Part shown: piece by piece, positions 1 through 64,000 of the stretch
How positions within the stretch are numbered: position 1 is the first letter of the stretch
Layout: every line of letters begins with the position of its first letter
IMG/VR virus record: IMGVR_UViG_3300009508_000011
Coordinates: 1 to 64,000 of that record
Reading direction: 5' to 3' (one strand)
From: a virus
Length of the DNA: 64,000 nucleotides
Translations under genes and position numbers: made by a program
The notes under the pieces: model-generated
Told to the model about the DNA's origin: nothing
Databases searched by the model: none
What the model saw: the letters and a program-made list of their open reading frames with translations, nothing else

Positions 1-2
1 CC

Positions 3-827
3 GACTTTGCAGCTAATATCATCATGGGTAATAAGTTGATGGTTAAGCGTGTATCAGTTTACCAAGGGGTATTCGTACCATTCCTTACTGATATAGCTAG
101 ACTGTTCACTAGACTGTCACCTAAGATACAAAATCAATTGGTAGATAAGATTACCGAGAGTAAGGTTAAGTTACCTAAAGGTTCAACCATCGAAGAAGTT
201 ATTACTAGTTTCTTGGATAACCTTGAAGTATCTCTACCGTCTCCAGATTCATCTAAAGTTGTTACACAAATGGAAGAGTTAACCTCTTACATCGAAATCC
301 TTGATACGGCACTGGAAGCTTACTTCTCAGAAGACATCATGGATGCTGTAGTTGATACCGACTTGGAAGATTCTATTCTATCTACACAGGCAGCTATACG
401 TGCATACTTTATTCGTAACTGGATGCGTAATAATAACGTACTACCAGAAATCGAAACGTTGTTTGTACAGGATAGTGGTGCTTCAATTCTTGAACAGCAT
501 ACTGAGTTTGTCGAAGACATTCTTGCAATGATGTCAGATAAACTTCGTAAGACTACTAAGGTAGGTCGTAAGCATGAGCGTGATGCGGAGAAGGATATCA
601 ACAAGGAAGAGGAAGCAGCAGCAAAAGCTGAGGAAGAAGCACAAGCTCTTCTTGATGCTCAAGCTGAAGAAGAATCAGGTGGTGACGATAACTTAGATAC
701 CTTAGATGATGAAGAAAACATCGATGGTCAAGATGAGTTAGCTGATAACATCCCTGCTGAAGTTGAAGGTGGTGAAGAACCAACGGATACTCCAGAAGAT
801 GATGAATTAGACTTACCGCCAGCCTAG
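3..827 (+). CDS. 3' end of an unidentified gene (5' truncated), acidic C-terminus
   Basis: The frame is open from the first complete codon of the window to the TAG at 825-827, so this is most likely the C-terminal 274 residues of a longer protein. The ATG at 24 is a possible start, but no ribosome binding site is visible before it. The visible part looks helical, then becomes a Lys/Glu/Ala-rich charged segment (KEEEAAAKAEEEAQ) followed by a strongly acidic tail ending DELDLPPA. No family motif was recognised. It converges on the minus-strand genes that begin at 1214, with a hairpin between them. A scaffold or virion role would only be a guess from the acidic tail. Confidence 0.7.
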   Translation, partial: DFAANIIMGNKLMVKRVSVYQGVFVPFLTDIARLFTRLSPKIQNQLVDKITESKVKLPKGSTIEEVITSFLDNLEVSLPSPDSSKVVTQMEELTSYIEILDTALEAYFSEDIMDAVVDTDLEDSILSTQAAIRAYFIRNWMRNNNVLPEIETLFVQDSGASILEQHTEFVEDILAMMSDKLRKTTKVGRKHERDAEKDINKEEEAAAKAEEEAQALLDAQAEEESGGDDNLDTLDDEENIDGQDELADNIPAEVEGGEEPTDTPEDDELDLPPA

Positions 828-832
828 AGTTG

Positions 833-876
833 ACAAAAAAATAAAGGGCATAAAGTAGGGAGCCGAAAGGCTCCCT
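833..876. terminator. Bidirectional terminator between convergent genes
   Basis: A perfect 8-bp stem AGGGAGCC/GGCTCCCT closes a GAAA tetraloop at 857-876. Read on the minus strand the hairpin is followed by CTTTATGCCC and then a T-run (the A-run at 834-840). It separates the plus-strand gene ending at 827 from the minus-strand gene ending at 927. Confidence 0.75.
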
Positions 877-926
877 AATTATGACGTTCACTTACTCGTT
901 ATTCACCAAGACAGCATAAAGCAGAA

Positions 927-1214
927 TTAGTAAATAAGGATAATACCTTTATCCGTACGAACACGACCAGCAGCCACGTTAGCCTTAGGTGAACGGTCCA
1001 TTGCGAACGCGTGGAAACCAGCAGAAGTTAGTTCCTTGGTATTTGGTACGTTACGAGTACCGTCTTCGTTCAACATGTAATTAGTGATGCCAGAAATCAA
1101 TCCAGGCCATGTTTGTTCAACATAGGCAGGGTCTAGCTCACCAGTAGATTTCATTGGTAAGTTAGTATCGGCGTTAACCTCACCCAACTTAGCAAGAATT
1201 TCCTCTATAGTCAT
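927..1214 (-). CDS. Small hypothetical protein, 95 aa
   Basis: No family was recognised. The frame could be extended to a TTG at 1229, but the ATG at 1214 is the better start because a GGAG sequence lies nine bases upstream. The protein begins MTIEEILAKLG and is soluble, with no membrane segment or cysteine motif. The middle reads WPGLISGITNYMLNEDG, and the C-terminus is GIILIY. It is the last minus-strand gene before the terminator at 833-876 and lies downstream of the large Gln-rich gene, from which it is separated by its own terminator and 130 bases. Function unknown. Confidence 0.65.
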   Translation of the reverse strand: MTIEEILAKLGEVNADTNLPMKSTGELDPAYVEQTWPGLISGITNYMLNEDGTRNVPNTKELTSAGFHAFAMDRSPKANVAAGRVRTDKGIILIY

Positions 1215-1333
1215 AGCGGGAATCTCCAAAGTAATGCATTAAAAGAAATAGTTAAAGTAGCAAAGATATCATGAATTAGCGGTTCAGGACTATTATGCGT
1301 TCAGGACTAGCATATATATAGGTAACATTAAGG

Positions 1334-1365
1334 CAAAAAAATAAAGGGGAGTAACCCCCTTTATT
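1334..1365 (-). terminator. Intrinsic terminator after the 732-aa gene
   Basis: On the minus strand AAAGGGG pairs with CCCCTTT (1343-1363) and is followed by ATTTTTTT (the A-run at 1335-1341). It lies about 20 bases after the stop codon of the gene ending at 1384. Confidence 0.75.
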
Positions 1366-1383
1366 CTGTTTACTAAATACCCA

Positions 1384-3582
1384 CTACTTTACTTTAGTAA
1401 ATGTGTAGGTTTTAGCAACTTGTTCAAGCTTACAGATACGGTAAACAACACCATCGGCCAAACGTAAAGAGAAATCACTAACACCAGTTTTAACTAGGCG
1501 TGAGAATATCGCTTGTACTGACTCATGTAATTGAGCATGGCTTGTATCTTGTATGTAGAACATTTCATCACTAGTAGCTGTAATGTTAAGTTCAGCAAGT
1601 GTGTAAGGTAATGCTAAGATATAACGCTCACGTTCAAGAAGAACTAGATTGTCAGTGGTCTTAGGTGCAGAATCACCTAACGCAGCTATTGCTTCATTAC
1701 GCATTTCGTCAGAAACTAGACGAATGTTATTGTGCATGATACGTGTAAGTATATCTTTCCACAATGCCGCTAGTTTAGCAGAACGGTTTTCAGCTAAGTA
1801 ATCAGTAACGTCACCGATGTCGTCAAATTCAGATATATCCAACTCAGCATCAAGTTGTGCATCTAAAGCATATCGAACATCACTAAGTAATTGTGCCGAT
1901 ACATATAACTGCATTGCACGTGGTAACGAACCAAGCTTCTCAACATATTCATCAAAACCATCAGAATCAAGAGATTCCATATCCGCGAATACTTGACGGT
2001 CAAAATCTTCAGCAACAACAAATGGTGTAACTAACTTGTCGTACGTTTCAATTGACTTATCTACAGAGCCTTGGGTCTGCGCTCTAATGGAAGCTACTGC
2101 AAACTCTTTGGTATCTGCCGTGGAGTAAGTAGCACGACTTTCATCGATAGTCTTACCAGTATGTTTAGTAACCATACCTTCATCTGCAACTTTACTTGCT
2201 GGTGCAGTAAGACTAGCACACTGTACAACGTGTTTAGGATGTACCGGAGCAACTGGTCCGTTTAGTGTGTGTTTAAGGTAATCCATATTTGCTTCCCCTT
2301 GTTTAACAGGAACTGTTTTAGATACGATTGACTCGTCTGAGTAATCAGCCCAGATATAATCAACCAGGATAGTTCCGTCGTCATATCCCATCTTGGCCTT
2401 ATCCGTATTTTCCAATTTAACTACTGGAATATCGGTTTGACCGTGAGGTAAGACTAGAACATTACACTGGTTGTCTTTACCAGTGACTACCGCAGCCTTA
2501 GGTAGATACTGACCATAGATTGCTCTGACTACACTATTTAATACAGGGCACTTGATTGCATCTGTAGAAGTTCGAGCATCGTCTTGCGCTATTGCTGATG
2601 TTACATTTACTTCGTGAGACATATCGGTAGTTCCTGTAGTTTGTGGCCCCTTTATTGGAGTGTCAAAGTTAACATCTTTACCAGTAGACTTAAATTCGTG
2701 TTGTGGTAAAAGTGCATCTAAATCGCTTTCGATTTCAGTAGTTACTTCATCAGTTTGTGACTGTGAAGACCTAGCTCCCCAAACCTTATCGGCATTCATG
2801 GGTTTCTTGTCTACCGCACCACGAGCTTTCCAATCTGTAGTAGATTCCTGTTTAGGTTTAGGACTGCTGTGTTGTTCGAAAGCTGTTGTGGTCGTACGTA
2901 TACCAGCAGCATTGCGAGAACTAACCTGAGGCTGACTATCACTAAAGAAGCCAGAGCGATTAGTACCACTTACTTGACGGTTCTGTGAACCCCAACCACT
3001 TTGAGCTGGTTGTTGGAAACCACCACGTTGTTGCTGCCATGCATTAGTTTGTGCAGGTTGACCAAACGCAGGTCGTTGGTTACCAAAATTACCAGAGGCT
3101 TGAGCGAACGTATTAGTTGGTTGACTAGATGCTACCAATTGCTCGGCTTGACCTTTCCATTCCATAGCACGTTGCTGATACTCAGGCGGTAATATCTGTT
3201 CAGCCAATTGAACATTACTACACCAGCGAACGGCAGCATCCATCTCAAAGATAGGTAACACCACTTCATTCTGGTACGCGTTAGGATTAACACCGCGTTG
3301 TCTTACTGCATCACACATACGTGCAACACAGCGAGCGTAGTCTTGGTTCTCAAAGTTGTTAGCACTTAGAGTGTTCCAAGTAGGAATGAAATATGGTTCA
3401 TCTATAACCACATTCTGTAAGACCCAACGGCCCATCCAGTATAAACCAGTAAACAGTGTAGGGTCGTTAACCTGAACCGTTGAAGGTGGGTTAATTGGCT
3501 GACTGTAATTAGGTTCCTGCTGGAGGGCTGCTTGTTGATTCATCAACTGGGTGAATTGTTGTTGATTACTCTGATTGAACAT
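1384..3582 (-). CDS. Large protein with Gln/Asn/Gly-rich low-complexity region, 732 aa
   Basis: The start is the ATG at 3582, seven bases after AAGGA; a GTG directly before it is the longer alternative. The N-terminus is Gln-rich (FNQSNQQQFTQLMNQQAAL). A folded-looking segment with many aromatic residues follows to about residue 150 (GLYWMGRWVLQNVVIDEPYF). Residues of about 150-260 are low complexity, rich in Gln, Gly, Asn, Ser, Phe and Trp. The C-terminal 470 residues look globular with a mixed alpha/beta composition. No enzymatic motif was seen. The gene follows the candidate RNA polymerase beta N-terminal half with a 42-base gap, so the two are probably cotranscribed. The composition resembles the Gln/Pro/Gly-rich tail of the protein at 53570-54850. 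Function unknown. Confidence 0.75.
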   Translation of the reverse strand: MFNQSNQQQFTQLMNQQAALQQEPNYSQPINPPSTVQVNDPTLFTGLYWMGRWVLQNVVIDEPYFIPTWNTLSANNFENQDYARCVARMCDAVRQRGVNPNAYQNEVVLPIFEMDAAVRWCSNVQLAEQILPPEYQQRAMEWKGQAEQLVASSQPTNTFAQASGNFGNQRPAFGQPAQTNAWQQQRGGFQQPAQSGWGSQNRQVSGTNRSGFFSDSQPQVSSRNAAGIRTTTTAFEQHSSPKPKQESTTDWKARGAVDKKPMNADKVWGARSSQSQTDEVTTEIESDLDALLPQHEFKSTGKDVNFDTPIKGPQTTGTTDMSHEVNVTSAIAQDDARTSTDAIKCPVLNSVVRAIYGQYLPKAAVVTGKDNQCNVLVLPHGQTDIPVVKLENTDKAKMGYDDGTILVDYIWADYSDESIVSKTVPVKQGEANMDYLKHTLNGPVAPVHPKHVVQCASLTAPASKVADEGMVTKHTGKTIDESRATYSTADTKEFAVASIRAQTQGSVDKSIETYDKLVTPFVVAEDFDRQVFADMESLDSDGFDEYVEKLGSLPRAMQLYVSAQLLSDVRYALDAQLDAELDISEFDDIGDVTDYLAENRSAKLAALWKDILTRIMHNNIRLVSDEMRNEAIAALGDSAPKTTDNLVLLERERYILALPYTLAELNITATSDEMFYIQDTSHAQLHESVQAIFSRLVKTGVSDFSLRLADGVVYRICKLEQVAKTYTFTKVK

Positions 3583-3624
3583 CACGTTATCCTTTTATTT
3601 ATCAGAAATTAATTCATTGTTAAT

Positions 3625-5280
3625 TTAGTCACGCATGACCACTTTTTCCATTTCACGTAAAACCGCTTCATGGCGTTCAGGGATTTGTACAATATCAGTG
3701 GCGTCTAAGTCGACGTACGGGTTAACACAATCTCGTCCTGTCGGGTTGGACTTTGGTTGATTGAGGTAACTAGCAACAGCCATCTGACTACTGTGTAATA
3801 CTAATTGTGGGTCGTACTCGGTTGTATCCGAACTGTATCCATCATTAGCCTTTGTTTGCTGTACAATGTTACTGGTAATCTTCATGAACATATTGTCACC
3901 AGAGATTTGATGAGTGGCTGTTTCACCATGCTTCTCACCATTAATCTTGAAGATTGCATCGAACTTAAGAGTTTTAGACAAAGTTTCATTTATTGAATCG
4001 AAAGTCAATACTCTTTTATCAGGGGCGAGCTTGTACATTGTCATGAATATGCTGTAAGTAATATCGAATAGTAAGTAACGAAGAATTACGAGATTCTTGT
4101 TAAACATACTTGAGATACCAAGTAAAGCAGTTGTATCATCTACATTACCACGACGTGAACGCATTAAAGCACCCATGTTAGATATAATGTAGTGGAATAA
4201 ATCCCAGACATCAGATACGTTAATATCTGCACGTTTAAACTTCTGTACCGATAGTTCGTCAACATACTCCGATAGTGAAGCCATGTGTACGTCCATTTCA
4301 TTTGCAAGTTTACCTTCACTGCGCTGATTCTTAATAATACGGCCAAGAGCCAAACGCCACATACGAGGGTCATCTAATTCGTCTATTGCAACTTCCAAAG
4401 GAAGATGGTCAGCAACGTAGAAGAATGATGCAATGTAATCACGAACTATCTCACTGAAGTCACTCTTACGAACAACTAAGCGAATGGAACAACTTTCATA
4501 CATCTGCACACGTCTAGCTGCCTTTGGGCGAGTTCCCATGTGAGCATGTAGTGAAGATAATATGTACCATTTGTCAGACGGGTACATCTGACTGGTAAGT
4601 TCTGGACCACCAACAATAACATCAATACCGCAGAATCGACGCATTGTTTCTGTAAAACCAAACTGTGCAAACATGTAATGGATAATTGATACCTCACACT
4701 TAACAGCGTTAGGACCTTTAGCTTTATCGTCACCATTATTATATATGCGTGAAGTTACGACGGCTCCATGGTTTTGCAGGGTACTGTTAACCAAGAAGTT
4801 ATGACTTGCACGTTCAAAGTTTAATTTGGCTCGGGTGAGGGGAATGAACAAACCATTCTGCTCGATGGATATTGCTTTATCTGCAATAACCGGACTTACA
4901 AAGTAACGAGTGCCTTTTATCCGTATACAACCACCAGGCCCTACCGCAGGTAAGAACATGAATTTTGGTGGCATCGGTCGTGGACCTGTTCCGTCATCGT
5001 AGGAGAACATGAACTTAACTAGATAAACATCTGACTTAGAAAGTTCTATCTGATGTTTACCATAACGCTTACGCGTGAGTTCATTGTATTCTTCTTTCGG
5101 GGTACAACGGACAACGTCTTCGAATACCAATCCTTTAGGGAAAGATTTACTAGCACATTTCATTACGCCCTTGATATACATCATAGCTTCTCTGAGGTGC
5201 TCAACAGCTAACCCTCGACAGACTCTCTCATTGAACTTCGGTAGTCCATCATGTATTGAATTGAAAAGAAAGTTATCCAC
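3625..5280 (-). CDS. Candidate RNA polymerase beta subunit, N-terminal half (phiKZ gp123-like)
   Basis: 551 aa. Residues 107-140 read KFMFLPAVGPGGCIRIKGTR followed by YFVSPVIADKAIS. This resembles the bacterial beta segment around [21 protein letters not shown], where a Gly turn leads into a strand and then the fork-side motif. The length suits the N-terminal half of a split beta subunit. In phiKZ the corresponding non-virion subunit gene, as I recall, lies a few genes from the major capsid gene, and here the capsid gene is 2.5 kb away. The start is a GTG at 5280, six bases after GGAG. No in-frame ATG lies near the N-terminus. Beta assignment is an inference from one motif and position; another virion or transcription-associated protein is possible. 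Confidence 0.5.
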   Translation of the reverse strand: MDNFLFNSIHDGLPKFNERVCRGLAVEHLREAMMYIKGVMKCASKSFPKGLVFEDVVRCTPKEEYNELTRKRYGKHQIELSKSDVYLVKFMFSYDDGTGPRPMPPKFMFLPAVGPGGCIRIKGTRYFVSPVIADKAISIEQNGLFIPLTRAKLNFERASHNFLVNSTLQNHGAVVTSRIYNNGDDKAKGPNAVKCEVSIIHYMFAQFGFTETMRRFCGIDVIVGGPELTSQMYPSDKWYILSSLHAHMGTRPKAARRVQMYESCSIRLVVRKSDFSEIVRDYIASFFYVADHLPLEVAIDELDDPRMWRLALGRIIKNQRSEGKLANEMDVHMASLSEYVDELSVQKFKRADINVSDVWDLFHYIISNMGALMRSRRGNVDDTTALLGISSMFNKNLVILRYLLFDITYSIFMTMYKLAPDKRVLTFDSINETLSKTLKFDAIFKINGEKHGETATHQISGDNMFMKITSNIVQQTKANDGYSSDTTEYDPQLVLHSSQMAVASYLNQPKSNPTGRDCVNPYVDLDATDIVQIPERHEAVLREMEKVVMRD

Positions 5281-5372
5281 CTTTATCTCCTGTTATTTTA
5301 ATAAATGGGTATTGGGAAATTTATTACATAATCTACCACTCTATGATATAAGTGAGCGATGTAAAATTTAAC

Positions 5373-6620
5373 CTAAGATAACGCTTTCCATAGACCGACG
5401 CCTATGGTTACTGCACTTGCTACATATTTTAACCATGAACTTGTATCCTCTCTTGATTCACTTCTAATTGCGCTAGATTCTTTTATCTCAGCGAGTTTCA
5501 AATCTAACTCCTTCTTTTCTTTAGCAGTTTCCAGAGACTGCATTTTCATCTTTTGTTCTAACGCCTCCTTCTCCTGTATTAACTTTGCCTGCACGTCACC
5601 ATATTCATCATGTAACTTACTTAAAGCAGCTCTTTCCCGCTCTAGTGTATCCATCTCCATTTGACCGATGATGTTTTGACTAGTAGCAGAATCAGCTTCA
5701 ATGGCAGTTCTGAATATAGGTATCTCGTGCCAAAATTTAGTTATGCCTAATTCATCTTCTTTAACAGGTACGGGAACTACCATTCTATCCCCATCTCTTA
5801 TAAAGCGATAAACCCCAGTTGGTAATTGATGATTTCTCACCACTGGTAAAGTTCGTGTACGCTCACATATTCTAACGTAGTAGTTATGTGGACGCTCTCC
5901 CTCATTCCAGTTTACAAATGCCCCAAACGTAATACCCTTGCCGTAACTTCGTCCTTCAATCTTAGCGATTGCGTCAGGATGATATGGCGCGTCTAGATAA
6001 TTTGTTATCTTCGTTATAAACAGATTAAGCTCCGACATGTATAATGTATCTTCCTGTCCGAACTCACCCGTATAAACTACAGACTCCCAATCACACATCT
6101 TCAGATTGTTAATTCCGCCTGTCTCTCTCCAACCATCATTAATTGCTCTATCAATCAATCGTTCTGATATAATAGCCTCAATCCTCTCAGGTGAGGATTT
6201 ACTGTGAACAGTTACTCCCGAAGCAGCAGTTATTCTACAAGCAATTTCAAATGTACCCGTAATATTGGATGGGTCGTATGGTATTCTCCAATACAATCCT
6301 TTAGAGTCAAATATAACTACGTCAAAACCAAGTCCATTAAAATACTTAGTACGTTCCTCTAGAGAACATGGTCTGCTTCCAATACTAGTTGAGAAATAAT
6401 TCTTACTAGCAATCTCATCAGGTTTAAGTACTTTAATTCTACCAGTCATAGAAGCATTCTCTGTGACGGTTGAACAAGGTAGGTTCTGAGTAGTTAAGTT
6501 TTGCGGTATTAGTTCTGTAGAGTGGGACTCATCCGGATGGACTCTTGGAGTAGCCATTTTACTGAATGACTGTTTCCATAGTTGTCTTTGCCCGCTTACC
6601 ACAGTAGTAGTGCGATGCAT
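5373..6620 (-). CDS. Virion-like protein with coiled coil and C-terminal membrane anchor, 415 aa
   Basis: The frame reaches back to a GTG at 6656, but that lies on top of an AT-rich promoter core. The ATG at 6620, preceded by AAGGGGG, is the likelier start. The N-terminal 270 residues look folded (RYFNGLGF-type and WRIPYDPSNITGTFEIACRI segments). Residues from about 310 to 385 form a long charged coiled coil (LERERAALSKLHDEYG, KEALEQKMKMQSLETAKEKK). The last 20 residues form a hydrophobic segment (WLKYVASAVTIGVGLWKAL) that could be a tail anchor. No family was recognised. The gene stands apart, between the terminator at 6690-6718 with the promoter core at 6659, and the start of the beta-like gene. 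Confidence 0.7.
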   Translation of the reverse strand: MHRTTTVVSGQRQLWKQSFSKMATPRVHPDESHSTELIPQNLTTQNLPCSTVTENASMTGRIKVLKPDEIASKNYFSTSIGSRPCSLEERTKYFNGLGFDVVIFDSKGLYWRIPYDPSNITGTFEIACRITAASGVTVHSKSSPERIEAIISERLIDRAINDGWRETGGINNLKMCDWESVVYTGEFGQEDTLYMSELNLFITKITNYLDAPYHPDAIAKIEGRSYGKGITFGAFVNWNEGERPHNYYVRICERTRTLPVVRNHQLPTGVYRFIRDGDRMVVPVPVKEDELGITKFWHEIPIFRTAIEADSATSQNIIGQMEMDTLERERAALSKLHDEYGDVQAKLIQEKEALEQKMKMQSLETAKEKKELDLKLAEIKESSAIRSESREDTSSWLKYVASAVTIGVGLWKALS

Positions 6621-6658
6621 AAGGCCCCCTTCACTTAAAACTAATTGTCGTATCACCA

Positions 6659-6671
6659 GTATAATATATTT
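6659..6671 (-). promoter_or_regulatory. AT-rich promoter core for the 415-aa gene
   Basis: On the minus strand the sequence reads AAATATATTATAC, close to the ACATATATTATC cores seen before the RNA polymerase genes. It lies about 40 bases upstream of the ATG at 6620, the same spacing as the other cores in this window. Confidence 0.45.
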
Positions 6672-6689
6672 CTGAAATAATTTAGGTCA

Positions 6690-6718
6690 GACGGCATAAA
6701 GGGTAGCATAAGCTACCC
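6690..6718 (-). terminator. Hairpin terminator with CTTTATGCCGTC tail
   Basis: On the minus strand GGGTAGC-TTAT-GCTACCC (6701-6718) is followed directly by CTTTATGCCGTC, without a proper T-tract. It follows the 82-aa gene by a few bases. The tail matches the one found after many other hairpins here. Confidence 0.65.
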
Positions 6719-6723
6719 ATGAC

Positions 6724-6972
6724 TTATTTAATATCCGGCGATGTTCTGGCTACTGTCTTACCATGGTCATTTATAAAGTAAGCATTACCTTTCATACTGA
6801 AGCCCATCCAAGCTCCACCATCACCAACAAAATCAACCATGATACGCTTAATTGGTTTATCTGTTAATTCGGTGTCAATAACTACCTTAGCTCTTTTACA
6901 TTCCACAAGCTCAAAGGTTTTTGTTGTATCTGAATCCACTCCATCCAGACTATCCATTAATTTAACAAACAT
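6724..6972 (-). CDS. Small hypothetical protein, 82 aa
   Basis: The ATG at 6972 is preceded by AGGAG about seven bases away. The protein looks like a small beta-rich domain: ELVECKRAKVVIDTELTDKP, then IKRIMVDFVGDGGAWMGFSM and a short C-terminal stretch. There are no metal-binding cysteines and no membrane segment. It is a single-gene unit bounded by a terminator on each side. Family and function not recognised. Confidence 0.65.
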   Translation of the reverse strand: MFVKLMDSLDGVDSDTTKTFELVECKRAKVVIDTELTDKPIKRIMVDFVGDGGAWMGFSMKGNAYFINDHGKTVARTSPDIK

Positions 6973-7059
6973 TTTAGTTCTCCTAATAGTAGTAATAGTA
7001 GTAGTACCTTTAAGTACATATAAATGTATCAGTACTTATTTTTTTATCTATAGGACATA

Positions 7060-7082
7060 GGTAGCGGGTTTCCCCGCTTACC
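7060..7082 (-). terminator. Hairpin after the 221-aa gene
   Basis: On the minus strand GTAAGCGG and CCGCTAC pair around a GGAAAC loop, two bases after the stop codon at 7085. No clear T-run follows at once, so termination is inferred from the hairpin and its position. Confidence 0.5.
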
Positions 7083-7084
7083 TG

Positions 7085-7750
7085 TTATACAGCTCTACGT
7101 ATAGAGCTACGTATCTGTGCAGCTATAGCTACTAGGCCATTTAGACCCACGTAATGGTTGGCGAAGAAAGACTTTGGTAACTTACCTGTATTCTCCTTAA
7201 CCGCTGCCTTTATTAACGTTCTGGCATTGTCACATGCCTTTGAAAAGAATTTACTATAATCTTCAAAGGTGACAATTTCCTTTTTTGCTATAGCTATTGC
7301 TTCTTTGGCAGTAAGGGTCTCACCAACCATATCTATAAAAGACTCACTCTCCAATGGTAGGAATTGACCATCCTTTACACTTTTCAATAGTTTCTTAAAG
7401 CGTTGGTCATCTAATAAAAACATAGATGCTAAGGTAGCGTCTCTCCAAGCAATGCTAGAGTTAATGGCTTCATATGGTACTTTTTTACCACTAAGGTCGA
7501 ATTTATCGATGTAGCCAGTGATATAGTCACCCATGGCTTCTTCCATGTTATCTATACCCATCATCACCCGCTTAATGTCCCAGCCAGTCCAGCCCATAAC
7601 CTTAAGTGCATCGCGCAATGGCTTATATAACAGGTCATCTTTAAAAGCACCAGCTAGTTGTCTAGTAATACCTTCATTACCAATTTCCAATTCCTGCGAA
7701 CACTCAACAGATACATTTAGCTCGATTGCCGACATAATACATTGTCTCAT
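7085..7750 (-). CDS. Hypothetical helical protein, 221 aa
   Basis: The start ATG at 7750 follows AAGGAAAAG in a leader related to the common TTTAAATAAAAGGAAA type. The protein is predicted helical and soluble, with segments such as GWTGWDIKRVMMGIDNMEEAM and EAIAIAKKEIVTFEDYSKFF. It ends in a basic stretch (IRSSIRRAV). No catalytic motif or cysteine cluster is visible. It lies directly downstream of the major capsid gene but after its own terminator (7781-7803), so it is probably made separately. A role in capsid assembly is possible from position alone. Family not recognised. Confidence 0.65.
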   Translation of the reverse strand: MRQCIMSAIELNVSVECSQELEIGNEGITRQLAGAFKDDLLYKPLRDALKVMGWTGWDIKRVMMGIDNMEEAMGDYITGYIDKFDLSGKKVPYEAINSSIAWRDATLASMFLLDDQRFKKLLKSVKDGQFLPLESESFIDMVGETLTAKEAIAIAKKEIVTFEDYSKFFSKACDNARTLIKAAVKENTGKLPKSFFANHYVGLNGLVAIAAQIRSSIRRAV

Positions 7751-7780
7751 TTTTTCTTTTCCTTATATTTAAACAGCAAA

Positions 7781-7803
7781 AGCAAGGGGGGATACCCCTT
7801 GCT
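7781..7803 (-). terminator. Terminator after the major capsid gene
   Basis: A strong stem AGCAAGGGG/CCCCTTGCT with a short loop lies 25 bases after the capsid stop codon. The run after the stem on the minus strand is TTTTGCTG. Confidence 0.65.
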
Positions 7804-7827
7804 CATGTCTAAATCAATTTAATTAAA

Positions 7828-9951
7828 TTAAACTTTTTCAGATAACACTTTATCAAGGTTGATAACTTTGATGCGTGCCATTACAGGTAACAAGCCAATG
7901 TGACGGTTACGAGTTTGTACAGTAGTAACGTTAGCAGTAGAACCACCACGAGATACTTGTGCACTAGATACCATTTCAGGAATCCAACCGTGAGCACCGA
8001 AGCTCAACGGGTCAGCTTCACCAGAAGCAGCTTCACGAGCGAAAGTCAAGAAGATTTCACCAGTCATGCGCTTGTCAGCTGAAGTAACTACTTTGTGGTC
8101 CATACCAATTGCAGCAGAACGCTCATCACCAGAAACCATGATGTGACGTTGTAATACTGAATCAGTAGCGATAACCAAGCGAGGCTTAGTTTCACGACCA
8201 TTAGTAATTGTTTCTAACGCCGTTTGGTAGTTAGAATCTTGAGCCATTGGGTAAGCTAAAGCACGGATTGCATTGATAATTGTATCTGCAACGTCAGCAG
8301 CTTTTTCATGCGACTTAGTTGAGTTGATTACCGCTGCCATGTCAATAGTAAGCTCTTTGTAGTAAGGGCTAACTAAGTGACGACCTGCACCTTCGATTTC
8401 TGGAACTGGCATGTCACCAGCTACAGCTTCAGCGTACTGCTTAAGCATTTCCGCACGAGAGAACAATTTGCTAACTGCATCGTTTGCATTACGCGTACGA
8501 GAGATTGCTGTGATTGTTTTCAAGTCAGTTGCTTTACGCTTGTCACTTTCGTTGATAGGCGCTTTAGCAGTGATTGGAGCATTGAAACCGATAGAGTAAC
8601 GCTCTACTTTACCAGTATGGCTACCTAAGATACCACGGTGACGCAAGTTAGCGTTTGAGTGATATGCTTCAAGAGTATAACCAACCAATTCGAAAGAAAG
8701 GTTATCGATTAACGCTTTACCAGCACCAGTGTTGATAGAGATACCTTGACCATCTACAGCGAACAAGCCGTTAGCAGAAGGAGCAGGGCTGTATAAGTTT
8801 AACTCACCAGTTTCAAGGTCTAGCTTACCAGACATTTGAAGAGTGATGTTTAACTTCTGGTCGTTTAATGAAGCAAGAGCTTCAGCGGCGATACCAGCAA
8901 TATCTTTACGGTCGCTTTGTAGAACAACAGTTTCGTTAGAGAACTGTACGCTCATTTCACGGTCAGAGTTACCTTCAGGCGACTTGAAGAAGCTTGAACG
9001 TGGTAAACCCTTAACGCTAACAGCGATAACTGAAGACTTAGTTGCCGCAGCATCAGTAACTTTAACATAGATTACGTCAAGGCCAGCGTTGCTGTCAATG
9101 CTATCTTCATCAGTAAGTTCTTGGCCGCCATTTAATGGAGAACCAGAGCTTAACGCTAACAAGTCAACTGAAACACCAGGCTTCAATGGAGCTGTAGTGA
9201 TATCAACACCGTCAACTGATTTTGTTTGTTTTGCAACTACTGCGTCGTCTGTGAAGAACTTAGCATTAGAACCGTCGTCAAGAACGATTGGGTAGATGCG
9301 AGTTGTTTCCGACTCAAGGATAGTGTGGTCAACCACAGCATCCAAAACTTTACGTTTGTTGAAGTCAGTAACATCACCAGTAGCAGCACGGCGAACTTCG
9401 CGATGTACAACTGTTTGCTCGATAGTTACATCAAGACCACCAACTTCTGGCGTAAGAACGATTGTTGGGAAAAGAGTTTCACCAAATTCGTCTTGTTGCG
9501 CAGACTCAAGGTTGAAAGCCATTGAGTAAGATTGGTAGTTACCAATTTTGCTTTGGTCAAATGCTTCCATTGCTGGAACACCTTGGCCATCAGCGATTAC
9601 AGTGACGCCTTCAGTGCTAACTGTAGGTTGAGAAGCTTTATCGTGATAAGCTTCGTAGTCACCAAGACCCATGGCAATAATTGTAGCTGCTTCAACGCCT
9701 ACTGAATCTTGGTCAGGATTTTCGATACCGGCTGCTTCTAAAGACGCAACGATATTACTACGAACATCACCGAACGCTGCTTCATGACGCGATAACGCAT
9801 CAGGGGCAACTGATTCAATACTTACTGTTACTGCTTCAACATTACCTGCTGAAATGAATTCATCGCCTTGAGTAGCGATGTCTGATTTTAGTTGAGTAGC
9901 GATGTCAGCTACACCAACTTTACCTTTCTGTGAAGAACTAAAACGTGACAT
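7828..9951 (-). CDS. Major capsid protein, phiKZ gp120-like
   Basis: 707 aa from the ATG at 9951, which follows AAGGAAG; the frame is open further upstream without a better start. Size, the N-terminal MSRFSSSQKGK, and an acidic, Val/Ala-rich propeptide of about 130 residues match the phiKZ-like capsid proteins as I remember them. The propeptide holds S/A-x-E sites such as VSTE (111-114) and AME (127-129). The sequence after AME (AFDQSKIGNYQSYSMAFNLE) is the likely mature N-terminus. The rest is a beta-rich HK97-type capsid composition. In this phage family a prohead protease cuts after such Glu residues. The gene has a strong terminator behind it and stands as its own unit. It is flanked by a 178-aa gene of the kind found beside the capsid gene in relatives. 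Confidence 0.85.
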   Translation of the reverse strand: MSRFSSSQKGKVGVADIATQLKSDIATQGDEFISAGNVEAVTVSIESVAPDALSRHEAAFGDVRSNIVASLEAAGIENPDQDSVGVEAATIIAMGLGDYEAYHDKASQPTVSTEGVTVIADGQGVPAMEAFDQSKIGNYQSYSMAFNLESAQQDEFGETLFPTIVLTPEVGGLDVTIEQTVVHREVRRAATGDVTDFNKRKVLDAVVDHTILESETTRIYPIVLDDGSNAKFFTDDAVVAKQTKSVDGVDITTAPLKPGVSVDLLALSSGSPLNGGQELTDEDSIDSNAGLDVIYVKVTDAAATKSSVIAVSVKGLPRSSFFKSPEGNSDREMSVQFSNETVVLQSDRKDIAGIAAEALASLNDQKLNITLQMSGKLDLETGELNLYSPAPSANGLFAVDGQGISINTGAGKALIDNLSFELVGYTLEAYHSNANLRHRGILGSHTGKVERYSIGFNAPITAKAPINESDKRKATDLKTITAISRTRNANDAVSKLFSRAEMLKQYAEAVAGDMPVPEIEGAGRHLVSPYYKELTIDMAAVINSTKSHEKAADVADTIINAIRALAYPMAQDSNYQTALETITNGRETKPRLVIATDSVLQRHIMVSGDERSAAIGMDHKVVTSADKRMTGEIFLTFAREAASGEADPLSFGAHGWIPEMVSSAQVSRGGSTANVTTVQTRNRHIGLLPVMARIKVINLDKVLSEKV

Positions 9952-10035
9952 TCTGTTTTCTTCCTTATAAATACGTATTTTTAAAGAAACTCCATAGAGG
10001 AGTGACAACCACACATACTATAGTTAAAACTTTTA

Positions 10036-10572
10036 CTAAACTTTCTTTACGAACCGTTTAAATAGATTTAACTCAGCGACTTTTTCAAACCCTATCTGTT
10101 TCTGTAAAACATCAAGGAAGTTTTGTAACGAATGGACATTTCCGTCTTCAGTTACAGGGTTAACCACAACAGCAGCTACTTCTGGTTGAAGCATTACCGT
10201 TTCATAGTTATGTAAGTTAAACTTACGATTTTCAACTGACTCCTGTTCTAACACATCACCATAAACAAGTAGGTCACGTGGCAGGCCAGACTGAGTTAAG
10301 TTAAATTCTGCTTGTAGCATCTCCAGTTCGTTTGGACCAAACACATCCAATAAGTTTTCAATCCATCGGTCTACTGGGAATTCCATCTTAATAAGAGGGA
10401 AGTCCAAACCGGCTCCTGTTTCCGTAGCTTCTTGATTTGCTTTTAGAAGAAAAAATAAATCTTCCTTTGTTAGTATAGAAGACAATCGTTCAATATCTGA
10501 AACCACGGTCAAGGCCATGTTGTTAGCTTTGAGTTTACGACTCAGCCAAGCAGGTATAATAAATACTTGCAT
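10036..10572 (-). CDS. Hypothetical protein upstream of the capsid gene, 178 aa
   Basis: The ATG at 10572 follows AAGGAAATTGAT. The protein is acidic and soluble, with a helical N-terminal half (SDIERLSSILTKEDLFFLLK) and no signal peptide or metal motif. It is the first gene of the minus-strand capsid unit and is divergent from the DnaB-like helicase gene; only 57 bases lie between the two starts, so both promoters must sit there. Position next to the capsid gene suggests a virion or capsid-assembly role, but nothing in the sequence shows it. Family not recognised. Confidence 0.65.
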   Translation of the reverse strand: MQVFIIPAWLSRKLKANNMALTVVSDIERLSSILTKEDLFFLLKANQEATETGAGLDFPLIKMEFPVDRWIENLLDVFGPNELEMLQAEFNLTQSGLPRDLLVYGDVLEQESVENRKFNLHNYETVMLQPEVAAVVVNPVTEDGNVHSLQNFLDVLQKQIGFEKVAELNLFKRFVKKV

Positions 10573-10629
10573 ATCAATTTCCTTAATCGTCTGTTAATGA
10601 ATAAAAATTATTTAGTAAGAGAATAGCCA

Positions 10630-12159
10630 ATGGACCATAAATTAGTTTTAGTCGACTTGATTACTCTAGTATACCGCGAAGCTGAGTATGAAGGCGCAGG
10701 AGTCGATAACACATCTTTAGTCCGTAGTATTGCGGATAAGATAAAAGTGTCCGAATCTGTCTCCGAAGTTACCAGCGGAAGAGATTCTATCGTTGCCTTA
10801 CGTGCAACCGTTTTCTGGATGCTCGAACAGGGCACAGCTACAGCATTCAATCGCGATGACTTGCTTCAAAGAATTAGAGTAAATGTGGCAGATGAATCAT
10901 ATTTAGTAGATGCACTCGAAAACAGTACTATACCTCTAGCAACTCAAGATGAAATTATCGATGCGATACAAAGAGCAGAGACCAAGTTAAGGGTTGAACT
11001 CAATAAAGAACAAGTAAAAGAAATAATTAAACAAGCCTACATGGATACCCACTTCAATGACAACTCCATCGATTGGCCTAACCTACCTGGTAAGATAGCA
11101 ACCAAGATGGAACCCTTTGCGGAATCTATGTCCGGTAGGCAGGTACATGACGAGATGGTGTCTGAGATTGACCTAGGTAACCTAAACTCAGTTGCCGATG
11201 CTTTGGGTAAGGCTAGAAGTACAAACTCCTCAGAAGGCGTTATGCGTCTAGGTTGGCAGGGCTTTAATGCAATGCTTGGTCAGGTGGGTGGTTTACGTAG
11301 AGGCGATGAAGTTTGTTTCGGTGCCCTACAACATAATTTCAAATCTGGCTTGTTGTTACATATACCTCGTCAGATTGCAATGTACAATACTCCATACATG
11401 CTGGATAAAACAAAGAAGCCGTTGATTCTTCACATCTCACTTGAGAATGCCGCTGAAGATAACATGATGATTCTATATAAGTGGTTAAAGGAAAACGAAA
11501 CATTCGAAGACTTTGATACCCGTGACCCAGATATAGATTTACAGGAAGCTGCTTCTTACGTACATGAAAAACTAACCGTCAATGGTTACCACTTTAAATT
11601 TTTAAGGTTCGACCCATCTAGCTTTACATTCGCTAAGTTGTGTACTTTACTTCGTGACTACGAGCGTGAGTATGAAATTCACCTATGCTCTATTGATTAC
11701 TTGAACATGATGTCTAAAGAAGGCTGTATGGGTGGTACCGACTCTGCTTTAATACGTGATTTATTCCGTAGAGTTCGTAACTACACTAACCCACGTGGTA
11801 TAACGCTACTTACAGCTCATCAGTTATCTTCGGATGCAAAACAGTTGGTACGTAATGGTTGTGAGAATTTCGTTAAGGAAGTAGCTAACAAAGGCTACTG
11901 GGCTGACTCTAAACAAATTGACCAAGAGTTAGATTTAGAAATTATTATCAACTTGGAAAGACCTGGTGATGGTTCTACTTTCCTTACAGCACACCGTGGT
12001 AAACATCGTATGCCTTTTATTACTCCAGAGAAAGATTTGTATACCGTATACAAGTTTGCTGAGGTTGGTGCAATACCAGATGACATCAATGGTGAGAGTG
12101 CCGCACTTAAGAAAGTAGGTATGGGTCCCATAGGTGGCGATGAGTTATGGGAGATGTAG
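10630..12159 (+). CDS. DnaB-like replicative helicase / RecA-fold ATPase with altered Walker A
   Basis: 509 aa. An N-terminal helical region of about 200 residues is followed by a RecA-like domain starting LGWQGFNAMLGQVGGLRRGD (207-226), the layout of DnaB-family helicases. The P-loop position reads GALQHNFKSG (231-240) in place of GxxxxGKT/S, keeping the Lys-Ser pair but not the classical glycines. The Walker B strand is LCSIDYLNM (352-360), and a sensor-like TAHQLS lies at 395-400. The C-terminus ends GGDELWEM. Its role would be unwinding the replication fork. It starts the plus-strand group 10630-13057 and is followed by a terminator hairpin. A RecA-like recombinase is less likely given the N-terminal domain and the DnaB-type spacing. 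Confidence 0.75.
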   Translation: MDHKLVLVDLITLVYREAEYEGAGVDNTSLVRSIADKIKVSESVSEVTSGRDSIVALRATVFWMLEQGTATAFNRDDLLQRIRVNVADESYLVDALENSTIPLATQDEIIDAIQRAETKLRVELNKEQVKEIIKQAYMDTHFNDNSIDWPNLPGKIATKMEPFAESMSGRQVHDEMVSEIDLGNLNSVADALGKARSTNSSEGVMRLGWQGFNAMLGQVGGLRRGDEVCFGALQHNFKSGLLLHIPRQIAMYNTPYMLDKTKKPLILHISLENAAEDNMMILYKWLKENETFEDFDTRDPDIDLQEAASYVHEKLTVNGYHFKFLRFDPSSFTFAKLCTLLRDYEREYEIHLCSIDYLNMMSKEGCMGGTDSALIRDLFRRVRNYTNPRGITLLTAHQLSSDAKQLVRNGCENFVKEVANKGYWADSKQIDQELDLEIIINLERPGDGSTFLTAHRGKHRMPFITPEKDLYTVYKFAEVGAIPDDINGESAALKKVGMGPIGGDELWEM

Positions 12160-12167
12160 TAACTAGT

Positions 12168-12185
12168 GGAGGAGTCCTCTCCTCC
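12168..12185 (+). terminator. Terminator after the DnaB-like gene
   Basis: GGAGGAG-TCCT-CTCCTCC forms a perfect 7-bp stem nine bases after the stop codon. It is followed at 12195-12214 by a second perfect hairpin, ATGACTA/TAGTCAT around a T-run. Confidence 0.65.
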
Positions 12186-12194
12186 CTTAATTAT

Positions 12195-12214
12195 ATGACT
12201 ATTTTTTTAGTCAT
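12195..12214 (+). promoter_or_regulatory. Perfect hairpin in the leader of the zinc-ribbon gene
   Basis: ATGACTA and TAGTCAT flank six T residues, 23 bases before the ATG at 12237 and just ahead of its AGGAG. It could be the tail of the preceding terminator or a structure at the 5' end of the next message. Confidence 0.35.
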
Positions 12215-12236
12215 AGGTTTTAATTAGGAGAAATAT

Positions 12237-12824
12237 ATGAGCGATGAAGCCCAAGAAGAATGTATAGTGGTAAAGCACGAGTGCATTCAATGTAACAAAA
12301 CTAAGTGTGAAACTAACTTCCGCATTCTACGTGGCGAGCGTCGTGACGTATGTCTTAATTGTGAAAGTAAAAACACACGTGAAGTACAGACACGTAAACT
12401 TCGTAAAGAGTTTAATGTAACAGTGGAGGATATCCCTGGACACATCAAACATTGCCGTGCCTGTGATGAAGTTAAATCTATTAACGACTTCAAGAAGGAC
12501 AAGTCTAAAGACGGACACTACAGTAAATGTGGTGAATGTGCTGAAGCCGGTAATAAGTTAATGACTAATGCCGAATTGTCTGTATTCCGTGCTGGTAAAG
12601 CGGAAGTATTGGCCGAGAAAGTTGAAGAAGCTGTCGAAGATTTCAAGGTTGAAGTATCTGAAGCTGCCAAAGATAAAGTCTCTGCCGTTGTTAGCGATGG
12701 TAAAGAACTTATCGAAGATGTCAAAGACGTGGTTGAAGAAGTAACTGAAGAAGTAAAAGAGCATGTCGAAGAAGCAAAGGGTTTCTTTGTACGTGTTCGC
12801 GCATGGTGGAAGAACTTATTTTAA
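12237..12824 (+). CDS. Tandem zinc-ribbon protein with amphipathic helical tail, 195 aa
   Basis: Two Cys4 modules of the form C-x2-C, then Lys and Phe, then C-x2-C are visible: C16/C19 with C39/C42, and C73/C76 with C98/C101. Each resembles the zinc knuckle attached to some phage HNH and endonuclease VII-type proteins, but no nuclease motif is present here. Residues of about 115-180 are a heptad-like run of Val/Glu/Lys (EKVEEAVEDFKVEVSEAAKD) resembling apolipoprotein-type or stress-protein helices. The tail (FFVRVRAWWKNLF) is basic and aromatic and could contact a membrane. The ATG follows AGGAGAAATAT. The next gene, a small membrane protein, is coupled by a TAATG overlap. Function unknown; binding to nucleic acid or membrane is inferred. 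Confidence 0.7.
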   Translation: MSDEAQEECIVVKHECIQCNKTKCETNFRILRGERRDVCLNCESKNTREVQTRKLRKEFNVTVEDIPGHIKHCRACDEVKSINDFKKDKSKDGHYSKCGECAEAGNKLMTNAELSVFRAGKAEVLAEKVEEAVEDFKVEVSEAAKDKVSAVVSDGKELIEDVKDVVEEVTEEVKEHVEEAKGFFVRVRAWWKNLF

Positions 12825-13057
12825 TGTTGTTCTCAGTTAACCGTGAAAAAGTACTACTTTTAGTTTTAGGTATCTTTCTATTGTCAGTGGTGGGTGCTCA
12901 TTGTAACACCGGAGATAATGGTATTATTTATTGTGGATTTGCCTTGTACTACGGTACATTAGGTATACTACTATCCTTGGGTTGGGATTGGTTATGTAAA
13001 TCAATCGATGACCTAGATGATACAGATACTCAGCATAAAGCAGAGGAGGGCGGGTAG
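12824..13057 (+). CDS. Small two-span membrane protein, 77 aa
   Basis: I choose the ATG at 12824 because it overlaps the stop of the zinc-ribbon gene (TAATG), which suggests translational coupling. An ATG at 12803 would add seven residues. Two hydrophobic segments are seen, about residues 9-26 (KVLLLVLGIFLLSVVGA) and 38-57 (CGFALYYGTLGILLSLGW), joined by a short loop with two Cys. The C-terminus is acidic and hydrophilic. With the preceding protein it may form a membrane-associated pair. Size and two spans would also fit a holin or superinfection protein, but no lysin gene is adjacent. The stop codon lies inside the stem of the terminator. Confidence 0.65.
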   Translation: MLFSVNREKVLLLVLGIFLLSVVGAHCNTGDNGIIYCGFALYYGTLGILLSLGWDWLCKSIDDLDDTDTQHKAEEGG

Positions 13058-13076
13058 CCCTCCTCTATATGCCGTT
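13032..13076. terminator. Bidirectional terminator with CTTTATGC-type tails on both sides
   Basis: A 10-bp stem AGAGGAGGGC/GCCCTCCTCT (13042-13066) overlaps the stop of the 77-aa gene. On the plus strand it is followed by ATATGCCGTT, on the minus strand by GCTTTATGCTG. It serves the plus-strand group and the minus-strand gene ending at 13075. Confidence 0.8.
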
Positions 13077-14454
13077 AATCCAAATCCCGTTTGACCCATA
13101 AGGTCAAAGTACTATTACATCTTAGACGTTGGTCGGTGAATGCTTCTGTCTCTTTAGCGTACGCATGAGCACAGGACACCAATATACCAACAACACTACG
13201 TACTTCATCCTTCGCTGAATAAAGTAGCTTAGCGGGCATCCCAGGGCGTAATACGTCAGGGTCTGAGTTCTCCCACATTAAATTAACTACCGCCCCTCTA
13301 CGTACATTGAGTTCCGATAGTTGTTTATAATGATTAGAGGTTATCTTGTCATTTGAATATGGTACATAGTTTAACATGTCCTCACGTTCTTCGACAATAT
13401 ATTCTCTAAGATTAGAAGCCCTACTTATAGAAGTTATACCAGCTTCGGTTGAGGCATATGTATCCATCAACTTATTAGCATCTTGATATCTTACACCGTT
13501 ACCTAGGTTTTGTAGATAGGCTTCAGTGTTATCCAAATGTTGTATGTTACCAGTAGCTACAAGCTTAACGTGCTTTTCTTCAACTGAAAAAGAATTGTCT
13601 GTGGTTGGAGTAACGTTGTTATCTATCAACGCTATAGTCAGAGTTCTCTCAGATGATTCATACAAGTCAGTATTGTGTAGTCCCCATATATACCATTCAC
13701 CTCTTTCGATATAGCTACCTAGAGAAGTTTCATATAACCCGTACTTATTCTGACAATAATCAGGTAAGTCCATTAACTTAGTACCAGCAGGTATAAGTAA
13801 TTGTTTCGGGTCTGTAGTATTATCAGGTTCTCTAACATCTACACCGGCTAACTCATGTTGCTGTCTTTGATGTACTAAATCCAAATCAACATCTTTTTCC
13901 CAAGGTTCTTTACGAAGTTTAGCACGACATAAAGACCTTAGTAAGTCAGTCCAGTTTCCTGCGAAAATACCGGATATAAATTTAACTCGAATATTATCAA
14001 GTAATGGTTCAACTAACTGGAACTTAACGGGGATACGTTTAGAACGGTCACCCATACCAGTATCGTTGGTCATCTCACTACTTGCCCTTAGGCCTAAACT
14101 GGATTGGTCTACGAGGATAGCCCTATACAACTCTTTAGTGGCAAACTTGTTTGGGTTGATGGTATCAACAGTACCTAGAACAATTGGCTTTCTAAGTACT
14201 TCCACCTTAAGATACGATTTGAAAGGATATATCTTATTTACATAAGTTGCTATTCCAACATCGAAGTTAAGTAATGTCTTATCTGAGAAATCATTTCCAT
14301 AATCTCTCTCGATGGTTAAAGACTTAACATCATCTAAAACAAGTTCACCCTCTGGAGTAAAGAGAGTAACCACCCACATGAACTCAGGATGTGTAGGTGG
14401 AACTTCTGCTATTTTAAGTATTTCTTCGTAGAGGGTTGAGTCTCTTACTTCCAA
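13075..14454 (-). CDS. Probable baseplate or tail hub protein, 459 aa
   Basis: The start is a TTG at 14454, six bases after GGGGAG and overlapping the end of the upstream gene by ten bases. The protein is beta-rich with a segment FTPEGELVLDDVKSLTIERD near the N-terminus. In the middle it has an IPAGTKLMDLPDYCQNKYGL module that recalls the LysM-like or hub domains of gp27/VgrG-type tail proteins. The final third is mixed. It is the last of four minus-strand genes with overlapping or abutting ends (17765 to 13075), which look like a tail or baseplate operon. The hub assignment is inferred from this module and the context; no search supports it. Confidence 0.5.
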   Translation of the reverse strand: MEVRDSTLYEEILKIAEVPPTHPEFMWVVTLFTPEGELVLDDVKSLTIERDYGNDFSDKTLLNFDVGIATYVNKIYPFKSYLKVEVLRKPIVLGTVDTINPNKFATKELYRAILVDQSSLGLRASSEMTNDTGMGDRSKRIPVKFQLVEPLLDNIRVKFISGIFAGNWTDLLRSLCRAKLRKEPWEKDVDLDLVHQRQQHELAGVDVREPDNTTDPKQLLIPAGTKLMDLPDYCQNKYGLYETSLGSYIERGEWYIWGLHNTDLYESSERTLTIALIDNNVTPTTDNSFSVEEKHVKLVATGNIQHLDNTEAYLQNLGNGVRYQDANKLMDTYASTEAGITSISRASNLREYIVEEREDMLNYVPYSNDKITSNHYKQLSELNVRRGAVVNLMWENSDPDVLRPGMPAKLLYSAKDEVRSVVGILVSCAHAYAKETEAFTDQRLRCNSTLTLWVKRDLD

Positions 14455-14996
14455 TTTCTACTCCCCGTTAAATATCTAGCATCTATCTTAGTAGTTAACG
14501 CTGTATGTGCTTCAGGAGCTGTCTTAGCCTTCTGTTCGGACTTACGTTGACGTTTACCAAGGAATGACATAAGTTTACTAGACGTATCTTCTTCGCTAAC
14601 GAAGTGATGTCTAACGCGAGGGAATATGTAGGCTGCAAATTTATCTAACGTTTGCAAGTCTTCAATTGGTGGCATCTGACCGAATAGTCCATTACGTTGG
14701 AACTCGATGGCATCCTTAATGTGTTGGCAGATAATGCTGTACATCTGGAATGCCTTTTCGTTGTTATCAATCTCTACCTTGAAACCTTTACCATGGATAG
14801 TTGCCATCTCGGCAATTGTACGGATAGCACCAGTTAACATTTTGGCGTTACTAACATCGCGCCCCTCATCACCAGAGACGAATGTACCGAAGTCTTGTAA
14901 GACTGCATCTGAGTAAACTACCATCTCAGGAATTCTACATTGATATTTCCAATGGAATATCTTGTACCCTGCTGTTTGTGAGGAATCGCGTTGCAT
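14445..14996 (-). CDS. Hypothetical protein in tail/baseplate operon, 183 aa
   Basis: The ATG at 14996 abuts the stop of the preceding gene at 14998, and the 3' end overlaps the next gene. Such tight packing points to one operon with the probable hub protein. The N-terminal half is mixed (FHWKYQCRIPEMVVYSD), the middle helical (MLTGAIRTIAEMATIHGKGF), and the C-terminus basic (FLGKRQRKSEQKAKTA). No motif identifies it. A structural or assembly role in the tail is inferred from neighbours only. Confidence 0.65.
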   Translation of the reverse strand: MQRDSSQTAGYKIFHWKYQCRIPEMVVYSDAVLQDFGTFVSGDEGRDVSNAKMLTGAIRTIAEMATIHGKGFKVEIDNNEKAFQMYSIICQHIKDAIEFQRNGLFGQMPPIEDLQTLDKFAAYIFPRVRHHFVSEEDTSSKLMSFLGKRQRKSEQKAKTAPEAHTALTTKIDARYLTGSRNWK

Positions 14997-14997
14997 G

Positions 14998-16245
14998 TTA
15001 TCTCTCCAATGCTAGAAGAAGTGCCATTATGATTGGCGTTTGGTAGAACTGACTTAAGTCGTCCCACTCATGTGCTTCTTTTGCTAAGTTAATTATTTCC
15101 GTGGTATCTAAAGCTTTACCTTCAAACCACATCATTAAATAGCGTTCAAGTTTAGACATTCCATCCGTCTGTTCGTTGTAATACCAACTAGATAAACAAT
15201 AATGTTCATCTAAAGTAGATGGGTGGTAGTTAATGTCCACTGGTTCAGTTGGAACAGGTTCCACTGGTAGCTTACCTACGACAGGTCTTCTAACCAACTC
15301 TAAAGTACTCCAAGCAATACCGCCCATAGCTGGCGACTGACTTAGACGTTTAGGTGGAATCTCTTCCATGTATTCTATTTGGTCTACAAACCAACGACTA
15401 CCTTCAAGTAATGTATCCCAGATAGTAGGGCTATCGAAGAACTCAATACCATTAACATTTAACATCGTTGGTACTTTCTGCCAAGGTATATCAAGTTTAG
15501 TAATAAACCTTAATAGGAAATGGTCGTAGATTCTTTTATCTTCACTGGTACTGTAAACTAAGGTGTTGAACTCACCATCCCAGAAGCGTCTTGTATAAGC
15601 TCCTGTAAGGCGTTCTAACAGCTCTCTCACGCTTTCACGCTCAATCACTTCTTCCTTAGTTTCGAATGCCCCTGAACCCTGTCTGAGGGCTTCCTTGTTG
15701 AAGTATACCGATTCGATTACCTTAGATAGTATATCATTCATCTTATCTTCGGTGGAATAGTCAACTAGTTTATATTCAATCTCGTATCCAGCTTCCCTGT
15801 AGATAGTTAATCGTCTAGTTGAGGTCACGGTAAATATCGCAGAACGACCATCGCCTACATCTGCCACAAACATATCGCCAGGATTTGGTTTTATGCTAGG
15901 GTATATATTGGACGTACCGTTAACAGTAAACTTATTAGTTTCTGGGTCTTGGTCTTGAGATAGAGGAGACTGTACTTTGAATTCAAGGTTCTTGATTTCT
16001 TTGTACTGTTGGTATACTTCACTCTGACCTTCATCTTGAGTACTACCAACTTGGTCCTGACCTAATATCTGACCGTAGTAGTTAACAGTCCAACTAGAAC
16101 CACTTACGTAAGTAAGAAGAGAACTATGGTCTACCTCTTTGGTATTGATTACATTATCCTGATACGCCTTAGGTACTTCCCTAGGACGAAGAGGTTCTTC
16201 TTGCTTTATCGGTTCATCAACCGGTTCATCTGTTACTAGAGGCAT
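14998..16245 (-). CDS. Probable virion structural protein, 415 aa
   Basis: The ATG at 16245 overlaps the stop of the previous gene (TAATG) and has GGGAGA nine bases upstream. After a Pro/Glu-rich N-terminus (EPVDEPIKQEEPLRPREVP) comes a beta-rich region with NPGDMFVADVGDGRSAIFTV, a layout typical of phage tail and baseplate adaptor proteins. Helical segments fill the C-terminal half. No enzymatic residues were seen. The overlap with neighbours on both sides argues for stoichiometric expression with them. Assignment to the tail or baseplate is by context. Confidence 0.6.
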   Translation of the reverse strand: MPLVTDEPVDEPIKQEEPLRPREVPKAYQDNVINTKEVDHSSLLTYVSGSSWTVNYYGQILGQDQVGSTQDEGQSEVYQQYKEIKNLEFKVQSPLSQDQDPETNKFTVNGTSNIYPSIKPNPGDMFVADVGDGRSAIFTVTSTRRLTIYREAGYEIEYKLVDYSTEDKMNDILSKVIESVYFNKEALRQGSGAFETKEEVIERESVRELLERLTGAYTRRFWDGEFNTLVYSTSEDKRIYDHFLLRFITKLDIPWQKVPTMLNVNGIEFFDSPTIWDTLLEGSRWFVDQIEYMEEIPPKRLSQSPAMGGIAWSTLELVRRPVVGKLPVEPVPTEPVDINYHPSTLDEHYCLSSWYYNEQTDGMSKLERYLMMWFEGKALDTTEIINLAKEAHEWDDLSQFYQTPIIMALLLALER

Positions 16246-17765
16246 TATTCTCTCCCGTAGTTCTGAGCAGTTACAGCAAACTGTCCAACTGTCAGAGTGT
16301 TACTTTCAGCACGAGTGTTATATCGTCTATTGGTTTCCCTAAGTCCTGTCTTTACAACATTCCATCTGGGTAGACTTATAGAATCGTCATCAAGTATATT
16401 AATACTATCCACATCGAATTTAGAATCAACTACGCGAATAACCTGTTTAGCAGTTTCACCATGAATTATTAATTCATCGGTAGCTCGTTCAGATAACATG
16501 GATAAATCATTAACGCAACCAATCCAGATATGGTAATGGTGCCTAGGGTCTAAGTCGAATGTAGCCCTAACAAATAAATTCTCATCTACGTGTATAGCAT
16601 CTTCATGTAATGGTAAACCATCGCGGTACAAGGCAATGTGGAATGGGTTCTGATATGTCTTAGTTAGTTTATCATGGTTCTTAACCATAAACTCACGTAG
16701 TAGTGGGTCTAACTGTACAGTGCCCATAGAGTCCAAATTAAATAGTTCTCTAGGGTCATCACCTACCATCATCATTAAACGTAGTAGAGTAGAATAGTGA
16801 CTACGTACTCGTTCAGGTAACCATTCGTCCCACTCAGGTATACTAACGCCACATATTGATTGCCCTGGTATGGTAGCTCCATCTAAACGCATAAAGCGGC
16901 TCTTGGTGTAATCAGCATGGTTAGGGTCAACTAACATATTGAAGTTTTCACCACGTAACCTAAGTGCCGACGGTACTAACTGATTATGTATCATTAAAGG
17001 ATAACCCATAGCGAATGCAGTAGGTTTATGATACTGGAACGTATAACTAAACGATGCAGACCACTGTTGAGTATTCTGTACTGCCACTGGTGGTTTCTCA
17101 AAACTGTACCAACCATTGAACCCAGTTTGTTTTTCACTAACTGAGAAGTTACTACTAGAACCAGCTTGATTGGTCATTACGGTTACTAACTCAGAGAAGT
17201 TAGCCTTTAACCAAGTCCCGAAGGTATCACCATAACCAGCTCTATTCTCACGTAACTTATAAAGCTCGGCTAGGATGTTCATCATTACTTTAGGTATTGC
17301 AAAGTGATATGCTGCTGTATGCTTCTGGTGTTGTCTACCATTACCTACTCTTCTACGGATACCGTTAACCCAATTATGAGCTGCCGATTCAGAGTTAAAG
17401 TACATTTCAACATTGAGTATTATTTCAACGTTGTGGTATATTGGCTTAATCCATACTCCAAGTTCTGGGTCGACAAAGGCTTCGTTGGTGTTAGGGTCAG
17501 GGATAGTACGTTCTAACATACCGTCATCCATAAACTCTTCTTCCATACTTACCTTAATTTTTTCACCTTGGTCAAACTGAGCTTCACTATCAGTCTCACG
17601 TATACCAGTATTAAGTGTACGTGCTTGACTGTCCCCTTTGTTAAGGTAAATATCAGTTTCCAACGATAAACCAGTTCTTTGGAGTAAGTCTCTAGCCACT
17701 GCGAATATAACTGGACGAGTGACAGCTTCTACCGTCTCTTCGACTTCGTGCGATATGATTGGCAT
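16245..17765 (-). CDS. Probable virion structural protein, 506 aa
   Basis: First gene of the four-gene block running down to 13075. The ATG at 17765 has GGAG nine bases upstream. The protein is beta-rich, with a central region containing NFSVSEKQTGFNGWYSFEKP and QWSASFSYTFQYHKPTAFAM, suggesting long strands as in tail or baseplate proteins. No cysteine cluster or catalytic motif is visible. It is preceded by a small 53-aa gene and its terminator, so the operon probably has a promoter at about 17770-17800. Structural role inferred from composition and neighbours. Confidence 0.6.
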   Translation of the reverse strand: MPIISHEVEETVEAVTRPVIFAVARDLLQRTGLSLETDIYLNKGDSQARTLNTGIRETDSEAQFDQGEKIKVSMEEEFMDDGMLERTIPDPNTNEAFVDPELGVWIKPIYHNVEIILNVEMYFNSESAAHNWVNGIRRRVGNGRQHQKHTAAYHFAIPKVMMNILAELYKLRENRAGYGDTFGTWLKANFSELVTVMTNQAGSSSNFSVSEKQTGFNGWYSFEKPPVAVQNTQQWSASFSYTFQYHKPTAFAMGYPLMIHNQLVPSALRLRGENFNMLVDPNHADYTKSRFMRLDGATIPGQSICGVSIPEWDEWLPERVRSHYSTLLRLMMMVGDDPRELFNLDSMGTVQLDPLLREFMVKNHDKLTKTYQNPFHIALYRDGLPLHEDAIHVDENLFVRATFDLDPRHHYHIWIGCVNDLSMLSERATDELIIHGETAKQVIRVVDSKFDVDSINILDDDSISLPRWNVVKTGLRETNRRYNTRAESNTLTVGQFAVTAQNYGRE

Positions 17766-17810
17766 CTGCCGACTCTCCTAAAATGTTTGAATACATAAAA
17801 TTACGAAAAC

Positions 17811-17837
17811 AAAAAAATAAAGGGAGCCTAAGCTCCC
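17811..17837 (-). terminator. Terminator after the 53-aa gene
   Basis: On the minus strand GGGAGC-TTAG-GCTCCC is followed by TTTATTTTTTT. It closes the short gene at 17862-18023. Confidence 0.75.
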
Positions 17838-17861
17838 GATATTTAGTAACCAATCCAAAGA

Positions 17862-18023
17862 TTAGTTACGTCGACAAACTCCAGCATTACACATAGCGCG
17901 ACATTCACGATACTGACGCATTAAGTCAGCATAGTTAGGGTCAGCTTTACCAAGTGCCATGGCATTGGTACGTAGCTCAAGCATGTGTGCTTTCATCTGA
18001 CCGTGGGTCATTTGATTCATCAT
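17862..18023 (-). CDS. Short basic protein, 53 aa
   Basis: This reading frame fills the otherwise empty 18023-17862 interval. It starts with two ATG codons nine bases after AGGATA and ends in TAA, followed 25 bases later by a strong terminator. The product is Met-rich at the N-terminus (MMNQMTHGQMKAHMLELRTN) and ends with three Cys and four Arg among the last 16 residues (RECRAMCNAGVCRRN). The leader, stop and terminator together make it a convincing gene despite its size. The Cys spacing does not match a known zinc motif well. Function unknown. Confidence 0.6.
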   Translation of the reverse strand: MMNQMTHGQMKAHMLELRTNAMALGKADPNYADLMRQYRECRAMCNAGVCRRN

Positions 18024-18081
18024 AATGGATTATCCTAATGCATTTTGTTAATTAACAGTGGAAGAAACAACTCCCATATAA

Positions 18082-18855
18082 TTAATCTGCGGAGTGCACC
18101 CATTTATCAGTAGTTACCGAATACTCCTTGGCTAATGTAAGTATATCACCTCTTACACCTCTCCAACGTATCCAGAAATCACGACGCATACCTAGGCGTA
18201 TTTTGGCTGCTTTTACAGGGCCATTCATTCCCTTAGCGAGTATGGGAGTTTTACTGACTTCAAATGTTTTACCTGCTTCACCAGTTATGTACATGTCAAG
18301 AGACCTAATTTCATAATCAAGTTCATGATTACTCAATCTGTGTATTCTATCTAGTTCATCTTTGGTATACTCAGCCAATACAGTAATCATTGGTCTACCG
18401 TCAGCCTTTGATAATACATCATCCCATTCTTCAATGAGTCTACCCATCATGGCCTTATCGTCTACAGTTATCCTGCCGTCCTGATGACGCAAACCTGCAT
18501 CACCGAACATTAGCTCGAACTTGTACCATAGTGACCAATAGTTAGTTTGTAGTTGCTTAGGTACCTTACGTTCACCCTCTTTACTGTAAAGAGTATCCAT
18601 GCGGTAACCAACCTGATGTGGTTTATCAAAACTACCAATGCTGTGGTAATATCCAGGACGATTATCTGTGATAGCCCAGCCCTCACGGAATATTTTACTA
18701 TCGCCATCATTACCGAAAGAACGTACTTTCTTAAAGAGGTATACAAACTTCTTTTTCTTAAGTATTTCTCTAGCAATACAGATTGCCTCACGTATACAGA
18801 TTTGACCCCATGGGGAACTCTGGAACTCTTCCACGATGTGAAGTTCATTTTTCAT
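18082..18855 (-). CDS. Hypothetical protein, 257 aa
   Basis: The ATG at 18855 follows AAAGGAAAAGATT in a leader that is repeated exactly before the next gene upstream. The protein is basic in the middle and C-terminus. A segment with many aromatic residues (LQTNYWSLWYKFELMFGDAG) precedes a charged C-terminal region (RLGMRRDFWIRWRGVRGDIL). No cysteine motif, membrane span or known catalytic residues were recognised. It belongs to a run of three accessory genes (19839 to 18082) with near-identical leaders, suggesting an early or middle expression class. Function unknown. Confidence 0.65.
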   Translation of the reverse strand: MKNELHIVEEFQSSPWGQICIREAICIAREILKKKKFVYLFKKVRSFGNDGDSKIFREGWAITDNRPGYYHSIGSFDKPHQVGYRMDTLYSKEGERKVPKQLQTNYWSLWYKFELMFGDAGLRHQDGRITVDDKAMMGRLIEEWDDVLSKADGRPMITVLAEYTKDELDRIHRLSNHELDYEIRSLDMYITGEAGKTFEVSKTPILAKGMNGPVKAAKIRLGMRRDFWIRWRGVRGDILTLAKEYSVTTDKWVHSAD

Positions 18856-18887
18856 AATCTTTTCCTTTAATTTAAGATTGTTTAAAA
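18853..18887 (-). repeat. 35-bp leader repeat, copy A
   Basis: Identical over 35 bases to 19481-19515. It covers the start codon, the AAAGGAAAAG ribosome binding site and an AT-rich stretch ending TTTTAAACAATC. Both copies sit at the 5' ends of unrelated genes, so the repeat is a regulatory leader rather than coding homology. Confidence 0.8.
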
Positions 18888-19483
18888 GTTGAAGACTCGA
18901 TGTCTTCTTGTAGGTGGTCAGCAGATAAAATAAAGCATCTTTTATCTTCGCTGAATTTAATTACATAAGGTTCGAATATTTCAATATGCTCTGGTGAGTT
19001 AAGTCCACTAAGTAACATTTGATAACCTTCGGTGTTTATACTACCATTACTATTACGAGTGAACAAATCTAGGGCGTGTTTAAGAACTTCGTCCTCAACC
19101 AAGCCAATTGCTTCCCAAAGTAGACTACCACATATCAACTCTACCAAATCTTCATTTAGTACAATTTCACCGTCAATGCGATAACTGTTCATAATGTTGT
19201 TAAAGCGAATAGGTACTGAACCTTCAGTTAGAGTCTCACAGAACTCAAGTATGTTACCAAGCCATTCATTACCGCCAACAGCATAGAGTAAAACTAAAGA
19301 TTCAGGCGACATCAATACGTCGTTGTATTGTATATCATAAATCGACTTAGGGTCTTTACGTATCTCAGTAAACCGCTCTGCCTCAAATTTCTGTATATCC
19401 TCAAAGTCCCTAAGGTATAATAACACAGAACCCTTCAAATCTTCTAACGCTTTAATCTCTATATCTTCAAATACCTTACTCAT
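18872..19483 (-). CDS. Hypothetical acidic protein, 203 aa
   Basis: The ATG at 19483 follows the repeated AAAGGAAAAG leader, and the stop codon lies within the leader repeat of the next gene. The protein is acidic and helical (EDIEIKALEDLKGSVLLYLR, EDLVELICGSLLWEAIGLVE). No signal peptide or metal site was seen. It is the middle member of a three-gene accessory group. Family not recognised; nothing points to a specific function. Confidence 0.65.
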   Translation of the reverse strand: MSKVFEDIEIKALEDLKGSVLLYLRDFEDIQKFEAERFTEIRKDPKSIYDIQYNDVLMSPESLVLLYAVGGNEWLGNILEFCETLTEGSVPIRFNNIMNSYRIDGEIVLNEDLVELICGSLLWEAIGLVEDEVLKHALDLFTRNSNGSINTEGYQMLLSGLNSPEHIEIFEPYVIKFSEDKRCFILSADHLQEDIESSTFKQS

Positions 19484-19515
19484 AATCTTTTCCTTTAATT
19501 TAAGATTGTTTAAAA
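19481..19515 (-). repeat. 35-bp leader repeat, copy B
   Basis: Second exact copy of the leader at 18853-18887, here in front of the 203-aa gene. Related but shorter versions with TTTAAATAAAAGGAAA occur before many other minus-strand genes. Confidence 0.8.
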
Positions 19516-19518
19516 TGT

Positions 19519-19839
19519 TTATTCTAATACCGGGCGCATGATACTAAGGTCAACCTTACATCCATTGTCCATGTATAAATTATAAGCTATTCTTCCGTGT
19601 AGTTTTCTTTCTGGGTTACAGTCATCGAACTCTTGACCCAAGCAAGCACTTAGATGTTCTAGGAATAACTCAGCCAATGTGCTGTAGTGACACCAATCAT
19701 CAGTCCATGGTACAGCTATTAAATCTAGGTCTTGTTGTAGACTACCATGTATTGCAAGTGCGTAACCATTATCCCTAGCTATATCACATAGTCCAGCATA
19801 TAGCGTTGCGTACATTGGTGCTTGTGATGGTTCTTTCAT
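19519..19839 (-). CDS. Small nucleotidyltransferase-like protein, 106 aa
   Basis: Residues 30-45 read IHGSLQQDLDLIAVPW, the GS followed by DxD arrangement of the polymerase-beta-type nucleotidyltransferase fold: a helix-start GS then two metal-binding Asp (D37, D39) on a strand. A third acidic strand may be CKVDLSI near the C-terminus (D97). Similar small proteins occur in several phages as uncharacterised genes. The substrate cannot be read from the sequence. The ATG at 19839 lies in a leader with the common AT-rich ribosome binding site, and a promoter core sits 37-51 bases upstream. If active it could modify a tRNA, protein or small molecule, or act as an antitoxin-type minimal nucleotidyltransferase. 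Confidence 0.6.
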   Translation of the reverse strand: MKEPSQAPMYATLYAGLCDIARDNGYALAIHGSLQQDLDLIAVPWTDDWCHYSTLAELFLEHLSACLGQEFDDCNPERKLHGRIAYNLYMDNGCKVDLSIMRPVLE

Positions 19840-19875
19840 TACTTTCTCTTTTATTTAAAGTTAACTATTCAATAA

Positions 19876-19890
19876 GATTATATATGTCTG
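19876..19890 (-). promoter_or_regulatory. AT-rich promoter core upstream of the nucleotidyltransferase-like gene
   Basis: On the minus strand CAGACATATATAATC resembles the TAAACATATATTATC cores before the RNA polymerase genes, and lies at the same distance from the start codon. Confidence 0.5.
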
Positions 19891-19903
19891 TAAAAAAGTT
19901 GAT

Positions 19904-19934
19904 ACGTCATAAGGGAGGGGATTTCTCCCCTCCC
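19904..19934 (-). terminator. Terminator after inner-head gene 20012-21346
   Basis: On the minus strand GGGAGGGG pairs with CCCCTCCC (19913-19934) and is followed by CTTATGACGT, one base different from the CTTATGCCGT tail seen at other hairpins. Confidence 0.7.
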
Positions 19935-20011
19935 CATGATAGCTAACACAAACAGCTTAACAATGTGTGGTTGTCAGTTTTGTGTGGTTAACTGTAGGTG
20001 TCAACTAACTT

Positions 20012-21346
20012 CTATTTGTAGTTAGAAAGCGACTTGTTACAAACCGTGATAGCAGCACGAACAGCAGCAAGGCCATTGTTAGTAATGCTAGTATGCGGTT
20101 CTGCAGACCAAGTTGTAAACGACTTAACGAAGTTCATAGCGCTCTTAGGGTAAGCACGAATTTCAGAAGAAGTATCTTCTAAACTAGATTCGGCTTTCTT
20201 AAGAGTATCACCACCCTTTTCAATGTCGTTAACAAGACCTTTGATAGTCTTGATGTTCTTTCCGCGCTCCCAAGCTTCAACACCGTCAACGATGTCAATA
20301 CAGAAATCAACAATTGATTTGATATCGGCTACAGCAAGTGTATCGATTTCAAGTTCTTCGATTGCGTCTTGTGAACGTTCGAAAGTAGACATGATACGAA
20401 CAGTGCGACCACGGAAACCTTCAGCAACGCCTAATGTACCAGCACCAGCTTCTTTTTCTGGTTCTTGTACAAAGATAGACATGTTACCAGGTAAGGCAGT
20501 ACCATAAACTTTAACGTTTTCAGAGAAACGACGGTCTTTGGTTTTAACTTCAGAAGCATCAAATGCTTTCTTGATTTTGCCCCAATCGTTATCGAATGCA
20601 TGAACCTTAGCAAGAGCAGAAGCATGTTGTTCAACAGTCCAGTCTTTACCAGGTTTGTATTCTTTAAGACCAGCTTTGATTACATCGCCACGGTCAATTA
20701 CACAACGAGTGTATGTATCGAACAAGCCATCAACAACAGCCTTAACAGTTTCAAGAGCATCTTGGATGTCTTTAGCTGACTTAGGAGCAACGTTGTTAAC
20801 AACTAATGGGTTGCCTGCGCTACCTACATCGGTTTTGCTTTCTTCAATTGATTTATCGATGTAGCCATCAGCACGTTCACGTAAAGCAATTAACTGCTTA
20901 CGAAGACGAGGTAATGCACCGAAGATTTTGTGGAAGAAGTCATCAACACGCTTCCAAATCTTTTTAACGAATTCTTTAATCGCTTTCCAGATATCCTGAG
21001 CGATAGATTTGATACCTTCAACAGATACCGTTTGACCTTCAGCACTTTCAAGACCAGGAGTAACAACCTCACCAGTGTGGATTGAACCAGCCATTGCTAA
21101 ATCAGAAGCTACGTCGATAAGACCAAGTTCGATAGCAGTAGCGCTTTCGATACCAGTAGAAACAGCAGCAAGGTTTTCTAAACCAGTTGCTAAGTCTTCA
21201 AAGCGGTCAGCTTCTTCGCCAAGTTGTACGATGTCCATGTGTGCTTCTACAGAAGCAACGATTGCGTTAGCTTGTTCAATTTCATCAAGCTCAACACGAG
21301 GAGCATGTTGTTGAGACACGCTACCAATAGTATTTAATCGAGACAT
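20012..21346 (-). CDS. Inner-head (inner body) virion protein with cleavable propeptide, 444 aa
   Basis: The N-terminus MSRLNTIGS matches that of the neighbouring gene (MSRLNQIGA). The first 110 residues are acidic and Ala/Glu-rich, ending in SVE (108-110), an S-x-E prohead-protease site. A strongly amphipathic basic helix follows (IKSIAQDIWKAIKEFVKKIW). The same order is found in the proteins at 21433-22740 and 29355-30590. In phiKZ, paralogous inner-body proteins of this kind are packaged with the DNA and cut by the prohead protease. The product would be ejected or help organise DNA in the head. The gene has its own terminator (19904-19934). Paralogy is judged from layout and motif; overall identity looks low. 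Confidence 0.65.
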   Translation of the reverse strand: MSRLNTIGSVSQQHAPRVELDEIEQANAIVASVEAHMDIVQLGEEADRFEDLATGLENLAAVSTGIESATAIELGLIDVASDLAMAGSIHTGEVVTPGLESAEGQTVSVEGIKSIAQDIWKAIKEFVKKIWKRVDDFFHKIFGALPRLRKQLIALRERADGYIDKSIEESKTDVGSAGNPLVVNNVAPKSAKDIQDALETVKAVVDGLFDTYTRCVIDRGDVIKAGLKEYKPGKDWTVEQHASALAKVHAFDNDWGKIKKAFDASEVKTKDRRFSENVKVYGTALPGNMSIFVQEPEKEAGAGTLGVAEGFRGRTVRIMSTFERSQDAIEELEIDTLAVADIKSIVDFCIDIVDGVEAWERGKNIKTIKGLVNDIEKGGDTLKKAESSLEDTSSEIRAYPKSAMNFVKSFTTWSAEPHTSITNNGLAAVRAAITVCNKSLSNYK

Positions 21347-21369
21347 TTGTGAATCCCTAAATTGAGTTC

Positions 21370-21399
21370 AAAAAACTAGGGAGTCCGAAGACTCCCTAG
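21370..21399 (-). terminator. Terminator after inner-head gene 21433-22740
   Basis: On the minus strand CTAGGGAGTC-TTCG-GACTCCCTAG, a 10-bp stem on a stable tetraloop, is followed by a T-run (the A-run at 21370-21375). Confidence 0.8.
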
Positions 21400-21432
21400 A
21401 GCTTTCAGTAGTTCTTAGCTATCGCTAACTAA

Positions 21433-22740
21433 TTAGTCGTATTGACCAAGTGACTTGTCACAAACTTCCAATGCAGCTTTAGCAGAAGTTATTGCTGCAC
21501 CAGTGAAACCATTGATTGGGTTCTGTAGTGCTTTCTGCGCGGCAGAGTAAGAAGCATTTGCTACTTTCTCAGCTGCTTTACCAGCTGAACCTAGGTCATT
21601 TTTACCTAGAGCATCGCCAAGTTTCAATGCTGACTTATCAGCAGCTTCTAAGTTTTTAGCGTGCTTGAAGTAATCGCTTTCGAAAGAAATGATTTCTTCA
21701 GCTAATGCTACAACTTGCTCAGCAATGTTTTTAGCAACGTCAGGAACTACAGCTTCAAACTCTTGGTCTTCTTTGAACTTAGGTGCTTCACCTTCAAATT
21801 CATAGCTAACGCCAAGTTTGTCAATGTTAGTTTTTAATGCAGTTGCATCATCACCGCCAGTAGGTGCAGTCACTACGAACTTACGACCACCAAGGAATGT
21901 ATCACTTGGGTAGTCAGTTGGGTAAGCACCAATAATGTCAACGTCCATGAATTTACCGGCAGCGATAAATTTACTTACGTCAGAACTTTGTAGGTCTTCT
22001 TTAGAAGCGCCAGCAAGTTTATCCATTGCACCAGCAATTTCACCAGCGAAATCACTAACGCCTTTAGAATTTTTACCGTACAAAGAAGTAGCTGTAGAAG
22101 TTAAGCTCTTAACGCCATCTGCAAGGTCATTTACATTGAAAGCACCATCAGTACCCATTAACGCTTTACCGAAAGAACCAAGTTTGATTTTTTCTGCGCC
22201 TTCTTTCTTAGTGCCTTTTTTGTCAACAGCTTTCTTAGCGATGCCTTCAGCACGTTTCTTCAACATTGCAGCACCAGAGAAAACTTTCTTAAACCAGGCA
22301 AAAACTTTCTGGCGAACTTCTTTGAACTTCTTAACTAAGTATTCCCAAAGCTGCTTAGCTTTGTCTTTGATAGCTTCAACAGAAACTTGAGTAGCTTCTA
22401 ATTGAGTGCTTGTTCCGCCGAATGCTTCAACAGAGATAACAGCATCAGAAGCAGAAAGACCAACACGTGACATGTGTGATTCAACAGAAACTTCTAACAT
22501 GCCAGCAGCTTGGCGGTCAAGACCACCGTCAGCGATTGAAGAGGCAGCTTGCTCAGCGATAGATTCAAGTGAACCGATAACGTTATCAAGGTCACCACAC
22601 AATGCCATGTCAGCTTCGATTTGTAGAGCTTCTACAGCTACTTCAGATTGAATAGCTTCAAGGCCTTCAGATGAACCGATTTCTACATTGGCGTATTTTG
22701 ATTGGGCAATTTGTGCCCCGATTTGATTTAAACGACTCAT
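21433..22740 (-). CDS. Inner-head (inner body) virion protein with cleavable propeptide, 435 aa
   Basis: Paralogue of the gene at 20012-21346. It begins MSRLNQIGA, has an acidic Ala/Glu/Ser-rich propeptide with repeated SVE sites (85-87, 103-105, 120-122), and continues with the basic amphipathic helix AIKDKAKQLWEYLVKKFKEV. The Lys-rich segment at about 150-180 would suit contact with packaged DNA. The C-terminal part is Ala-rich and helical. In the phiKZ group such proteins are abundant in the virion and processed at S/A-x-E. It has its own promoter region and terminator, as expected for an abundant late product. Assignment to the inner body is inferred. Confidence 0.65.
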   Translation of the reverse strand: MSRLNQIGAQIAQSKYANVEIGSSEGLEAIQSEVAVEALQIEADMALCGDLDNVIGSLESIAEQAASSIADGGLDRQAAGMLEVSVESHMSRVGLSASDAVISVEAFGGTSTQLEATQVSVEAIKDKAKQLWEYLVKKFKEVRQKVFAWFKKVFSGAAMLKKRAEGIAKKAVDKKGTKKEGAEKIKLGSFGKALMGTDGAFNVNDLADGVKSLTSTATSLYGKNSKGVSDFAGEIAGAMDKLAGASKEDLQSSDVSKFIAAGKFMDVDIIGAYPTDYPSDTFLGGRKFVVTAPTGGDDATALKTNIDKLGVSYEFEGEAPKFKEDQEFEAVVPDVAKNIAEQVVALAEEIISFESDYFKHAKNLEAADKSALKLGDALGKNDLGSAGKAAEKVANASYSAAQKALQNPINGFTGAAITSAKAALEVCDKSLGQYD

Positions 22741-22753
22741 TTAAGAGTACTCC

Positions 22754-23293
22754 CTAGTTTGTTGCAACAAAGTTGGATTGGTTGCCGAATAAAACGACTA
22801 ACGTACATAACATATCGTTCACACCGTTTGGTTGTTGTAACCAGCGAGTGTATACGGACTCACACGGTTGTGAAGACCGTTTCATACGTGGCGAATTACC
22901 AGGCGGTAAGGATTTGAGAGGATGATAAATTATTTTTTCATCTTCTCCGTGGAATTCCACCAGCTGACGTCGGGTGTTAACACCCATCGGTCTATTACCT
23001 GTCTCAATAAATGAAACGGTATCTTGAAGGAAATCATAACTATAGTCAGATACACCAACAAGAGCACGGCGCTCATATATGGAAGATAAATGTTGAATTG
23101 GATTCTGGCCAAGTAATGTCTTAGCCGTACGAACCAATCTACCAATGAAATCCATAGAAACATTTTTAGACGTTGAGGTTCTATACTCAGCGTACAATGC
23201 TTCTACTTCAGGAGTGGCGAGGACTCGAACTTTCTCCCCCGCCTTAGGTGAGCCGAAGCAGAAGCCGAATGGACTAACTGCTACTTTACTCAT
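22754..23293 (-). CDS. Hypothetical structural-region protein, 179 aa
   Basis: I choose the ATG at 23293, which overlaps the end of the upstream gene (ATGAGTAA) and has AGGAG ten bases before it. The frame reaches back to 23344 without a better signal. The N-terminus is SKVAVSPFGFCFGSPKAGEK. No enzymatic motif was recognised. It is the third gene of a tightly packed group (25264 to 22754) next to the inner-head genes, so a virion or head-assembly role is likely from context. Family unknown. Confidence 0.6.
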   Translation of the reverse strand: MSKVAVSPFGFCFGSPKAGEKVRVLATPEVEALYAEYRTSTSKNVSMDFIGRLVRTAKTLLGQNPIQHLSSIYERRALVGVSDYSYDFLQDTVSFIETGNRPMGVNTRRQLVEFHGEDEKIIYHPLKSLPPGNSPRMKRSSQPCESVYTRWLQQPNGVNDMLCTLVVLFGNQSNFVATN

Positions 23294-24170
23294 CTTCAAA
23301 CATCTCCTGAGTTTGGAACTGTAACTTTTGAACACGAGCTTCATATCGCTCGATTATTTCTTCAAGTTTGGCATCCTTCTTACCTTCACGCTGATTGCGC
23401 AAGTGAGCAAGTTTGAATTCCAGAAGTTCTTTTTCTTCTTCTGCTTGACGCAAGCGGTGTACCTGCCATTTAATCCAAGCCATGCGAATATGATAGGCTG
23501 GGTTAAGGCGAGCACTGATAAAACCAAAACCGTTAGGGTCAATCTTATTTGAACCAACTGTTTCTTTAACCACTGCGATAGCTTCTGGTTTAACCTGCAT
23601 GTCAGGAATTTCTTCAAACTCTTTCTTAAGAACTTTTTCTTTCTTTAAGTTTGCTTTAACACAAACTAGGAAATCATTGAAGCGTTTTTCAATCCATCGT
23701 AGGTCACGAGAAAGAGCTTTGTCAACAGTGCCAGTATTACCCATAGCTTCTAAGCCGTAAGTAACTAACAATAAACGTCGAGCGTAAATTGACATAAAGC
23801 TCATTGATTCGATGTACTGGTTAATGTTAACCTTTAGGTAGGTCATCCCATCACGTACTACATCGTTGGAGTAGTGCTTATCAACTAACTCAATAACAGT
23901 TCCCACGTTTTTGGTACTTTGCTCAAGTGCAGTTCTTGCAAGCAATACAAGGTTCTTAGCTCGATGGTCAACTCTACGGTCTGCTATTTTCTGCAGTGCC
24001 AAGATATCTCTTGACTTAAAAGTGTAGTTCTTATCAAAGAACTCAGACGCACTAACGTAAGGAGGAATGGACTTACCATCCAATTCCTCTTTAAGATTAC
24101 GTAAGTCTTCTTTAATCTGCACTTTTTCCATAGAGGGTAACATTGAGCGAATGTAATTTTCGACTTTCAT
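23286..24170 (-). CDS. Hypothetical structural-region protein, 294 aa, coiled-coil C-terminus
   Basis: The ATG at 24170 is preceded by GGAG. The protein is basic and mostly helical. The C-terminal 70 residues form a charged coiled coil (RLRQAEEEKELLEFKLAHLR). A central region with VCVKANLKKEKVLKKEFEEI is also helical. It abuts the 360-aa gene upstream and overlaps the next gene downstream by eight bases. This points to one operon and coupled translation. No database-type motif was seen; a structural or assembly role is inferred from position. Confidence 0.6.
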   Translation of the reverse strand: MKVENYIRSMLPSMEKVQIKEDLRNLKEELDGKSIPPYVSASEFFDKNYTFKSRDILALQKIADRRVDHRAKNLVLLARTALEQSTKNVGTVIELVDKHYSNDVVRDGMTYLKVNINQYIESMSFMSIYARRLLLVTYGLEAMGNTGTVDKALSRDLRWIEKRFNDFLVCVKANLKKEKVLKKEFEEIPDMQVKPEAIAVVKETVGSNKIDPNGFGFISARLNPAYHIRMAWIKWQVHRLRQAEEEKELLEFKLAHLRNQREGKKDAKLEEIIERYEARVQKLQFQTQEMFEDE

Positions 24171-24181
24171 GTTTACTCCGT

Positions 24182-25264
24182 TTAGAATTGTGGGGAATTA
24201 CCAAGTTGATAAGCCTTTAGAATCTCACCAACATCAGGGCCAGTACCTTTGTTCAATGACTTAAGTTCTTTAACGGCTAGTTGGGTTGGTTCTTCGATAC
24301 CACGATGGTAGATTGTAATTTGTTCCCACTCAGTATCAATGACCATCATAATCATTGTAAGAGTGTTCTCAAACATACGCTCACGGTCTTTAAAGCGTTT
24401 CATCTTGCCACCCAAATCTTTTTCGATTTGACGGCGAGTTTGGTCGCTTACGATAACCATTGCAGATGCATTGTTCACTGATGGCTCACCAGAGAATATT
24501 CCAGCGATACGATTCTTAGTCCGGCGATTGGCTAGCGTTGCAATCGTACCGTCCTTGTCCTGTATCATAGCCTTCTTATTCGCATCGATAAGGTCACTAC
24601 AGAGAACAATATCTCTCCAAAGCGAAAGTTCTTTTGCGTCCCATTGGATGTAACGCATTCGAGCTGAGGTGTCTTTCGCCTTACCGGCCATAAGCTTGAC
24701 AATAGCGTCTTGACCAGTGCTCTTAACACGTAGTCTAACAGACACATCAATATCGGCTTCGTGGCCATTTTCTTTAATCTGTACTTTAAGTAATTTACCT
24801 ACAGCAAGATTAGAAGCATCTGCTAATTTAGCATGTGCTCCAGAGTCAGTTCTTGAACTTGAGTCGTCTTCTTTACCACGACGTGAACGACGTGCTTCAG
24901 TTGAAACCGTCGGAAGCCCAACATCATATGACTCCATAGATAAAAACGAGCTGAAAGAACCAGCCGCAGATTTAACTGGAGAACGTTCAGTGCTAAGTTT
25001 ATCGAGTAGACGTGCTACGTCAACATTACCTACGTTAGTAGAGATACTAACTGCTTGTAAGTAATAGCCTGAAAAGATGCTTACTAATGAATGTAGAGCA
25101 TCGGTAATGTATGGTTGCTGGCGTAAGTTCTGGTCTAAGATAACTATCGGCTCAACACGAGTATCTTTAGTATACTCGATTAATGATTCAGAAGTGGCGC
25201 TACGCATTAGGTCGGTTACACGCCCTACCACTGAAAGGGTAGTGTCTACACTGTCCTTATACAT
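24182..25264 (-). CDS. Probable processed virion protein, 360 aa
   Basis: Residues 121-123 read STE in the context GLPTVSTEARRSRRGKE, an S-x-E prohead-protease-type site followed by a basic linker, as in the capsid and inner-head proteins of this window. The part before the site is mixed; the part after it contains a beta segment (GKLLKVQIKENGHEADIDVS) and a helical C-terminus. The gene is divergent from the plus-strand tail genes beginning at 25294, with only 29 bases between starts. This suggests a virion protein cut during head maturation. The site is seen directly, the processing is inferred. Confidence 0.55.
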   Translation of the reverse strand: MYKDSVDTTLSVVGRVTDLMRSATSESLIEYTKDTRVEPIVILDQNLRQQPYITDALHSLVSIFSGYYLQAVSISTNVGNVDVARLLDKLSTERSPVKSAAGSFSSFLSMESYDVGLPTVSTEARRSRRGKEDDSSSRTDSGAHAKLADASNLAVGKLLKVQIKENGHEADIDVSVRLRVKSTGQDAIVKLMAGKAKDTSARMRYIQWDAKELSLWRDIVLCSDLIDANKKAMIQDKDGTIATLANRRTKNRIAGIFSGEPSVNNASAMVIVSDQTRRQIEKDLGGKMKRFKDRERMFENTLTMIMMVIDTEWEQITIYHRGIEEPTQLAVKELKSLNKGTGPDVGEILKAYQLGNSPQF

Positions 25265-25293
25265 GTTTTCTTTCCCCTTAGGAGTTAAGTTAA

Positions 25294-26388
25294 ATGTCTG
25301 ACAACAACAACGACAACCTTGGCTATAAGAACCAATCTGCTGTTCGCGATGCCGTATCTAAAGTAGGGAGTTCCAGAGGGGAACTCTCTAAGGCGGCCAC
25401 TAATGCGTTTTATGGCTTCAATCACCGTAATATTGGTTCACAAGTAAAGCCAAATAGCGATAACCACGGGTTAACGTTTTTTACCCGCCCTAGACTAAAT
25501 TTGTCATATGATAATATAGCTGGGGTGCGTACTTTTGCTCCGCTGCTTACCGGCGACGCCTTTACAATGGCAAGAGCAGTGCGAAGTATTCTAGACCCAG
25601 TATCACATAAAGGGATTGAAAAGCCAGGAATAGGACCTTTACAGTGTCCCATGGTGGACCCCCTCAATCCGTTTATACCTATACTATCAAACTTATTAAC
25701 TAGTGTTTCTGGTTGGCCTGATTCGGTAATGGATACACATACTTCACCCAATGGTCTCGCTAATGAATCATGGAGTATGATTGATTCACTACCCATGGAC
25801 TACAGTACTAATGACATTACAGTTAATCTACGTAATATATCAGGTGACCCCATTAGTTTACTCATGCATATCTGGACACAGTACGCCGCTCGTGTATCTG
25901 AAGGTAGTATGATGCCATGGCCAGAAGCCATTGCTGAAAATGAAAAGGATTACGATACTAGAATTTATCGTCTAGTCTTAGATAGTCGCCGTAAGTACGT
26001 TACGAAGATAGCTGCTTGTGGATACGGTGCTCCATACGTAAACCCACTAGGTGCTGACTTCAATTACGATTCAACACAACCAATGGTGCAAGACAACTTA
26101 GAAAAGTCTATACCTTTCAAGTGTAGTGGTTTTATATATAACGACCCCATTTTAATTATAGAGTTTAATACTCTAGTGACCTCGTTTAATAAAGCTATGG
26201 GTAATTCACTTCGTGACCAATTAATGGTTAAATTAAAGGACGAAGAAAAAGATTACTTTAACTATCAATCATATCCTCGTATAAACGAGAATGGTACGAT
26301 GGAACTTGAATGGTGGGTAAATAAACAAGACTATCTAGATGCAGCCGAAGAGTTGAAACAATTTAACCCCAATCAATATATTAGATAG
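25294..26388 (+). CDS. Probable virion/tail structural protein, 364 aa
   Basis: The ATG follows TTAGGAG. The protein has an Asn-rich N-terminus (SDNNNDNLGYKNQ) and a largely folded body with a segment DPLNPFIPILSNLLTSVSGW. Towards the C-terminus comes YRLVLDSRRKYVTKIAACGY, a pattern found in several large phage tail or baseplate proteins. It is followed, after 11 bases, by the 968-aa baseplate candidate on the same strand, and the two form a two-gene unit ended by a bidirectional terminator. No catalytic motif was seen. Structural role inferred from its partner and composition. Confidence 0.6.
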   Translation: MSDNNNDNLGYKNQSAVRDAVSKVGSSRGELSKAATNAFYGFNHRNIGSQVKPNSDNHGLTFFTRPRLNLSYDNIAGVRTFAPLLTGDAFTMARAVRSILDPVSHKGIEKPGIGPLQCPMVDPLNPFIPILSNLLTSVSGWPDSVMDTHTSPNGLANESWSMIDSLPMDYSTNDITVNLRNISGDPISLLMHIWTQYAARVSEGSMMPWPEAIAENEKDYDTRIYRLVLDSRRKYVTKIAACGYGAPYVNPLGADFNYDSTQPMVQDNLEKSIPFKCSGFIYNDPILIIEFNTLVTSFNKAMGNSLRDQLMVKLKDEEKDYFNYQSYPRINENGTMELEWWVNKQDYLDAAEELKQFNPNQYIR

Positions 26389-26399
26389 AGGATTTAATA

Positions 26400-29306
26400 A
26401 TGGATAATATCCAATCTAGTGAATTACTTAATGACTTGGAAAAGTTTAGGAAGAATCCTAATGCCGTCCAGCGTTCAGTGTACTCACTTTTAGAAAAAGC
26501 CTCGGACGGTAGATTAAACATTATCGACCCAACTAACCCATTCTCCTTGTTATTAGAAAGTGCTGCAGTAATGAGCGCTGACGGTCTGAGTGAATGTGAA
26601 GCACTGACTCGTAGAGTATACCCTAAGTTGGTATCTAATGAAGACGAGTTATACGGACACATCTCAGATATGGAATATGTTGGTGTTTGGGGTTCTCCAA
26701 GTAGCAGTAACTTTCTATTCATGTTTAACGTGGATGAACTTAAGTCGTTATCTAAACAGATTACTGGTTCAACTAACCGTAAGTTGGTAATACCTAGAGA
26801 GACTCGTGTACAGGTAGCTAATGCTAATTTTAGTTTTTCCTACCCGATAGAGATAATCTTTGCTGCGTCTGGTGCTATCAGTGTTCTTTACGATACTTCT
26901 ATTCAATCGCCTTTCATGGCCTTGGAATCTAACGTCATCAATTTCAGAACTATGGTACATGATGGACACAATGTAATTATGTTTGAAGTTCCGGGTATGC
27001 AGTATACTATAGATTCGTCTATAGCATCTCTATCCAGCGCTAGTGGCTTCTCAACCACTATGTCTATACCAAACTACTTATATTACTGTAGAGTCTATCA
27101 CAGAGCCATTGGTGGTGACTGGGAAGAAATGGCCACTACTCACTCTGGTCAAGTTTATGATTCTGGTGTTCCAACGGCTACGTTAAAATACGTGGATTCG
27201 AAATTACGTGTTAAAGTTCCTGAGATATATTTTAATAAGGGACTGATGGGTGCGGATATACGAATTGATGTATACTCTACACGTGGTGATGTTCAATTGG
27301 CCTTGGCTGAATATCCACCTAATGCTGTAAAGGTTAGATGGACCGATTTAAACCACACTGATGAAGGCAGGTACACGGCTCCGTTATCCCAACTTACACA
27401 TAGTGTAATTGTTGGTACTGATGTTACCTCTGGCGGTAGTAATGGATTATCTTTCACTGAGCTACAGAACAGAACTGTTCGTAACTCTACTTATAAACCT
27501 GCTCCTGTAACTGAATACGATTTAAACAACGTATTGGAAGATAAAGGATACAATGTATTAAGTGTGATTGATAACGTGACTGACCGTACGTTCCTTGCGT
27601 CTAGAGCCATGCCTGCCCCAGTTGGTGGCCTAAGTTCTAGTCCTATAGGTACTACTGTAGAATCTATTCGCAGTTACCCTGAACTATTGTCTACGTTATC
27701 TACTGTACACTACAGTAATAAGGTTTGGAGTATTATGCCAAATACTCTATATAAGCGAGACGGTGAATCCATTACTTACGTGAGTGACATAGAGCGTCTA
27801 GAGCTAGAAGCCTCTTCAGGGGATGAACTGATATCGTTATTGGAACAAGAAGAATATTTCTTCAGTCCTTTCTTAACGGTTATGGATACTAACGATGATG
27901 TATTTGAATATAACAACTACTACATCGATGGTCCAGTCATCAATAATAAGTTCTTTGCCGCTGCCAATAGTAAAGTTGATTTTAAGGCCACCATAGGTGA
28001 TATATCTATTTACAGAGCACCTAACGGTTACGAGTTAGCAATCACTGTTAAGGGTGCGGTTGGTCATGAAGAATTACATCCTAGTAAAATAGGTCTTCAG
28101 TTAGCCTACCGTCCGGGCGGACAGATACAAAGAACCTACATTGACGGCGTTAACTACGGTAGAGATGCTGATGGTAACGTTATCTTTAGGTTCCCTATCG
28201 ATACTAAGTTTGAAGTACTTAAGGAACATCAGCTCCAGATAGAAAACTTCAATATGGTTGAGGGCGATACTTTAATGTATCCGGTAACTCCAGATACTGA
28301 GTTTGATTTCATACACTACATTAGTAATGTTGGACTCGATGTCGATAAGAGAGATGACCTACATGACATACTTGGTAAACCATTTGCTCCTGAAGATGCC
28401 ATTGTAATAACTCACGAAACAGCTAACATCAGATTGTTCGAGAGTCTAGATGGACTCATCAATCGTTCACGTGTAAGTATAAATGAACCAACATATGCAG
28501 TTTGGGATAGAGATGTTCCTAGCGTATATAAAGATGATGTTTATCAACGTGAAGCCGATACTGGACATTTAGTTTTAGTTGAGAATGATGGTGTATTTGA
28601 ACCTATACTACTACACTCTGAGGGTGACCCAGTGTTAGACAGTGAAGGTGTTCAATTGTACGACTTCCGTCAGGGTGACTATAAACTTGATGAGAAAGGG
28701 GAGCGTGTGGTTATTGGTAGTAACGGTGCGGTTTATTTCATAGAACAGATGTTGTTAGATGGTAGGTATCGCTTTGCTACTGAATCTGGTACTACTACTT
28801 ACCTAACTAACGTAGCTAATACGATAGTAAATTGGGTTAAGAACGACATTGAATCTATTGCTGATAAACTACTGGCAAGAACCGATTTGCTATTCTCACC
28901 TAAGAAGTCAAGTGGTACGTTAACTGCCTACTCTGTAGTTGGTGAACCTAAGAACATCAAAGCTGCTATCAGTGCACGTGTTGACCTGTATGTTAGTTAC
29001 AACGCATATTCCAATGCATCCATTAGGGGTAGTATAATAGATTCTGTAAAAGAAACTGTTATTGATGAACTTGGTAAATCTGAAATATCCACTGGTTCAA
29101 TTCACGATAAGTTAAGAAAGTTAGTTAGTGATGATGTTATCACTATTAAAGTACACTCATTCAACGGTGACTCTAACTTAGATGCGTTTGTTGTGGATAA
29201 TGATTCTGTAGGTTGTAGCCTAGCTAAATTACTAGAGCGTCAACCAGATGGGTCAATAGCACTAGTTGATGATTTGGAGATAAACTTCATACGTCACAAA
29301 AACTAA
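26400..29306 (+). CDS. Probable baseplate wedge protein, 968 aa
   Basis: The N-terminal 130 residues contain NPFSLLLESAAVMSADGLSE followed by LTRRVYPKLVSNEDELYGHI and a VGVWGSPSSSNFLFMFNVDE strand. This helix-rich opening leading into beta sandwiches is the layout of T4 gp6/J-type baseplate wedge proteins. The long middle is beta-rich, and the C-terminus contains helical segments (IISARVDLYVSY-like) seen in wedge proteins that encircle the hub. In a contractile phage it would form the inner ring of the baseplate. It is one of the largest genes here, in a plus-strand pair with the gene at 25294. The assignment rests on the N-terminal pattern and size. Confidence 0.5.
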   Translation: MDNIQSSELLNDLEKFRKNPNAVQRSVYSLLEKASDGRLNIIDPTNPFSLLLESAAVMSADGLSECEALTRRVYPKLVSNEDELYGHISDMEYVGVWGSPSSSNFLFMFNVDELKSLSKQITGSTNRKLVIPRETRVQVANANFSFSYPIEIIFAASGAISVLYDTSIQSPFMALESNVINFRTMVHDGHNVIMFEVPGMQYTIDSSIASLSSASGFSTTMSIPNYLYYCRVYHRAIGGDWEEMATTHSGQVYDSGVPTATLKYVDSKLRVKVPEIYFNKGLMGADIRIDVYSTRGDVQLALAEYPPNAVKVRWTDLNHTDEGRYTAPLSQLTHSVIVGTDVTSGGSNGLSFTELQNRTVRNSTYKPAPVTEYDLNNVLEDKGYNVLSVIDNVTDRTFLASRAMPAPVGGLSSSPIGTTVESIRSYPELLSTLSTVHYSNKVWSIMPNTLYKRDGESITYVSDIERLELEASSGDELISLLEQEEYFFSPFLTVMDTNDDVFEYNNYYIDGPVINNKFFAAANSKVDFKATIGDISIYRAPNGYELAITVKGAVGHEELHPSKIGLQLAYRPGGQIQRTYIDGVNYGRDADGNVIFRFPIDTKFEVLKEHQLQIENFNMVEGDTLMYPVTPDTEFDFIHYISNVGLDVDKRDDLHDILGKPFAPEDAIVITHETANIRLFESLDGLINRSRVSINEPTYAVWDRDVPSVYKDDVYQREADTGHLVLVENDGVFEPILLHSEGDPVLDSEGVQLYDFRQGDYKLDEKGERVVIGSNGAVYFIEQMLLDGRYRFATESGTTTYLTNVANTIVNWVKNDIESIADKLLARTDLLFSPKKSSGTLTAYSVVGEPKNIKAAISARVDLYVSYNAYSNASIRGSIIDSVKETVIDELGKSEISTGSIHDKLRKLVSDDVITIKVHSFNGDSNLDAFVVDNDSVGCSLAKLLERQPDGSIALVDDLEINFIRHKN

Positions 29307-29309
29307 AAG

Positions 29310-29355
29310 ACGGCATAAAGGAGTGGTCTACTGACCACTCCTGTCTTTATGCTGT
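29310..29355. terminator. Bidirectional terminator with CTTTATGC tails on both sides
   Basis: The 8-bp stem GAGTGGTC/GACCACTC (29321-29340) is flanked symmetrically: CTTTATGCTG follows it on the plus strand and CTTTATGCCGTC on the minus strand. It separates the convergent genes ending at 29306 and 29355. Confidence 0.85.
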
Positions 29356-30590
29356 TAGGTAGATTTCTTAGCATTGGCAAATGCGTCTTCAACAATTTTA
29401 TTGGTAAGTTTAATACCTTTAAAGAGAGAGCGTTTACCTTTGATTGAAACCATAGTCATAATCCTAATGAAGTTATTGGTAGTGCGGATAACCGTCAACT
29501 GTAAGTTAATAGCATCACGTACCATCTTAACGTCAGTAGAACTTAGTGCTAGTTTCTCTAAGTCATCACCACCAAGTTTATTGATTTTATCTTTAAGCTT
29601 TTCAAATGCCTTGGTGTAATCATCTACGCTATCAAACAGTTCTTCGTCAGACTTTTCAAAATTGAGACTAGCCTTCAATTCATCTAGGAAAGGACGAACC
29701 TTGTTTAGTTTACCAGCGTAGTGTTTAATGATTATTTCGTTACCTACTTCACTAGATTCTAGCTCACGAACCTTATCTTCAAGTTTGCGATAAGACTCTG
29801 CTACTTTACTGATGTCTGAAACATCACCACCACCTATTCCCAAATTACTAAACTGGCTAGTGAGGAACTTAGAGGCTGTAGCTGTGATACCTTTAGATGC
29901 TTTAGTTGGTACCGTAAGTAAATCTTGATGTGTTGCAAAGAATGCATCACCACCTTTCAATTTACCGTAGGCTTGTATGAATTTCTGAGTAGTTGATACC
30001 ATCTCTTCATACATGTCAATTATAAAGTCGTTGATGCCGTTGTACATGTTAACGTCTGGGTTGACTAATATCTTAACATCCCATTCATTCATCTTTGTAT
30101 TATCAACTACATCTTTAATAACTTTAACATTGGCAAAGGCAGCCTTTATAACATCGCCAGCATCTACCGTAACCTTTTCGATGGTCTTATCCAGAATTTC
30201 TTCATGTTTAGCAATGGCTCCATCTTTCTTAGAGTCTCCATCACCGAATAACCATTCAAAAGGCTTAATGAATAATTTCAAGACGCCGAATATCAAATTA
30301 AATATTAATTCGAATATCTTCCCGATTCCATTAGCAATACCTTCCCAGAATCCTTCGACTGCTACATTTACGTTAGTCTTAGTTGGGAACATAGTGAACA
30401 TGTTCGGGGTCACTGATTCTAAGGACGGAACCTGATTGATAATTGTCATACCGGTCTCACGGTCAACAGTGTTGCTAGATTCAATCGAAACGAAAGCACC
30501 TAGCAAATCATTCTGTCCATCAACAATCAGAGCGGCTTCTTGAGAAACTTGAGCATGTAGTGCGTCTAATTCTTCAAGAAACGTTTCCAT
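29355..30590 (-). CDS. Inner-head virion protein with cleavable propeptide, 411 aa
   Basis: An acidic N-terminal segment of about 79 residues ends in AVE (77-79) and is followed by a very hydrophobic amphipathic stretch (FWEGIANGIGKIFELIFNLI). This is the same order as in the inner-head proteins at 20012 and 21433, although the helix here is more hydrophobic and could insert into a membrane. The remainder is Lys-rich and helical. The ATG at 30590 overlaps the stop of the 134-aa gene by one base. Together with that gene and the metalloprotease upstream it forms an operon. A packaged or ejected protein is likely; the ejection idea is inference. Confidence 0.6.
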   Translation of the reverse strand: METFLEELDALHAQVSQEAALIVDGQNDLLGAFVSIESSNTVDRETGMTIINQVPSLESVTPNMFTMFPTKTNVNVAVEGFWEGIANGIGKIFELIFNLIFGVLKLFIKPFEWLFGDGDSKKDGAIAKHEEILDKTIEKVTVDAGDVIKAAFANVKVIKDVVDNTKMNEWDVKILVNPDVNMYNGINDFIIDMYEEMVSTTQKFIQAYGKLKGGDAFFATHQDLLTVPTKASKGITATASKFLTSQFSNLGIGGGDVSDISKVAESYRKLEDKVRELESSEVGNEIIIKHYAGKLNKVRPFLDELKASLNFEKSDEELFDSVDDYTKAFEKLKDKINKLGGDDLEKLALSSTDVKMVRDAINLQLTVIRTTNNFIRIMTMVSIKGKRSLFKGIKLTNKIVEDAFANAKKST

Positions 30591-30994
30591 TATTTAACCC
30601 CTAGTACCTGATAGATGAAGTTAAGGTCATCGGCACAGTCAGTGTATTCGGCTTTCATTGCAGCAACAGTACCAACCATTGGGAAGTGTACTAATTCATA
30701 ACGCTTCTTCCAAAGACGATATACTTCAGCTTGTACCGCATCTACATTAACAACTACGTGTTCATTAATCTTACCGATTAATTCATTAGCGTTAATAGCG
30801 TTAACGTTCATGTAGTGTATTTTAGGATTGTTCTCTAAGCGAGACGATGGTAATTCAAGTTTAGCTGCTACAATAGCCGCTACGAACTTGGTTTGTAGTG
30901 CTTCACGTTTTTCTAATGGAATATTACCATTGTCAAACGCCACGCGTAACACACGTACGCGACTAATCATTTCTTTTATTTGTTCAATAGACAT
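30590..30994 (-). CDS. Hypothetical protein between metalloprotease and inner-head genes, 134 aa
   Basis: The ATG at 30994 lies three bases after the stop of the metalloprotease gene, and its own stop overlaps the start of the inner-head gene. The protein is helical (IEQIKEMISRVRVLRVAFDN) with an Asn/Lys-containing middle and no membrane segment or metal site. The packing shows it is made together with both neighbours. It could be a partner, inhibitor or chaperone of either, but nothing in the sequence decides. Confidence 0.6.
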   Translation of the reverse strand: MSIEQIKEMISRVRVLRVAFDNGNIPLEKREALQTKFVAAIVAAKLELPSSRLENNPKIHYMNVNAINANELIGKINEHVVVNVDAVQAEVYRLWKKRYELVHFPMVGTVAAMKAEYTDCADDLNFIYQVLGVK

Positions 30995-30997
30995 GGC

Positions 30998-32266
30998 TTA
31001 ACTAGCTCCCAGATTACTGAATTTAGCAGCAGTTACAAAGAAGTCATTATTTAGTAACTTCTCGATTGTTTGCTGTGCTTCCTTTTGCTTTAATTGGTTT
31101 CGTGTAGACGGAGATAAAACTTTCCACACCAATTGTAAAGAACCATTACGTTGAGTCATGGACTCGGTGATTGCATCAATAGCTGCAAGGTCGTCGACCA
31201 ACGCTTGTTTAGTATCTTTGTCAAGCTTCTTATTTTTAAGTTGCTCAACTAAATCACGACGAATGCGGTCTACTCTATCCTTAGGAAGGTCATACGTAGA
31301 CTCATGTGGGTTATTTGAAACAACCAACATAGCTAGTAAGATAGTAGCCGGACCACCAAAATATATAGCGGCAAAAAAGCTCAATGCTTTTAACATTTCT
31401 AGACTATAGAAGACACCAGAATTGCGATATACAGGATTACGGTTATAACGTTGGATTTTATCCAATGCAGTAACCAATGCCATACCACCACCATGCCTAG
31501 TAGCAAATTGGTCAGAGATAAATTCAAAGCCGGTAGCGTCATACATGCTAGCACCAGTCTCAGAGACAGACTTCTGAATCTCAGCTTGAAGCATTACAGT
31601 AGCTACACCTTCTTTGTTCTCCATGTTAATCAATGCTTGCTTGTCTTCAAAGGAAACATTACGTAGCTTTTCATAAGCATCTATAATCTTAACCTTGTCA
31701 GTTTTTCGTTCAGGGTAGAACAAAGCACCTACAGCGGCATTAACGGCATGATTCATTGTGATTGTCTGACCGACCATTTCAAAGTAACCAAATAGGTGAC
31801 CTAGTTCATGTAAGATAATAGCAGCTATCTCAGCACTAGACATCTTTTCAGACCTGAATAAGTTCTCAGCAACCCAGATAGAGGTTTGTACTTTACGGAA
31901 GTCTCCGTGTACCTTACCTTCTTCTAAGTCAACCCAACCTTCAACAATATCTTTACCTTTAGAAATTACGGCTAGAGCGTCCTCGTCACCATAATTCACA
32001 TTTTTCATTTTACCTAACAAGGGATGATTCTTGTCAAGCTTTGGAACGCTAGCGAAAGCACTCCAGTCAATTTCTGTTAGGCTAAGGGTAACGTTGATGT
32101 GTGTTTTCTTTTCAATCAAGTCCGCGATACCTGATTTGATTAGAGTGACTTTATTAATATCCCCTTTACGGAAAGTATCAATCAGACCAGTCAAACTTAA
32201 AAACAACACGTCACTACGCTGAACCTTAATTGCCTCAATGCCTATACCGGCAGTACGCAGATTCAT
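30998..32266 (-). CDS. M48-like zinc metalloprotease, 422 aa
   Basis: HELGH (153-157) in the context IILHELGHLFGYFEM is a zinc-binding HExxH motif, and EFISDQFA (248-255) supplies the third ligand Glu in the ExxxD arrangement of M48 peptidases. A hydrophobic span at about 297-317 and a later His-containing segment (NPHESTYDLPKDRVDRIRRD) resemble the HtpX/Ste24-type tail. The N-terminus GIGIEAIK resembles a prohead-protease site, so the enzyme may itself be processed or packaged. It is cotranscribed with a small gene and an inner-head protein. That suggests a virion-borne protease acting on host or phage proteins. It is not the prohead protease, which belongs to a different fold. The substrate is unknown. 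Confidence 0.75.
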   Translation of the reverse strand: MNLRTAGIGIEAIKVQRSDVLFLSLTGLIDTFRKGDINKVTLIKSGIADLIEKKTHINVTLSLTEIDWSAFASVPKLDKNHPLLGKMKNVNYGDEDALAVISKGKDIVEGWVDLEEGKVHGDFRKVQTSIWVAENLFRSEKMSSAEIAAIILHELGHLFGYFEMVGQTITMNHAVNAAVGALFYPERKTDKVKIIDAYEKLRNVSFEDKQALINMENKEGVATVMLQAEIQKSVSETGASMYDATGFEFISDQFATRHGGGMALVTALDKIQRYNRNPVYRNSGVFYSLEMLKALSFFAAIYFGGPATILLAMLVVSNNPHESTYDLPKDRVDRIRRDLVEQLKNKKLDKDTKQALVDDLAAIDAITESMTQRNGSLQLVWKVLSPSTRNQLKQKEAQQTIEKLLNNDFFVTAAKFSNLGAS

Positions 32267-32517
32267 TTGGGATAACTCCTTGCAAGGTTAGTGTTTGTGC
32301 AATTGCATAACATAATGAGTTTTTCTTATTTAGTCGACACATAACCCAGTCCTTAGAGACTGGTAATACTTAGTGTAGTATACTTACTATCTTTTATTTA
32401 AGGCATAGTAATCCCTAATCCACTAGTTATATACTAACGTATAAACTATTGTCTTGGCGTTCACCTAAACGATAACTATTTTGAGTATTTTTTTAAAATC
32501 AACTAAATCTAGAAACC
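32267..32517 (-). promoter_or_regulatory. Long leader / promoter region of the metalloprotease operon
   Basis: The 287-base gap before the metalloprotease gene holds no convincing gene. Read on the minus strand it contains a TTAAATAAAAGATAG leader-like element at about 32388-32402 and a CCAGTC/GACTGG hairpin at 32345-32362. A possible 35-codon reading frame starts next to the hairpin and overlaps the protease start. A leader with its own regulation is plausible but unproven. Confidence 0.35.
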
Positions 32518-32545
32518 AAAAAAAAAAGAATCCCGGAAGATTCTT
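32518..32545 (-). terminator. Terminator after the 112-aa gene
   Basis: On the minus strand AAGAATC/GATTCTT pairs around a short CG-rich loop and is followed by a run of ten T residues. Confidence 0.75.
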
Positions 32546-32553
32546 AATTTTAG

Positions 32554-32892
32554 TTATGCGTCGTGCATATCGAATACGCCGTCTATGGTCAATTCATTGT
32601 ATTTACTTAAGAAAGATAAAAGCTCATCCACTTGTTCATCCGATGTAATAACGGTAACCTTTATATCATTGAATTTATTAACTGGGAATGTTGCATAATG
32701 TACAAATTCATTAATTTCGTGCATTAACGGTTTAAGGTCTTCGTCCATAGTCTTAATTGAAACCGTAACCTCCTTTCCATTTGGGCGTCCCATAACGGAT
32801 AGTCCCTTGGCAAAGGCACTTGGAGTTAAGACCTTTTTCTCGACCAATAATTCTTGCATTGTTAGTACGTGTTTCTTTACATTTTTCATCAT
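32554..32892 (-). CDS. Small protein, paralogue of 53052-53363, 112 aa
   Basis: The N-terminal half (LLVEKKVLTPSAFAKGLSVM then GRPNGKEVTVSIKTMDEDLK) aligns by eye with the 103-aa protein at 53052-53363 (KLVELGVITPCTIKKGIYVS then GPHSGKVTILLTGEDKDS). The shared pattern is ELxVxTP, KGxxVxG, GKxVT, then D-rich. It looks like a small beta-rich domain with an acidic C-terminus. Both genes are preceded by the same 46-bp promoter element and the same AAAGGAAAAGAT leader. The pattern of a strong promoter on a tiny single gene is that of an early phage gene that acts on the host. Function unknown. Confidence 0.7.
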   Translation of the reverse strand: MMKNVKKHVLTMQELLVEKKVLTPSAFAKGLSVMGRPNGKEVTVSIKTMDEDLKPLMHEINEFVHYATFPVNKFNDIKVTVITSDEQVDELLSFLSKYNELTIDGVFDMHDA

Positions 32893-32924
32893 CTTTTCCT
32901 TTTATTTAAGATTAATATATTAAG

Positions 32925-32970
32925 TCACTAATGTAATATGTATCTATCGTTTTCTGGGAACGACAAAAAA
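32925..32970 (-). promoter_or_regulatory. 46-bp strong early-promoter-like element, copy 1
   Basis: Nearly identical to 37223-37268 and 53417-53462. Read on the minus strand it has a T-run, GTCGTTCCCAGAAAACGATA, then the core ACATATTAC. This core is one base from the TATATTAC motif of phiKZ early promoters. It lies about 40 bases before the start of the gene at 32892. Confidence 0.65.
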
Positions 32971-33014
32971 TACTGAGCCACTTCTTGTTATAGACCAATC
33001 TAAAGAGTTAAATC

Positions 33015-33248
33015 ATGGGGTTAGAATCATCACCAATAGACCCAGAACAATTAAAGTTCGGGGACACAATTTATTCCCATAAAGGACATAGACCATTTGT
33101 GGTTATGGGGTTTTGTAAATACGCACTTGACTGTAGTATCACTATGGTTAAATTTGTTAATGTTAAAGCTACTGCTGATACGCCACCCGGTCAAGAGTGG
33201 GTGTTAGACCTATCAACAGTTCTAAAGATGTTTGTTAAGGATATTTAA
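33015..33248 (+). CDS. Small hypothetical protein upstream of the DNA polymerase gene, 77 aa
   Basis: The ATG follows AAAGAG, and the stop at 33246-33248 lies one base before the polymerase start, so the two are cotranscribed and probably coupled. The protein looks like a compact beta barrel: KFGDTIYSHKGHRPFVVMGF, then ITMVKFVNVK, and ends VLDLSTVLKMFVKDI. No metal site or membrane span was seen. A small accessory factor of the polymerase is possible from position only. Confidence 0.6.
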   Translation: MGLESSPIDPEQLKFGDTIYSHKGHRPFVVMGFCKYALDCSITMVKFVNVKATADTPPGQEWVLDLSTVLKMFVKDI

Positions 33249-33249
33249 A

Positions 33250-35031
33250 ATGAGTAATTTACCAAAAGGTGTTAAAGGTTACGAGTGTAAACACGCCTTC
33301 TACACAGAAGCTACTGATAAGTCAAAAGACGACATAGTCTTAGTTAAACGTAATGTTCACCATGAAGACGGTACGATTACTCCAGAAGTAACCTTTGTGG
33401 AAAACTATGAGCGTGAGTTCTGGGTTGTCAATGAAGCACACCGTACCTACACTGAAAAGAAAGCGTGGGAAGATGAATTCAAATGTCGTAAGTTTAAAAC
33501 TCGTCAAAGTTACCTTACCGATAAAGTTACTCGTGCTTTAGGCCGTAGTCCTAGTGGTTGGGTTAGTAAGTCTATCCTATTCCGTTCACCTTACGTGTAT
33601 GGGGCAGATATAACAACCTCTGCTTTAATCAAGCGAGCATACATGGATAAGTTTGAAGATTGTACTTCTGAATCTACCATGGGCGTAATGGATATCGAGA
33701 CCGATGTTGTTAATGGTAACGGTAGTGAGATAATTTCTGCCTCATTTACTTTCCGCGATAATATTTACCTTGCCTACACTGAAAAGTTCATGGGTAAGGT
33801 TATGGACTACTCTAAGAAACTACAAGAGAAATATGAGTTCTATATCTCAGGCCTTGCTGATGATTTAGATAAAGTCTTACAGGGTAATGAAATCACTAAG
33901 AAGCGCAGACAGGTACTTGAACGTGCTCAGGCTACCTTACGTGCTCGTTCTAAAGTTAAGATACACACAAAGCTTGTGGGGAGTCCTGCACAGGTAACTA
34001 ACTATGTATTTAACGCAGCCCATGAACATAAGCCAGACTTCATTGCTTTCTGGAACATGAACTTCGATTTACCCAAAATGATTGCTTCCTTAGAACAAGC
34101 TGGAGTAGACCCTAAGCATGTTTTCTGTGAACCAACTTTACCTGAGAGATATAAACGTTTCAACTATAGAGCTGGTCAAGCCATTAAGCAAATTGCTGGT
34201 GGACGTACAATGTCTAAACATCCTGCCGACCTTTGGCATGTTGTTGATGCACCTGCATCATTCTACTTAATCGATGCTATGTCAGTATTTAAACAGGTAC
34301 GTGTAACCGAGGGTAACCGTAATAGTTATTCGTTAGATGCAATACTAACAGGTGAACTGAACCTTGGTAAACTTAAGTTTACTGAAGCAGACCACCTTAC
34401 TGGTCTAGATTGGCACGTATTCATGCAGACCAACTACAAACTAGAATATCTTATCTATAACATCTTTGACTGTATGTCAATTGAAATCTTAGATGATAAA
34501 AATAAAGATATTGCGCTAACGGTACCTACTCTTTGTCAGCATTCTGACTACGCTAGATTCCCTAGTACACCTAGACGCCTGTGTGACGACATGCACTTCT
34601 TCTTGAAGCAACACAAGAAAGTTATATCTACAACATCAGATGCCATGTCTGAAGATTTAGATAAATACGTTGTTGGCTCTAACGATTGGATTGTTACACT
34701 ACCTAGTCACTTGGTTGCAGATAACGGTCTTAAGTTATTAGATGAAGCACCGCATATAAGTTCAATGCTTCGTGTACACGTTGCCGACCTAGATGTTGCG
34801 TCTAGTTACCCTAACACAGGTTCTTTCATGAACATGTCAATGGAAACTACTAAACGTGAATTGGTTGGTGTTGGTGATATTAGTGAGTACGATAAACGCA
34901 TGTCTGGTTTGAACCTAACCGCCGCACGTACTAACGCAGTGGAATGTGCTGGTACATTCTTTAAGTTCCCTACCATGGATTCAATGTTAACTGAATTCCG
35001 TAAACAAAGAGAAGCTGGAGAATTACAGTAA
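33250..35031 (+). CDS. Family B DNA polymerase, exonuclease half (ends after motif A)
   Basis: 593 aa from the ATG at 33250, preceded by AAGGAT; the frame extends a little further upstream. The 3'-5' exonuclease motifs are clear: Exo I VMDIETD (146-152), Exo II FWNMNFDLP (267-275) and Exo III YNIFD (403-407). A motif A-like VADLDVASSYPN lies at 511-522, resembling DxxSLYPS. The protein then ends 71 residues later, without a recognisable motif B (KxxxNSxYG) or motif C (DTDS). A terminator follows at once, so this is the true end of the gene. Either the palm and thumb are a separate polypeptide elsewhere, as in other split phage polymerases, or the missing motifs are too divergent to see. It would act in genome replication and proofreading. 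Confidence 0.75.
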   Translation: MSNLPKGVKGYECKHAFYTEATDKSKDDIVLVKRNVHHEDGTITPEVTFVENYEREFWVVNEAHRTYTEKKAWEDEFKCRKFKTRQSYLTDKVTRALGRSPSGWVSKSILFRSPYVYGADITTSALIKRAYMDKFEDCTSESTMGVMDIETDVVNGNGSEIISASFTFRDNIYLAYTEKFMGKVMDYSKKLQEKYEFYISGLADDLDKVLQGNEITKKRRQVLERAQATLRARSKVKIHTKLVGSPAQVTNYVFNAAHEHKPDFIAFWNMNFDLPKMIASLEQAGVDPKHVFCEPTLPERYKRFNYRAGQAIKQIAGGRTMSKHPADLWHVVDAPASFYLIDAMSVFKQVRVTEGNRNSYSLDAILTGELNLGKLKFTEADHLTGLDWHVFMQTNYKLEYLIYNIFDCMSIEILDDKNKDIALTVPTLCQHSDYARFPSTPRRLCDDMHFFLKQHKKVISTTSDAMSEDLDKYVVGSNDWIVTLPSHLVADNGLKLLDEAPHISSMLRVHVADLDVASSYPNTGSFMNMSMETTKRELVGVGDISEYDKRMSGLNLTAARTNAVECAGTFFKFPTMDSMLTEFRKQREAGELQ

Positions 35032-35032
35032 G

Positions 35033-35080
35033 AGGCAAAAAAAAATAAGTGGAGAGCTTCGGCTCTCCCTTATGCCGTAT
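35033..35080. terminator. Bidirectional terminator after the DNA polymerase gene
   Basis: GGAGAGC-TTCG-GCTCTCC (35051-35068) is followed on the plus strand by CTTATGCCGT. On the minus strand it is followed by ACTTATTTTTTTTT. The same hairpin and tail occur at 43507-43534. Confidence 0.85.
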
Positions 35081-35134
35081 AAACTTTATGTCCAGTTTCT
35101 ATTAGTTATAGAACATTCAAATTTATAGAATTCA

Positions 35135-35503
35135 CTAAACATCCCGCTCTCCGTTACCAATACGCTTAAGGTTATTGTCATCGTAGAAGTTATCTACCTT
35201 AGCCATAGTCCAAGCTAACTTGAATCGTGTCCACCACCTTAAAGGCTTAACACGCATTCTACGTTTAGCTTCTCTGTACTTCCTGCCATTTCCAAACTCA
35301 AACATGTACTGACCAGAATAATACTTAACTTCAATAAACCAAAAGTTTATGAACATAAAGTTCATGAGGATAGTATCCCCATCACGTAACCACCTAGCTG
35401 AGGTGTCCCTTTCTAAGACGTCGCTAAGTTTATAAGAGGCCTCAATCGCTTCCTCTAATGCAGCTATTTCTTCTTCATTTAAATCCAATTTTTTATTACC
35501 CAC
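35135..35503 (-). CDS. Hypothetical basic protein, 122 aa, GTG start
   Basis: The start is the GTG at 35503: the sequence TTTAAATAAAAGGAGAG, the conserved leader of this genome, ends six bases before it. An upstream in-frame ATG at 35542 would put that leader inside the coding region and is rejected. The product begins with GNKKLDLNEEEIAALEEAIE. It contains an aromatic stretch (ILMNFMFINFWFIEVKYYSG) and a very basic C-terminus (REAKRRMRVKPLRWWTRFK). No enzymatic motif was recognised. The aromatic segment could be a membrane contact. Function unknown. Confidence 0.65.
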   Translation of the reverse strand: MGNKKLDLNEEEIAALEEAIEASYKLSDVLERDTSARWLRDGDTILMNFMFINFWFIEVKYYSGQYMFEFGNGRKYREAKRRMRVKPLRWWTRFKLAWTMAKVDNFYDDNNLKRIGNGERDV

Positions 35504-35565
35504 GAAGTCTCTCCTTTTATTTAAACGGTATAGACGAGGCACTAGGCCTCGCTATTTATTGGGTG

Positions 35566-35946
35566 TTAAACTTCTGGTTCAGGTGGTGGCTCTACAGGAG
35601 CAACTGTTGTTGTAACAGTGCGGTAAGCATAGCCATTTTCATCTCCAGTGCGTTGATAGAAATCGCCACGATAGCAAAGTAATGTAGTAACTGCATCGGT
35701 AACTTCTTCAAGACCATCTTCTAACCCATCATCAAATGCTTGCTTGATGTAGTCGTCAGAATCAATTGCTTCCGCAGGAACTTCGTACACAGTAGTAGAT
35801 TCTGGAATAGAACCATATACCTTACCATCAATGATGCCTTTAAGTACCATAGGACGCTTGGTATTTAGATTTACGGTGTGGTCCATTTCCACGAATTGGT
35901 CTGTGATTGCCGGGTCGTTAATTAAAATCAATTCAACTTTATCCAC
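35566..35946 (-). CDS. Hypothetical acidic protein, 126 aa, GTG start
   Basis: The GTG at 35946 follows AGGAGAAACTC. The protein is acidic, with a Pro/Glu-rich C-terminus (VAPVEPPPEPEV). A helical segment reads DYIKQAFDDGLEDGLEEVTD. The gene follows the transglycosylase gene with 13 bases between them, so the two are probably one unit. A role in lysis or in assembling the transglycosylase is possible from position. There is no signal peptide or membrane span. Confidence 0.6.
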   Translation of the reverse strand: MDKVELILINDPAITDQFVEMDHTVNLNTKRPMVLKGIIDGKVYGSIPESTTVYEVPAEAIDSDDYIKQAFDDGLEDGLEEVTDAVTTLLCYRGDFYQRTGDENGYAYRTVTTTVAPVEPPPEPEV

Positions 35947-35959
35947 GAGTTTCTCCTAG

Positions 35960-36901
35960 TTAGAATATTAGTAGTTGACCAACCTCTATCAGAGAAGGGT
36001 CTTTAATATCGTTCTTTGCAACCAGTTCACCTACGGTTGTATTAAGACGACGTGCTATAGAATAAAGGGTATCCCCATTGGTAACTAGATATAAGTTCTC
36101 AGTTACGTCTATAAAGGTACCATATTTAAGAGTGGTGTAGCTAACACCATTGACAGACATAAGAACTTCTGGGTGTATATTGTACATCTCAGCAATCTCT
36201 CCAATGGTATCGCCACGTTGTACATAATACTTGGTTCCGTTAACAAACCCCATGATGTCCTGAACATATGCTCTGGTCTCACGGAAGTTAGGTAATAGGT
36301 AACCACCATTAACCTTGCGTAGGTTATTAGGCCCTGCATTGTACGCACCCAAAACAATCTTAAGTGTGTACTCACTATGTTCAGATAAAGGCTTATCGAA
36401 TAGTAAGTCGTGTAGGTAAGCTAGATAACGAGCAGCGGCATCTGCCGACTCAAAGTTATCCATTATGTTTTCAACACCAAGGAAGTTAGCAGTACGGGGA
36501 CGTATCTGAAACATACCTTTAGCATTACGGTGAGATACCCTAGTATTATCTAGATGTGTCTCTTTCATACCCATACCTAGGAGTACTTTACCCGGTAGAC
36601 CATATTGATAACCTATAACATCCAACTCATCTATAGTTGGTACATCATCTGGATATCTGTTAAACGTAACAGCAGTTACCTTAACGTCTTCTACTATTAC
36701 TTCTTCTTCAACCACAGGTTCCTCAACCTTAGGTTCTATTTTTACTGGTTCAGGAGCCGCAACTGGCTCCACCTTTACTACTGCTGGTTCTATTACTTTA
36801 GGTTCATGTAAGTATTCAGATAACATCCATGTAGTCATCACCGCAATAATTATCGTCGTTACAAACGAGTAACGGGTTAGGGTCTTCTTTAGCATTTTCA
36901 T
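35960..36901 (-). CDS. Membrane-anchored lytic transglycosylase with two LysM repeats
   Basis: 313 aa. Residues 12-28 form an N-terminal membrane anchor (SFVTTIIIAVMTTWML), followed by a Pro/Glu/Val-rich linker to about residue 78. The catalytic domain has the transglycosylase signature: ETHLD with E114 as the likely acid, AKGMFQIRPRTA (127-138) and GAYNAGPNNL (185-194). Two LysM repeats follow at about 225-265 and 271-313 (YVQRGDTIGEIAEMYNI, YLVTNGDTLYSIARRLN). The enzyme would cut peptidoglycan from the periplasmic face while tethered to the inner membrane, in lysis or in entry if packaged. The ATG follows AGGAGAT. Anchoring by an uncleaved N-terminal span, rather than export, is inferred from the lack of a cleavage site. 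Confidence 0.85.
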   Translation of the reverse strand: MKMLKKTLTRYSFVTTIIIAVMTTWMLSEYLHEPKVIEPAVVKVEPVAAPEPVKIEPKVEEPVVEEEVIVEDVKVTAVTFNRYPDDVPTIDELDVIGYQYGLPGKVLLGMGMKETHLDNTRVSHRNAKGMFQIRPRTANFLGVENIMDNFESADAAARYLAYLHDLLFDKPLSEHSEYTLKIVLGAYNAGPNNLRKVNGGYLLPNFRETRAYVQDIMGFVNGTKYYVQRGDTIGEIAEMYNIHPEVLMSVNGVSYTTLKYGTFIDVTENLYLVTNGDTLYSIARRLNTTVGELVAKNDIKDPSLIEVGQLLIF

Positions 36902-36906
36902 ATCTC

Positions 36907-37161
36907 CTATACTAAAGTATATAATACAGAAAGTTCAGAATTAACTTCTTTAACTTCTTGGTTTCTGTATTTATTTAAGTGAGTAATCACTTGGTTTATT
37001 TTCTCTTTTATTTCTTTACGTGTTTTAGAGCTAACAATCCATTTGATATACTGTAAGATTTTGGCAGCCGTAGCAGCCTTAAGAGTATTGCATGTATCAG
37101 TACTCACAATAACAAGAGAGCTATGTAGAGTCTGTATACGAGTTTTAAATATGTTTGACAT
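36907..37161 (-). CDS. Small hypothetical protein under strong early-type promoter, 84 aa
   Basis: The ATG at 37161 follows AAGGAAATC in the common leader. The 46-bp promoter-like element at 37223-37268 lies about 65 bases upstream. The product is helical and basic, with RKEIKEKINQVITHLNKYRN in the C-terminal half. It shows no visible similarity to the two paralogous proteins (32554, 53052) that share its promoter. The gene is followed by the transglycosylase gene after only five bases, so read-through into the lysis genes is likely. Function unknown. Confidence 0.6.
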   Translation of the reverse strand: MSNIFKTRIQTLHSSLVIVSTDTCNTLKAATAAKILQYIKWIVSSKTRKEIKEKINQVITHLNKYRNQEVKEVNSELSVLYTLV

Positions 37162-37222
37162 GACGATTTCCTTTTATTTAATCGCTATAAAATTAATGGG
37201 TTGAGTATATTTTCATACTACT

Positions 37223-37268
37223 TCACTAATGTAATATGTATCTATCGTTTTCTGGGAACGACAAAAAA
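37223..37268 (-). promoter_or_regulatory. 46-bp strong early-promoter-like element, copy 2
   Basis: Identical over 46 bases to 32925-32970. Core ACATATTAC on the minus strand. It overlaps the T-run of the preceding terminator, so promoter and terminator are packed together. Confidence 0.65.
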
Positions 37269-37292
37269 ATAAGGAGGGACCGAAGTCCCTCC
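37262..37292 (-). terminator. Terminator after the 144-aa gene
   Basis: On the minus strand GGAGGGAC-TTCG-GTCCCTCC (37273-37292) is followed by TTATTTTTTT. Between it and the stop codon at 37350 lie two small GC-containing hairpins. Confidence 0.8.
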
Positions 37293-37349
37293 CTGTCCAA
37301 GTCGGACAATGCTGTGGGCTCCAGAGAGATACAACCCACATAACATTGA

Positions 37350-37784
37350 CTACTTAGCTATACGTTTACGAATGGTTACAGAGGTGATTGAATCTATGCG
37401 GTTAATCCAACTGAAGTCAAACTCTTCTATAGTATCTTCAGGTGGTGCCATAGAGGTACTTTTAAACACATCACGGCAATCGGAGTACCTTTCAATTCCT
37501 CTAATGGTAGTGATGTAAATAATAAAATCGCCAGTGTCTATTTCTAACTCAGCAACTTTGACATTAGGCTTTTTAATCTCAACCAGTACGATTGCTTCCA
37601 ACTCCCCACGAATGAGAGCTTCCAATTTATCATAATCGATAACTCTTTTCTGGCCGCTGTCAGTGTTATGTTCATTAATGAAGTTCTTCCATGCTCCCTT
37701 GAAATTAACAACTTCAACTGGAGAGAATTCAAATGAGGTATCCTCATCATTTCTTAAAACCTTTCTTACCTTTATAGGGTACAT
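37350..37784 (-). CDS. Hypothetical protein, 144 aa
   Basis: The ATG at 37784 follows AAAAGGAAAG. The protein is mixed alpha/beta, with VLVEIKKPNVKVAELEIDTG in the middle and a basic C-terminus (SVTIRKRIAK). No catalytic or metal motif was recognised. A promoter core (37832-37846) lies about 48 bases upstream, and a strong terminator follows, so it is a single-gene unit. Its promoter core belongs to the AT-rich class seen before RNA polymerase genes. Function unknown. Confidence 0.65.
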   Translation of the reverse strand: MYPIKVRKVLRNDEDTSFEFSPVEVVNFKGAWKNFINEHNTDSGQKRVIDYDKLEALIRGELEAIVLVEIKKPNVKVAELEIDTGDFIIYITTIRGIERYSDCRDVFKSTSMAPPEDTIEEFDFSWINRIDSITSVTIRKRIAK

Positions 37785-37831
37785 ATTACTTTCCTTTTAC
37801 ACAGTACTAAGTTTAATGCTTTATTGCACTA

Positions 37832-37846
37832 GTATAATATGTGTTT
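37832..37846 (-). promoter_or_regulatory. AT-rich promoter core before the 144-aa gene
   Basis: On the minus strand AAACACATATTATAC, matching the ACATATTA core of the other elements, at the usual distance from the start codon. Confidence 0.5.
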
Positions 37847-37877
37847 GTTATTGTTTATAATTAAAGGTGTAGGTATA

Positions 37878-38021
37878 ATGAAGAAACGAAGACTTCTTCT
37901 AGCATTACTTTTCGTATCACCGTTGTTAATAACCCCAGCTACCATTTTACTAGAACCAATGCACGGTGCGGATATGATAGATGGTTGGGTTGAGAGAACA
38001 ACAGATACTAGATATGCATAG
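37878..38021 (+). CDS. Tiny signal-peptide-like protein, 47 aa
   Basis: The likely start is the ATG at 37878, with TAGGTAT before it; an upstream ATG at 37839 adds 13 residues. The sequence KKRRLLLALLFVSPLLITPA is a basic N-terminus plus hydrophobic core, as in a signal peptide or membrane anchor. A short polar tail of about 20 residues follows (HGADMIDGWVERTTDTRYA). It has no lipobox cysteine. A strong terminator follows ten bases after the stop, which supports it as a real gene. It is divergent from the 144-aa gene. It could act in the periplasm or membrane, for example in superinfection control, but that is a guess. Confidence 0.5.
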   Translation: MKKRRLLLALLFVSPLLITPATILLEPMHGADMIDGWVERTTDTRYA

Positions 38022-38030
38022 ATGTCATAA

Positions 38031-38067
38031 GTAGGAGTCCCAACGGACTCCTACTCACTTATGCCGT
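38031..38067. terminator. Bidirectional terminator between the 47-aa and 243-aa genes
   Basis: A 10-bp stem GTAGGAGTCC/GGACTCCTAC (38031-38054) is followed on the plus strand by TCACTTATGCCGT. The base of the stem is extended by CATAAG on one side and CTTATG on the other. Confidence 0.8.
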
Positions 38068-38071
38068 TTAA

Positions 38072-38803
38072 CTACTTAGAACTGTAGAAACCACGAACCT
38101 TCTGACCAATGTCAGCTGTATATTCACTCAATAACGTATCGAATGAAATAGCTTTCAATGCAGCACCACGACCTTCTTTATCCGCAGTAGAAGACATCAA
38201 TACTAAGATGTTTTCGAAACGAGCACGAGAGGCAGGTGGAATACGCATTTCATTGAAACCACGGAATAACATGTTATCTGCGAACGTACCTGGGTACTCA
38301 GCCATGATATCCAAAGCACTACCGAACACTTCAGTAAATGCAGCACCTTCAAGGTTGTTAATGATTGCACTAATCGCTTGGTACAATTTCATTTGATTAC
38401 GTAAAATTGTTAACTTGTCATTAGGCTTGTTAGGAGCCATTGTAACAGCGTATTCAAGAATTGTTTGACAGTTAGGGTTTAACTCAGCTTTAACTTCTTC
38501 TGAGATTGTTTCTAACTCAACAGCAGGACTAGCAGGAGTTTCCTGACTATCACCAGCAGGCGGTGGAGTTTGCTCAGTGTCGTCGCCAGCAGGTGGGATA
38601 ACTACTGTTTCTTCAGAACCAGCCGCAGGACCTTCTTCGTCACCACTACCTTCAGTAGGAGTTCCTTCAGCAGGTTTGTTGTTAGATACTTGTTCAGGTG
38701 TGCCACCCGTTTGTTCAGTACCTTCAACTTTAGTTTCGGTGTTTTGCTCGTCACCAGATTTAACTTCTTGCTCTTTAGCAACTGTTTGTTTTTTTCTAGA
38801 CAT
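38072..38803 (-). CDS. Probable virion or assembly protein with disordered acidic N-terminus, 243 aa
   Basis: The start is the ATG at 38803, eight bases after GGAG; the frame continues upstream to 38827 without a better site. The first 110 residues are Pro/Glu/Gly/Thr-rich and look disordered (EGTPTEGSGDEEGPAAGSEE). The C-terminal 130 residues are helical and folded (CQTILEYAVTMAPNKPNDKL). No enzyme motif was seen. The gene immediately follows the frameshift-dependent gene and overlaps the end of its extension region, so the two are probably made together. An assembly or scaffold role is inferred. Confidence 0.6.
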   Translation of the reverse strand: MSRKKQTVAKEQEVKSGDEQNTETKVEGTEQTGGTPEQVSNNKPAEGTPTEGSGDEEGPAAGSEETVVIPPAGDDTEQTPPPAGDSQETPASPAVELETISEEVKAELNPNCQTILEYAVTMAPNKPNDKLTILRNQMKLYQAISAIINNLEGAAFTEVFGSALDIMAEYPGTFADNMLFRGFNEMRIPPASRARFENILVLMSSTADKEGRGAALKAISFDTLLSEYTADIGQKVRGFYSSK

Positions 38804-38816
38804 TCTCATATCTCCG

Positions 38817-39266
38817 TTAGTTATCATTCATTTCGTCTTCGAGGTCTTGTAGGGCATTGTTCTTCTCTTTAGATATCTCTAAAGCAACATCCATGATGTG
38901 CTCAGCTATATCACGAGGCAACTCCATAAATTCATTCAAGGACAAACCAAAAGTTTTAGCGATGTTACGCTTACCAAACTTACGAATGGCATCATATAGT
39001 AAGCTGTCAGGACTGACCTGCTCAGCTGGATACATCTTAACGTAATCCAAGCCAGTAACATCTCTGTCATCGTAATTAGCTATACCATACGCTGTGTCGT
39101 AAGCCTCTACTTGCAAAGTCTTTGCGAGCAAAGTACTAATACCGGTTTGGGTTTCGAAAAGGTTGCTAAGTTCTTTACCGTACTCAACACCCCTCTCTAA
39201 TCCAAATTTAGTATCTATGACAGAGGTCGGCTTACCGTCGACTGAATTCTTTGCTCGCAGAGGGTA
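38817..39266 (-). CDS. Frameshift-dependent C-terminal extension of 39215-40672 (149 codons)
   Basis: This frame is open from just after the T-run at 39266 to the stop at 38817. No ATG or GTG is found in its first 60 codons; the first common start codon is a TTG at 39131 with no ribosome binding site. Its translation (YPLRAKNSVDGKPTSVIDTK and on) is protein-like from the first codon after the slippery site. A -1 shift on T-TTT-TTT joins it to the 485-aa gene to give a protein of about 618 aa. If the shift is not real, the remaining gene would be a TTG-started protein of 104 aa. An assembly error or natural indel in the T-run would give the same appearance. Confidence 0.6.
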   Translation of the reverse strand, partial: YPLRAKNSVDGKPTSVIDTKFGLERGVEYGKELSNLFETQTGISTLLAKTLQVEAYDTAYGIANYDDRDVTGLDYVKMYPAEQVSPDSLLYDAIRKFGKRNIAKTFGLSLNEFMELPRDIAEHIMDVALEISKEKNNALQDLEDEMNDN

Positions 39267-40672
39267 AAAAAAGTTGTGGTCATATCCAAAGGAATGAATT
39301 CCGGAACATGTTCACCACGGATAACTTCATCAGGGTTATCACCTTTACCTTCTTTGATACTATCGCCGTAGCGGAGTCCACACGATGGACAATCAGTATT
39401 CGGGTAACCAATAACTGCAATGGTACAATCTTCAATGTACTCACCAATACTATTCATGATTGATGTACGGATTGTATCTTCCGCAGAAAAATCAGAACAG
39501 ATACTATCGATTGTATCGCGGTCATCGATAACGTCAGGAGATTCTTCATCACCCAAGTCGATAGATTTAATCCAGTGTGAATACTGACGCAGTGTTGCTA
39601 AACGACCTTGGTCTGTAATGTACTGGTCACGCTCACCACCTTTAAGTGGGATACGGAAAGCCTTGTCAACCATATTAACAGTAGTGTCAACCCAGTTGAA
39701 ACCAACTTGTTCAAAGTCGTATACGTTAGGAACCGCCAGTGTCATTTTAATACCGTCACCACCAAGTATTTCAGTAGTGCGAGTATTAAAAGCAAAGCCT
39801 TCTTGGTACTTAGCAATGTCTTCAGCAGTGTGTGTAGCATTACGCTTAGACATATGTTTCATTTGTTCTTCCGATAACTTAGAAGTATCAACTACACGTA
39901 AACGTGCAATGTTAACAGTACCTTCAGAAATATGATTACATTTAGTAATCTGTGCAACACAAGGTTCACGTAGCTCGTACCCATCAGGATACATAGTACA
40001 GACAATGCCCCATACCAGACTAGGTAAGTCAGTAGAAAGAATGATACGTTTTAGTTCTTCAGTATCTTTAGTACCAAAAGTAGTATCGTAAACATGCGCA
40101 AGGATAAAGTTAACTAAATAACTTTGAATATATACGCTACTGTTAGAGAAAATCATTCCGTTGGTAACACGACCAAGTGTAATCTTCTCTTGAGCAATGC
40201 GACGATTAAGTTCAAGAATAGCTGCGTTACTAGGAGCTTTAAGAGTTACCCACCCGCCAGTGTGCCATAAAGGAATAGGTACAATAGAACCAAGACCAAG
40301 TCTAGCCTTAACTTTCATTACTGCGGCTTCACCTGAAACAATACCAGAAGAGTCTTTAGCTCTTAAACGTGAAGCAGTGATTGGCTTATCATCGTGAGTA
40401 GGTCGGTTTGTCCATTCAGCTGAATCATCTTCCAAACGTTTACGGAATGTCTGACCACTCATTAAATGGTCTACACCTTTAGATACCGCTTCCATCCATA
40501 GTAAGGCATTTGGTCCAGCCTGTTGAATGTTTGGTAATTTACGAACATCTTTATCGATGGTGGTTGCGTTTGCATTGAGAAGCACTAAAGCTTCTTCAAT
40601 CGTTACAGGTTTTTCGCTAGGTTTATCACGTAGCGATTTAATCTCTGCCTTTGGGTCAATATTAACTGACAT
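39215..40672 (-). CDS. Probable virion or assembly protein, 485 aa, with -1 frameshift site near its end
   Basis: The ATG at 40672 follows GGGGAGTA, two bases after the previous gene. The body is mixed alpha/beta. Near the C-terminus a CPSCG half-site (CTIAVIGYPNTDCPSCGLRY) and later FFTLCEQRI give three or four Cys that might bind zinc. The codons ACT TTT TTT at 39274-39266 form a T-TTT-TTT heptamer. In the zero frame only 16 more residues follow (TLCEQRIQSTVSRPLS) before TAG at 39215. After a -1 slip the frame stays open for 149 codons to 38817. The block 41124 to 38072 looks like one operon of structural or assembly genes. Family not recognised. Confidence 0.65.
   Translation of the reverse strand: MSVNIDPKAEIKSLRDKPSEKPVTIEEALVLLNANATTIDKDVRKLPNIQQAGPNALLWMEAVSKGVDHLMSGQTFRKRLEDDSAEWTNRPTHDDKPITASRLRAKDSSGIVSGEAAVMKVKARLGLGSIVPIPLWHTGGWVTLKAPSNAAILELNRRIAQEKITLGRVTNGMIFSNSSVYIQSYLVNFILAHVYDTTFGTKDTEELKRIILSTDLPSLVWGIVCTMYPDGYELREPCVAQITKCNHISEGTVNIARLRVVDTSKLSEEQMKHMSKRNATHTAEDIAKYQEGFAFNTRTTEILGGDGIKMTLAVPNVYDFEQVGFNWVDTTVNMVDKAFRIPLKGGERDQYITDQGRLATLRQYSHWIKSIDLGDEESPDVIDDRDTIDSICSDFSAEDTIRTSIMNSIGEYIEDCTIAVIGYPNTDCPSCGLRYGDSIKEGKGDNPDEVIRGEHVPEFIPLDMTTTFFTLCEQRIQSTVSRPLS
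39266..39272 (-). promoter_or_regulatory. Candidate -1 ribosomal frameshift heptamer T-TTT-TTT
   Basis: Read in the zero frame of the 485-aa gene as ACT TTT TTT, this is a classical X-XXY-YYZ slippery site. After the slip the next codon is TAC at 39266-39264. The downstream structure is weak: only a short GTCG/CGAC pair at 39226-39242 is visible. Confidence 0.6.
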
Positions 40673-40674
40673 TA

Positions 40675-41124
40675 TTACTCCCCTAAATTACCGGCACACA
40701 GTTCGGTGATTTGCTCCATAGTTGGAGCTGTTAAGTTAATGAAACGGTCTTGCCATTGTTGATAGCGAGAACCAACACTGATTGTAATATTCATTACTTC
40801 AATGTCACTGGTCTTTTTACCAATGGCATCTATTTCAGACATACATTGTTTATCGATGTTGTCCAATTCGATTTTTAATGCATTCAGGTCACGAGCTAAG
40901 GTATTAGCAAGTGCACCAACAGCAACTTCATCCAGTTTAACTTCTGGATTACTTTTAGCTGCTATAATCAATTCTTTGATTTGGGCACTATTACCGATTA
41001 ACCCTAAACAGGCTGCTCGAATGTCTTTGGCTTCTGCGATAAAAGTATCACGCTTAGATGCTTTCTTAGCAACTTGCTTAACTGGTACTTTGCCATTTTT
41101 ACGTTTGTTATTAGATTCGGGCAT
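40675..41124 (-). CDS. Hypothetical protein heading the frameshift operon, 149 aa
   Basis: The ATG at 41124 is preceded by AAAGGAG. The N-terminus is very basic (ESNNKRKNGKVPVKQVAKKA), followed by helical segments with heptad character (TLARDLNALKIELDNIDKQC). It ends MEQITELCAGNLGE. The stop lies two bases before the start of the 485-aa gene, so they are translated together. A small helical protein directly ahead of a frameshift gene recalls tail-assembly gene order in other phages. That comparison is inference. No family was recognised. Confidence 0.6.
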   Translation of the reverse strand: MPESNNKRKNGKVPVKQVAKKASKRDTFIAEAKDIRAACLGLIGNSAQIKELIIAAKSNPEVKLDEVAVGALANTLARDLNALKIELDNIDKQCMSEIDAIGKKTSDIEVMNITISVGSRYQQWQDRFINLTAPTMEQITELCAGNLGE

Positions 41125-41215
41125 CGATTGCTCCTTTAATATGAATTCAATTAAATTTAGTGCTACACATAACTAAACAGATGTGAGTAAAAAATACCCT
41201 AAGGAGAAATGAGTC

Positions 41216-42040
41216 ATGTATTTAGGCGAATTACTTAGAAATAATTACGACATCGAACGTGTCGCTATTACTATCAAAGCCCTTGAGCTTTTCATGTCGA
41301 TGGACTATTTACAAGCCGAGGCTGACTTAGAGAAACTTATTAGTGACTGGGGTAACCTTACAGACACATCTAGTCTCCTTAGTGAAATAGATAACAGAAT
41401 CATCGAACACCTAGTATTCATTGTTCACGAATACGGCATAACACTCAATAGCGACTACAATCCATCCTTGTACGAAATGTACACTTTGGTTAACGGTATA
41501 GAGTTATTAACTCAGTACGACCAACCAGAAGACCTGTTGGATGTTATCGAAGCACAGGAAGATAATGTAGAACGTATGGTAGAGGCCATAGGGTTAGTTG
41601 TTAAGGATATGTTAACTGGTAATATCCTAGACTACTATAACATAGTGGAAAGCACTACCGAAGATTTCTGGAAGAATTTGATTTTGGTGGTTGAAGGTAC
41701 TAAAGAAGAGATTGTGGACTTCGATGCTAAGGTAAATATTAAACCTCCTCTTACTCCTAGTAAAGTGTGGGAGTGGATTGAACTTAGTGGACGTGCTGGT
41801 TACAGACTAGATGCTGCATTTAAGTTACATGACCAGATGTTAGAAGAAACTCTGGAACAGACTCCTAAGCGCGTTGCTATACAACAAATTTGTTTGGAGC
41901 TTAAGACCTTAGTACATTACTCAGGCAATGAAGATAAATCTGACGATGTTGTTTATCAACTATTAGAAGAACTTGACCCCAATCCAGACACATTACTAAT
42001 GGCTCAGTCGTTCCTACCGTACATTGACTTGGGACTTTAA
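41216..42040 (+). CDS. Hypothetical helical protein upstream of beta-prime gene, 274 aa
   Basis: The ATG follows AAGGAGAAATGAGTC. The protein is acidic and almost entirely helical (EAQEDNVERMVEAIGLVVKD, MLEETLEQTPKRVAIQQICL). No catalytic residues or metal sites were seen. Only 18 bases separate it from the beta-prime C-terminal half, so it is expressed with a polymerase subunit and may be an assembly partner or virion companion of that polymerase. It begins the plus-strand unit 41216-43488. Family not recognised. Confidence 0.6.
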   Translation: MYLGELLRNNYDIERVAITIKALELFMSMDYLQAEADLEKLISDWGNLTDTSSLLSEIDNRIIEHLVFIVHEYGITLNSDYNPSLYEMYTLVNGIELLTQYDQPEDLLDVIEAQEDNVERMVEAIGLVVKDMLTGNILDYYNIVESTTEDFWKNLILVVEGTKEEIVDFDAKVNIKPPLTPSKVWEWIELSGRAGYRLDAAFKLHDQMLEETLEQTPKRVAIQQICLELKTLVHYSGNEDKSDDVVYQLLEELDPNPDTLLMAQSFLPYIDLGL

Positions 42041-42058
42041 CAGACCAAAGGTTTAAAC

Positions 42059-43315
42059 ATGAATAAAAAAGCTTTTTTATTATTCCTTGCCCGTAATAAG
42101 TTATACGCAAAAAAGAAAGTATTAATTTCTTCTTTCGCTATAATTCAACCGGAAGAGCAAGGTACATCTGAACCTTACGTGGGTCAGGTAACAACACGTG
42201 ATGGTAAAGTGACCATCATGGATGACCAATTAGAACCTCAAATACTTGAAGGTTGGGTTGATGGTAAACCATATCTAGACGTAAACGAAATCGTAGAGTT
42301 AGACTCAGGCGATATCCCAAACGTTAAAGATAAAGTTAAAACTACATACGGCATTGCTTTAGTTAACCTACTAATGCTTACACATGCTTTTGGTGACAAA
42401 ATTCCATACATGAATGGTGTTATCGGGTACGGTAGACTTGAGTCTAAGGTATTAGAAGCACTACATGGTGGAGACATCAGTGTAGAGGAGCTTAGGGTCT
42501 TTCTTAAAGCCGCTTCTTGGTCTACTGGCATAATGCCATTGTTTATAGCACCGACCTCTCCTAAGTCCATACAGGGCGCTCCAGAGGCCAAGGCACTACG
42601 TAAGAAATTAATCGAAGAACGCAAAGATAGATTGGATGACCCAACTGCTCTTGCTGAAATCGATACCGCACTTTCAAAACTAGATAAAGAATACATCGAG
42701 GGTGATGTTACTGAGGCTTTCTATAAGTCAGGTAAGGCACACAACGTAACTCGTAAACGTATGTACTCTATATTCGGTGGTGAAGCAGATATGGAGAATC
42801 CATCTAAGATGAATCTTGTATCTAACTCATTGGAAGAAGAGTGGGACGTAGAACAAATGCCAGCAATGATTAATGCCTTGCGTATGGGTTCTTATAAGCG
42901 TGGTGCAGAAACTGCATTAGGTGGTGCTGACTTTAAAGATTTATCTCGTATGTTCCAAAACATCAAGATAACCGAAGATGACTGCGGTACTAAGGTTGGT
43001 AAGAGAACTTTATTTACTAATGAAAACTACAAACGTCTAACTGGTCGTACTACGGTTAAAGGTAAGAAATTATCTGATACAGATGCTAAAGCTTTAATTG
43101 GTAAACGGGAACTGTTACGTTCACCACAAGCCTGTAAGACTAAGGGTTCTAACTTCTGTAAGGTTTGTGTTGGTGAAGCAGTATCAATCAATCCTAACTC
43201 CGTAGGTATGCTTGCAGCTAATCTAGGTGCTTCTTTCTTAAGTATCATGATGGCAGCCATGCATGGCCGTGCGTTGACACTGGTAGAAGCAGACTTAAAT
43301 GAGGTACTATCGTAA
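42059..43315 (+). CDS. RNA polymerase beta-prime C-terminal half, probably virion RNAP (phiKZ gp80-like)
   Basis: 418 aa. The region MGSYKRGAETALGGADFKDL then SRMFQ (276-300) matches the bridge helix of beta-prime (SYARKGLADTALKTANSG type). ITEDDCGT (304-311) matches VTEDDCGT of the trigger-loop strand, and C359, C367 and C370 with VGEAVSINPNSVGMLAANLG correspond to the zinc motif and GEAIGVIAAQSIGEPG. The NADFDGD catalytic loop is absent, as expected for the C-terminal half of a split subunit. Sequence and length differ clearly from the other beta-prime half at 48319-50295, so two distinct polymerases are encoded. phiKZ-like phages carry one in the virion for early genes and one for later genes. 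The gene position after the helicase block suits the virion enzyme. Confidence 0.85.
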   Translation: MNKKAFLLFLARNKLYAKKKVLISSFAIIQPEEQGTSEPYVGQVTTRDGKVTIMDDQLEPQILEGWVDGKPYLDVNEIVELDSGDIPNVKDKVKTTYGIALVNLLMLTHAFGDKIPYMNGVIGYGRLESKVLEALHGGDISVEELRVFLKAASWSTGIMPLFIAPTSPKSIQGAPEAKALRKKLIEERKDRLDDPTALAEIDTALSKLDKEYIEGDVTEAFYKSGKAHNVTRKRMYSIFGGEADMENPSKMNLVSNSLEEEWDVEQMPAMINALRMGSYKRGAETALGGADFKDLSRMFQNIKITEDDCGTKVGKRTLFTNENYKRLTGRTTVKGKKLSDTDAKALIGKRELLRSPQACKTKGSNFCKVCVGEAVSINPNSVGMLAANLGASFLSIMMAAMHGRALTLVEADLNEVLS

Positions 43316-43488
43316 TGAATTACTTTAACAGAGTACATAGACACATCAGTGACGTAGCTAATGTTACATTACCATATCGGGACATCGATGCGCATAATAA
43401 CTCACGCATTAAGGCCTCTAAGCTTTTTAAGCCTCGTGGTAAAACCTTCGATAAAATGTGTAAGTTAAGTAAAACAACCAAATGGTAA
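43315..43488 (+). CDS. Short basic protein coupled to the beta-prime gene, 57 aa
   Basis: The ATG overlaps the stop of the RNA polymerase gene (TAATG), and the frame runs 57 codons to TAA at 43486-43488, 18 bases before a strong terminator. The product is basic (FNRVHRHISDVANVTLPYR, ASKLFKPRGKTFDKMCKLSK) with no membrane segment. Coupling and terminator together argue that it is a real gene. It may be a small partner of the RNA polymerase subunit. Family unknown. Confidence 0.6.
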   Translation: MNYFNRVHRHISDVANVTLPYRDIDAHNNSRIKASKLFKPRGKTFDKMCKLSKTTKW

Positions 43489-43506
43489 TAAGTAAGTACA
43501 TAATCA

Positions 43507-43534
43507 GGAGAGCTTCGGCTCTCCCTTATGCCGT
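43507..43534 (+). terminator. Terminator after the beta-prime unit
   Basis: GGAGAGC-TTCG-GCTCTCC followed by CTTATGCCGT, the same hairpin and tail as after the DNA polymerase gene at 35051-35078. Confidence 0.85.
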
Positions 43535-43596
43535 ATTTGTATGATAGTCGCCAGCTATCAATCGTGGTTAACTACATTAACTGAAAGGATTAAACC

Positions 43597-43989
43597 ATGG
43601 ACATTGAAAGTGCATTAAGGTTGGCGTATCGTGCTGGTAAGGAAGATGCATTATTACCTGATGGGGAAAACGAAGCAGTGGTGAGTATATTAAAAAATAT
43701 AAACCTTCGTAGATTCTCAATAGGTGATTGGATATTCGATATTAAACAAGTAAGAGCTTTAAAGGCACCTGTACATGGTGTACCATACAGTGCCACTGCC
43801 ATGATGACCTTGAATGGTGCAAGTGCTTACATAGATACTTTTCTAACTAAGGATTACGGTAGTTTAAGTAGAAAAGATTTTACGTCGATGACCACCGCAT
43901 CAAAATTGTTAGGTACTGAACGTTTGACATATGACCGCATTAAACCAAACCTTAAAAGAAGTGAAAGTTTAGACTTAACATCTACCTAA
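43597..43989 (+). CDS. Hypothetical protein, 130 aa
   Basis: The ATG follows AAAGGATTAAACC. The protein has a helical N-terminus (IESALRLAYRAGKEDALLPD). A segment LRRFSIGDWIFDIKQVRALK precedes a Ser/Thr/Lys-rich C-terminus (RIKPNLKRSESLDLTST). No metal site or membrane span was seen. It lies alone between two terminators, converging on the methyltransferase-like gene. Function unknown. Confidence 0.6.
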   Translation: MDIESALRLAYRAGKEDALLPDGENEAVVSILKNINLRRFSIGDWIFDIKQVRALKAPVHGVPYSATAMMTLNGASAYIDTFLTKDYGSLSRKDFTSMTTASKLLGTERLTYDRIKPNLKRSESLDLTST

Positions 43990-43993
43990 GGTG

Positions 43994-44036
43994 AAAAAAA
44001 AATAAGGAGGGCTAGTGCCCTCCGTATTTATGCAGT
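43994..44036. terminator. Bidirectional terminator
   Basis: GGAGGGC-TAGT-GCCCTCC (44006-44023) is followed on the plus strand by GTATTTATGCAGT, a weaker version of the common tail, and on the minus strand by TTATTTTTTTT. Confidence 0.75.
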
Positions 44037-44762
44037 CCATTCATAACCAGTGGACATTAACCCATCCCACACATCTTTAGTGTATACTTTAAAGGGTCCA
44101 ATTAATTCTGTACTGTTGGACAGTATGTGCTCAATTAAATCCTCCTCTTTAATCGTATACCAACCATCTAGATAATCAACAACCTCAGAGGTGTCATTGA
44201 AAATATATGGCACATTAGAAATAGTGTGAACAAGTACTGGTTCGATATCCAGACGCCTCCATACGTTGGTTCTATCAACCATATACATATTGCGTCTAAG
44301 TTTCTTATCGAACACGCAAATCATACTTGGTTTAGGCGAGTCATCCTTACGCAAAACTCCGTGAGTATAGAATTTTAATCTACCGTGAATAAATCTAATC
44401 TGTCCCCTAAGTAAATAATTTAAGAAGACTTTGGTCGAGGTATCCACAGGAATGAATAGTACTACTGTAGCACCTTTCCTAGATTCATCCCAAGCCTTCT
44501 TAATGAACTTACCCTTATTAGCGGTATCGTTAGGTGGTGCACAGAAGACTACTTCATTGCTCCAATCTTTCACTAGTGCATCATCTTCAATGGTGTAGTA
44601 TTTATCACACTTAGCATTATCGGCACTAGCTGCTGCATCTAGAGTAAAGTTAAACTCTCTATCCAGCTGATTGAAAATGTCCTCTATGGTCCCGTTGCTG
44701 TCAGGGGTACTGGGTCCAAGATAGGTCTTGTCCACAAAGTTATTCTTAATTCTATCTGCCAT
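44028..44762 (-). CDS. Dam-like DNA adenine methyltransferase family protein with altered catalytic motif
   Basis: 244 aa. The N-terminal 130 residues follow the phage Dam-type N6-adenine methyltransferase family: a TPDSNGTIEDIFNQLDREFN opening, LDAAASADNAKCDKYYT (41-57), VVFCAPPND (71-79), KGATVVLFIPVDTST (96-110) and IRFIHGRLKF (122-131). In active members the catalytic motif is NPPY; here it is APPN (75-78), so both the Asn that orients the target base and the aromatic residue are missing. The C-terminal 110 residues are an extension with no recognised motif. It may be an inactive relative that binds DNA or SAM, or an enzyme with changed chemistry. The gene stands alone with its own terminators. 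No restriction enzyme lies nearby. Confidence 0.75.
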   Translation of the reverse strand: MADRIKNNFVDKTYLGPSTPDSNGTIEDIFNQLDREFNFTLDAAASADNAKCDKYYTIEDDALVKDWSNEVVFCAPPNDTANKGKFIKKAWDESRKGATVVLFIPVDTSTKVFLNYLLRGQIRFIHGRLKFYTHGVLRKDDSPKPSMICVFDKKLRRNMYMVDRTNVWRRLDIEPVLVHTISNVPYIFNDTSEVVDYLDGWYTIKEEDLIEHILSNSTELIGPFKVYTKDVWDGLMSTGYEWTA

Positions 44763-44806
44763 CGTAATTCCTCATTTTATTTAAACTTTCCTTTTATGTG
44801 TTTACG

Positions 44807-44834
44807 AAAAAAATAAAGGGGCACTAAGCCCCTT
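44807..44834 (-). terminator. Terminator after the 361-aa gene
   Basis: On the minus strand AAGGGGC-TTAGT-GCCCCTT is followed by TATTTTTTT. It lies between the 361-aa gene and the methyltransferase gene. Confidence 0.75.
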
Positions 44835-44850
44835 TTTATTCTCAGCTATT

Positions 44851-45936
44851 TTATTGCTGGTCAAGTAGACCGACCTTAGTAACTAAACTTAACAGACAAG
44901 TTTGTGCTTCATCTGATTCCATTCGGTTAATAATATCGAAAACGAATTGAGAGGCAAAATCGGATAGCCTTACACACTCTGCTGTGGTTATGGTGTATTG
45001 TCCAGGATTAGAGAATAAAAGTATTGAGCGTTCTTTCTGTACATCAGTAAGACGCTGTATCAATAATTCTTTCCTTTGTTCCAATGGCATACGACCAAGT
45101 GTGTATGAAATAGCTTTACCAACTATCACGCCCTCATGAGTTAGAGATGGATAGGTCTGTACTACAGGTTCCTTATCCACTATATCTTCCTCATCGAACA
45201 GGATTTCTTTACGTATCTTAACCTTGGCGTAAACCTCAGTCATGGTATTCATACTTGTATACCCACGTAAGATGTCTTGTTGCTTTTCTGACATATCTTT
45301 CAATTGACGATTGGTCAACTTACAATTCAGATGTAACAACTCCTTAATTGAATCGGAATCAAATGTCAGGTCTTCGCTATAAGTAGCTAAGTTAGCATTC
45401 GCCCAATTTCTTAAGGATGACTCCAGTTCGTCTTCATATACAACACCATCATCGCTCACTCCTGCAAGTAACATTATTGCAGCGACGTCTCTTGCATCAC
45501 GTTCACGTAGTTTTAATACGTTAAGCTCAGAAGAGTTGAACTCTACCCTTAAACCGTTAGATAAGGCGTCTAGGATTTCGTCAGGTGTTTTACACGGGTC
45601 TGATTTCAGATTCAGAACGTTTAATAAAGACCCTAGCTGCTTGCGTTCGATTATTTCGTCTACAAGTCTAGTAAGAGTTATCCTATCAAGGTGCCTAATT
45701 TCAGATACCAATCCACGGACTACAAATACTGCTATTGTCGTATCATCACTTCCGATTAGTTCCCTAACCGTTGAAAGATAATTACAGGTCTTTTGGACCC
45801 AACGTTCAGTCACCTGTGGTTCCATCATAAACCGTGACCATATTGTTATTAGAACTGCTGCCAGTTCGTTTTCTTTGATGGATGAGTGTTCAACAATTGG
45901 AACTTTTCTAATAAGTCCTGTATCAACTGTGTACAT
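44851..45936 (-). CDS. Hypothetical helical protein, 361 aa
   Basis: The ATG at 45936 follows AGGAGTTAAAAACA. The protein is helical and charged throughout (RLVDEIIERKQLGSLLNVLN, GRMPLEQRKELLIQRLTDVQ). No cysteine cluster, membrane span or catalytic signature was recognised. It follows the helicase and its partner gene after a 70-base gap with an AT-rich stretch, and ends in a strong terminator. Its place after the RNA polymerase and helicase block corresponds roughly to phiKZ gp77 by remembered order, whose function I do not know. Confidence 0.6.
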   Translation of the reverse strand: MYTVDTGLIRKVPIVEHSSIKENELAAVLITIWSRFMMEPQVTERWVQKTCNYLSTVRELIGSDDTTIAVFVVRGLVSEIRHLDRITLTRLVDEIIERKQLGSLLNVLNLKSDPCKTPDEILDALSNGLRVEFNSSELNVLKLRERDARDVAAIMLLAGVSDDGVVYEDELESSLRNWANANLATYSEDLTFDSDSIKELLHLNCKLTNRQLKDMSEKQQDILRGYTSMNTMTEVYAKVKIRKEILFDEEDIVDKEPVVQTYPSLTHEGVIVGKAISYTLGRMPLEQRKELLIQRLTDVQKERSILLFSNPGQYTITTAECVRLSDFASQFVFDIINRMESDEAQTCLLSLVTKVGLLDQQ

Positions 45937-46005
45937 TGTTTTTAACTCCTAATATAGGTGATATCACAATGAGTTGTTAGTTGCACTGCTACTCCATGGT
46001 ACTAC

Positions 46006-46767
46006 TTAGTTTATATCAAACTCACCACGCACTTTCATGCTGGAGTTCAGGTTGATGTTAATGCTAGCAACCCTTTTTCTAAAGTACAGAGGCATGTTAA
46101 TGAAAGCCAGTAGGTCTAGTATTGCTAAAGACATACTTGACGGTAACTTACCTGTATCCTTAATAACGACTAACAACTCCCCTTTTTCTTTCAACGCATA
46201 ATCGTCCTCCAATGTTTCTATAAACTTACTACACATAGCCGCACGACAAACTAATGTCTCTTGGTTCTGTATAGATATAACACCACACATCTTGGCATAG
46301 TGGAACAGCCAATCAGTTTGACCTTCAAAACAAGCCTTGTTACCAGCTTTGAGTTGTGTCAAATAGTACTCCATAGATTTCAGGATAATATCTGCCATGA
46401 AATCATTGCAACCTTGTAACTCTCGGATTTCTACCAATAGTTCATGTCGGTACACCTCTACCAAAGCCGCGTACACTCTAAATGAGCTAGGCATGGTGAA
46501 GTACTCTGACAAATACAAGTTTGACGGTATATCGGATATATCAACGTAATTAATTGTTTCAATATCCGGACTAGTTTGAGCGACAACTTCTTTTTGCTTT
46601 GGTTGTACCACCTCAGTTGGTGGTCTATGTACTTGGTTGTCTTTTGCTTCAGATTTTTCGGTAATAGCGCCGTCCCTAAGGTTGGCGCATTTAGCAGCTA
46701 CGTTTAATGCTACATTACCAAGAAATTCTAAAGTCCAGTTGGTTATGGGCTTTAGTCTTTCCTTCAC
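46006..46767 (-). CDS. Hypothetical protein coupled to SF2 helicase, 253 aa
   Basis: The start is the GTG at 46767, which overlaps the helicase stop (GTGA), with GGAG nine bases upstream. After a hydrophobic-leaning N-terminus (NWTLEFLGNVALNVAAKCAN) and a disordered Gln/Lys/Pro linker (RPPTEVVQPKQKEVVAQTS) comes a helical domain with several Cys (CNDFMADIILKSMEYYLTQL, ETLVCRAAMCSKFI). Coupled translation suggests it works with the helicase. By remembered order it lies in the place of phiKZ gp76. Function unknown. Confidence 0.6.
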   Translation of the reverse strand: MKERLKPITNWTLEFLGNVALNVAAKCANLRDGAITEKSEAKDNQVHRPPTEVVQPKQKEVVAQTSPDIETINYVDISDIPSNLYLSEYFTMPSSFRVYAALVEVYRHELLVEIRELQGCNDFMADIILKSMEYYLTQLKAGNKACFEGQTDWLFHYAKMCGVISIQNQETLVCRAAMCSKFIETLEDDYALKEKGELLVVIKDTGKLPSSMSLAILDLLAFINMPLYFRKRVASININLNSSMKVRGEFDIN

Positions 46768-48293
46768 TTTAGCGGTCTCCCTATAATGAATGAAGATTCC
46801 ATTTCACCTATCGATTTAACACGTGGACGGAGAAGCTTTTTCTTCTTCTCATGGTACTCCATATGCTTCGGTAGATTCCTCGCTAGGATATACATGAAAT
46901 CTGGTTCAACATCAGGCCAATCCTTTAACTTCCTCAACCTGCCCACAATCTGGATATTAGCCTGACTGGAACTGATATTGGTCGTCATTAGACTGTAGCG
47001 TAACCCTGGTATATCAACACCAGTACCTGCCGATAAAGCAGTAGACACAGAAATGTCTGATTCCATAAGGACTTCATAGTCATCCTCAGAAATGTACCGT
47101 GCAACATCTAGGGTAGGGTTTCGTATAGCCAAGTGGTCAGCTATCTTACCACACATCTCCTTAGTAGCCGCAAAGACTAAAGCTTTCTGCCCGTCCTCTC
47201 TACGACCAACGTACATGTCATATACCAGAGCATCAATCATCGCTAGGTATTGTGCTAGATAAAGAGGCTTCTTAAGAATGCTTTCTTCAAATAGCGTATG
47301 ACTATACATCTTCTGTTGGTTGATGTGTCTAATCTTCTCAGGTTCCCACAACTCGTACGTAAGTGCTCGCACACGAATGTATCTATCGAAATCACCAGGC
47401 ATGAAACGCATTCGCTCAGGCCATTGTATCTGTAACATTTTGTTACGGAATGGTGAGTCGGTAGTTATAGTAGCCGATAGGAAGATGGTCTTAGGTATAT
47501 GTGCATACAAGTCCATCTTGAAGATTTGATGTTGGTTTTCATGGGCTTCGTCAACAACTCTTAATCCAACCCCTAGAACTTTCCACAGCTCCCAAGGTTT
47601 TATCGGATAACCTCTCAGCTTACCCATCTCGTAATCTTTATAGAAACGAGCAAGTGTTGTAGTTGAAGCAATGATAGCCTTGTAATTGAATTCTCCAGCC
47701 AGTGATAAATTGATTGCACTTAACAAAGCTTTACTGCCACGTATAACGCAAATCTCTTTCTTACTTAACTGTAGACATTCTTCAAGGTCACCAATCCATT
47801 TCTCGATATACTTACCACCCATTTGGAAACAGGTAAGTACCCCAAGAGTTTCAGCAGCTTTTTGACTACAGAAAGTTTTACCTTGTCCTGTAGCAAGTGT
47901 AACTACTTTAGATTCACCGGGGTCTTCCATATACTGGATTACCCGTGGTTGGTCATCTCTTGGTTGCCAATGGTCAGGAATACTGTAATTCACTTCATTA
48001 GGAGTGTACATTCGCTTATGCGTTATGTCAATCAGATGAATTGGAATGCCAGCGTTCTTTACCATATCGATGAATTCATCGTACTGGTTAATGTGGAAAC
48101 GATAATAGCTTCTGTCAGCACACGAGGCTGCATAGACTTTCTTAGCTTCCTTGTGAAACTTACCTCTCGCGTAGAATCCCGCCCACTCAATGAGAGGACG
48201 GAGAAAATTACCGATGAGAGGTCGCATACGAGGTGATATCTTAGTCACCGAGAAATGGTGACTATAAACAGATATGTTACAATATTGACTCAA
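46764..48293 (-). CDS. SF2 DEAH-type helicase (phiKZ gp75-like)
   Basis: 509 aa from a TTG at 48293 that follows GGGAGAGG; the first in-frame ATG lies 22 codons later. Motif I is ATGQGKT (134-140), motif II DEAH (248-251), motif III SAT (273-275), and motif VI QIVGRLRKL in the second RecA-like domain. The spacing is that of superfamily 2 helicases. An N-terminal domain of about 100 residues precedes the core. It would unwind DNA or RNA during replication, recombination or transcription. It follows the beta-prime half directly (25 bases) and is coupled to the 253-aa gene. This matches the position of the helicase next to the non-virion RNA polymerase genes in phiKZ as I recall it. Confidence 0.85.
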   Translation of the reverse strand: MSQYCNISVYSHHFSVTKISPRMRPLIGNFLRPLIEWAGFYARGKFHKEAKKVYAASCADRSYYRFHINQYDEFIDMVKNAGIPIHLIDITHKRMYTPNEVNYSIPDHWQPRDDQPRVIQYMEDPGESKVVTLATGQGKTFCSQKAAETLGVLTCFQMGGKYIEKWIGDLEECLQLSKKEICVIRGSKALLSAINLSLAGEFNYKAIIASTTTLARFYKDYEMGKLRGYPIKPWELWKVLGVGLRVVDEAHENQHQIFKMDLYAHIPKTIFLSATITTDSPFRNKMLQIQWPERMRFMPGDFDRYIRVRALTYELWEPEKIRHINQQKMYSHTLFEESILKKPLYLAQYLAMIDALVYDMYVGRREDGQKALVFAATKEMCGKIADHLAIRNPTLDVARYISEDDYEVLMESDISVSTALSAGTGVDIPGLRYSLMTTNISSSQANIQIVGRLRKLKDWPDVEPDFMYILARNLPKHMEYHEKKKKLLRPRVKSIGEMESSFIIGRPLK

Positions 48294-48318
48294 AATTAAC
48301 CTCTCCCGTTGTTGCCAG

Positions 48319-50295
48319 TTACCCCGCTAGAATATTGTCGAAGTTGTGGTCAGGATTATTCTTGTTGATATAAGACGAAGCACGCATTATAACATCACCA
48401 TGTCTTTCAAATGCCATAGCCGCAGACATACTACGGTTAAACATATTCTCACGATGAATGTTAAACGATTCTTCCTCTTGACCAATAGGTGGACAATTTG
48501 AATTGGCCCGCACAGTTGATGTTACCATAGACGACAATAACAATATCTCAAGATGCAATACATTTACATTAGCTCTGCTATTTACAATATCGTAAAGTTT
48601 ACGCAGCGCCTCAGCAGAAGTCTTACATGCAAAGACACCATTACGACCTTTCTTCTCAATGAAGTTAGATATGCTTTTCATGTACTCAAGCATGTTCATG
48701 TGTCGTTGTGGCATTACCAAGAATGGTTTACTAAACGTCCAATGTGCTAAATCAATCACATAGTCGCCATAGTTATCAACTTCCCAACCGTACTTCTTCA
48801 AGTACTCTAGAAATTCATAAGTAAAGCTAGCTAGACGTGGTCCTACTGAAGTAGGTACAATATTATCCACGTTCTCATCTACACCTTTACTGTTTTTGAT
48901 TGTTCGTCTAATAACGATTTCAGCCATAGCAGCAAGTGTTGTAGTAGGGAGAATTTTAACATCAACAACTTCAGGGTTATTAATGTCTTCCAGATATTTA
49001 ACGTACTGTTCTGGAATAACTAACTTTGGACTTTGGTCTTTCAGGGTCATGTGGAATTGAATCTTAGACTGGTCAGTAGTGTTCAACTTAATGAACTCCG
49101 CATCACGAGCTTCTATATTCAAATGTTCAGCAACCGATGAACCATCTTCATGTTTGGTAGACATTACCTTTTGGGTTACGAATGAACATAACGCAATAGC
49201 ACTAATGTGTCCCAATCTAGTAGCCTGCTTATAATACATCTGACTTGGTATTGAATAACTCAAAGACCCACAGCATGTTTCACAGACCATATACTCATGA
49301 CGATGTTTACATTCCAAAGCAGAACGTAAGCGAATTAACTTACCTTCCAAATGTTTAGATTGCTTAGTAATTTCTTCCAGTTTACCATCTGCTGTAACAT
49401 GTACCTTACCAGCAAGATTACCAAGTGATTTCTTTGTAACTAAGAATTCAACTGTACCGGAAGTTCCACAGTCACCGGGAACTAAACCTTTTACGTATTG
49501 GTTTTGTAAAGATACTTTACGACCAAAGTACTCAGTAGCACGTAGAGGTTCAGTTGTAACTTTAAGTGCCTTAGTACCAGAGCGTGACTCCATAGCAGAA
49601 TCAGCAATCTTCTTAAGACCCTCAGCGTATCCCGGCATAACTGGTCTACGGAATATATTGGAATCGTAATCTGTTATAAAACCACGAGGACCAATAGCCT
49701 GTAATACCTGACCAACCGATATTAAAGATGCACGACACGCTACACAGACAGCATTGTCATTAAGTGTAGGACAGTTCATTATAATGTCAGTAATCTGGCG
49801 ATAGGTTTGCTCAAGACTAGCAGTACTAGGACGCGCTTCAGCCTTAGCTTCCTTTATTACAGGATGTTCTAACAGTTCAAGATAATCGAGAACTGAGATT
49901 GTTGTTACGTATGCTTCTAGTTCTTCACCAGTAAACACAAATACATTGTTAAAGATAATCATTGCCATACGGTTTAATAAATCCATATCGCGACAGATAC
50001 CTTGGTCGAAACATTCCCACAGAGGCCGTGAGATTAATTTCTTATGGACACTATTACCGAAAACAACATTACCGATATGGTGATGTGGCAATAGAGGTAA
50101 CTGAGGGAATTGACGATGGTAATCCCAATAGATAGTTGACACTATAGTCTTACGACCATTGAGTGTTTCTATTGTACCATCATCGAACTCCACCTGCATC
50201 GTTAACACGTCACAGTAACGTTCCATAAGTTCTTCCATCGAGAGAGGTAACAAGTCTCTCGCTTTAACTACGCCATCAAGGTGTATTGGATGCAT
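48319..50295 (-). CDS. RNA polymerase beta-prime C-terminal half, probably non-virion RNAP (phiKZ gp74-like)
   Basis: 658 aa. QVLQAIGPRGFITDYDSN (197-213) matches the beta-prime stretch QIRQLAGMRGLMAKPDGS. SAMESRSGTKALKVTTEPLR (233-252) is the bridge helix and GLVPGDCGTSG (270-280) the DDCGT strand. CKHRHEYMVCETCCG is a zinc cluster, followed by LGHISAIALCSFVTQKVMST at the GEAIGVIAAQSIGEPG position. NADFDGD is absent, so this is the C-terminal half of the split subunit. It lies 29 bases after the beta C-terminal half, as in phiKZ where I recall gp71-73 followed by gp74. It has an extra N-terminal domain of about 180 residues compared with the second beta-prime half at 42059-43315. The enzyme transcribes middle and late phage genes. 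Confidence 0.85.
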   Translation of the reverse strand: MHPIHLDGVVKARDLLPLSMEELMERYCDVLTMQVEFDDGTIETLNGRKTIVSTIYWDYHRQFPQLPLLPHHHIGNVVFGNSVHKKLISRPLWECFDQGICRDMDLLNRMAMIIFNNVFVFTGEELEAYVTTISVLDYLELLEHPVIKEAKAEARPSTASLEQTYRQITDIIMNCPTLNDNAVCVACRASLISVGQVLQAIGPRGFITDYDSNIFRRPVMPGYAEGLKKIADSAMESRSGTKALKVTTEPLRATEYFGRKVSLQNQYVKGLVPGDCGTSGTVEFLVTKKSLGNLAGKVHVTADGKLEEITKQSKHLEGKLIRLRSALECKHRHEYMVCETCCGSLSYSIPSQMYYKQATRLGHISAIALCSFVTQKVMSTKHEDGSSVAEHLNIEARDAEFIKLNTTDQSKIQFHMTLKDQSPKLVIPEQYVKYLEDINNPEVVDVKILPTTTLAAMAEIVIRRTIKNSKGVDENVDNIVPTSVGPRLASFTYEFLEYLKKYGWEVDNYGDYVIDLAHWTFSKPFLVMPQRHMNMLEYMKSISNFIEKKGRNGVFACKTSAEALRKLYDIVNSRANVNVLHLEILLLSSMVTSTVRANSNCPPIGQEEESFNIHRENMFNRSMSAAMAFERHGDVIMRASSYINKNNPDHNFDNILAG

Positions 50296-50324
50296 AATTG
50301 AATATTTCCTTTTAAGTTAATTCG

Positions 50325-52493
50325 TTATTTACCAGGTTTATACGGAGCGTATCTAAATTCAACGCCACCGCACATCATCAAATGTTTCATGAGTTGCAAT
50401 GGACGTGAGTTACCACGAGGTATTTTCTTACGGTTAACAACACAATCAATATCGGTAGGTTTCTCAGCCGTCATTATATTGTGGTTAATTTCTTCTGATG
50501 AATACAACGAGTTAGTTCTATCCAACAATTCCGCTACTATATCTGGGTCCATAACCGCAGACATTAGACGTACCTCTGATTCACCTGCAAAACGCACAGG
50601 AGATTCACGATAAGGGTTAAGATATTTATCCGCTCTACCCAACTGTACAACAATGCCGTGATGTTGACGCTTAGCAATTGAAGTAGTTGACCAATCTTCA
50701 CCAGTTTTATCTAGCAACATCATGTACTTAGTATCAATGGCTACAGGACGCTTAGTAGTAATCATCTTACCTGAGTTACCACGATAGGTAACAGGACCGA
50801 CAATACTTTTACAATTAGCTTCTATATCCTTGACTTGCTGAATACCGATGTTAGGACTATTTGGTGGCAGCATTAAAGTAATGGCTTCTTGGTCAGTTAG
50901 TTTAGGATTACCCACTTCACGAACATGATTATCTTGTTTATCTTTACTATCAAGATGTTTCATGCAATACCAATACATATACGGCGACGCTGCTTTATAA
51001 TACGCCATTAGAATCTGATAACCTTCTTCCAATGATGCACAAGCACGAACACGTCTAGCACATTGTGTACTGGCTTGGTTAGTCCACTGCTCAAATATCT
51101 GACCAACATTAGAACGCTTAATTACTGAAAGCGGGTCTTTAATAACATCTGCTACAATACCACAAGCAGTAGTAGGCATATCAGCATCTGGACGAATACC
51201 AACTATTACACCTTTTGTACCGTGAGTATCCGTAATCTTGTAACCGATTGTTGGAACCTTACGATAGGCATAAGTTATTTCAATGTTGAAGTCATCTAGA
51301 GGGGCTTTGTTCTTGGTGCGAACAACTCTATCCTTACTTGAGTCATTAAAGTTAGCATACGCTTCAACTACCCAAGAATGGAAAGCAGGAGTTATATCCA
51401 AGTTACCACGACGTTTACTATTGTTCTGCTGATAAAGCTCTATTATTTTTCTATAGAACAAATCCTTACTTTGCACATACTTCAACATCTCGTCATCCAT
51501 TCCAGTAGGAGTGGTTCGATATCTAGCATTGTGGTCAGTTAGTATTTCAACATCTACAATAGTTGCACCAGGCTGAGCATAAATCGTTTTGTCAAATTCG
51601 ATGTCTACTCTATCACCCAACAGATTACGAGGATGTAAATCTGAGATGGTTAAGTTTTCATCTATCGTACGGAAAGCCATAACTAAACCGTCTTCACGAA
51701 TTTTCTCACCGGGACCAGGGAAAGGTTTATAGTGATTCTCATCACCGTACAGATTAAGTGGGAATATATGCTTACCACAAGAAGCTGTACGAGTACCTAA
51801 CATAGTCGTTGCCAACTTACGTTGATAACTCTCACTAATTTCAAAACCATCCTCAATGATACCTGGGACAGTCATGTAAGCTACGTTAGTTTCAATACCG
51901 TACTCGTAGTTACCTTCATTATCTACACAAGGAGAATCTGCAAGTACTGTACCTTTACCAACATTGCCACCTTTAGTGATGCGTTGTAAAGCATGTGTGT
52001 TCTGTTTGTATTTCCAACCCAGACTTGTGTGCTGGAAGAAGTATTTCTCAAGTAGGATACTTCCGATTTCTTTTGTTTCAAAATCTTCATATACTACCAA
52101 GGTAGAAGGGTTTTCTTTAATAGCTCCCTGAGATACCTGCTTAGCATATTTAGGGAACACACCAAGGATTGTTGCATTGACAGGAATGCGTTGATTAAAA
52201 GTGTACTTACCAAATTCACGTTCCGTACCAGTAAGGTTACGACGTACTGTAGAGCCTTCAGTTACCAAACGTTGTTTAAGGTGAGATGCTTGCATCTGCT
52301 GACGAGATGCTGAGTTAACGGCTACCCAAGGATTCAAATTTGTTGGAGCACCAACAAGTTCAATATCTAATTCGTTGACTAAACTGGCCTTCCCCTCATC
52401 GTCAAGGGTCACGAACAGTTCTGTCTGTAAATCCATATACAATGGTTCACCGTCCATATCCGTGATATGAAGAAATCGTTTATCATCAATCAT
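50325..52493 (-). CDS. RNA polymerase beta C-terminal half, probably non-virion RNAP (phiKZ gp71-73-like)
   Basis: 722 aa. VAYMTVPGIIEDGFEISESY (204-223) matches beta AFMPWNGYNFEDSILVSE. GYKITDTHGTKGVI (417-430) matches GDKMAGRHGNKGV, and DMPTTACGIVADVIKDPLSV then IKRSNVGQIFE (438-468) matches DMPYDENG...NPLGVPSRMNIGQILE. These are the catalytic-centre and clamp segments of the C-terminal half of beta. The N-terminal half is not fused here. Unlike the phiKZ counterpart, which I recall as interrupted by an intron, the gene is continuous. A promoter core (52536-52560) nearly identical to that of the gp68-like gene lies 45-65 bases upstream. Confidence 0.9.
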   Translation of the reverse strand: MIDDKRFLHITDMDGEPLYMDLQTELFVTLDDEGKASLVNELDIELVGAPTNLNPWVAVNSASRQQMQASHLKQRLVTEGSTVRRNLTGTEREFGKYTFNQRIPVNATILGVFPKYAKQVSQGAIKENPSTLVVYEDFETKEIGSILLEKYFFQHTSLGWKYKQNTHALQRITKGGNVGKGTVLADSPCVDNEGNYEYGIETNVAYMTVPGIIEDGFEISESYQRKLATTMLGTRTASCGKHIFPLNLYGDENHYKPFPGPGEKIREDGLVMAFRTIDENLTISDLHPRNLLGDRVDIEFDKTIYAQPGATIVDVEILTDHNARYRTTPTGMDDEMLKYVQSKDLFYRKIIELYQQNNSKRRGNLDITPAFHSWVVEAYANFNDSSKDRVVRTKNKAPLDDFNIEITYAYRKVPTIGYKITDTHGTKGVIVGIRPDADMPTTACGIVADVIKDPLSVIKRSNVGQIFEQWTNQASTQCARRVRACASLEEGYQILMAYYKAASPYMYWYCMKHLDSKDKQDNHVREVGNPKLTDQEAITLMLPPNSPNIGIQQVKDIEANCKSIVGPVTYRGNSGKMITTKRPVAIDTKYMMLLDKTGEDWSTTSIAKRQHHGIVVQLGRADKYLNPYRESPVRFAGESEVRLMSAVMDPDIVAELLDRTNSLYSSEEINHNIMTAEKPTDIDCVVNRKKIPRGNSRPLQLMKHLMMCGGVEFRYAPYKPGK

Positions 52494-52535
52494 TCTTATA
52501 GTTTCCTTTTATTTTATTAAGAGTGTATGCCATTA

Positions 52536-52560
52536 GATAATATATGTTTATAATTATTTA
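52536..52560 (-). promoter_or_regulatory. Promoter of the beta C-terminal-half gene
   Basis: On the minus strand TAAATAATTATAAACATATATTATC. It differs by one base in 25 from the sequence at 57996-58020 upstream of the gp68-like gene, so the two genes appear to share a promoter class. Confidence 0.6.
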
Positions 52561-52615
52561 ATCGGGTAGGTATCTCTTTTTATGTTTAGTTCTTAGAAGC
52601 TTCGGAGACCAGCTA

Positions 52616-52951
52616 ATGGATATCACCAAAAGCATGAATAGTGAAGGAGCTGACATTTTCTACGACTCCGATTTCCGGAGTGTTCTGGAAGACCATGTCC
52701 CTCTACTGAGAGATGATGCTGCTACAGAAATAGTTAATGTCAAATCTAACGTAGCCTATAAATTTGAATACGATTTAACTGGCTATTTATCATCTATTAA
52801 TGTACCACATTACTTACATTGGATAACAATGAGAATTAATGGATGGAAGAAGGATACAGAGTTCTTCAACCCAACTATGATTCGAATTCCGCATCGTAAT
52901 AGTGTAAATAAAATAAAACAAATGTTTGAAGCAACCACTACAAAAAAATAG
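52616..52951 (+). CDS. Small baseplate wedge-like protein (T4 gp53-like pattern), 111 aa
   Basis: The ATG has GGAG nine bases upstream. The segment DFRSVLEDHVPLLRDDAATE followed by YDLTGYLSSINVPHYLHWIT and then TMIRIPHRNSV has the order seen in T4 gp53-type baseplate wedge proteins: a helical opening, a strand-turn with a W-I-T/M core and a final R/KIP strand. The gene is a single plus-strand gene inside the minus-strand RNA polymerase region, ending with its own terminator. A baseplate part encoded away from the tail cluster would be unusual; the call rests on this pattern only. Confidence 0.35.
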   Translation: MDITKSMNSEGADIFYDSDFRSVLEDHVPLLRDDAATEIVNVKSNVAYKFEYDLTGYLSSINVPHYLHWITMRINGWKKDTEFFNPTMIRIPHRNSVNKIKQMFEATTTKK

Positions 52952-52983
52952 ATGGCTGCGTATTTTTTTCACTTAAAAAGCAG

Positions 52984-53013
52984 GGGATTCTCAGGAATCC
53001 TCGCTTATGCCGT
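52984..53013 (+). terminator. Terminator with GCTTATGCCGTT tail
   Basis: GGGGATTC and GAATCCTC pair (one G-T) at 52984-53002 and are followed by GCTTATGCCGTT, 30 bases after the 111-aa gene. Confidence 0.7.
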
Positions 53014-53030
53014 TCGGTTAAAACAAAAAA

Positions 53031-53048
53031 AAGAGGGAATCCCCTCTT
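53031..53048 (-). terminator. Terminator after the 103-aa gene
   Basis: On the minus strand AAGAGGG/CCCTCTT forms a 7-bp stem followed by a T-run (the A-run at 53025-53032). It lies three bases after the stop codon. Confidence 0.75.
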
Positions 53049-53051
53049 TCT

Positions 53052-53363
53052 TCATCGGATAGATATTCTACTTACAGAACAACTAGATTTCCCCACTAAC
53101 TTCTCAAGCTCTATGGCATCACTATCCTCATCCACATCGATGACGACCGCTAATGTTTTTGGTTTATTGACAGTGTAATAATCCAATAATTTGTTTAGGT
53201 CAGGAACCATTGAGTCCTTATCTTCACCAGTCAGTAATATGGTAACCTTGCCACTATGTGGACCACTGACATATATACCCTTTTTAATCGTGCAAGGAGT
53301 AATAACTCCTAACTCTACCAATTTCTCATGTGTGCCCATTGGTGCTTTATTAACGTTTCTCAT
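53052..53363 (-). CDS. Small protein, paralogue of 32554-32892, 103 aa
   Basis: Shares with the 112-aa protein at 32554-32892 the pattern ELGVITP, KKGIYVSG, SGKVTILLTG and a following Asp-rich stretch, in the same order and spacing. It also shares the 46-bp promoter element (53417-53462) and the AAAGGAAAAGATA leader. The C-terminus is basic (SCSVSRISIR) here and acidic in the paralogue. A family of tiny genes behind strong early-type promoters is typical of phage proteins that redirect the host. Function unknown. Confidence 0.7.
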   Translation of the reverse strand: MRNVNKAPMGTHEKLVELGVITPCTIKKGIYVSGPHSGKVTILLTGEDKDSMVPDLNKLLDYYTVNKPKTLAVVIDVDEDSDAIELEKLVGKSSCSVSRISIR

Positions 53364-53416
53364 TTATCTTTTCCTTTTATTTAAAGATTAACGATACTAA
53401 TGATTTAGTATCTAAC

Positions 53417-53462
53417 TCACTATTGTAATATGTATCTATTGTTTTCTGGGAACGACAAAAAA
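53417..53462 (-). promoter_or_regulatory. 46-bp strong early-promoter-like element, copy 3
   Basis: Two mismatches in 46 bases to the copies at 32925 and 37223. Minus-strand core ACATATTAC. It lies about 55 bases before the 103-aa gene and partly overlaps the T-run of the preceding terminator. Confidence 0.65.
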
Positions 53463-53485
53463 AAGAAGAGCGCTGGCCCTTCTTT
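53457..53485 (-). terminator. Terminator after the 426-aa gene region
   Basis: On the minus strand AAGAAGGGC/GCTCTTCTT pairs with one mismatch and is followed by eight T residues. The rest of the 206-base interval 53364-53569 holds the promoter element, this hairpin and a CATGTTC/GAACATG inverted repeat at 53504-53524; no gene longer than ten codons. Confidence 0.65.
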
Positions 53486-53569
53486 TAGATTGGTTACCAA
53501 AATCATGTTCAAGGAGAAGAACATGCAAGGTAATCCTCTAATGAAGACTACCTAACATGTAACTCCTAC

Positions 53570-54850
53570 TTACCAGCTACCACGATTGAAACTGTTTCCG
53601 AATCCACCTTGGTTACCTGTAGGGTAAGGGGTAGATTGGCGACCAGTTGGTTGTTGACCAAATGGGTTTCTTTGTGGGTTAGACCAACTAGGACCTGATT
53701 CTTGATGGAATCCAGTATTTTGTTGGAATGGTGTTGCTTGGCGAACAGGCTGTGCTTGTGGTTGTGCAAACATGTCTTGAAATCGTTTCTTACCACCATC
53801 CTGCTCAACTGGAGCTGGCTGTTTGTGTTGTTGGAACGGTTTCGGTGTAACAGGTTGTTGCTGAGCTAACTTTTCAGATAGCGTCATTTTACGACCTTCT
53901 TCACGTGCTTGTTCTGCCTTAGCACCCCAATCTAATTTCTTAGTTGGTTTGGCAACAGCAGCTGCTGTGTCTTCAACCTTTTCAACTTCATCAGGGTCAA
54001 CAGAACCTTCATTGCCACGAAGATTAGGAATAACACCTTTGTATTGGTCAAGGTCTTTAACATCATCAGCCCAATCGATATCGATTAATAGGTCTTCAAA
54101 GTCATCACCCCAAACTTTCTGGAACTTACGAAGAACTACATTTAAACGATGTGCGATATTGATGTAGGCGTGTAACAACGCGTGGAACGATGGAGCCACC
54201 ATTGAGTTACTACCAAAGCTATACGCTTGGTCGTTAATGTCAGGTAGAATGAAATCAAACATATCGAAGAATGGTTGGTAATCACACTTACGGAACTTAA
54301 CGCCAAATATAGTACGGTCTTTGTTTTCACTTTCAGTACGCAGCGGAGAATGAATACTGGCAAGGCGTTTAAATTTCTTACCGTCCATTTCACCAGAACG
54401 CTTAATGAATAAACCAATAATCTTTTCGGCTTCGTTAGGATTGATTTTATCCAATAGCGAATCCATTGACTTAAAGGTCTTCTCATCGAACTCAGGTACA
54501 AGAGTAAGGTACTCTTTTTGCTTAGTGGTTAATTGTTTTTGACGCGCTGGGTCAGTAGCAATTTCACCGAGTACGTGAATGATTGTTGCAGCAGTGAAGT
54601 TCAATTTAAATTGCATCTGTTTACGTAGTTCAAACAGAACAGCAGATTCACCACGCATTACATTTTCAGACATCGGATGGAAAGCAATACAGTTATCCCA
54701 ATCTGGGTTACGTAATACTTTCTTAGTAGGTAAGATTAATTGCTTATCAGCAATCTCCACAGGACCTTTAAAGGCTGTAATAGCACCTTCTTTATTAACA
54801 TCCCAACCAGCAGATTCTGCAATTGCCGTATATAATTCTATTAAATCCAT
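53570..54850 (-). CDS. Protein with Gln/Pro/Asn/Gly-rich C-terminal tail (phiKZ gp70 position), 426 aa
   Basis: The ATG at 54850 is 17 bases after an inverted repeat, with GGGAG upstream. The N-terminal 250 residues are folded and helical (ATIIHVLGEIATDPARQKQL, FGVKFRKCDYQPFFDMFDF). A conserved-looking acidic region follows (IDIDWADDVKDLDQYKGVIP). The last 95 residues are a low-complexity, intrinsically disordered tail (NPFGQQPTGRQSTPYPTGNQ). Such tails support condensate formation or multivalent binding. By remembered order the gene is in the place of phiKZ gp70, between the gp69-like gene and the beta half. No enzymatic motif was recognised; function unknown. Confidence 0.65.
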   Translation of the reverse strand: MDLIELYTAIAESAGWDVNKEGAITAFKGPVEIADKQLILPTKKVLRNPDWDNCIAFHPMSENVMRGESAVLFELRKQMQFKLNFTAATIIHVLGEIATDPARQKQLTTKQKEYLTLVPEFDEKTFKSMDSLLDKINPNEAEKIIGLFIKRSGEMDGKKFKRLASIHSPLRTESENKDRTIFGVKFRKCDYQPFFDMFDFILPDINDQAYSFGSNSMVAPSFHALLHAYINIAHRLNVVLRKFQKVWGDDFEDLLIDIDWADDVKDLDQYKGVIPNLRGNEGSVDPDEVEKVEDTAAAVAKPTKKLDWGAKAEQAREEGRKMTLSEKLAQQQPVTPKPFQQHKQPAPVEQDGGKKRFQDMFAQPQAQPVRQATPFQQNTGFHQESGPSWSNPQRNPFGQQPTGRQSTPYPTGNQGGFGNSFNRGSW

Positions 54851-54882
54851 TATGGACTCCCGTTTATTAAAGTCTTGTTGTA

Positions 54883-54900
54883 GGGGATGTAATCATCCCC
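54883..54900. terminator. Hairpin between the 475-aa and 426-aa genes
   Basis: A perfect stem GGGGATG-TAAT-CATCCCC lies six bases after the stop of the upstream gene. No T-run follows, so attenuation or RNA processing is as likely as termination. Confidence 0.5.
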
Positions 54901-54906
54901 GTGTTA

Positions 54907-56334
54907 TTACCAGTTATTGTTGTTACCGCCACCGAATATCTGAATGTTACTTGCAGGTTCGGTAGTCATCCCAATAGATGAGGTGATTGAATCGATATCA
55001 ACAGCCAATGAATTAAGGTCGTTGTTAGTAGAACCTATAATAGGTGCAGTAAGACCATCAGCAAACGAAGGTATTACATACGGTACAGGAACATCGCCAT
55101 CAACGCTAATCTCAATACGTGTCTCACCAAGAATATCTACATCAACATCTATAGTAACAATGAAGTTCCAGTTATTGGTAACATCAGGCATTACGATATT
55201 AATAAGACGGTCAAGGAACAGTTGAATGTAACTGTCTAGAGGAATGTCCTCTACGAATCCACGTGGTACATCCGTGATACGTGCATCAGGTTGCCCATTT
55301 AAAGTAGCATTGGTTGCTGAGAACTTAACACGAGTAAGTAGACACTCCATAGCTAGAGGAGGTACTGTATTCGATAAGATTGTTGACATAACTGCTGTTA
55401 CATCAGAACCTTTAAAGTGCTCAGTATGTGACGTGTGTTGCGTAGCTTGCTTAAGCGCAGGCTTCAACTCAAAGTGGTTAGTTACGTGCATGGTGGATGG
55501 TGACATATCACATAATGCTCCGTAGGTAATGAAACCATCTTCGAAGTAATTGTTTTGGTCATCCCATAGACGTAGTAAACCATCATCCTGAATACTAGAC
55601 TCACGAACCTTAGTTGTTGCTTCACTATATATGTCAGACATTGTACCTGCCATATGGTCAGCATTGTTCTGAGCCGAATGAAGTGCTTTCATTGACTTAG
55701 CCAAATACTGATTGTGGTTAGTGTTAGCACGTTCAGATTTAAATGCACCACGAGCAATGTTAGCTCTGAAATCTAGTACATCCATATCTTGTTGCTGGTA
55801 ATAACTAGTAGCCTGTAGACTATTGAATACATCTTCAGGACGCATTACTACACTTTGACTTTGGAAACCTTGACCATGTATCTTAAGGTCATTAACCACG
55901 ATGTGATTAGATTCAAAAATCTGCCACTGGTTAAGACCGATTAGACGCAATACAATAACGTTGTTAATGTACATACGCATGTTAGGGTCAAGACTACCAC
56001 CCATGCCTACACCTACGTGGTCGGTATAACCAATTACGATTTTACGAACCGGTGTATTAGCTACCATCATCTCCACTTCCATGAAGAAACGGTAACGGCG
56101 TTCACCCCAACCATGACTGATGTTAATATCACGACCAGCCTCAGAAGTAGGACGTATAATAGTAGAAGCTACACCAGCTACACTGTTAGCTGAAATGTTT
56201 CTACCATCTTGCGTAGCATTCTTTAATAGTTCAATGTTACGCGTATCGTCCAAATAAGTATTGTAGGGACGAGCTGCCTGTTGGTGGTACTCGCCTGTTT
56301 CAATAAACATTAACTTAGTTACGTTAAATGACAT
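54907..56334 (-). CDS. Hypothetical protein in the position of phiKZ gp69, 475 aa
   Basis: The ATG at 56334 follows TAAATAAAAGGAAAG, the common leader, and is chosen over the upstream in-frame start at 56358. The protein is beta-rich: FFMEVEMMVANTPVRKIVIG, then YINNVIVLRLIGLNQWQIFE, and near the end VTIDVDVDILGETRIEISVD. The last residues are Gly/Asn-rich (FGGGNNNNW). No catalytic motif was seen. By remembered phiKZ order (68, 69, 70, 71-73, 74, 75) it would correspond to gp69, reported as a factor for importing proteins into the phage nucleus (Imp1/PicA). That assignment is inference from order and needs a structural comparison. A virion role is the main alternative. Confidence 0.6.
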   Translation of the reverse strand: MSFNVTKLMFIETGEYHQQAARPYNTYLDDTRNIELLKNATQDGRNISANSVAGVASTIIRPTSEAGRDINISHGWGERRYRFFMEVEMMVANTPVRKIVIGYTDHVGVGMGGSLDPNMRMYINNVIVLRLIGLNQWQIFESNHIVVNDLKIHGQGFQSQSVVMRPEDVFNSLQATSYYQQQDMDVLDFRANIARGAFKSERANTNHNQYLAKSMKALHSAQNNADHMAGTMSDIYSEATTKVRESSIQDDGLLRLWDDQNNYFEDGFITYGALCDMSPSTMHVTNHFELKPALKQATQHTSHTEHFKGSDVTAVMSTILSNTVPPLAMECLLTRVKFSATNATLNGQPDARITDVPRGFVEDIPLDSYIQLFLDRLINIVMPDVTNNWNFIVTIDVDVDILGETRIEISVDGDVPVPYVIPSFADGLTAPIIGSTNNDLNSLAVDIDSITSSIGMTTEPASNIQIFGGGNNNNW

Positions 56335-56388
56335 TTTAACTTTCCTTTTATTTAGCAATAAGATGCTTGAAGTTGTTGATTACACTAC

Positions 56389-56400
56389 GATAATATATAC
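56389..56400 (-). promoter_or_regulatory. AT-rich promoter core before the 475-aa gene
   Basis: GTATATATTATC on the minus strand, 55-66 bases before the ATG at 56334; same class as the cores before the RNA polymerase genes. Confidence 0.5.
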
Positions 56401-56420
56401 TTAAATATCGTACGGATAGA

Positions 56421-57953
56421 TTATACGGTTTCTTCATTGTTGGTAGATAAACCACGGAAGCGTTTATCCAAGTCCATCAAGAAGCGTGCACACTCAGGTC
56501 TGAAGTTTCCGGGAACAATCAGTTGAGTACCTGTAAGATTTTCTTCATCAATTGACGGTGGTAGGTTATACTCGATATTGACTGAGCTAATCTTGTTAAG
56601 TAGAGAGTCAATCCAATCATTACCTACATTATTCTTAGGCGTAAGTTGTTTAGCACTTGAACGTCTATAATGCGGGTAGATATCAGATAGTATCTCTAGG
56701 TCTGCTCTTGACACACGAGACTTAACATGTCCTTCACCACCAAGGGAGAATTCATCTGGGTCACGTGCTGTGAACTTAGCACTACATAAATTACCAAGTA
56801 TCGGAAAACCACGAGTATAGTATATTGCCTGAACAATACCTAACAAATGACACATATGTACATGGGTAATGTGATACTGAGCACTAGGTGCGAATATCTC
56901 ACCAGCCAAGCTTCCACAAAGCATGTAATGGGCTTCGTTGATTACCAAGTTAGAACGATTGAGGGTATCAATACATTCCTTCACGAACTTGAGGTTAACA
57001 TCTGGTTCAAGACGTGTTGCCATCTCTCTCCAGTGTTTGATAATGTAATGTTCAATATCGCGAGGAACCCGTTTGGATAACTCTTGTCGAACACGTGTGT
57101 TTTCCATGATGGAGAGATTATCTTCATCTCGGTTAGTTTCGGTGGGTCGATGTTTATCACCAATACGCTCAAACGATTTATCCATCTGGTCCATTTTGGA
57201 TTTCAGATAGTTATACATTTTACGTACGATGTGTTCAGTACCGTCATTAGGGTCTATTAAAAGAACCTTACGAATAACTGCAAAGGCAAGTAACCACTCA
57301 GGTAATTCTTCAGTACTTAAAGCACCATATACTGCCGATGTTGTTTTACGACTGTATGTAGAGTTTACCGTGACGTATGTTGATAACCTTTCCCATTCTG
57401 GTCTAGCTAAGATACGTGGGTCTATAAGTTCCATTGTACGGTACTCTTTATAAGCAGTACCAACGTCTTTATAGATTACTGCCATATACTCACCAATAAT
57501 TGGGAGTAAAGGTTTGAGCACCATACCTAAACGAACCAGTCCCTTATACTCACTACGAATATAAGTTAATTCACGAGGGCCATCATCTGGACTATAATGT
57601 TCATTCACTTCACCTGCATTAATATCCAAGTGTAACTCTAGCCATCTAAACATTCTACAGACATCTAACGTATCGTACAGTCGTGAGATATGAGATTTCA
57701 ACTTAGCAGTTAAACGCTCACGGGAACGCACTGAATCAAATGAATCACGTATGTCATCGTAGATACCTAAAACATCTCTTTGTTCATCAGGTGTTAAAGA
57801 AGCAAGATATCGATTAAGTGGCTCTATGCTTCTACCTGGGTCGCTCACATTACTTCGGTCGAAGTTCTGCGTATTAAACTTGACTTGTAAATCATCAAGC
57901 TCAACATCCACAGTTGTGAACTTATTGTTAGTCGGGGTTATCGTTAAAGGCAT
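56421..57953 (-). CDS. Probable fifth subunit of non-virion RNA polymerase (phiKZ gp68 position), 510 aa
   Basis: The start is the ATG at 57953: GGAG lies six bases upstream and itself overlaps the alternative ATG at 57965. The protein is mainly helical with many charged residues (VRSRERLTAKLKSHISRLYD, DYRSEYKGLVRLGMVL-type segments) and lacks polymerase catalytic motifs. Its length is close to that of phiKZ gp68, the subunit of the non-virion RNA polymerase that is needed for promoter use. It lies two genes upstream of the beta half, as in phiKZ. Its promoter differs from that of the beta gene by one base in 25. Sequence homology to gp68 cannot be shown by eye, so the call rests on order, size and shared promoter. 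Confidence 0.5.
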   Translation of the reverse strand: MPLTITPTNNKFTTVDVELDDLQVKFNTQNFDRSNVSDPGRSIEPLNRYLASLTPDEQRDVLGIYDDIRDSFDSVRSRERLTAKLKSHISRLYDTLDVCRMFRWLELHLDINAGEVNEHYSPDDGPRELTYIRSEYKGLVRLGMVLKPLLPIIGEYMAVIYKDVGTAYKEYRTMELIDPRILARPEWERLSTYVTVNSTYSRKTTSAVYGALSTEELPEWLLAFAVIRKVLLIDPNDGTEHIVRKMYNYLKSKMDQMDKSFERIGDKHRPTETNRDEDNLSIMENTRVRQELSKRVPRDIEHYIIKHWREMATRLEPDVNLKFVKECIDTLNRSNLVINEAHYMLCGSLAGEIFAPSAQYHITHVHMCHLLGIVQAIYYTRGFPILGNLCSAKFTARDPDEFSLGGEGHVKSRVSRADLEILSDIYPHYRRSSAKQLTPKNNVGNDWIDSLLNKISSVNIEYNLPPSIDEENLTGTQLIVPGNFRPECARFLMDLDKRFRGLSTNNEETV

Positions 57954-57995
57954 TCTGTTCTCCATACTTTTATTAACAGGGTCTTAACTCACTAA

Positions 57996-58020
57996 GATAA
58001 TATATGTTTAAAATTATTTA
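57996..58020 (-). promoter_or_regulatory. Promoter of the gp68-position gene
   Basis: Minus strand TAAATAATTTTAAACATATATTATC, 43-67 bases before the ATG at 57953; 24 of 25 bases match 52536-52560. Its first three bases overlap the stop codon of the preceding gene. Confidence 0.6.
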
Positions 58021-58509
58021 GTTGTAGTTCTCTAACCACATATTTATCGGGGTAAGACTAGCCACCGTAAATGGTTCATATTTATCACTATAGTCTCTCT
58101 CCACAGTGAAGTAATCAATCTCGGTTAAGATACCATCGAAGGTAGCACCAGAAACACCGATGGAATAATCCACATCTTCAAGTATTCCTATCCTAGGGTT
58201 ATAACCTAATACCTCACCAATTAACATCATCTCCCCTGAGTCTGCACATCTACTAATTGATAAATTATTAACGTAACAGAAGGTAAGTTCATCAGTTGGG
58301 GTAGTACGGCAATGTACACCTATAGAATCTGCACTGAAGTCCGTAATGGTAGGTTCACCTGACACTAACCTAAAGAAGCTTCTACACTTTATATTTCTAA
58401 ATAGTACATCGTAACCATTGGGGTATAGTTCTTTTTCTAGAGTAAGAAGTTTAACATACCACTTACCTAGTAAACTATGTCCTTTATTTATTGTTCTAAA
58501 ATTAGACAC
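58018..58509 (-). CDS. Hypothetical protein, 163 aa, GTG start
   Basis: The GTG at 58509 follows AGGGGAATTGAA. The protein is beta-rich and contains several Cys (FRNIKCRSFFRLVSGEPTIT, IGVHCRTTPTDELTFCYVNN) that do not form a clear zinc motif. No membrane span. It follows the zinc-finger gene after a terminator. Function unknown. Confidence 0.6.
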   Translation of the reverse strand: MSNFRTINKGHSLLGKWYVKLLTLEKELYPNGYDVLFRNIKCRSFFRLVSGEPTITDFSADSIGVHCRTTPTDELTFCYVNNLSISRCADSGEMMLIGEVLGYNPRIGILEDVDYSIGVSGATFDGILTEIDYFTVERDYSDKYEPFTVASLTPINMWLENYN

Positions 58510-58530
58510 TTCAATTCCCCTTTAAGCAAA

Positions 58531-58558
58531 AAAATAATGGGGACGAGAATCCCCAATA
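58531..58558 (-). terminator. Terminator after the zinc-finger gene
   Basis: On the minus strand TGGGGA/TCCCCA pairs, is extended by AT pairs, and is followed by TTATTTTTTT. It lies 22 bases after the stop codon at 58581. Confidence 0.7.
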
Positions 58559-58580
58559 TTGTTCCCTTTTTTAGAGGGTC

Positions 58581-59048
58581 TTACTTAAGATTCCAAAACA
58601 CTCTCGATTGACCGTTGGTAGAACGACGAGCTGCCTGAGCATCTTTCTTAAGTCTACCTTTACTTGGTCTATTCTTCTTATCTGCTTTAACAGCACGAGG
58701 ATTAACACAAGCTGGATAGACATCCATTTCTTTCAGGTACATGGTATCACGCCCAAACTCTTTATAAGCCTCGTTACCAATGAGACCTGTATGAAGATGT
58801 TCGAGATTACCCACCTCGTTTATAAAGAACTCACCGTGCGGTAGGAATTTACGTTCAAACTTCCCATGCCACTCACCATTAAACTCTTTATGTTTCTCAC
58901 CAGATGGGTATTCCGTAGGAGCACATGCGCTACACTTAGCGATGCCTAAATCTTCAGGCTTATTCATGGACTCCATATTTTTACAATGATACCAGCCAAG
59001 GGCTGTATTTTCACTACAGCCACATACTTGACATTGGTATATACTCAT
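58581..59048 (-). CDS. Zinc-finger protein partner of the SSB-like gene, 155 aa
   Basis: The N-terminus carries a C-x2-C...H-C...C-x2-C cluster: C6 and C9 (YQCQVCGC), H21/C22 (WYHCKN), C39 and C42 (KCSAC). A WHGKF segment follows. This N-terminal pattern, ending in CSxC-P and a FxGxWHxKF motif, occurs in small uncharacterised phage proteins. The C-terminus is basic (RAVKADKKNRPSKGRLKKDA) and would suit nucleic-acid binding. The ATG at 59048 lies three bases after the stop of the SSB-like gene, so the two are expressed together. A role in DNA or RNA handling is inferred. Confidence 0.65.
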   Translation of the reverse strand: MSIYQCQVCGCSENTALGWYHCKNMESMNKPEDLGIAKCSACAPTEYPSGEKHKEFNGEWHGKFERKFLPHGEFFINEVGNLEHLHTGLIGNEAYKEFGRDTMYLKEMDVYPACVNPRAVKADKKNRPSKGRLKKDAQAARRSTNGQSRVFWNLK

Positions 59049-59051
59049 TCT

Positions 59052-59741
59052 TTAAAATGGTATATCTTTATCGAATCCATCATTACCACCAGATGGAGCA
59101 GGTTTACTGTAACTATTGTTATTATTGTTGTTGCTGTAGTTGTTACCACCACCCTGACCGCCGTGTTGACCACGTGGTGCAGGTTCTTTGTAAATAGCAG
59201 TAGCAACGTTAGCAAGCAACTCACCAACATGGTTAAAGTAACCACGAGTAAATAACTTAGATTCGAAATCTTTAGGTACAGGTTGACCTTCAGCATCGGT
59301 TAAGTTATGGAAGAATGGGGACTGCATGTAGAAAATCGCTTTAGGGCGGTCTTTAGCAACCAATGAGATGTAGATACGACCATCTTCAGCTTTACCGATT
59401 ACGGTCTTGGAAATTTCTACAGGTGTATCAGAACGCTTACCGCCAGGCCATAAGTAGTTCTTGTTAGAAATGTAATAGCGACAAGGACCTGCATGGTTAA
59501 CAACTTCTTCGCTAAGTTCAAGTAATGCACGTGCTGTACGGATATCCATAGCTGCACGGATTAAACCATTATCTTTATCACCTTCAACGCCAGTATAGAC
59601 ATCGATACGTGGATTGCCATCTTCAGTAAGATAGAATAGGAAAGAAGGTGCTTGTTTAGCTCCGTCAATCTTCTCGCCATACATACGAAGTTTCTGATGG
59701 TCCAAAGCGGTTTTGGTACGCTTTTTAAATTGTTGTGACAT
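59052..59741 (-). CDS. SSB-like nucleic-acid-binding protein with acidic DIPF tip (possibly ChmC-like)
   Basis: 229 aa. A globular domain (1-185) with beta segments (PSFLFYLTEDGNPRIDVYTG, DGRIYISLVAKDRPKAIFYM) is followed by a Gly/Asn/Ser/Pro linker (188-218) and the tip DGFDKDIPF. The tip matches the C-terminus of bacterial SSB (DFDDDIPF), which recruits replication and repair partners. The layout is that of a single-stranded nucleic-acid-binding protein. In nucleus-forming phages a Whirly-fold RNA-binding protein (ChmC) lies, as I recall, a few genes before the RNA polymerase block; position and disordered tail here would fit it too. The fold cannot be settled by eye. The ATG lies in a leader with AAGGAAT. 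It is coupled to the zinc-finger gene. Confidence 0.65.
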   Translation of the reverse strand: MSQQFKKRTKTALDHQKLRMYGEKIDGAKQAPSFLFYLTEDGNPRIDVYTGVEGDKDNGLIRAAMDIRTARALLELSEEVVNHAGPCRYYISNKNYLWPGGKRSDTPVEISKTVIGKAEDGRIYISLVAKDRPKAIFYMQSPFFHNLTDAEGQPVPKDFESKLFTRGYFNHVGELLANVATAIYKEPAPRGQHGGQGGGNNYSNNNNNNSYSKPAPSGGNDGFDKDIPF

Positions 59742-59883
59742 CGTTTAAATTCCTTACTAGGTTCTTATCAATAAATAGGAGAGCAGTGTAATTTTTCACC
59801 GTAATGCTAACTTATTCGTTTTGTTAATGAGTCAAGGCGACTACTATATAATCGCCTCAGTGTGTACTTTTTATACTAAGAAG

Positions 59884-60699
59884 TTATCTTGGTTTACTAC
59901 GTAACATTTCCCTAAGTAGGTCAGCTCCCAATTTATCAGTGAGCTTACTTAAGTCAGATTCAATCTTTGGTTTAGTAGTTATCGGAGACCATTTACGCTC
60001 CTTGGCCAATGTTATTAACTCAGTTTTAAGTTTACGTGGGTAGGCTGCAAAGCTTTCCCCGTCCCCAAATATCTGTAAAGTCATTGCGTTGAATGGCATA
60101 AGCTCCGTATCCTTACCAGACAGTTTACTGTTCCAGTAAGTTTTGTTTTTGACTTTGCCTGTATGCGATTCTAATAATTTACAAGATGGGAAACTATATT
60201 CTGATAATAAATCAATTGGTTGGTGTGTTAATAATAGTACGGGTCTATCTTCCCCGATTAACTTTATGTCAAAGATTTTAACCATCTCACCAAGTGCACC
60301 TACTACTTCTAATAGGGTTTCGTTGGTAAGCTGTAGTTCGTGTTTCTGCTTTGCTGTTTTATGACCTTTAGGCAATGCATGTTTGAAACACTTAGCCAAA
60401 CTTTTCTTCTCGGTGACATAATATACGACACGACGAGAATCATGACTCGCTTGTTGTATTATATCTCCAAGTAGTTGTACTTCTTCTAAGATAACAGGAG
60501 CGACATCCATAGGACTAATAGATATCTTCTCATCTGTCGACAAACAATTAAGGCAGTTACGAACTAGAGTACGTAGGTTAATCCAAATATCTCCAGACTC
60601 GCCACCTTCTTTTAAAACCACTTCCTCAATTGGGATAGCGGTAGGTACAGATACCGGGACTTGCTGTCCCAGTTCTCTGTTTAATAGTGCTGTATTCAT
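59884..60699 (-). CDS. Hypothetical protein, 271 aa
   Basis: The ATG at 60699 lies two bases after the stop of the phosphoesterase gene, so the genes are coupled. The protein has a mixed composition, with several Cys in the first 60 residues (TLVRNCLNCLSTDEK) and a central region ENDRPVLLLTHQPIDLLS-like in pattern (IGEDRPVLLLTHQPIDLLSE). The C-terminus is basic. No catalytic motif was recognised. As a partner of an SbcD-like nuclease it may act in recombination or DNA repair, an inference from context only. The 142-base gap before the SSB-like gene contains a promoter-like AT stretch and an AGGCGA/TCGCCT hairpin. Confidence 0.6.
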   Translation of the reverse strand: MNTALLNRELGQQVPVSVPTAIPIEEVVLKEGGESGDIWINLRTLVRNCLNCLSTDEKISISPMDVAPVILEEVQLLGDIIQQASHDSRRVVYYVTEKKSLAKCFKHALPKGHKTAKQKHELQLTNETLLEVVGALGEMVKIFDIKLIGEDRPVLLLTHQPIDLLSEYSFPSCKLLESHTGKVKNKTYWNSKLSGKDTELMPFNAMTLQIFGDGESFAAYPRKLKTELITLAKERKWSPITTKPKIESDLSKLTDKLGADLLREMLRSKPR

Positions 60700-60701
60700 A
60701 A

Positions 60702-61847
60702 TTACAATACTCCGTCAAGGAGACTTAACATCTCCTGTCTCTTAGGTGCATCTATATGTTCAAGACGACCCTCAAGTAAACGTTTGACAGATTCTTTAGT
60801 AATGTCTACGGTTTGATACTTAGTGACTAATTCCATCTTAGAATCATTAACCATATCCTCAGCCGCCTCACGATTAATTGTCCACTTCATGGTTTCCCAC
60901 ATCATTTCCAATTCACGTTTAGCAGTAGCTACTTCCGAACCAGCTCTTGCAATTATTCTGACATGTGAACCACCACGTAACTTCTCAAGACGTTCCTTTA
61001 AAACATCTAATGTGTCCGCTAGTGATAAGTCCAAACAATTTACCGTAATAAACTTAGTAGCCAAGTCATTTTCAACAAAGATGATATCATTAGGGGCATC
61101 TGCGTGTATCTTAACACGGTAATGTCCCTTAGCACCCTCTTCACCATGACACAATCTATCGAACGAACCATTTACTAAAACCATGGAATCGTATTTAGAT
61201 AGCTTATGTGAGCGTTGAGTGTGATGATGACCTATGTCGATAAAGTATTCTGTTATACCTAGGTATCTATCGGAAAGGTGATGTGAAATGTTTATGTGCT
61301 GTGGTATTTGAAATTCAAACAAACCGTGCATTACACTGAAGTCAACTTTCTTTAGACCTTGGTCATGTAACAGACCTTTAACCTGCTTCCAAGTATCGTT
61401 AGGGTCATGTTCCCATTCATCTGGTACATAGAGTACATTTATATCTAAAGACTCTATATATTCGATTGAGAGGTTCTCAACCCATCTGAAATCACATCTG
61501 GATTCCAGTAGCTCATGTATCTGTGTAAACATACAACCCTGCTTCCAGTCATGAGAGGGTGTCCCCTCAAGTAGACGCAAAACGATGTTATGTTTTTCAC
61601 ATAGTTGTAAAAGGTAGCGAATGAATATCTGAATCTCACCCACACCATTAAACGATAGATACAAGTTACGGTCGAAGAAGTCCCCAGCAATAAAGATTAC
61701 ATCTAATTCAGAAGTTTCTTTGTTGTTAGGGAATGCCTTATAAAGACCTTCAACGATGTTTACAGTTGGTACTCTAGGGTGACCAACATGAATGTCAGAA
61801 ATAAAAGCAGCGTTTAATTCACCGCGTTTAAGTCTTTTAGAAATCAA
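60702..61847 (-). CDS. SbcD/gp47-like metallophosphoesterase (DNA nuclease), 381 aa
   Basis: The metal-binding motifs of calcineurin-type phosphoesterases are in order: DIHVGH (18-23), GDFFDR (55-60), EGTPSHD (94-100, replacing GNHD), VMHGLF (172-177) and GHHHTQ (206-211). This is the pattern of SbcD/Mre11 and T4 gp47 nucleases, which cut DNA ends and work with an SMC-like ATPase. No ATPase partner is seen in the window. The start is a TTG at 61847 directly after the previous stop codon, with GAGG eight bases upstream; this is the first codon of the conserved region. The gene is in one operon with the genes at 61848 and 59884. Likely role in recombination and repair of phage DNA. Confidence 0.8.
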   Translation of the reverse strand: MISKRLKRGELNAAFISDIHVGHPRVPTVNIVEGLYKAFPNNKETSELDVIFIAGDFFDRNLYLSFNGVGEIQIFIRYLLQLCEKHNIVLRLLEGTPSHDWKQGCMFTQIHELLESRCDFRWVENLSIEYIESLDINVLYVPDEWEHDPNDTWKQVKGLLHDQGLKKVDFSVMHGLFEFQIPQHINISHHLSDRYLGITEYFIDIGHHHTQRSHKLSKYDSMVLVNGSFDRLCHGEEGAKGHYRVKIHADAPNDIIFVENDLATKFITVNCLDLSLADTLDVLKERLEKLRGGSHVRIIARAGSEVATAKRELEMMWETMKWTINREAAEDMVNDSKMELVTKYQTVDITKESVKRLLEGRLEHIDAPKRQEMLSLLDGVL

Positions 61848-62402
61848 TTACATTTCCTCAAAATCATCTTCATCCAATTGTGGTTGTGGAGCATCAGCCT
61901 TTATCTCACCAGCGGCTTTTACATTACCTATTGGTGGATATCCGTAATATTCAAGAATGGCATTCCATTGACGTATCTCATCAATATTTACACCTTCTTT
62001 AACCACCTTACTACCAAGGTTATCTACCAAGTACTTAACACCTAAACTTGGATGTCTATCTTGGTACTGCCTGGCTTCATTGGCTATTGTATTAGCACTT
62101 ACACGTGAGTCGACGTTAATAAGCGTTGGATGACGTTTAACCAAAGGTGGAACAATAAAGATAACCTCATTGTTCTTAATCACATTAACTGATTCGTAAG
62201 CTGTGCCCGAAATATCTAACCATGGAGATAGGTCGACATTCTTTTCCGTAGATACAAACATAGGTAAGTATTTACTACGGAATTCTGATTCAGGGATAGC
62301 TCTAACTATATTATCAGTCATTTCTGAGATACTCAACATTGCATCGACTAATTCGCTAGGCATTGTCATCTCATTTGTTTCGTAATCGTCTCTATCTGAC
62401 AT
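61848..62402 (-). CDS. Hypothetical acidic protein, 184 aa
   Basis: The ATG at 62402 lies inside the end of the 138-aa gene, an 11-base overlap, and its stop abuts the TTG of the phosphoesterase gene. The C-terminus is acidic (QPQLDEDDFEEM). The body is mixed, with no recognised motif. Gene packing ties it to the nuclease. It may be a partner or regulator of that enzyme; nothing in the sequence proves it. Confidence 0.6.
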   Translation of the reverse strand: MSDRDDYETNEMTMPSELVDAMLSISEMTDNIVRAIPESEFRSKYLPMFVSTEKNVDLSPWLDISGTAYESVNVIKNNEVIFIVPPLVKRHPTLINVDSRVSANTIANEARQYQDRHPSLGVKYLVDNLGSKVVKEGVNIDEIRQWNAILEYYGYPPIGNVKAAGEIKADAPQPQLDEDDFEEM

Positions 62403-62808
62403 CTACTGGTTCCCCATTATTAAGTTGGTCAACAACCGTCTCCAAGGAAGAGTTACGTACAGTTAATAGATACTGCATGTCTGCCTTAGAACCATCATTG
62501 ATGACCATACCACGAACAACTATGTTTAGTTGTGAACCTTCTTCCTTTATAGTAACGTTAATATCCACTGAGTCAAATTGCTTAGCCAGATATTCATCTA
62601 GTAGTTTTTGCATAGAACTTTGTAGTTGTACTAGATTGTTATTATATTCGGAGATGACCCACTGAATACTGGTTATCTTTTCAGAAAAGGTAACCGATTG
62701 AGAGAAATCACTTGAGAACGCATAGGCCATAGCAGCATCTAAGCGCTCTGGTACGTCCTCGTTATGTAGCCAACCCTTAGGTGACAGTTTAGGTATCGTT
62801 CTTTCCAT
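62392..62808 (-). CDS. Hypothetical protein, 138 aa
   Basis: The ATG at 62808 is preceded by GGAATG with a weak ribosome binding site (GGAG not present). The protein has a helical middle (VISEYNNNLVQLQSSMQKLL) and a beta C-terminal half (NVTIKEEGSQLNIVVRGMVI). No motif was recognised. It begins the operon that leads through the 184-aa gene to the SbcD-like nuclease. Its terminator-flanked start lies just downstream of the 201-aa gene. Confidence 0.55.
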   Translation of the reverse strand: MERTIPKLSPKGWLHNEDVPERLDAAMAYAFSSDFSQSVTFSEKITSIQWVISEYNNNLVQLQSSMQKLLDEYLAKQFDSVDINVTIKEEGSQLNIVVRGMVINDGSKADMQYLLTVRNSSLETVVDQLNNGEPVDVR

Positions 62809-62826
62809 TCTGGAATGACTCCATTA

Positions 62827-62851
62827 CAAAAAAGAAAGGGCGAACCCTTTC
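62827..62851 (-). terminator. Terminator after the 201-aa gene
   Basis: On the minus strand GAAAGGG-TTCG-CCCTTTC (62834-62851) is followed by TTTTTTG. It closes the gene ending at 62857. Confidence 0.75.
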
Positions 62852-62856
62852 CTCAA

Positions 62857-63462
62857 TTATAGTCTGTCGTTAAGACGAGACGTTGTGTCTTCACGACCGC
62901 GCTTCATCAACATACGTTGAGTTTGCCACGCTGCTTCAATGTCTACTTGCTGTTGGAAAGTTAAAACATCCTCATCAGCTGTGTATGATTCGAAGTAACT
63001 TGTACAACCACCACCATCTTCGTCTTCTATAAAGATTCCGTCAGTGACACGTCGATAATCGTAATGGTCTTCACCAATACGGTCAGGTTCCCAATCATCA
63101 TACTTATCAGAATAACCATCACATAGTTGGTCATTTCTCATTTGTCGTATAACTGGGTCAGCCATTAGCCAACGTTGCATAGTAGTTTTAGCTTGCTGTA
63201 GCCCGCCTAAATCACCAATATACTTAATGTCGTCTGTATCCCACATATGTCGGAACTTACGAGCTAAAGCTTCGGTGCGTCGGAATGCTTCATCACTTGT
63301 GGCACGTTCAACCATTTCTTTCTTTTCTTCGAAAAAGGTTCGTCCCATGTCGGTTAGGTTTTCCCAACCGCGAGAGAACTGTTCTTTGACATAGTCAACG
63401 GTTCCCTGATGTGGCATACCATAGACGGCAGCATCAAAAACGTCTAGCGAATCTATCTGCAT
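62857..63462 (-). CDS. Hypothetical protein, 201 aa
   Basis: The ATG at 63462 follows AAAAGGATACTAGA. The protein is charged, with a helical middle (RTFFEEKKEMVERATSDEAF) and an acidic central part containing Asp/Tyr repeats (YSDKYDDWEPDRIGEDHYDY). It ends QRMLMKRGREDTTSRLNDRL. No catalytic residues or metal site were recognised. It stands between a terminator and the partial gene at the window edge. Function unknown. Confidence 0.6.
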   Translation of the reverse strand: MQIDSLDVFDAAVYGMPHQGTVDYVKEQFSRGWENLTDMGRTFFEEKKEMVERATSDEAFRRTEALARKFRHMWDTDDIKYIGDLGGLQQAKTTMQRWLMADPVIRQMRNDQLCDGYSDKYDDWEPDRIGEDHYDYRRVTDGIFIEDEDGGGCTSYFESYTADEDVLTFQQQVDIEAAWQTQRMLMKRGREDTTSRLNDRL

Positions 63463-63520
63463 TCTAGTATCCTTTTATTGATTAAGCCTACCTATAAAGA
63501 TAGGCACTAGTGTAAATTTA

Positions 63521-64000
63521 CTATTTGGTTTTACTTTCTTTCTCTACTTCATCAAAGAACATATCCAATTCTTCCAGACGACGTTCAACGTCATCGTTCA
63601 GATGTGACATAAATTCTTTATTGAAGTGTTGCAGTGGTACAAAGATAATACTACGATGTACCTTTACGATATCATCACCCCACTCACCTTCTAAGTCGTC
63701 AGGTAAGTCACCAGGATAATATATGCCTATACGAGCTTTCATTCGTTCTTTTACGAACTCCATAGTCTCTTTATCTAGGCGGTAGTCACCCTGCTCAATT
63801 GAACATTCTGGATTATACAGCTCTATGTTCTCATTGTAACATAAAGAGTATACCTTAAGTTCATCCTCACTCATTGAACGTGGTGGGCGATGTAGAAAGA
63901 ATGGATTGTTAGGTAGTTGGTCACGTACAGATATAAAATTAGCACCTGCCATTTCCAACTCTTCTTTCTGTACATTAGTTTCTAGATTAGGGTAGTCGAA
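63521..64000 (-). CDS. 3' part of a hypothetical gene (5' end beyond the window), at least 159 aa
   Basis: The frame is open to the right edge of the window, so the start lies beyond 64000; a TTG at 63958 is the only in-window candidate near the N-terminus and has no ribosome binding site. The visible part is soluble and acidic, with PPRSMSEDELKVYSLCYNEN and a helical C-terminus (RRLEELDMFFDEVEKESKTK). A segment IGIYYPGDLPDDLEGEWGDD may be a beta turn region. No family was recognised. A GCCTA/TAGGC inverted repeat lies between this gene and the next. Confidence 0.6.
   Translation of the reverse strand, partial: FDYPNLETNVQKEELEMAGANFISVRDQLPNNPFFLHRPPRSMSEDELKVYSLCYNENIELYNPECSIEQGDYRLDKETMEFVKERMKARIGIYYPGDLPDDLEGEWGDDIVKVHRSIIFVPLQHFNKEFMSHLNDDVERRLEELDMFFDEVEKESKTK

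Follow-up and report, generated by a model that had tools for sequence, protein, structure and literature searches.

Two classes of predicted terminator in a giant phiKZ-like phage, one with a tail containing the late promoter word TATG

Results and discussion

Hairpin elements, promoters and polymerase genes in the window

The window analysed was a stretch of 64,000 nucleotides (positions 1 to 64,000 of the 206-kb IMG/VR record IMGVR_UViG_3300009508_000011) from a giant, phiKZ-like phage. Two terminator classes were identified, class A consisting of a GC hairpin followed by TTATG[C/T]CGT and class B of a hairpin followed by a T-run (TTTATTTTTTTG), the latter being located almost only on the minus strand of the window. 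The class A elements in the window, including those sharing a hairpin with class B, were as follows.

845..887, both strands: two-sided class A around hairpin 856-877, the plus tail TTATGACGT reaching 887 and the minus tail CTTTATGCCCT at 845-855
6691..6718, minus: class A, hairpin 6701-6718, tail CTTTATGCCGT
7772..7803, minus: class A variant (hairpin 7781-7803) 3' of the major capsid gene, tail TTTTGCTGT
13030..13076, both strands: two-sided class A where two genes converge, hairpin 13042-13066 with plus tail CTATATGCCGT and minus tail CTTTATGCTGA (13030-13040)
19904..19934, minus: class A (hairpin 19913-19934) 3' of the internal head protein gene 20012-21346, tail CTTATGACGT
29310..29355, both strands: two-sided class A where two genes converge, hairpin 29319-29342 with minus tail TTATGCCGT and plus tail CTTTATGCTGT
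35034..35078, both strands: shared hairpin 35051-35068; plus side, 3' of the DNA polymerase gene, with class A tail CTTATGCCGT, minus side with class B tail CTTATTTTTTTTTG
38030..38067, plus: class A, hairpin 38030-38055, tail CTTATGCCGT, no plus-strand gene called upstream, minus side TTATGACATC
43507..43534, plus: class A 3' of the virion polymerase gp80-like gene and a small ORF (43315-43488), tail CTTATGCCGT
44006..44036, both strands: shared hairpin 44006-44023, plus tail TTTATGCAGT (class A variant), minus tail TTATTTTTTTTT (class B)
52983..53013, plus: class A 3' of ORF 52616-52951, tail CTTATGCCGT

The class B elements, early promoter matches and RNA polymerase genes were as follows, where vRNAP is the virion polymerase and nvRNAP the phage's non-virion multisubunit (late) polymerase.

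1325..1365, minus: class B (T-run), hairpin 1340-1365, class B in three relatives too
17808..17837, minus: class B, hairpin 17822-17837, tail TTTATTTTTTTG
37258..37292, minus: class B or composite, hairpin 37273-37292, tail TTATTTTTTTGTCGTT
44800..44835, minus: class B closing a gene run that starts with an nvRNAP beta gene
6653..6674, minus: early promoter match (CAGAAATATATTATACTGGTGA)
52529..52550, minus: early promoter match (TAAACATATATTATCTAATGGC) upstream of the nvRNAP gp71-73-like gene
57989..58010, minus: early promoter match (TAAACATATATTATCTTAGTGA) upstream of a gp68-like gene
3625..5280, minus: gp123 homolog, an nvRNAP beta-like subunit (phmmer to phiKZ gp123, E=1e-70)
42059..43315, plus: gp80-like vRNAP subunit; this virion gene has a class A terminator 3' of it
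48319..52493, minus: nvRNAP subunit genes, gp74-like (48319-50295) and gp71-73-like (50325-52493)

The tails listed in the initial annotation were present within 1-2 bases on the plus strand (13067, 35069, 38058, 43525, 53004) and on the minus strand (845-855, 6691-6701, 13030-13040, 19904-19913, 29310-29320), and its two-sided elements at 13032-13076 and 29310-29355 were confirmed. It had described a fixed word after the hairpin, which was recovered here, although the initial C it included lies outside the core, being in many cases the final base of the stem. Its statement that this word stands in place of a plain T-tract applies to class A tails, but the T-run terminators that coexist in the window were overlooked.

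The class A tail had the consensus TTWTGNCGT, in which W was mostly A (preferred over T in 56-95%) and N was C, T or A, with the TATG placed 1-5 nt from the stem and replaced by TTTTG in some tails. A hairpin followed directly by TTWTGHCG occurred 10 times in the window, whereas 100 dinucleotide shuffles averaged 0.08 occurrences and never exceeded 2, which rules out a chance origin. There were seven copies of TTATGCCGT in the window (0.38 expected), six of them preceded by a hairpin and the exception being that at 41433 on the minus strand. Across the whole record, 13/14 copies of TTATGCCGT and 24/27 of TTATG[ACT]CGT were noncoding and immediately 3' of a hairpin, while none of 229 coding hairpin sides carried the motif, which rules out a coding-sequence origin. 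The motif was therefore not equally common away from hairpins, and the recurrent signal proposed in the initial annotation stands on this point.

On the transcribed strand, stable GC hairpins came just 3' of gene ends, as in intrinsic terminators, while the U-run of about 6-8 right after the hairpin was found in class B and not in class A, where TTATGYCGT takes its place. Most class A sides had a co-directional gene upstream and the direction of single tails agreed with the orientation of that gene; the plus-strand gene 24-827, a virion structural homolog, stops 28 nt before the element at 845..887. A Rfam search of the window at the gathering score gave no matches, and no tRNA was found. Of about 35 hairpins bearing class A in this genome, only 10 had it on both sides, and a tail that merely extends the stem of the symmetric elements was rejected since most class A hairpins are one-sided.

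Terminator class and promoter class

Transcription units starting from the conserved early promoter ended in class B or AB in this phage, in two close relatives (G001 and G002) and in phiKZ, while the remaining units, late ones above all, ended mostly in class A. The association of early promoters with terminator class was significant in each genome (Fisher p = 2e-4 in this phage, 2e-4 in G001, 9e-6 in G002 and 1e-5 in phiKZ) and in the pooled set of four (Mantel-Haenszel OR 11, p=7e-16), persisted when restricted to the early strand (OR 6, p=8e-8) and was stable to the rule and the energy cut-off applied. Virion-gene homologs in this phage were followed by nine class A and no class B terminators, and phiKZ virion genes by twelve class A and no class B, compared with 13 class A and 11 B or AB for the other phiKZ genes. 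Some hairpins were shared, with class A on one strand and class B on the other.

Class A at late or non-early units, rather than at early-promoter units, was thus a strong tendency with exceptions. Many class B tails on the early strand had no early promoter in their unit, some early units ended in class A, and the gp55-like nvRNAP gene had a class A tail, all of which count against the assignment of class A to nvRNAP and class B to vRNAP proposed below. The internal head gene 21433-22740, a candidate class B exception, was rejected and left out of the evidence because its T-run was not conserved in relatives.

Conservation across relatives

A megablast search against the phage collection returned no nucleotide relatives, and the relatives compared here came from a protein search and IMG/VR scans. 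Terminator class was kept at 74 of 76 orthologous genes (A to A 42, B to B 32, A to B 1, B to A 1). Stems showed compensatory change, with 139 of 385 pairs differing between relatives and 107 of these changed on both sides, while the tail core was 90% identical compared with 51% for the next 16 nt. At 6691..6718 the stem was replaced with pairing intact in G001, G002 and G004 and the tail stayed TTATGCCG, at 7772..7803 the tail was TTTATGCC or TTTATGCCGT in relatives, and the class of 845..887 was kept.

The class A tail is not special to this phage. The initial annotation had called for a motif search of related phages, and the tail was present in phiKZ, PhiPA3, LucasX, Ea35-70, OBP and Goslar. 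An unbiased EM recovered TTATGYCGT in this phage, G001, G002, phiKZ, PhiPA3, LucasX and Ea35-70, and TTATGTTT in OBP. In EL, SPN3US and AR9 the class A tail was absent. In a 20-kb stretch of the LucasX annotation (ARNold), only two terminators are marked.

The co-directional placement, the split from early-promoter units, the conservation of class at orthologs and the presence in relatives together give good genome-level support to the prediction that class A is a sequence-specific terminator linked to one of the phage's RNA polymerases.

TATG and the gp123 homolog

The structure of the phiKZ enzyme with bound TATG has already been solved. TATG is the promoter word of the phiKZ nvRNAP, with +1 at the G, and any single change in it cripples the promoter (PMC4666361); gp123 binds it on the non-template strand (PMC12809450). 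Late promoters in this phage were judged by conservation across relatives, plus-strand EM giving just a weak CCTATGAT-like motif, and among 4-mers ahead of non-early genes TATG showed the highest conservation (19/42 vs 18% overall). The phage encodes a subunit predicted to be able to read this word, the gp123 homolog at 3625-5280, in which most pocket residues are kept (S144, F151, K158, H331, S334, Y399, Y406 and Q466) and the K190, N398 and S402 positions differ. Key pocket residues were kept in all tail-bearing phages and several were lost in the tail-less EL, SPN3US and AR9, a correlation that rests on few, related phages.

Class A is quite probably the terminator of nvRNAP, at which the polymerase would presumably stop unaided, leaving RNA 3' ends within the tail. 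The presence of TATG suggests that the late polymerase may read the same letters for start and stop. In the proposed mechanism, nvRNAP would transcribe through the hairpin, and once TTATG is in the bubble the gp123 homolog would grip the non-template TATG as at late promoters. The polymerase would then stop over the following bases (YCGT), the nascent hairpin would pull apart the RNA:DNA hybrid in its weak, U/A-rich upstream portion, and the RNA would be let go about 7-9 nt past the stem. Class B would serve vRNAP, the maker of early RNA. This account as a whole appears likely on balance, although gp123 capture of TATG as the cause of the halt is a tentative element of it. Capture during elongation would be a less secure step, since the gp123 pocket of the phiKZ transcribing complex is described as incomplete until the beta-lobe rotates by 8 degrees (PMC12809450). 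The YCGT of the tail corresponds to no promoter feature, and TTTTG tails sit badly with promoters intolerant of single changes in TATG. Also tentatively, the phiKZ group may have two punctuation codes, one for each phage-encoded polymerase, with the beta-like subunit of the late polymerase reading TATG in non-template DNA for starting and, where a hairpin is added, for stopping; the terminator code would then be gained or lost with that pocket across the family.

Alternative explanations

It is possible, if somewhat unlikely, that class A is an nvRNAP terminator in which no promoter word is read, TTAT providing a weak hybrid and YCGT an ordinary elemental pause. TTAT also follows hairpins in class B tails and in EL, so that part of TATG may be a mere weak-hybrid feature; T sometimes replaces the A of TATG, and TTATGCC after the stem spans about the usual distance from hairpin to release. 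The preference for A despite a plain T-run being available speaks against this, as do YCGT and the G that follows TTAT, both of them conserved in distant phages with a shared TATG pocket but absent where that pocket is lacking.

The initial annotation had left a choice between a signal for the phage's RNA polymerase and one for an RNA-processing enzyme. Its sequence specificity was borne out, and the polymerase is favoured because the tail holds the nvRNAP promoter word and the classes sort by promoter class. A 3'-trimming site, cut by a phage or host nuclease at UUAUG/YCGU with the hairpin protecting the end, would also fit a fixed sequence beside a hairpin, but is improbable given that class sorts with promoter class even within one strand and that shared hairpins are class A on one strand and class B on the other, as expected for two polymerases stopping.

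TATG forms the core of late promoters, and the plus-strand gene 189018 of the record has one conserved hairpin-TATATGACCGG on its upstream side, so that class A sites could be late promoters placed after hairpins, acting as start or terminate-and-restart sites. This is very improbable and orientation rules it out as the main role, as class A sides in this genome more often faced a convergent next gene (21) than a co-directional one (12) and most come after a gene end; the flanks of late promoters (CCTATGAT) also differ from those of the tail (TTATGYCGT). A DNA-binding or recombination site with transcription uninvolved, as the symmetry of some elements (ACGGCATAA ... TTATGCCGT) might imply, is scarcely credible given the small share of two-sided hairpins and single tails whose direction tracks the upstream gene.

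Relation to known systems

The two polymerases of nucleus-forming jumbo phages and their promoters are well studied, while no description of how transcription ends in these phages, or of the class A tail, was found in the open literature searched, the 2014 phiKZ transcriptome paper (Ceyssens 2014) being outside that search. Class A resembles the bacterial intrinsic (Rho-independent, class I) terminator in its GC hairpin at the gene end and 7-9 nt tail but has TTATGYCGT where the U-run stands; class B belongs with that type. The class II terminator of T7-like single-subunit RNA polymerases, HATCTGTT followed by a T-rich stretch, is likewise a fixed sequence that halts the phage polymerase reading it (PMC11347151). 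That signal is hairpin-independent and serves an unrelated polymerase, and class A was rejected as a member on its constant hairpin, its different sequence and the multisubunit RNA polymerase genes of the phage. In the promoter-like pause of bacterial sigma70, a promoter word encountered again halts the elongating polymerase via non-template contacts, as proposed for class A, although that pause is promoter-proximal and depends on retained sigma, whereas class A would act at gene ends through a beta-like subunit and a hairpin (PMC7876045). The phiKZ late promoter has the same four letters in the same strand sense as the class A tail (PMC4666361, PMC12809450); the promoter has no hairpin and its G is +1, whereas the tail has a hairpin before TATG and YCGT after it. 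Terminators have been predicted at the operon ends of AR9, which also has two multisubunit polymerases, and RNA-seq showed termination (PMC5312081), but its tails are T/A-rich without G and its nvRNAP promoter is other than TATG.

On the sequence evidence, the signal at the end of a unit differs between early and late transcription, so that sequence by itself is enough to place operon ends and assign temporal class; the tail classes also offer a promoter-independent means of sorting the genes of uncultured relatives between the two polymerases.

Probable terminator motif

The window, comprising the initial 64 kb of a 206,117-base IMG/VR phage record, encodes a phiKZ-type major capsid protein, gp74-like and gp71-73-like subunits of the non-virion RNA polymerase (nvRNAP) and, from the virion polymerase that makes early RNA (vRNAP), a gp80-like subunit. 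The counterpart of the phiKZ nvRNAP beta-like subunit is:

3625-5280, minus strand, gp123 homolog (by homology)

The initial annotation described GC hairpins followed by a fixed tail as terminators, and all of its sites were present in the sequence. The tail motif was 18-fold enriched in the window relative to expectation, and ten hairpins with a tail were counted vs 0.08 in shuffles. Across the whole record, 13 of 14 occurrences of TTATGCCGT were noncoding and directly behind a hairpin, as were 24 of 27 of TTATG[ACT]CGT, while none of the coding hairpin sides (one strand's reading of hairpin plus tail) that were checked carried the motif. A strong plus-strand terminator of this type (37785-38055) had no plus-strand gene called upstream; it may belong to a small RNA or to a short gene that was missed, or may stop antisense transcripts.

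Two tail classes

A census of gene-end hairpins included class A tails (TTWTGNCGT) and class B tails (a T-run, typically TTTATTTTTTTG). Class A was found on both strands of the window's phage (26 plus, 19 minus) and class B was nearly confined to the minus strand (33 minus, 4 plus), phiKZ being the mirror image with 28 class B tails on the plus strand and 7 on the minus. In each genome ten to eleven hairpins were shared between the strands, reading A in one direction and B in the other, and a few tails were composite (AB); in phiKZ, for example, a T-run comes after TATGTC.

Tandem terminators were seen at record 111345-111394 (minus), where a hairpin with T-run is immediately followed by a second hairpin with CACTTATGCCGT, as if one unit needed closure for both polymerases. 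The same word, TTATGTCGTTTCCAAAAAACGATAGA, follows the minus-strand class A terminators at record 178590-178600 and 198710-198720, which suggests a duplicated 3' region.

Comparisons used two near relatives covered almost in full, G001 (218 kb) and G002 (208 kb), with 81-89% protein identity, a fragment (G003), a more distant relative (G004, 58%), the entire phiKZ genome, and stretches only of PhiPA3, OBP, EL, SPN3US, Goslar, LucasX, Ea35-70, AR9 and T4. Tail class at orthologous genes was retained in 74 of 76 clear cases. Stems were rewritten among relatives, with 139 of 385 pairs differing, 107 of these on both sides; behind the gene at 6724-6972 four different stems precede an unchanged tail, TTATGCCG. 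The 9-nt tail core was 90% identical, a figure somewhat inflated as part of the core was used to pick sites, and the following 16 nt were 51% identical.

Association with promoter class and virion genes

Motif discovery recovered the phiKZ early promoter (TAAAnnnTATATTAC....TG) and its counterpart in the window's phage (tAgAcAtATATtAta.TAgTGa), a homolog of the phiKZ early promoter TATATTAC that was located on a single strand only, the class B-rich one.

Early promoters in the window (motif matches to tAgAcAtATATtAta.TAgTGa)
6653-6674, minus strand, early promoter
19869-19890, minus strand, early promoter
32925-32946, minus strand, early promoter
37223-37244, minus strand, early promoter
37826-37847, minus strand, early promoter
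52529-52550, minus strand, early promoter
56382-56403, minus strand, early promoter
57989-58010, minus strand, early promoter

Units with an early promoter ended in B or AB in 16 of 19 cases in the window's phage, 14 of 18 in G001, 15 of 17 in G002 and 17 of 22 in phiKZ, while units without one mostly had class A ends. The pooled odds ratio was 11, and 6 for the early strand alone (p=8e-8), the pooled p-value overstating independence because G001 and G002 are kin of the window's phage. The association was significant in the window's phage alone and in phiKZ alone, and persisted when the rule was simplified or the energy limits were changed. Virion genes provided a test independent of promoter assignment: those annotated in phiKZ had 12 A and 0 B ends, against 13 A and 11 B/AB ends among the remaining genes (p=0.006), and their homologs in the window's phage had 9 A and 0 B.

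For this early promoter, an identical 22-mer, TAGATACATATTACATTAGTGA, was present in four upstream regions of the record. A fixed leader plus ribosome-binding site, AATAAAAGGA, lies ahead of about 20 minus-strand gene starts in the window.

Proposed mechanism

For the phiKZ nvRNAP the start signal is TATG, whose G is +1, and any single change cripples initiation (PMC4666361); a pocket in gp123 binds these four bases on the non-template strand (PMC12809450). TATG also ranked first in conservation among 4-mers lying upstream of non-early genes in the phage's group (45% vs 18% on average), including the capsid and tail sheath genes. The tails of units that nvRNAP, the late polymerase, should end therefore contain its start word.

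We favour, from these sequence patterns, class A as probable termination by nvRNAP itself: gp123 may grip TATG in the non-template strand and halt, after which the hairpin would drive release. A simple pause at YCGT, following a weak TTAT hybrid and without TATG capture, is nearly as likely, because in the transcribing structure the pocket stays closed until an 8-degree turn of the beta-lobe (PMC12809450), and some tails read TTTTG. That the tail is an RNA-processing site is improbable. The open literature searched contained no description of the tail or of termination by these polymerases, the 2014 phiKZ transcriptome paper, which may mention the tail, being outside its scope; within that literature class A thus appears to be a new form of intrinsic terminator, not a separate category.

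Distribution and the gp123 pocket

An unbiased motif search returned TTATGYCGT in phiKZ, PhiPA3, LucasX, Ea35-70, the window's phage, G001 and G002, TTATGTTT in OBP, and T/A-rich tails lacking TTATGYCGT in EL, SPN3US and AR9. TATG tails were found by count in Goslar and G004, the TTATGYCGT word was in excess in 201phi2-1, and T4 had one TATG-type match among 38 tails and nine T-runs. The gp123 residues S144, F151, H331, S334, the aromatic at 406 and Q466 were retained in all tail-bearing phages, while EL is without S144 and Y406, SPN3US is without S144, H185 and S334, and AR9 is without most. This co-occurrence is a correlation built on few independent events, because EL, SPN3US and AR9 are also the most diverged overall.

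Very strong gene-end hairpins on the EL minus strand carry GGTTATT-like tails and not TATG; these may represent a further tail type specific to one polymerase. TTATGYCGT hairpins are common in the LucasX genome, yet its deposited annotation (ARNold) lists few terminators, and few are annotated in other deposited phiKZ-like records.
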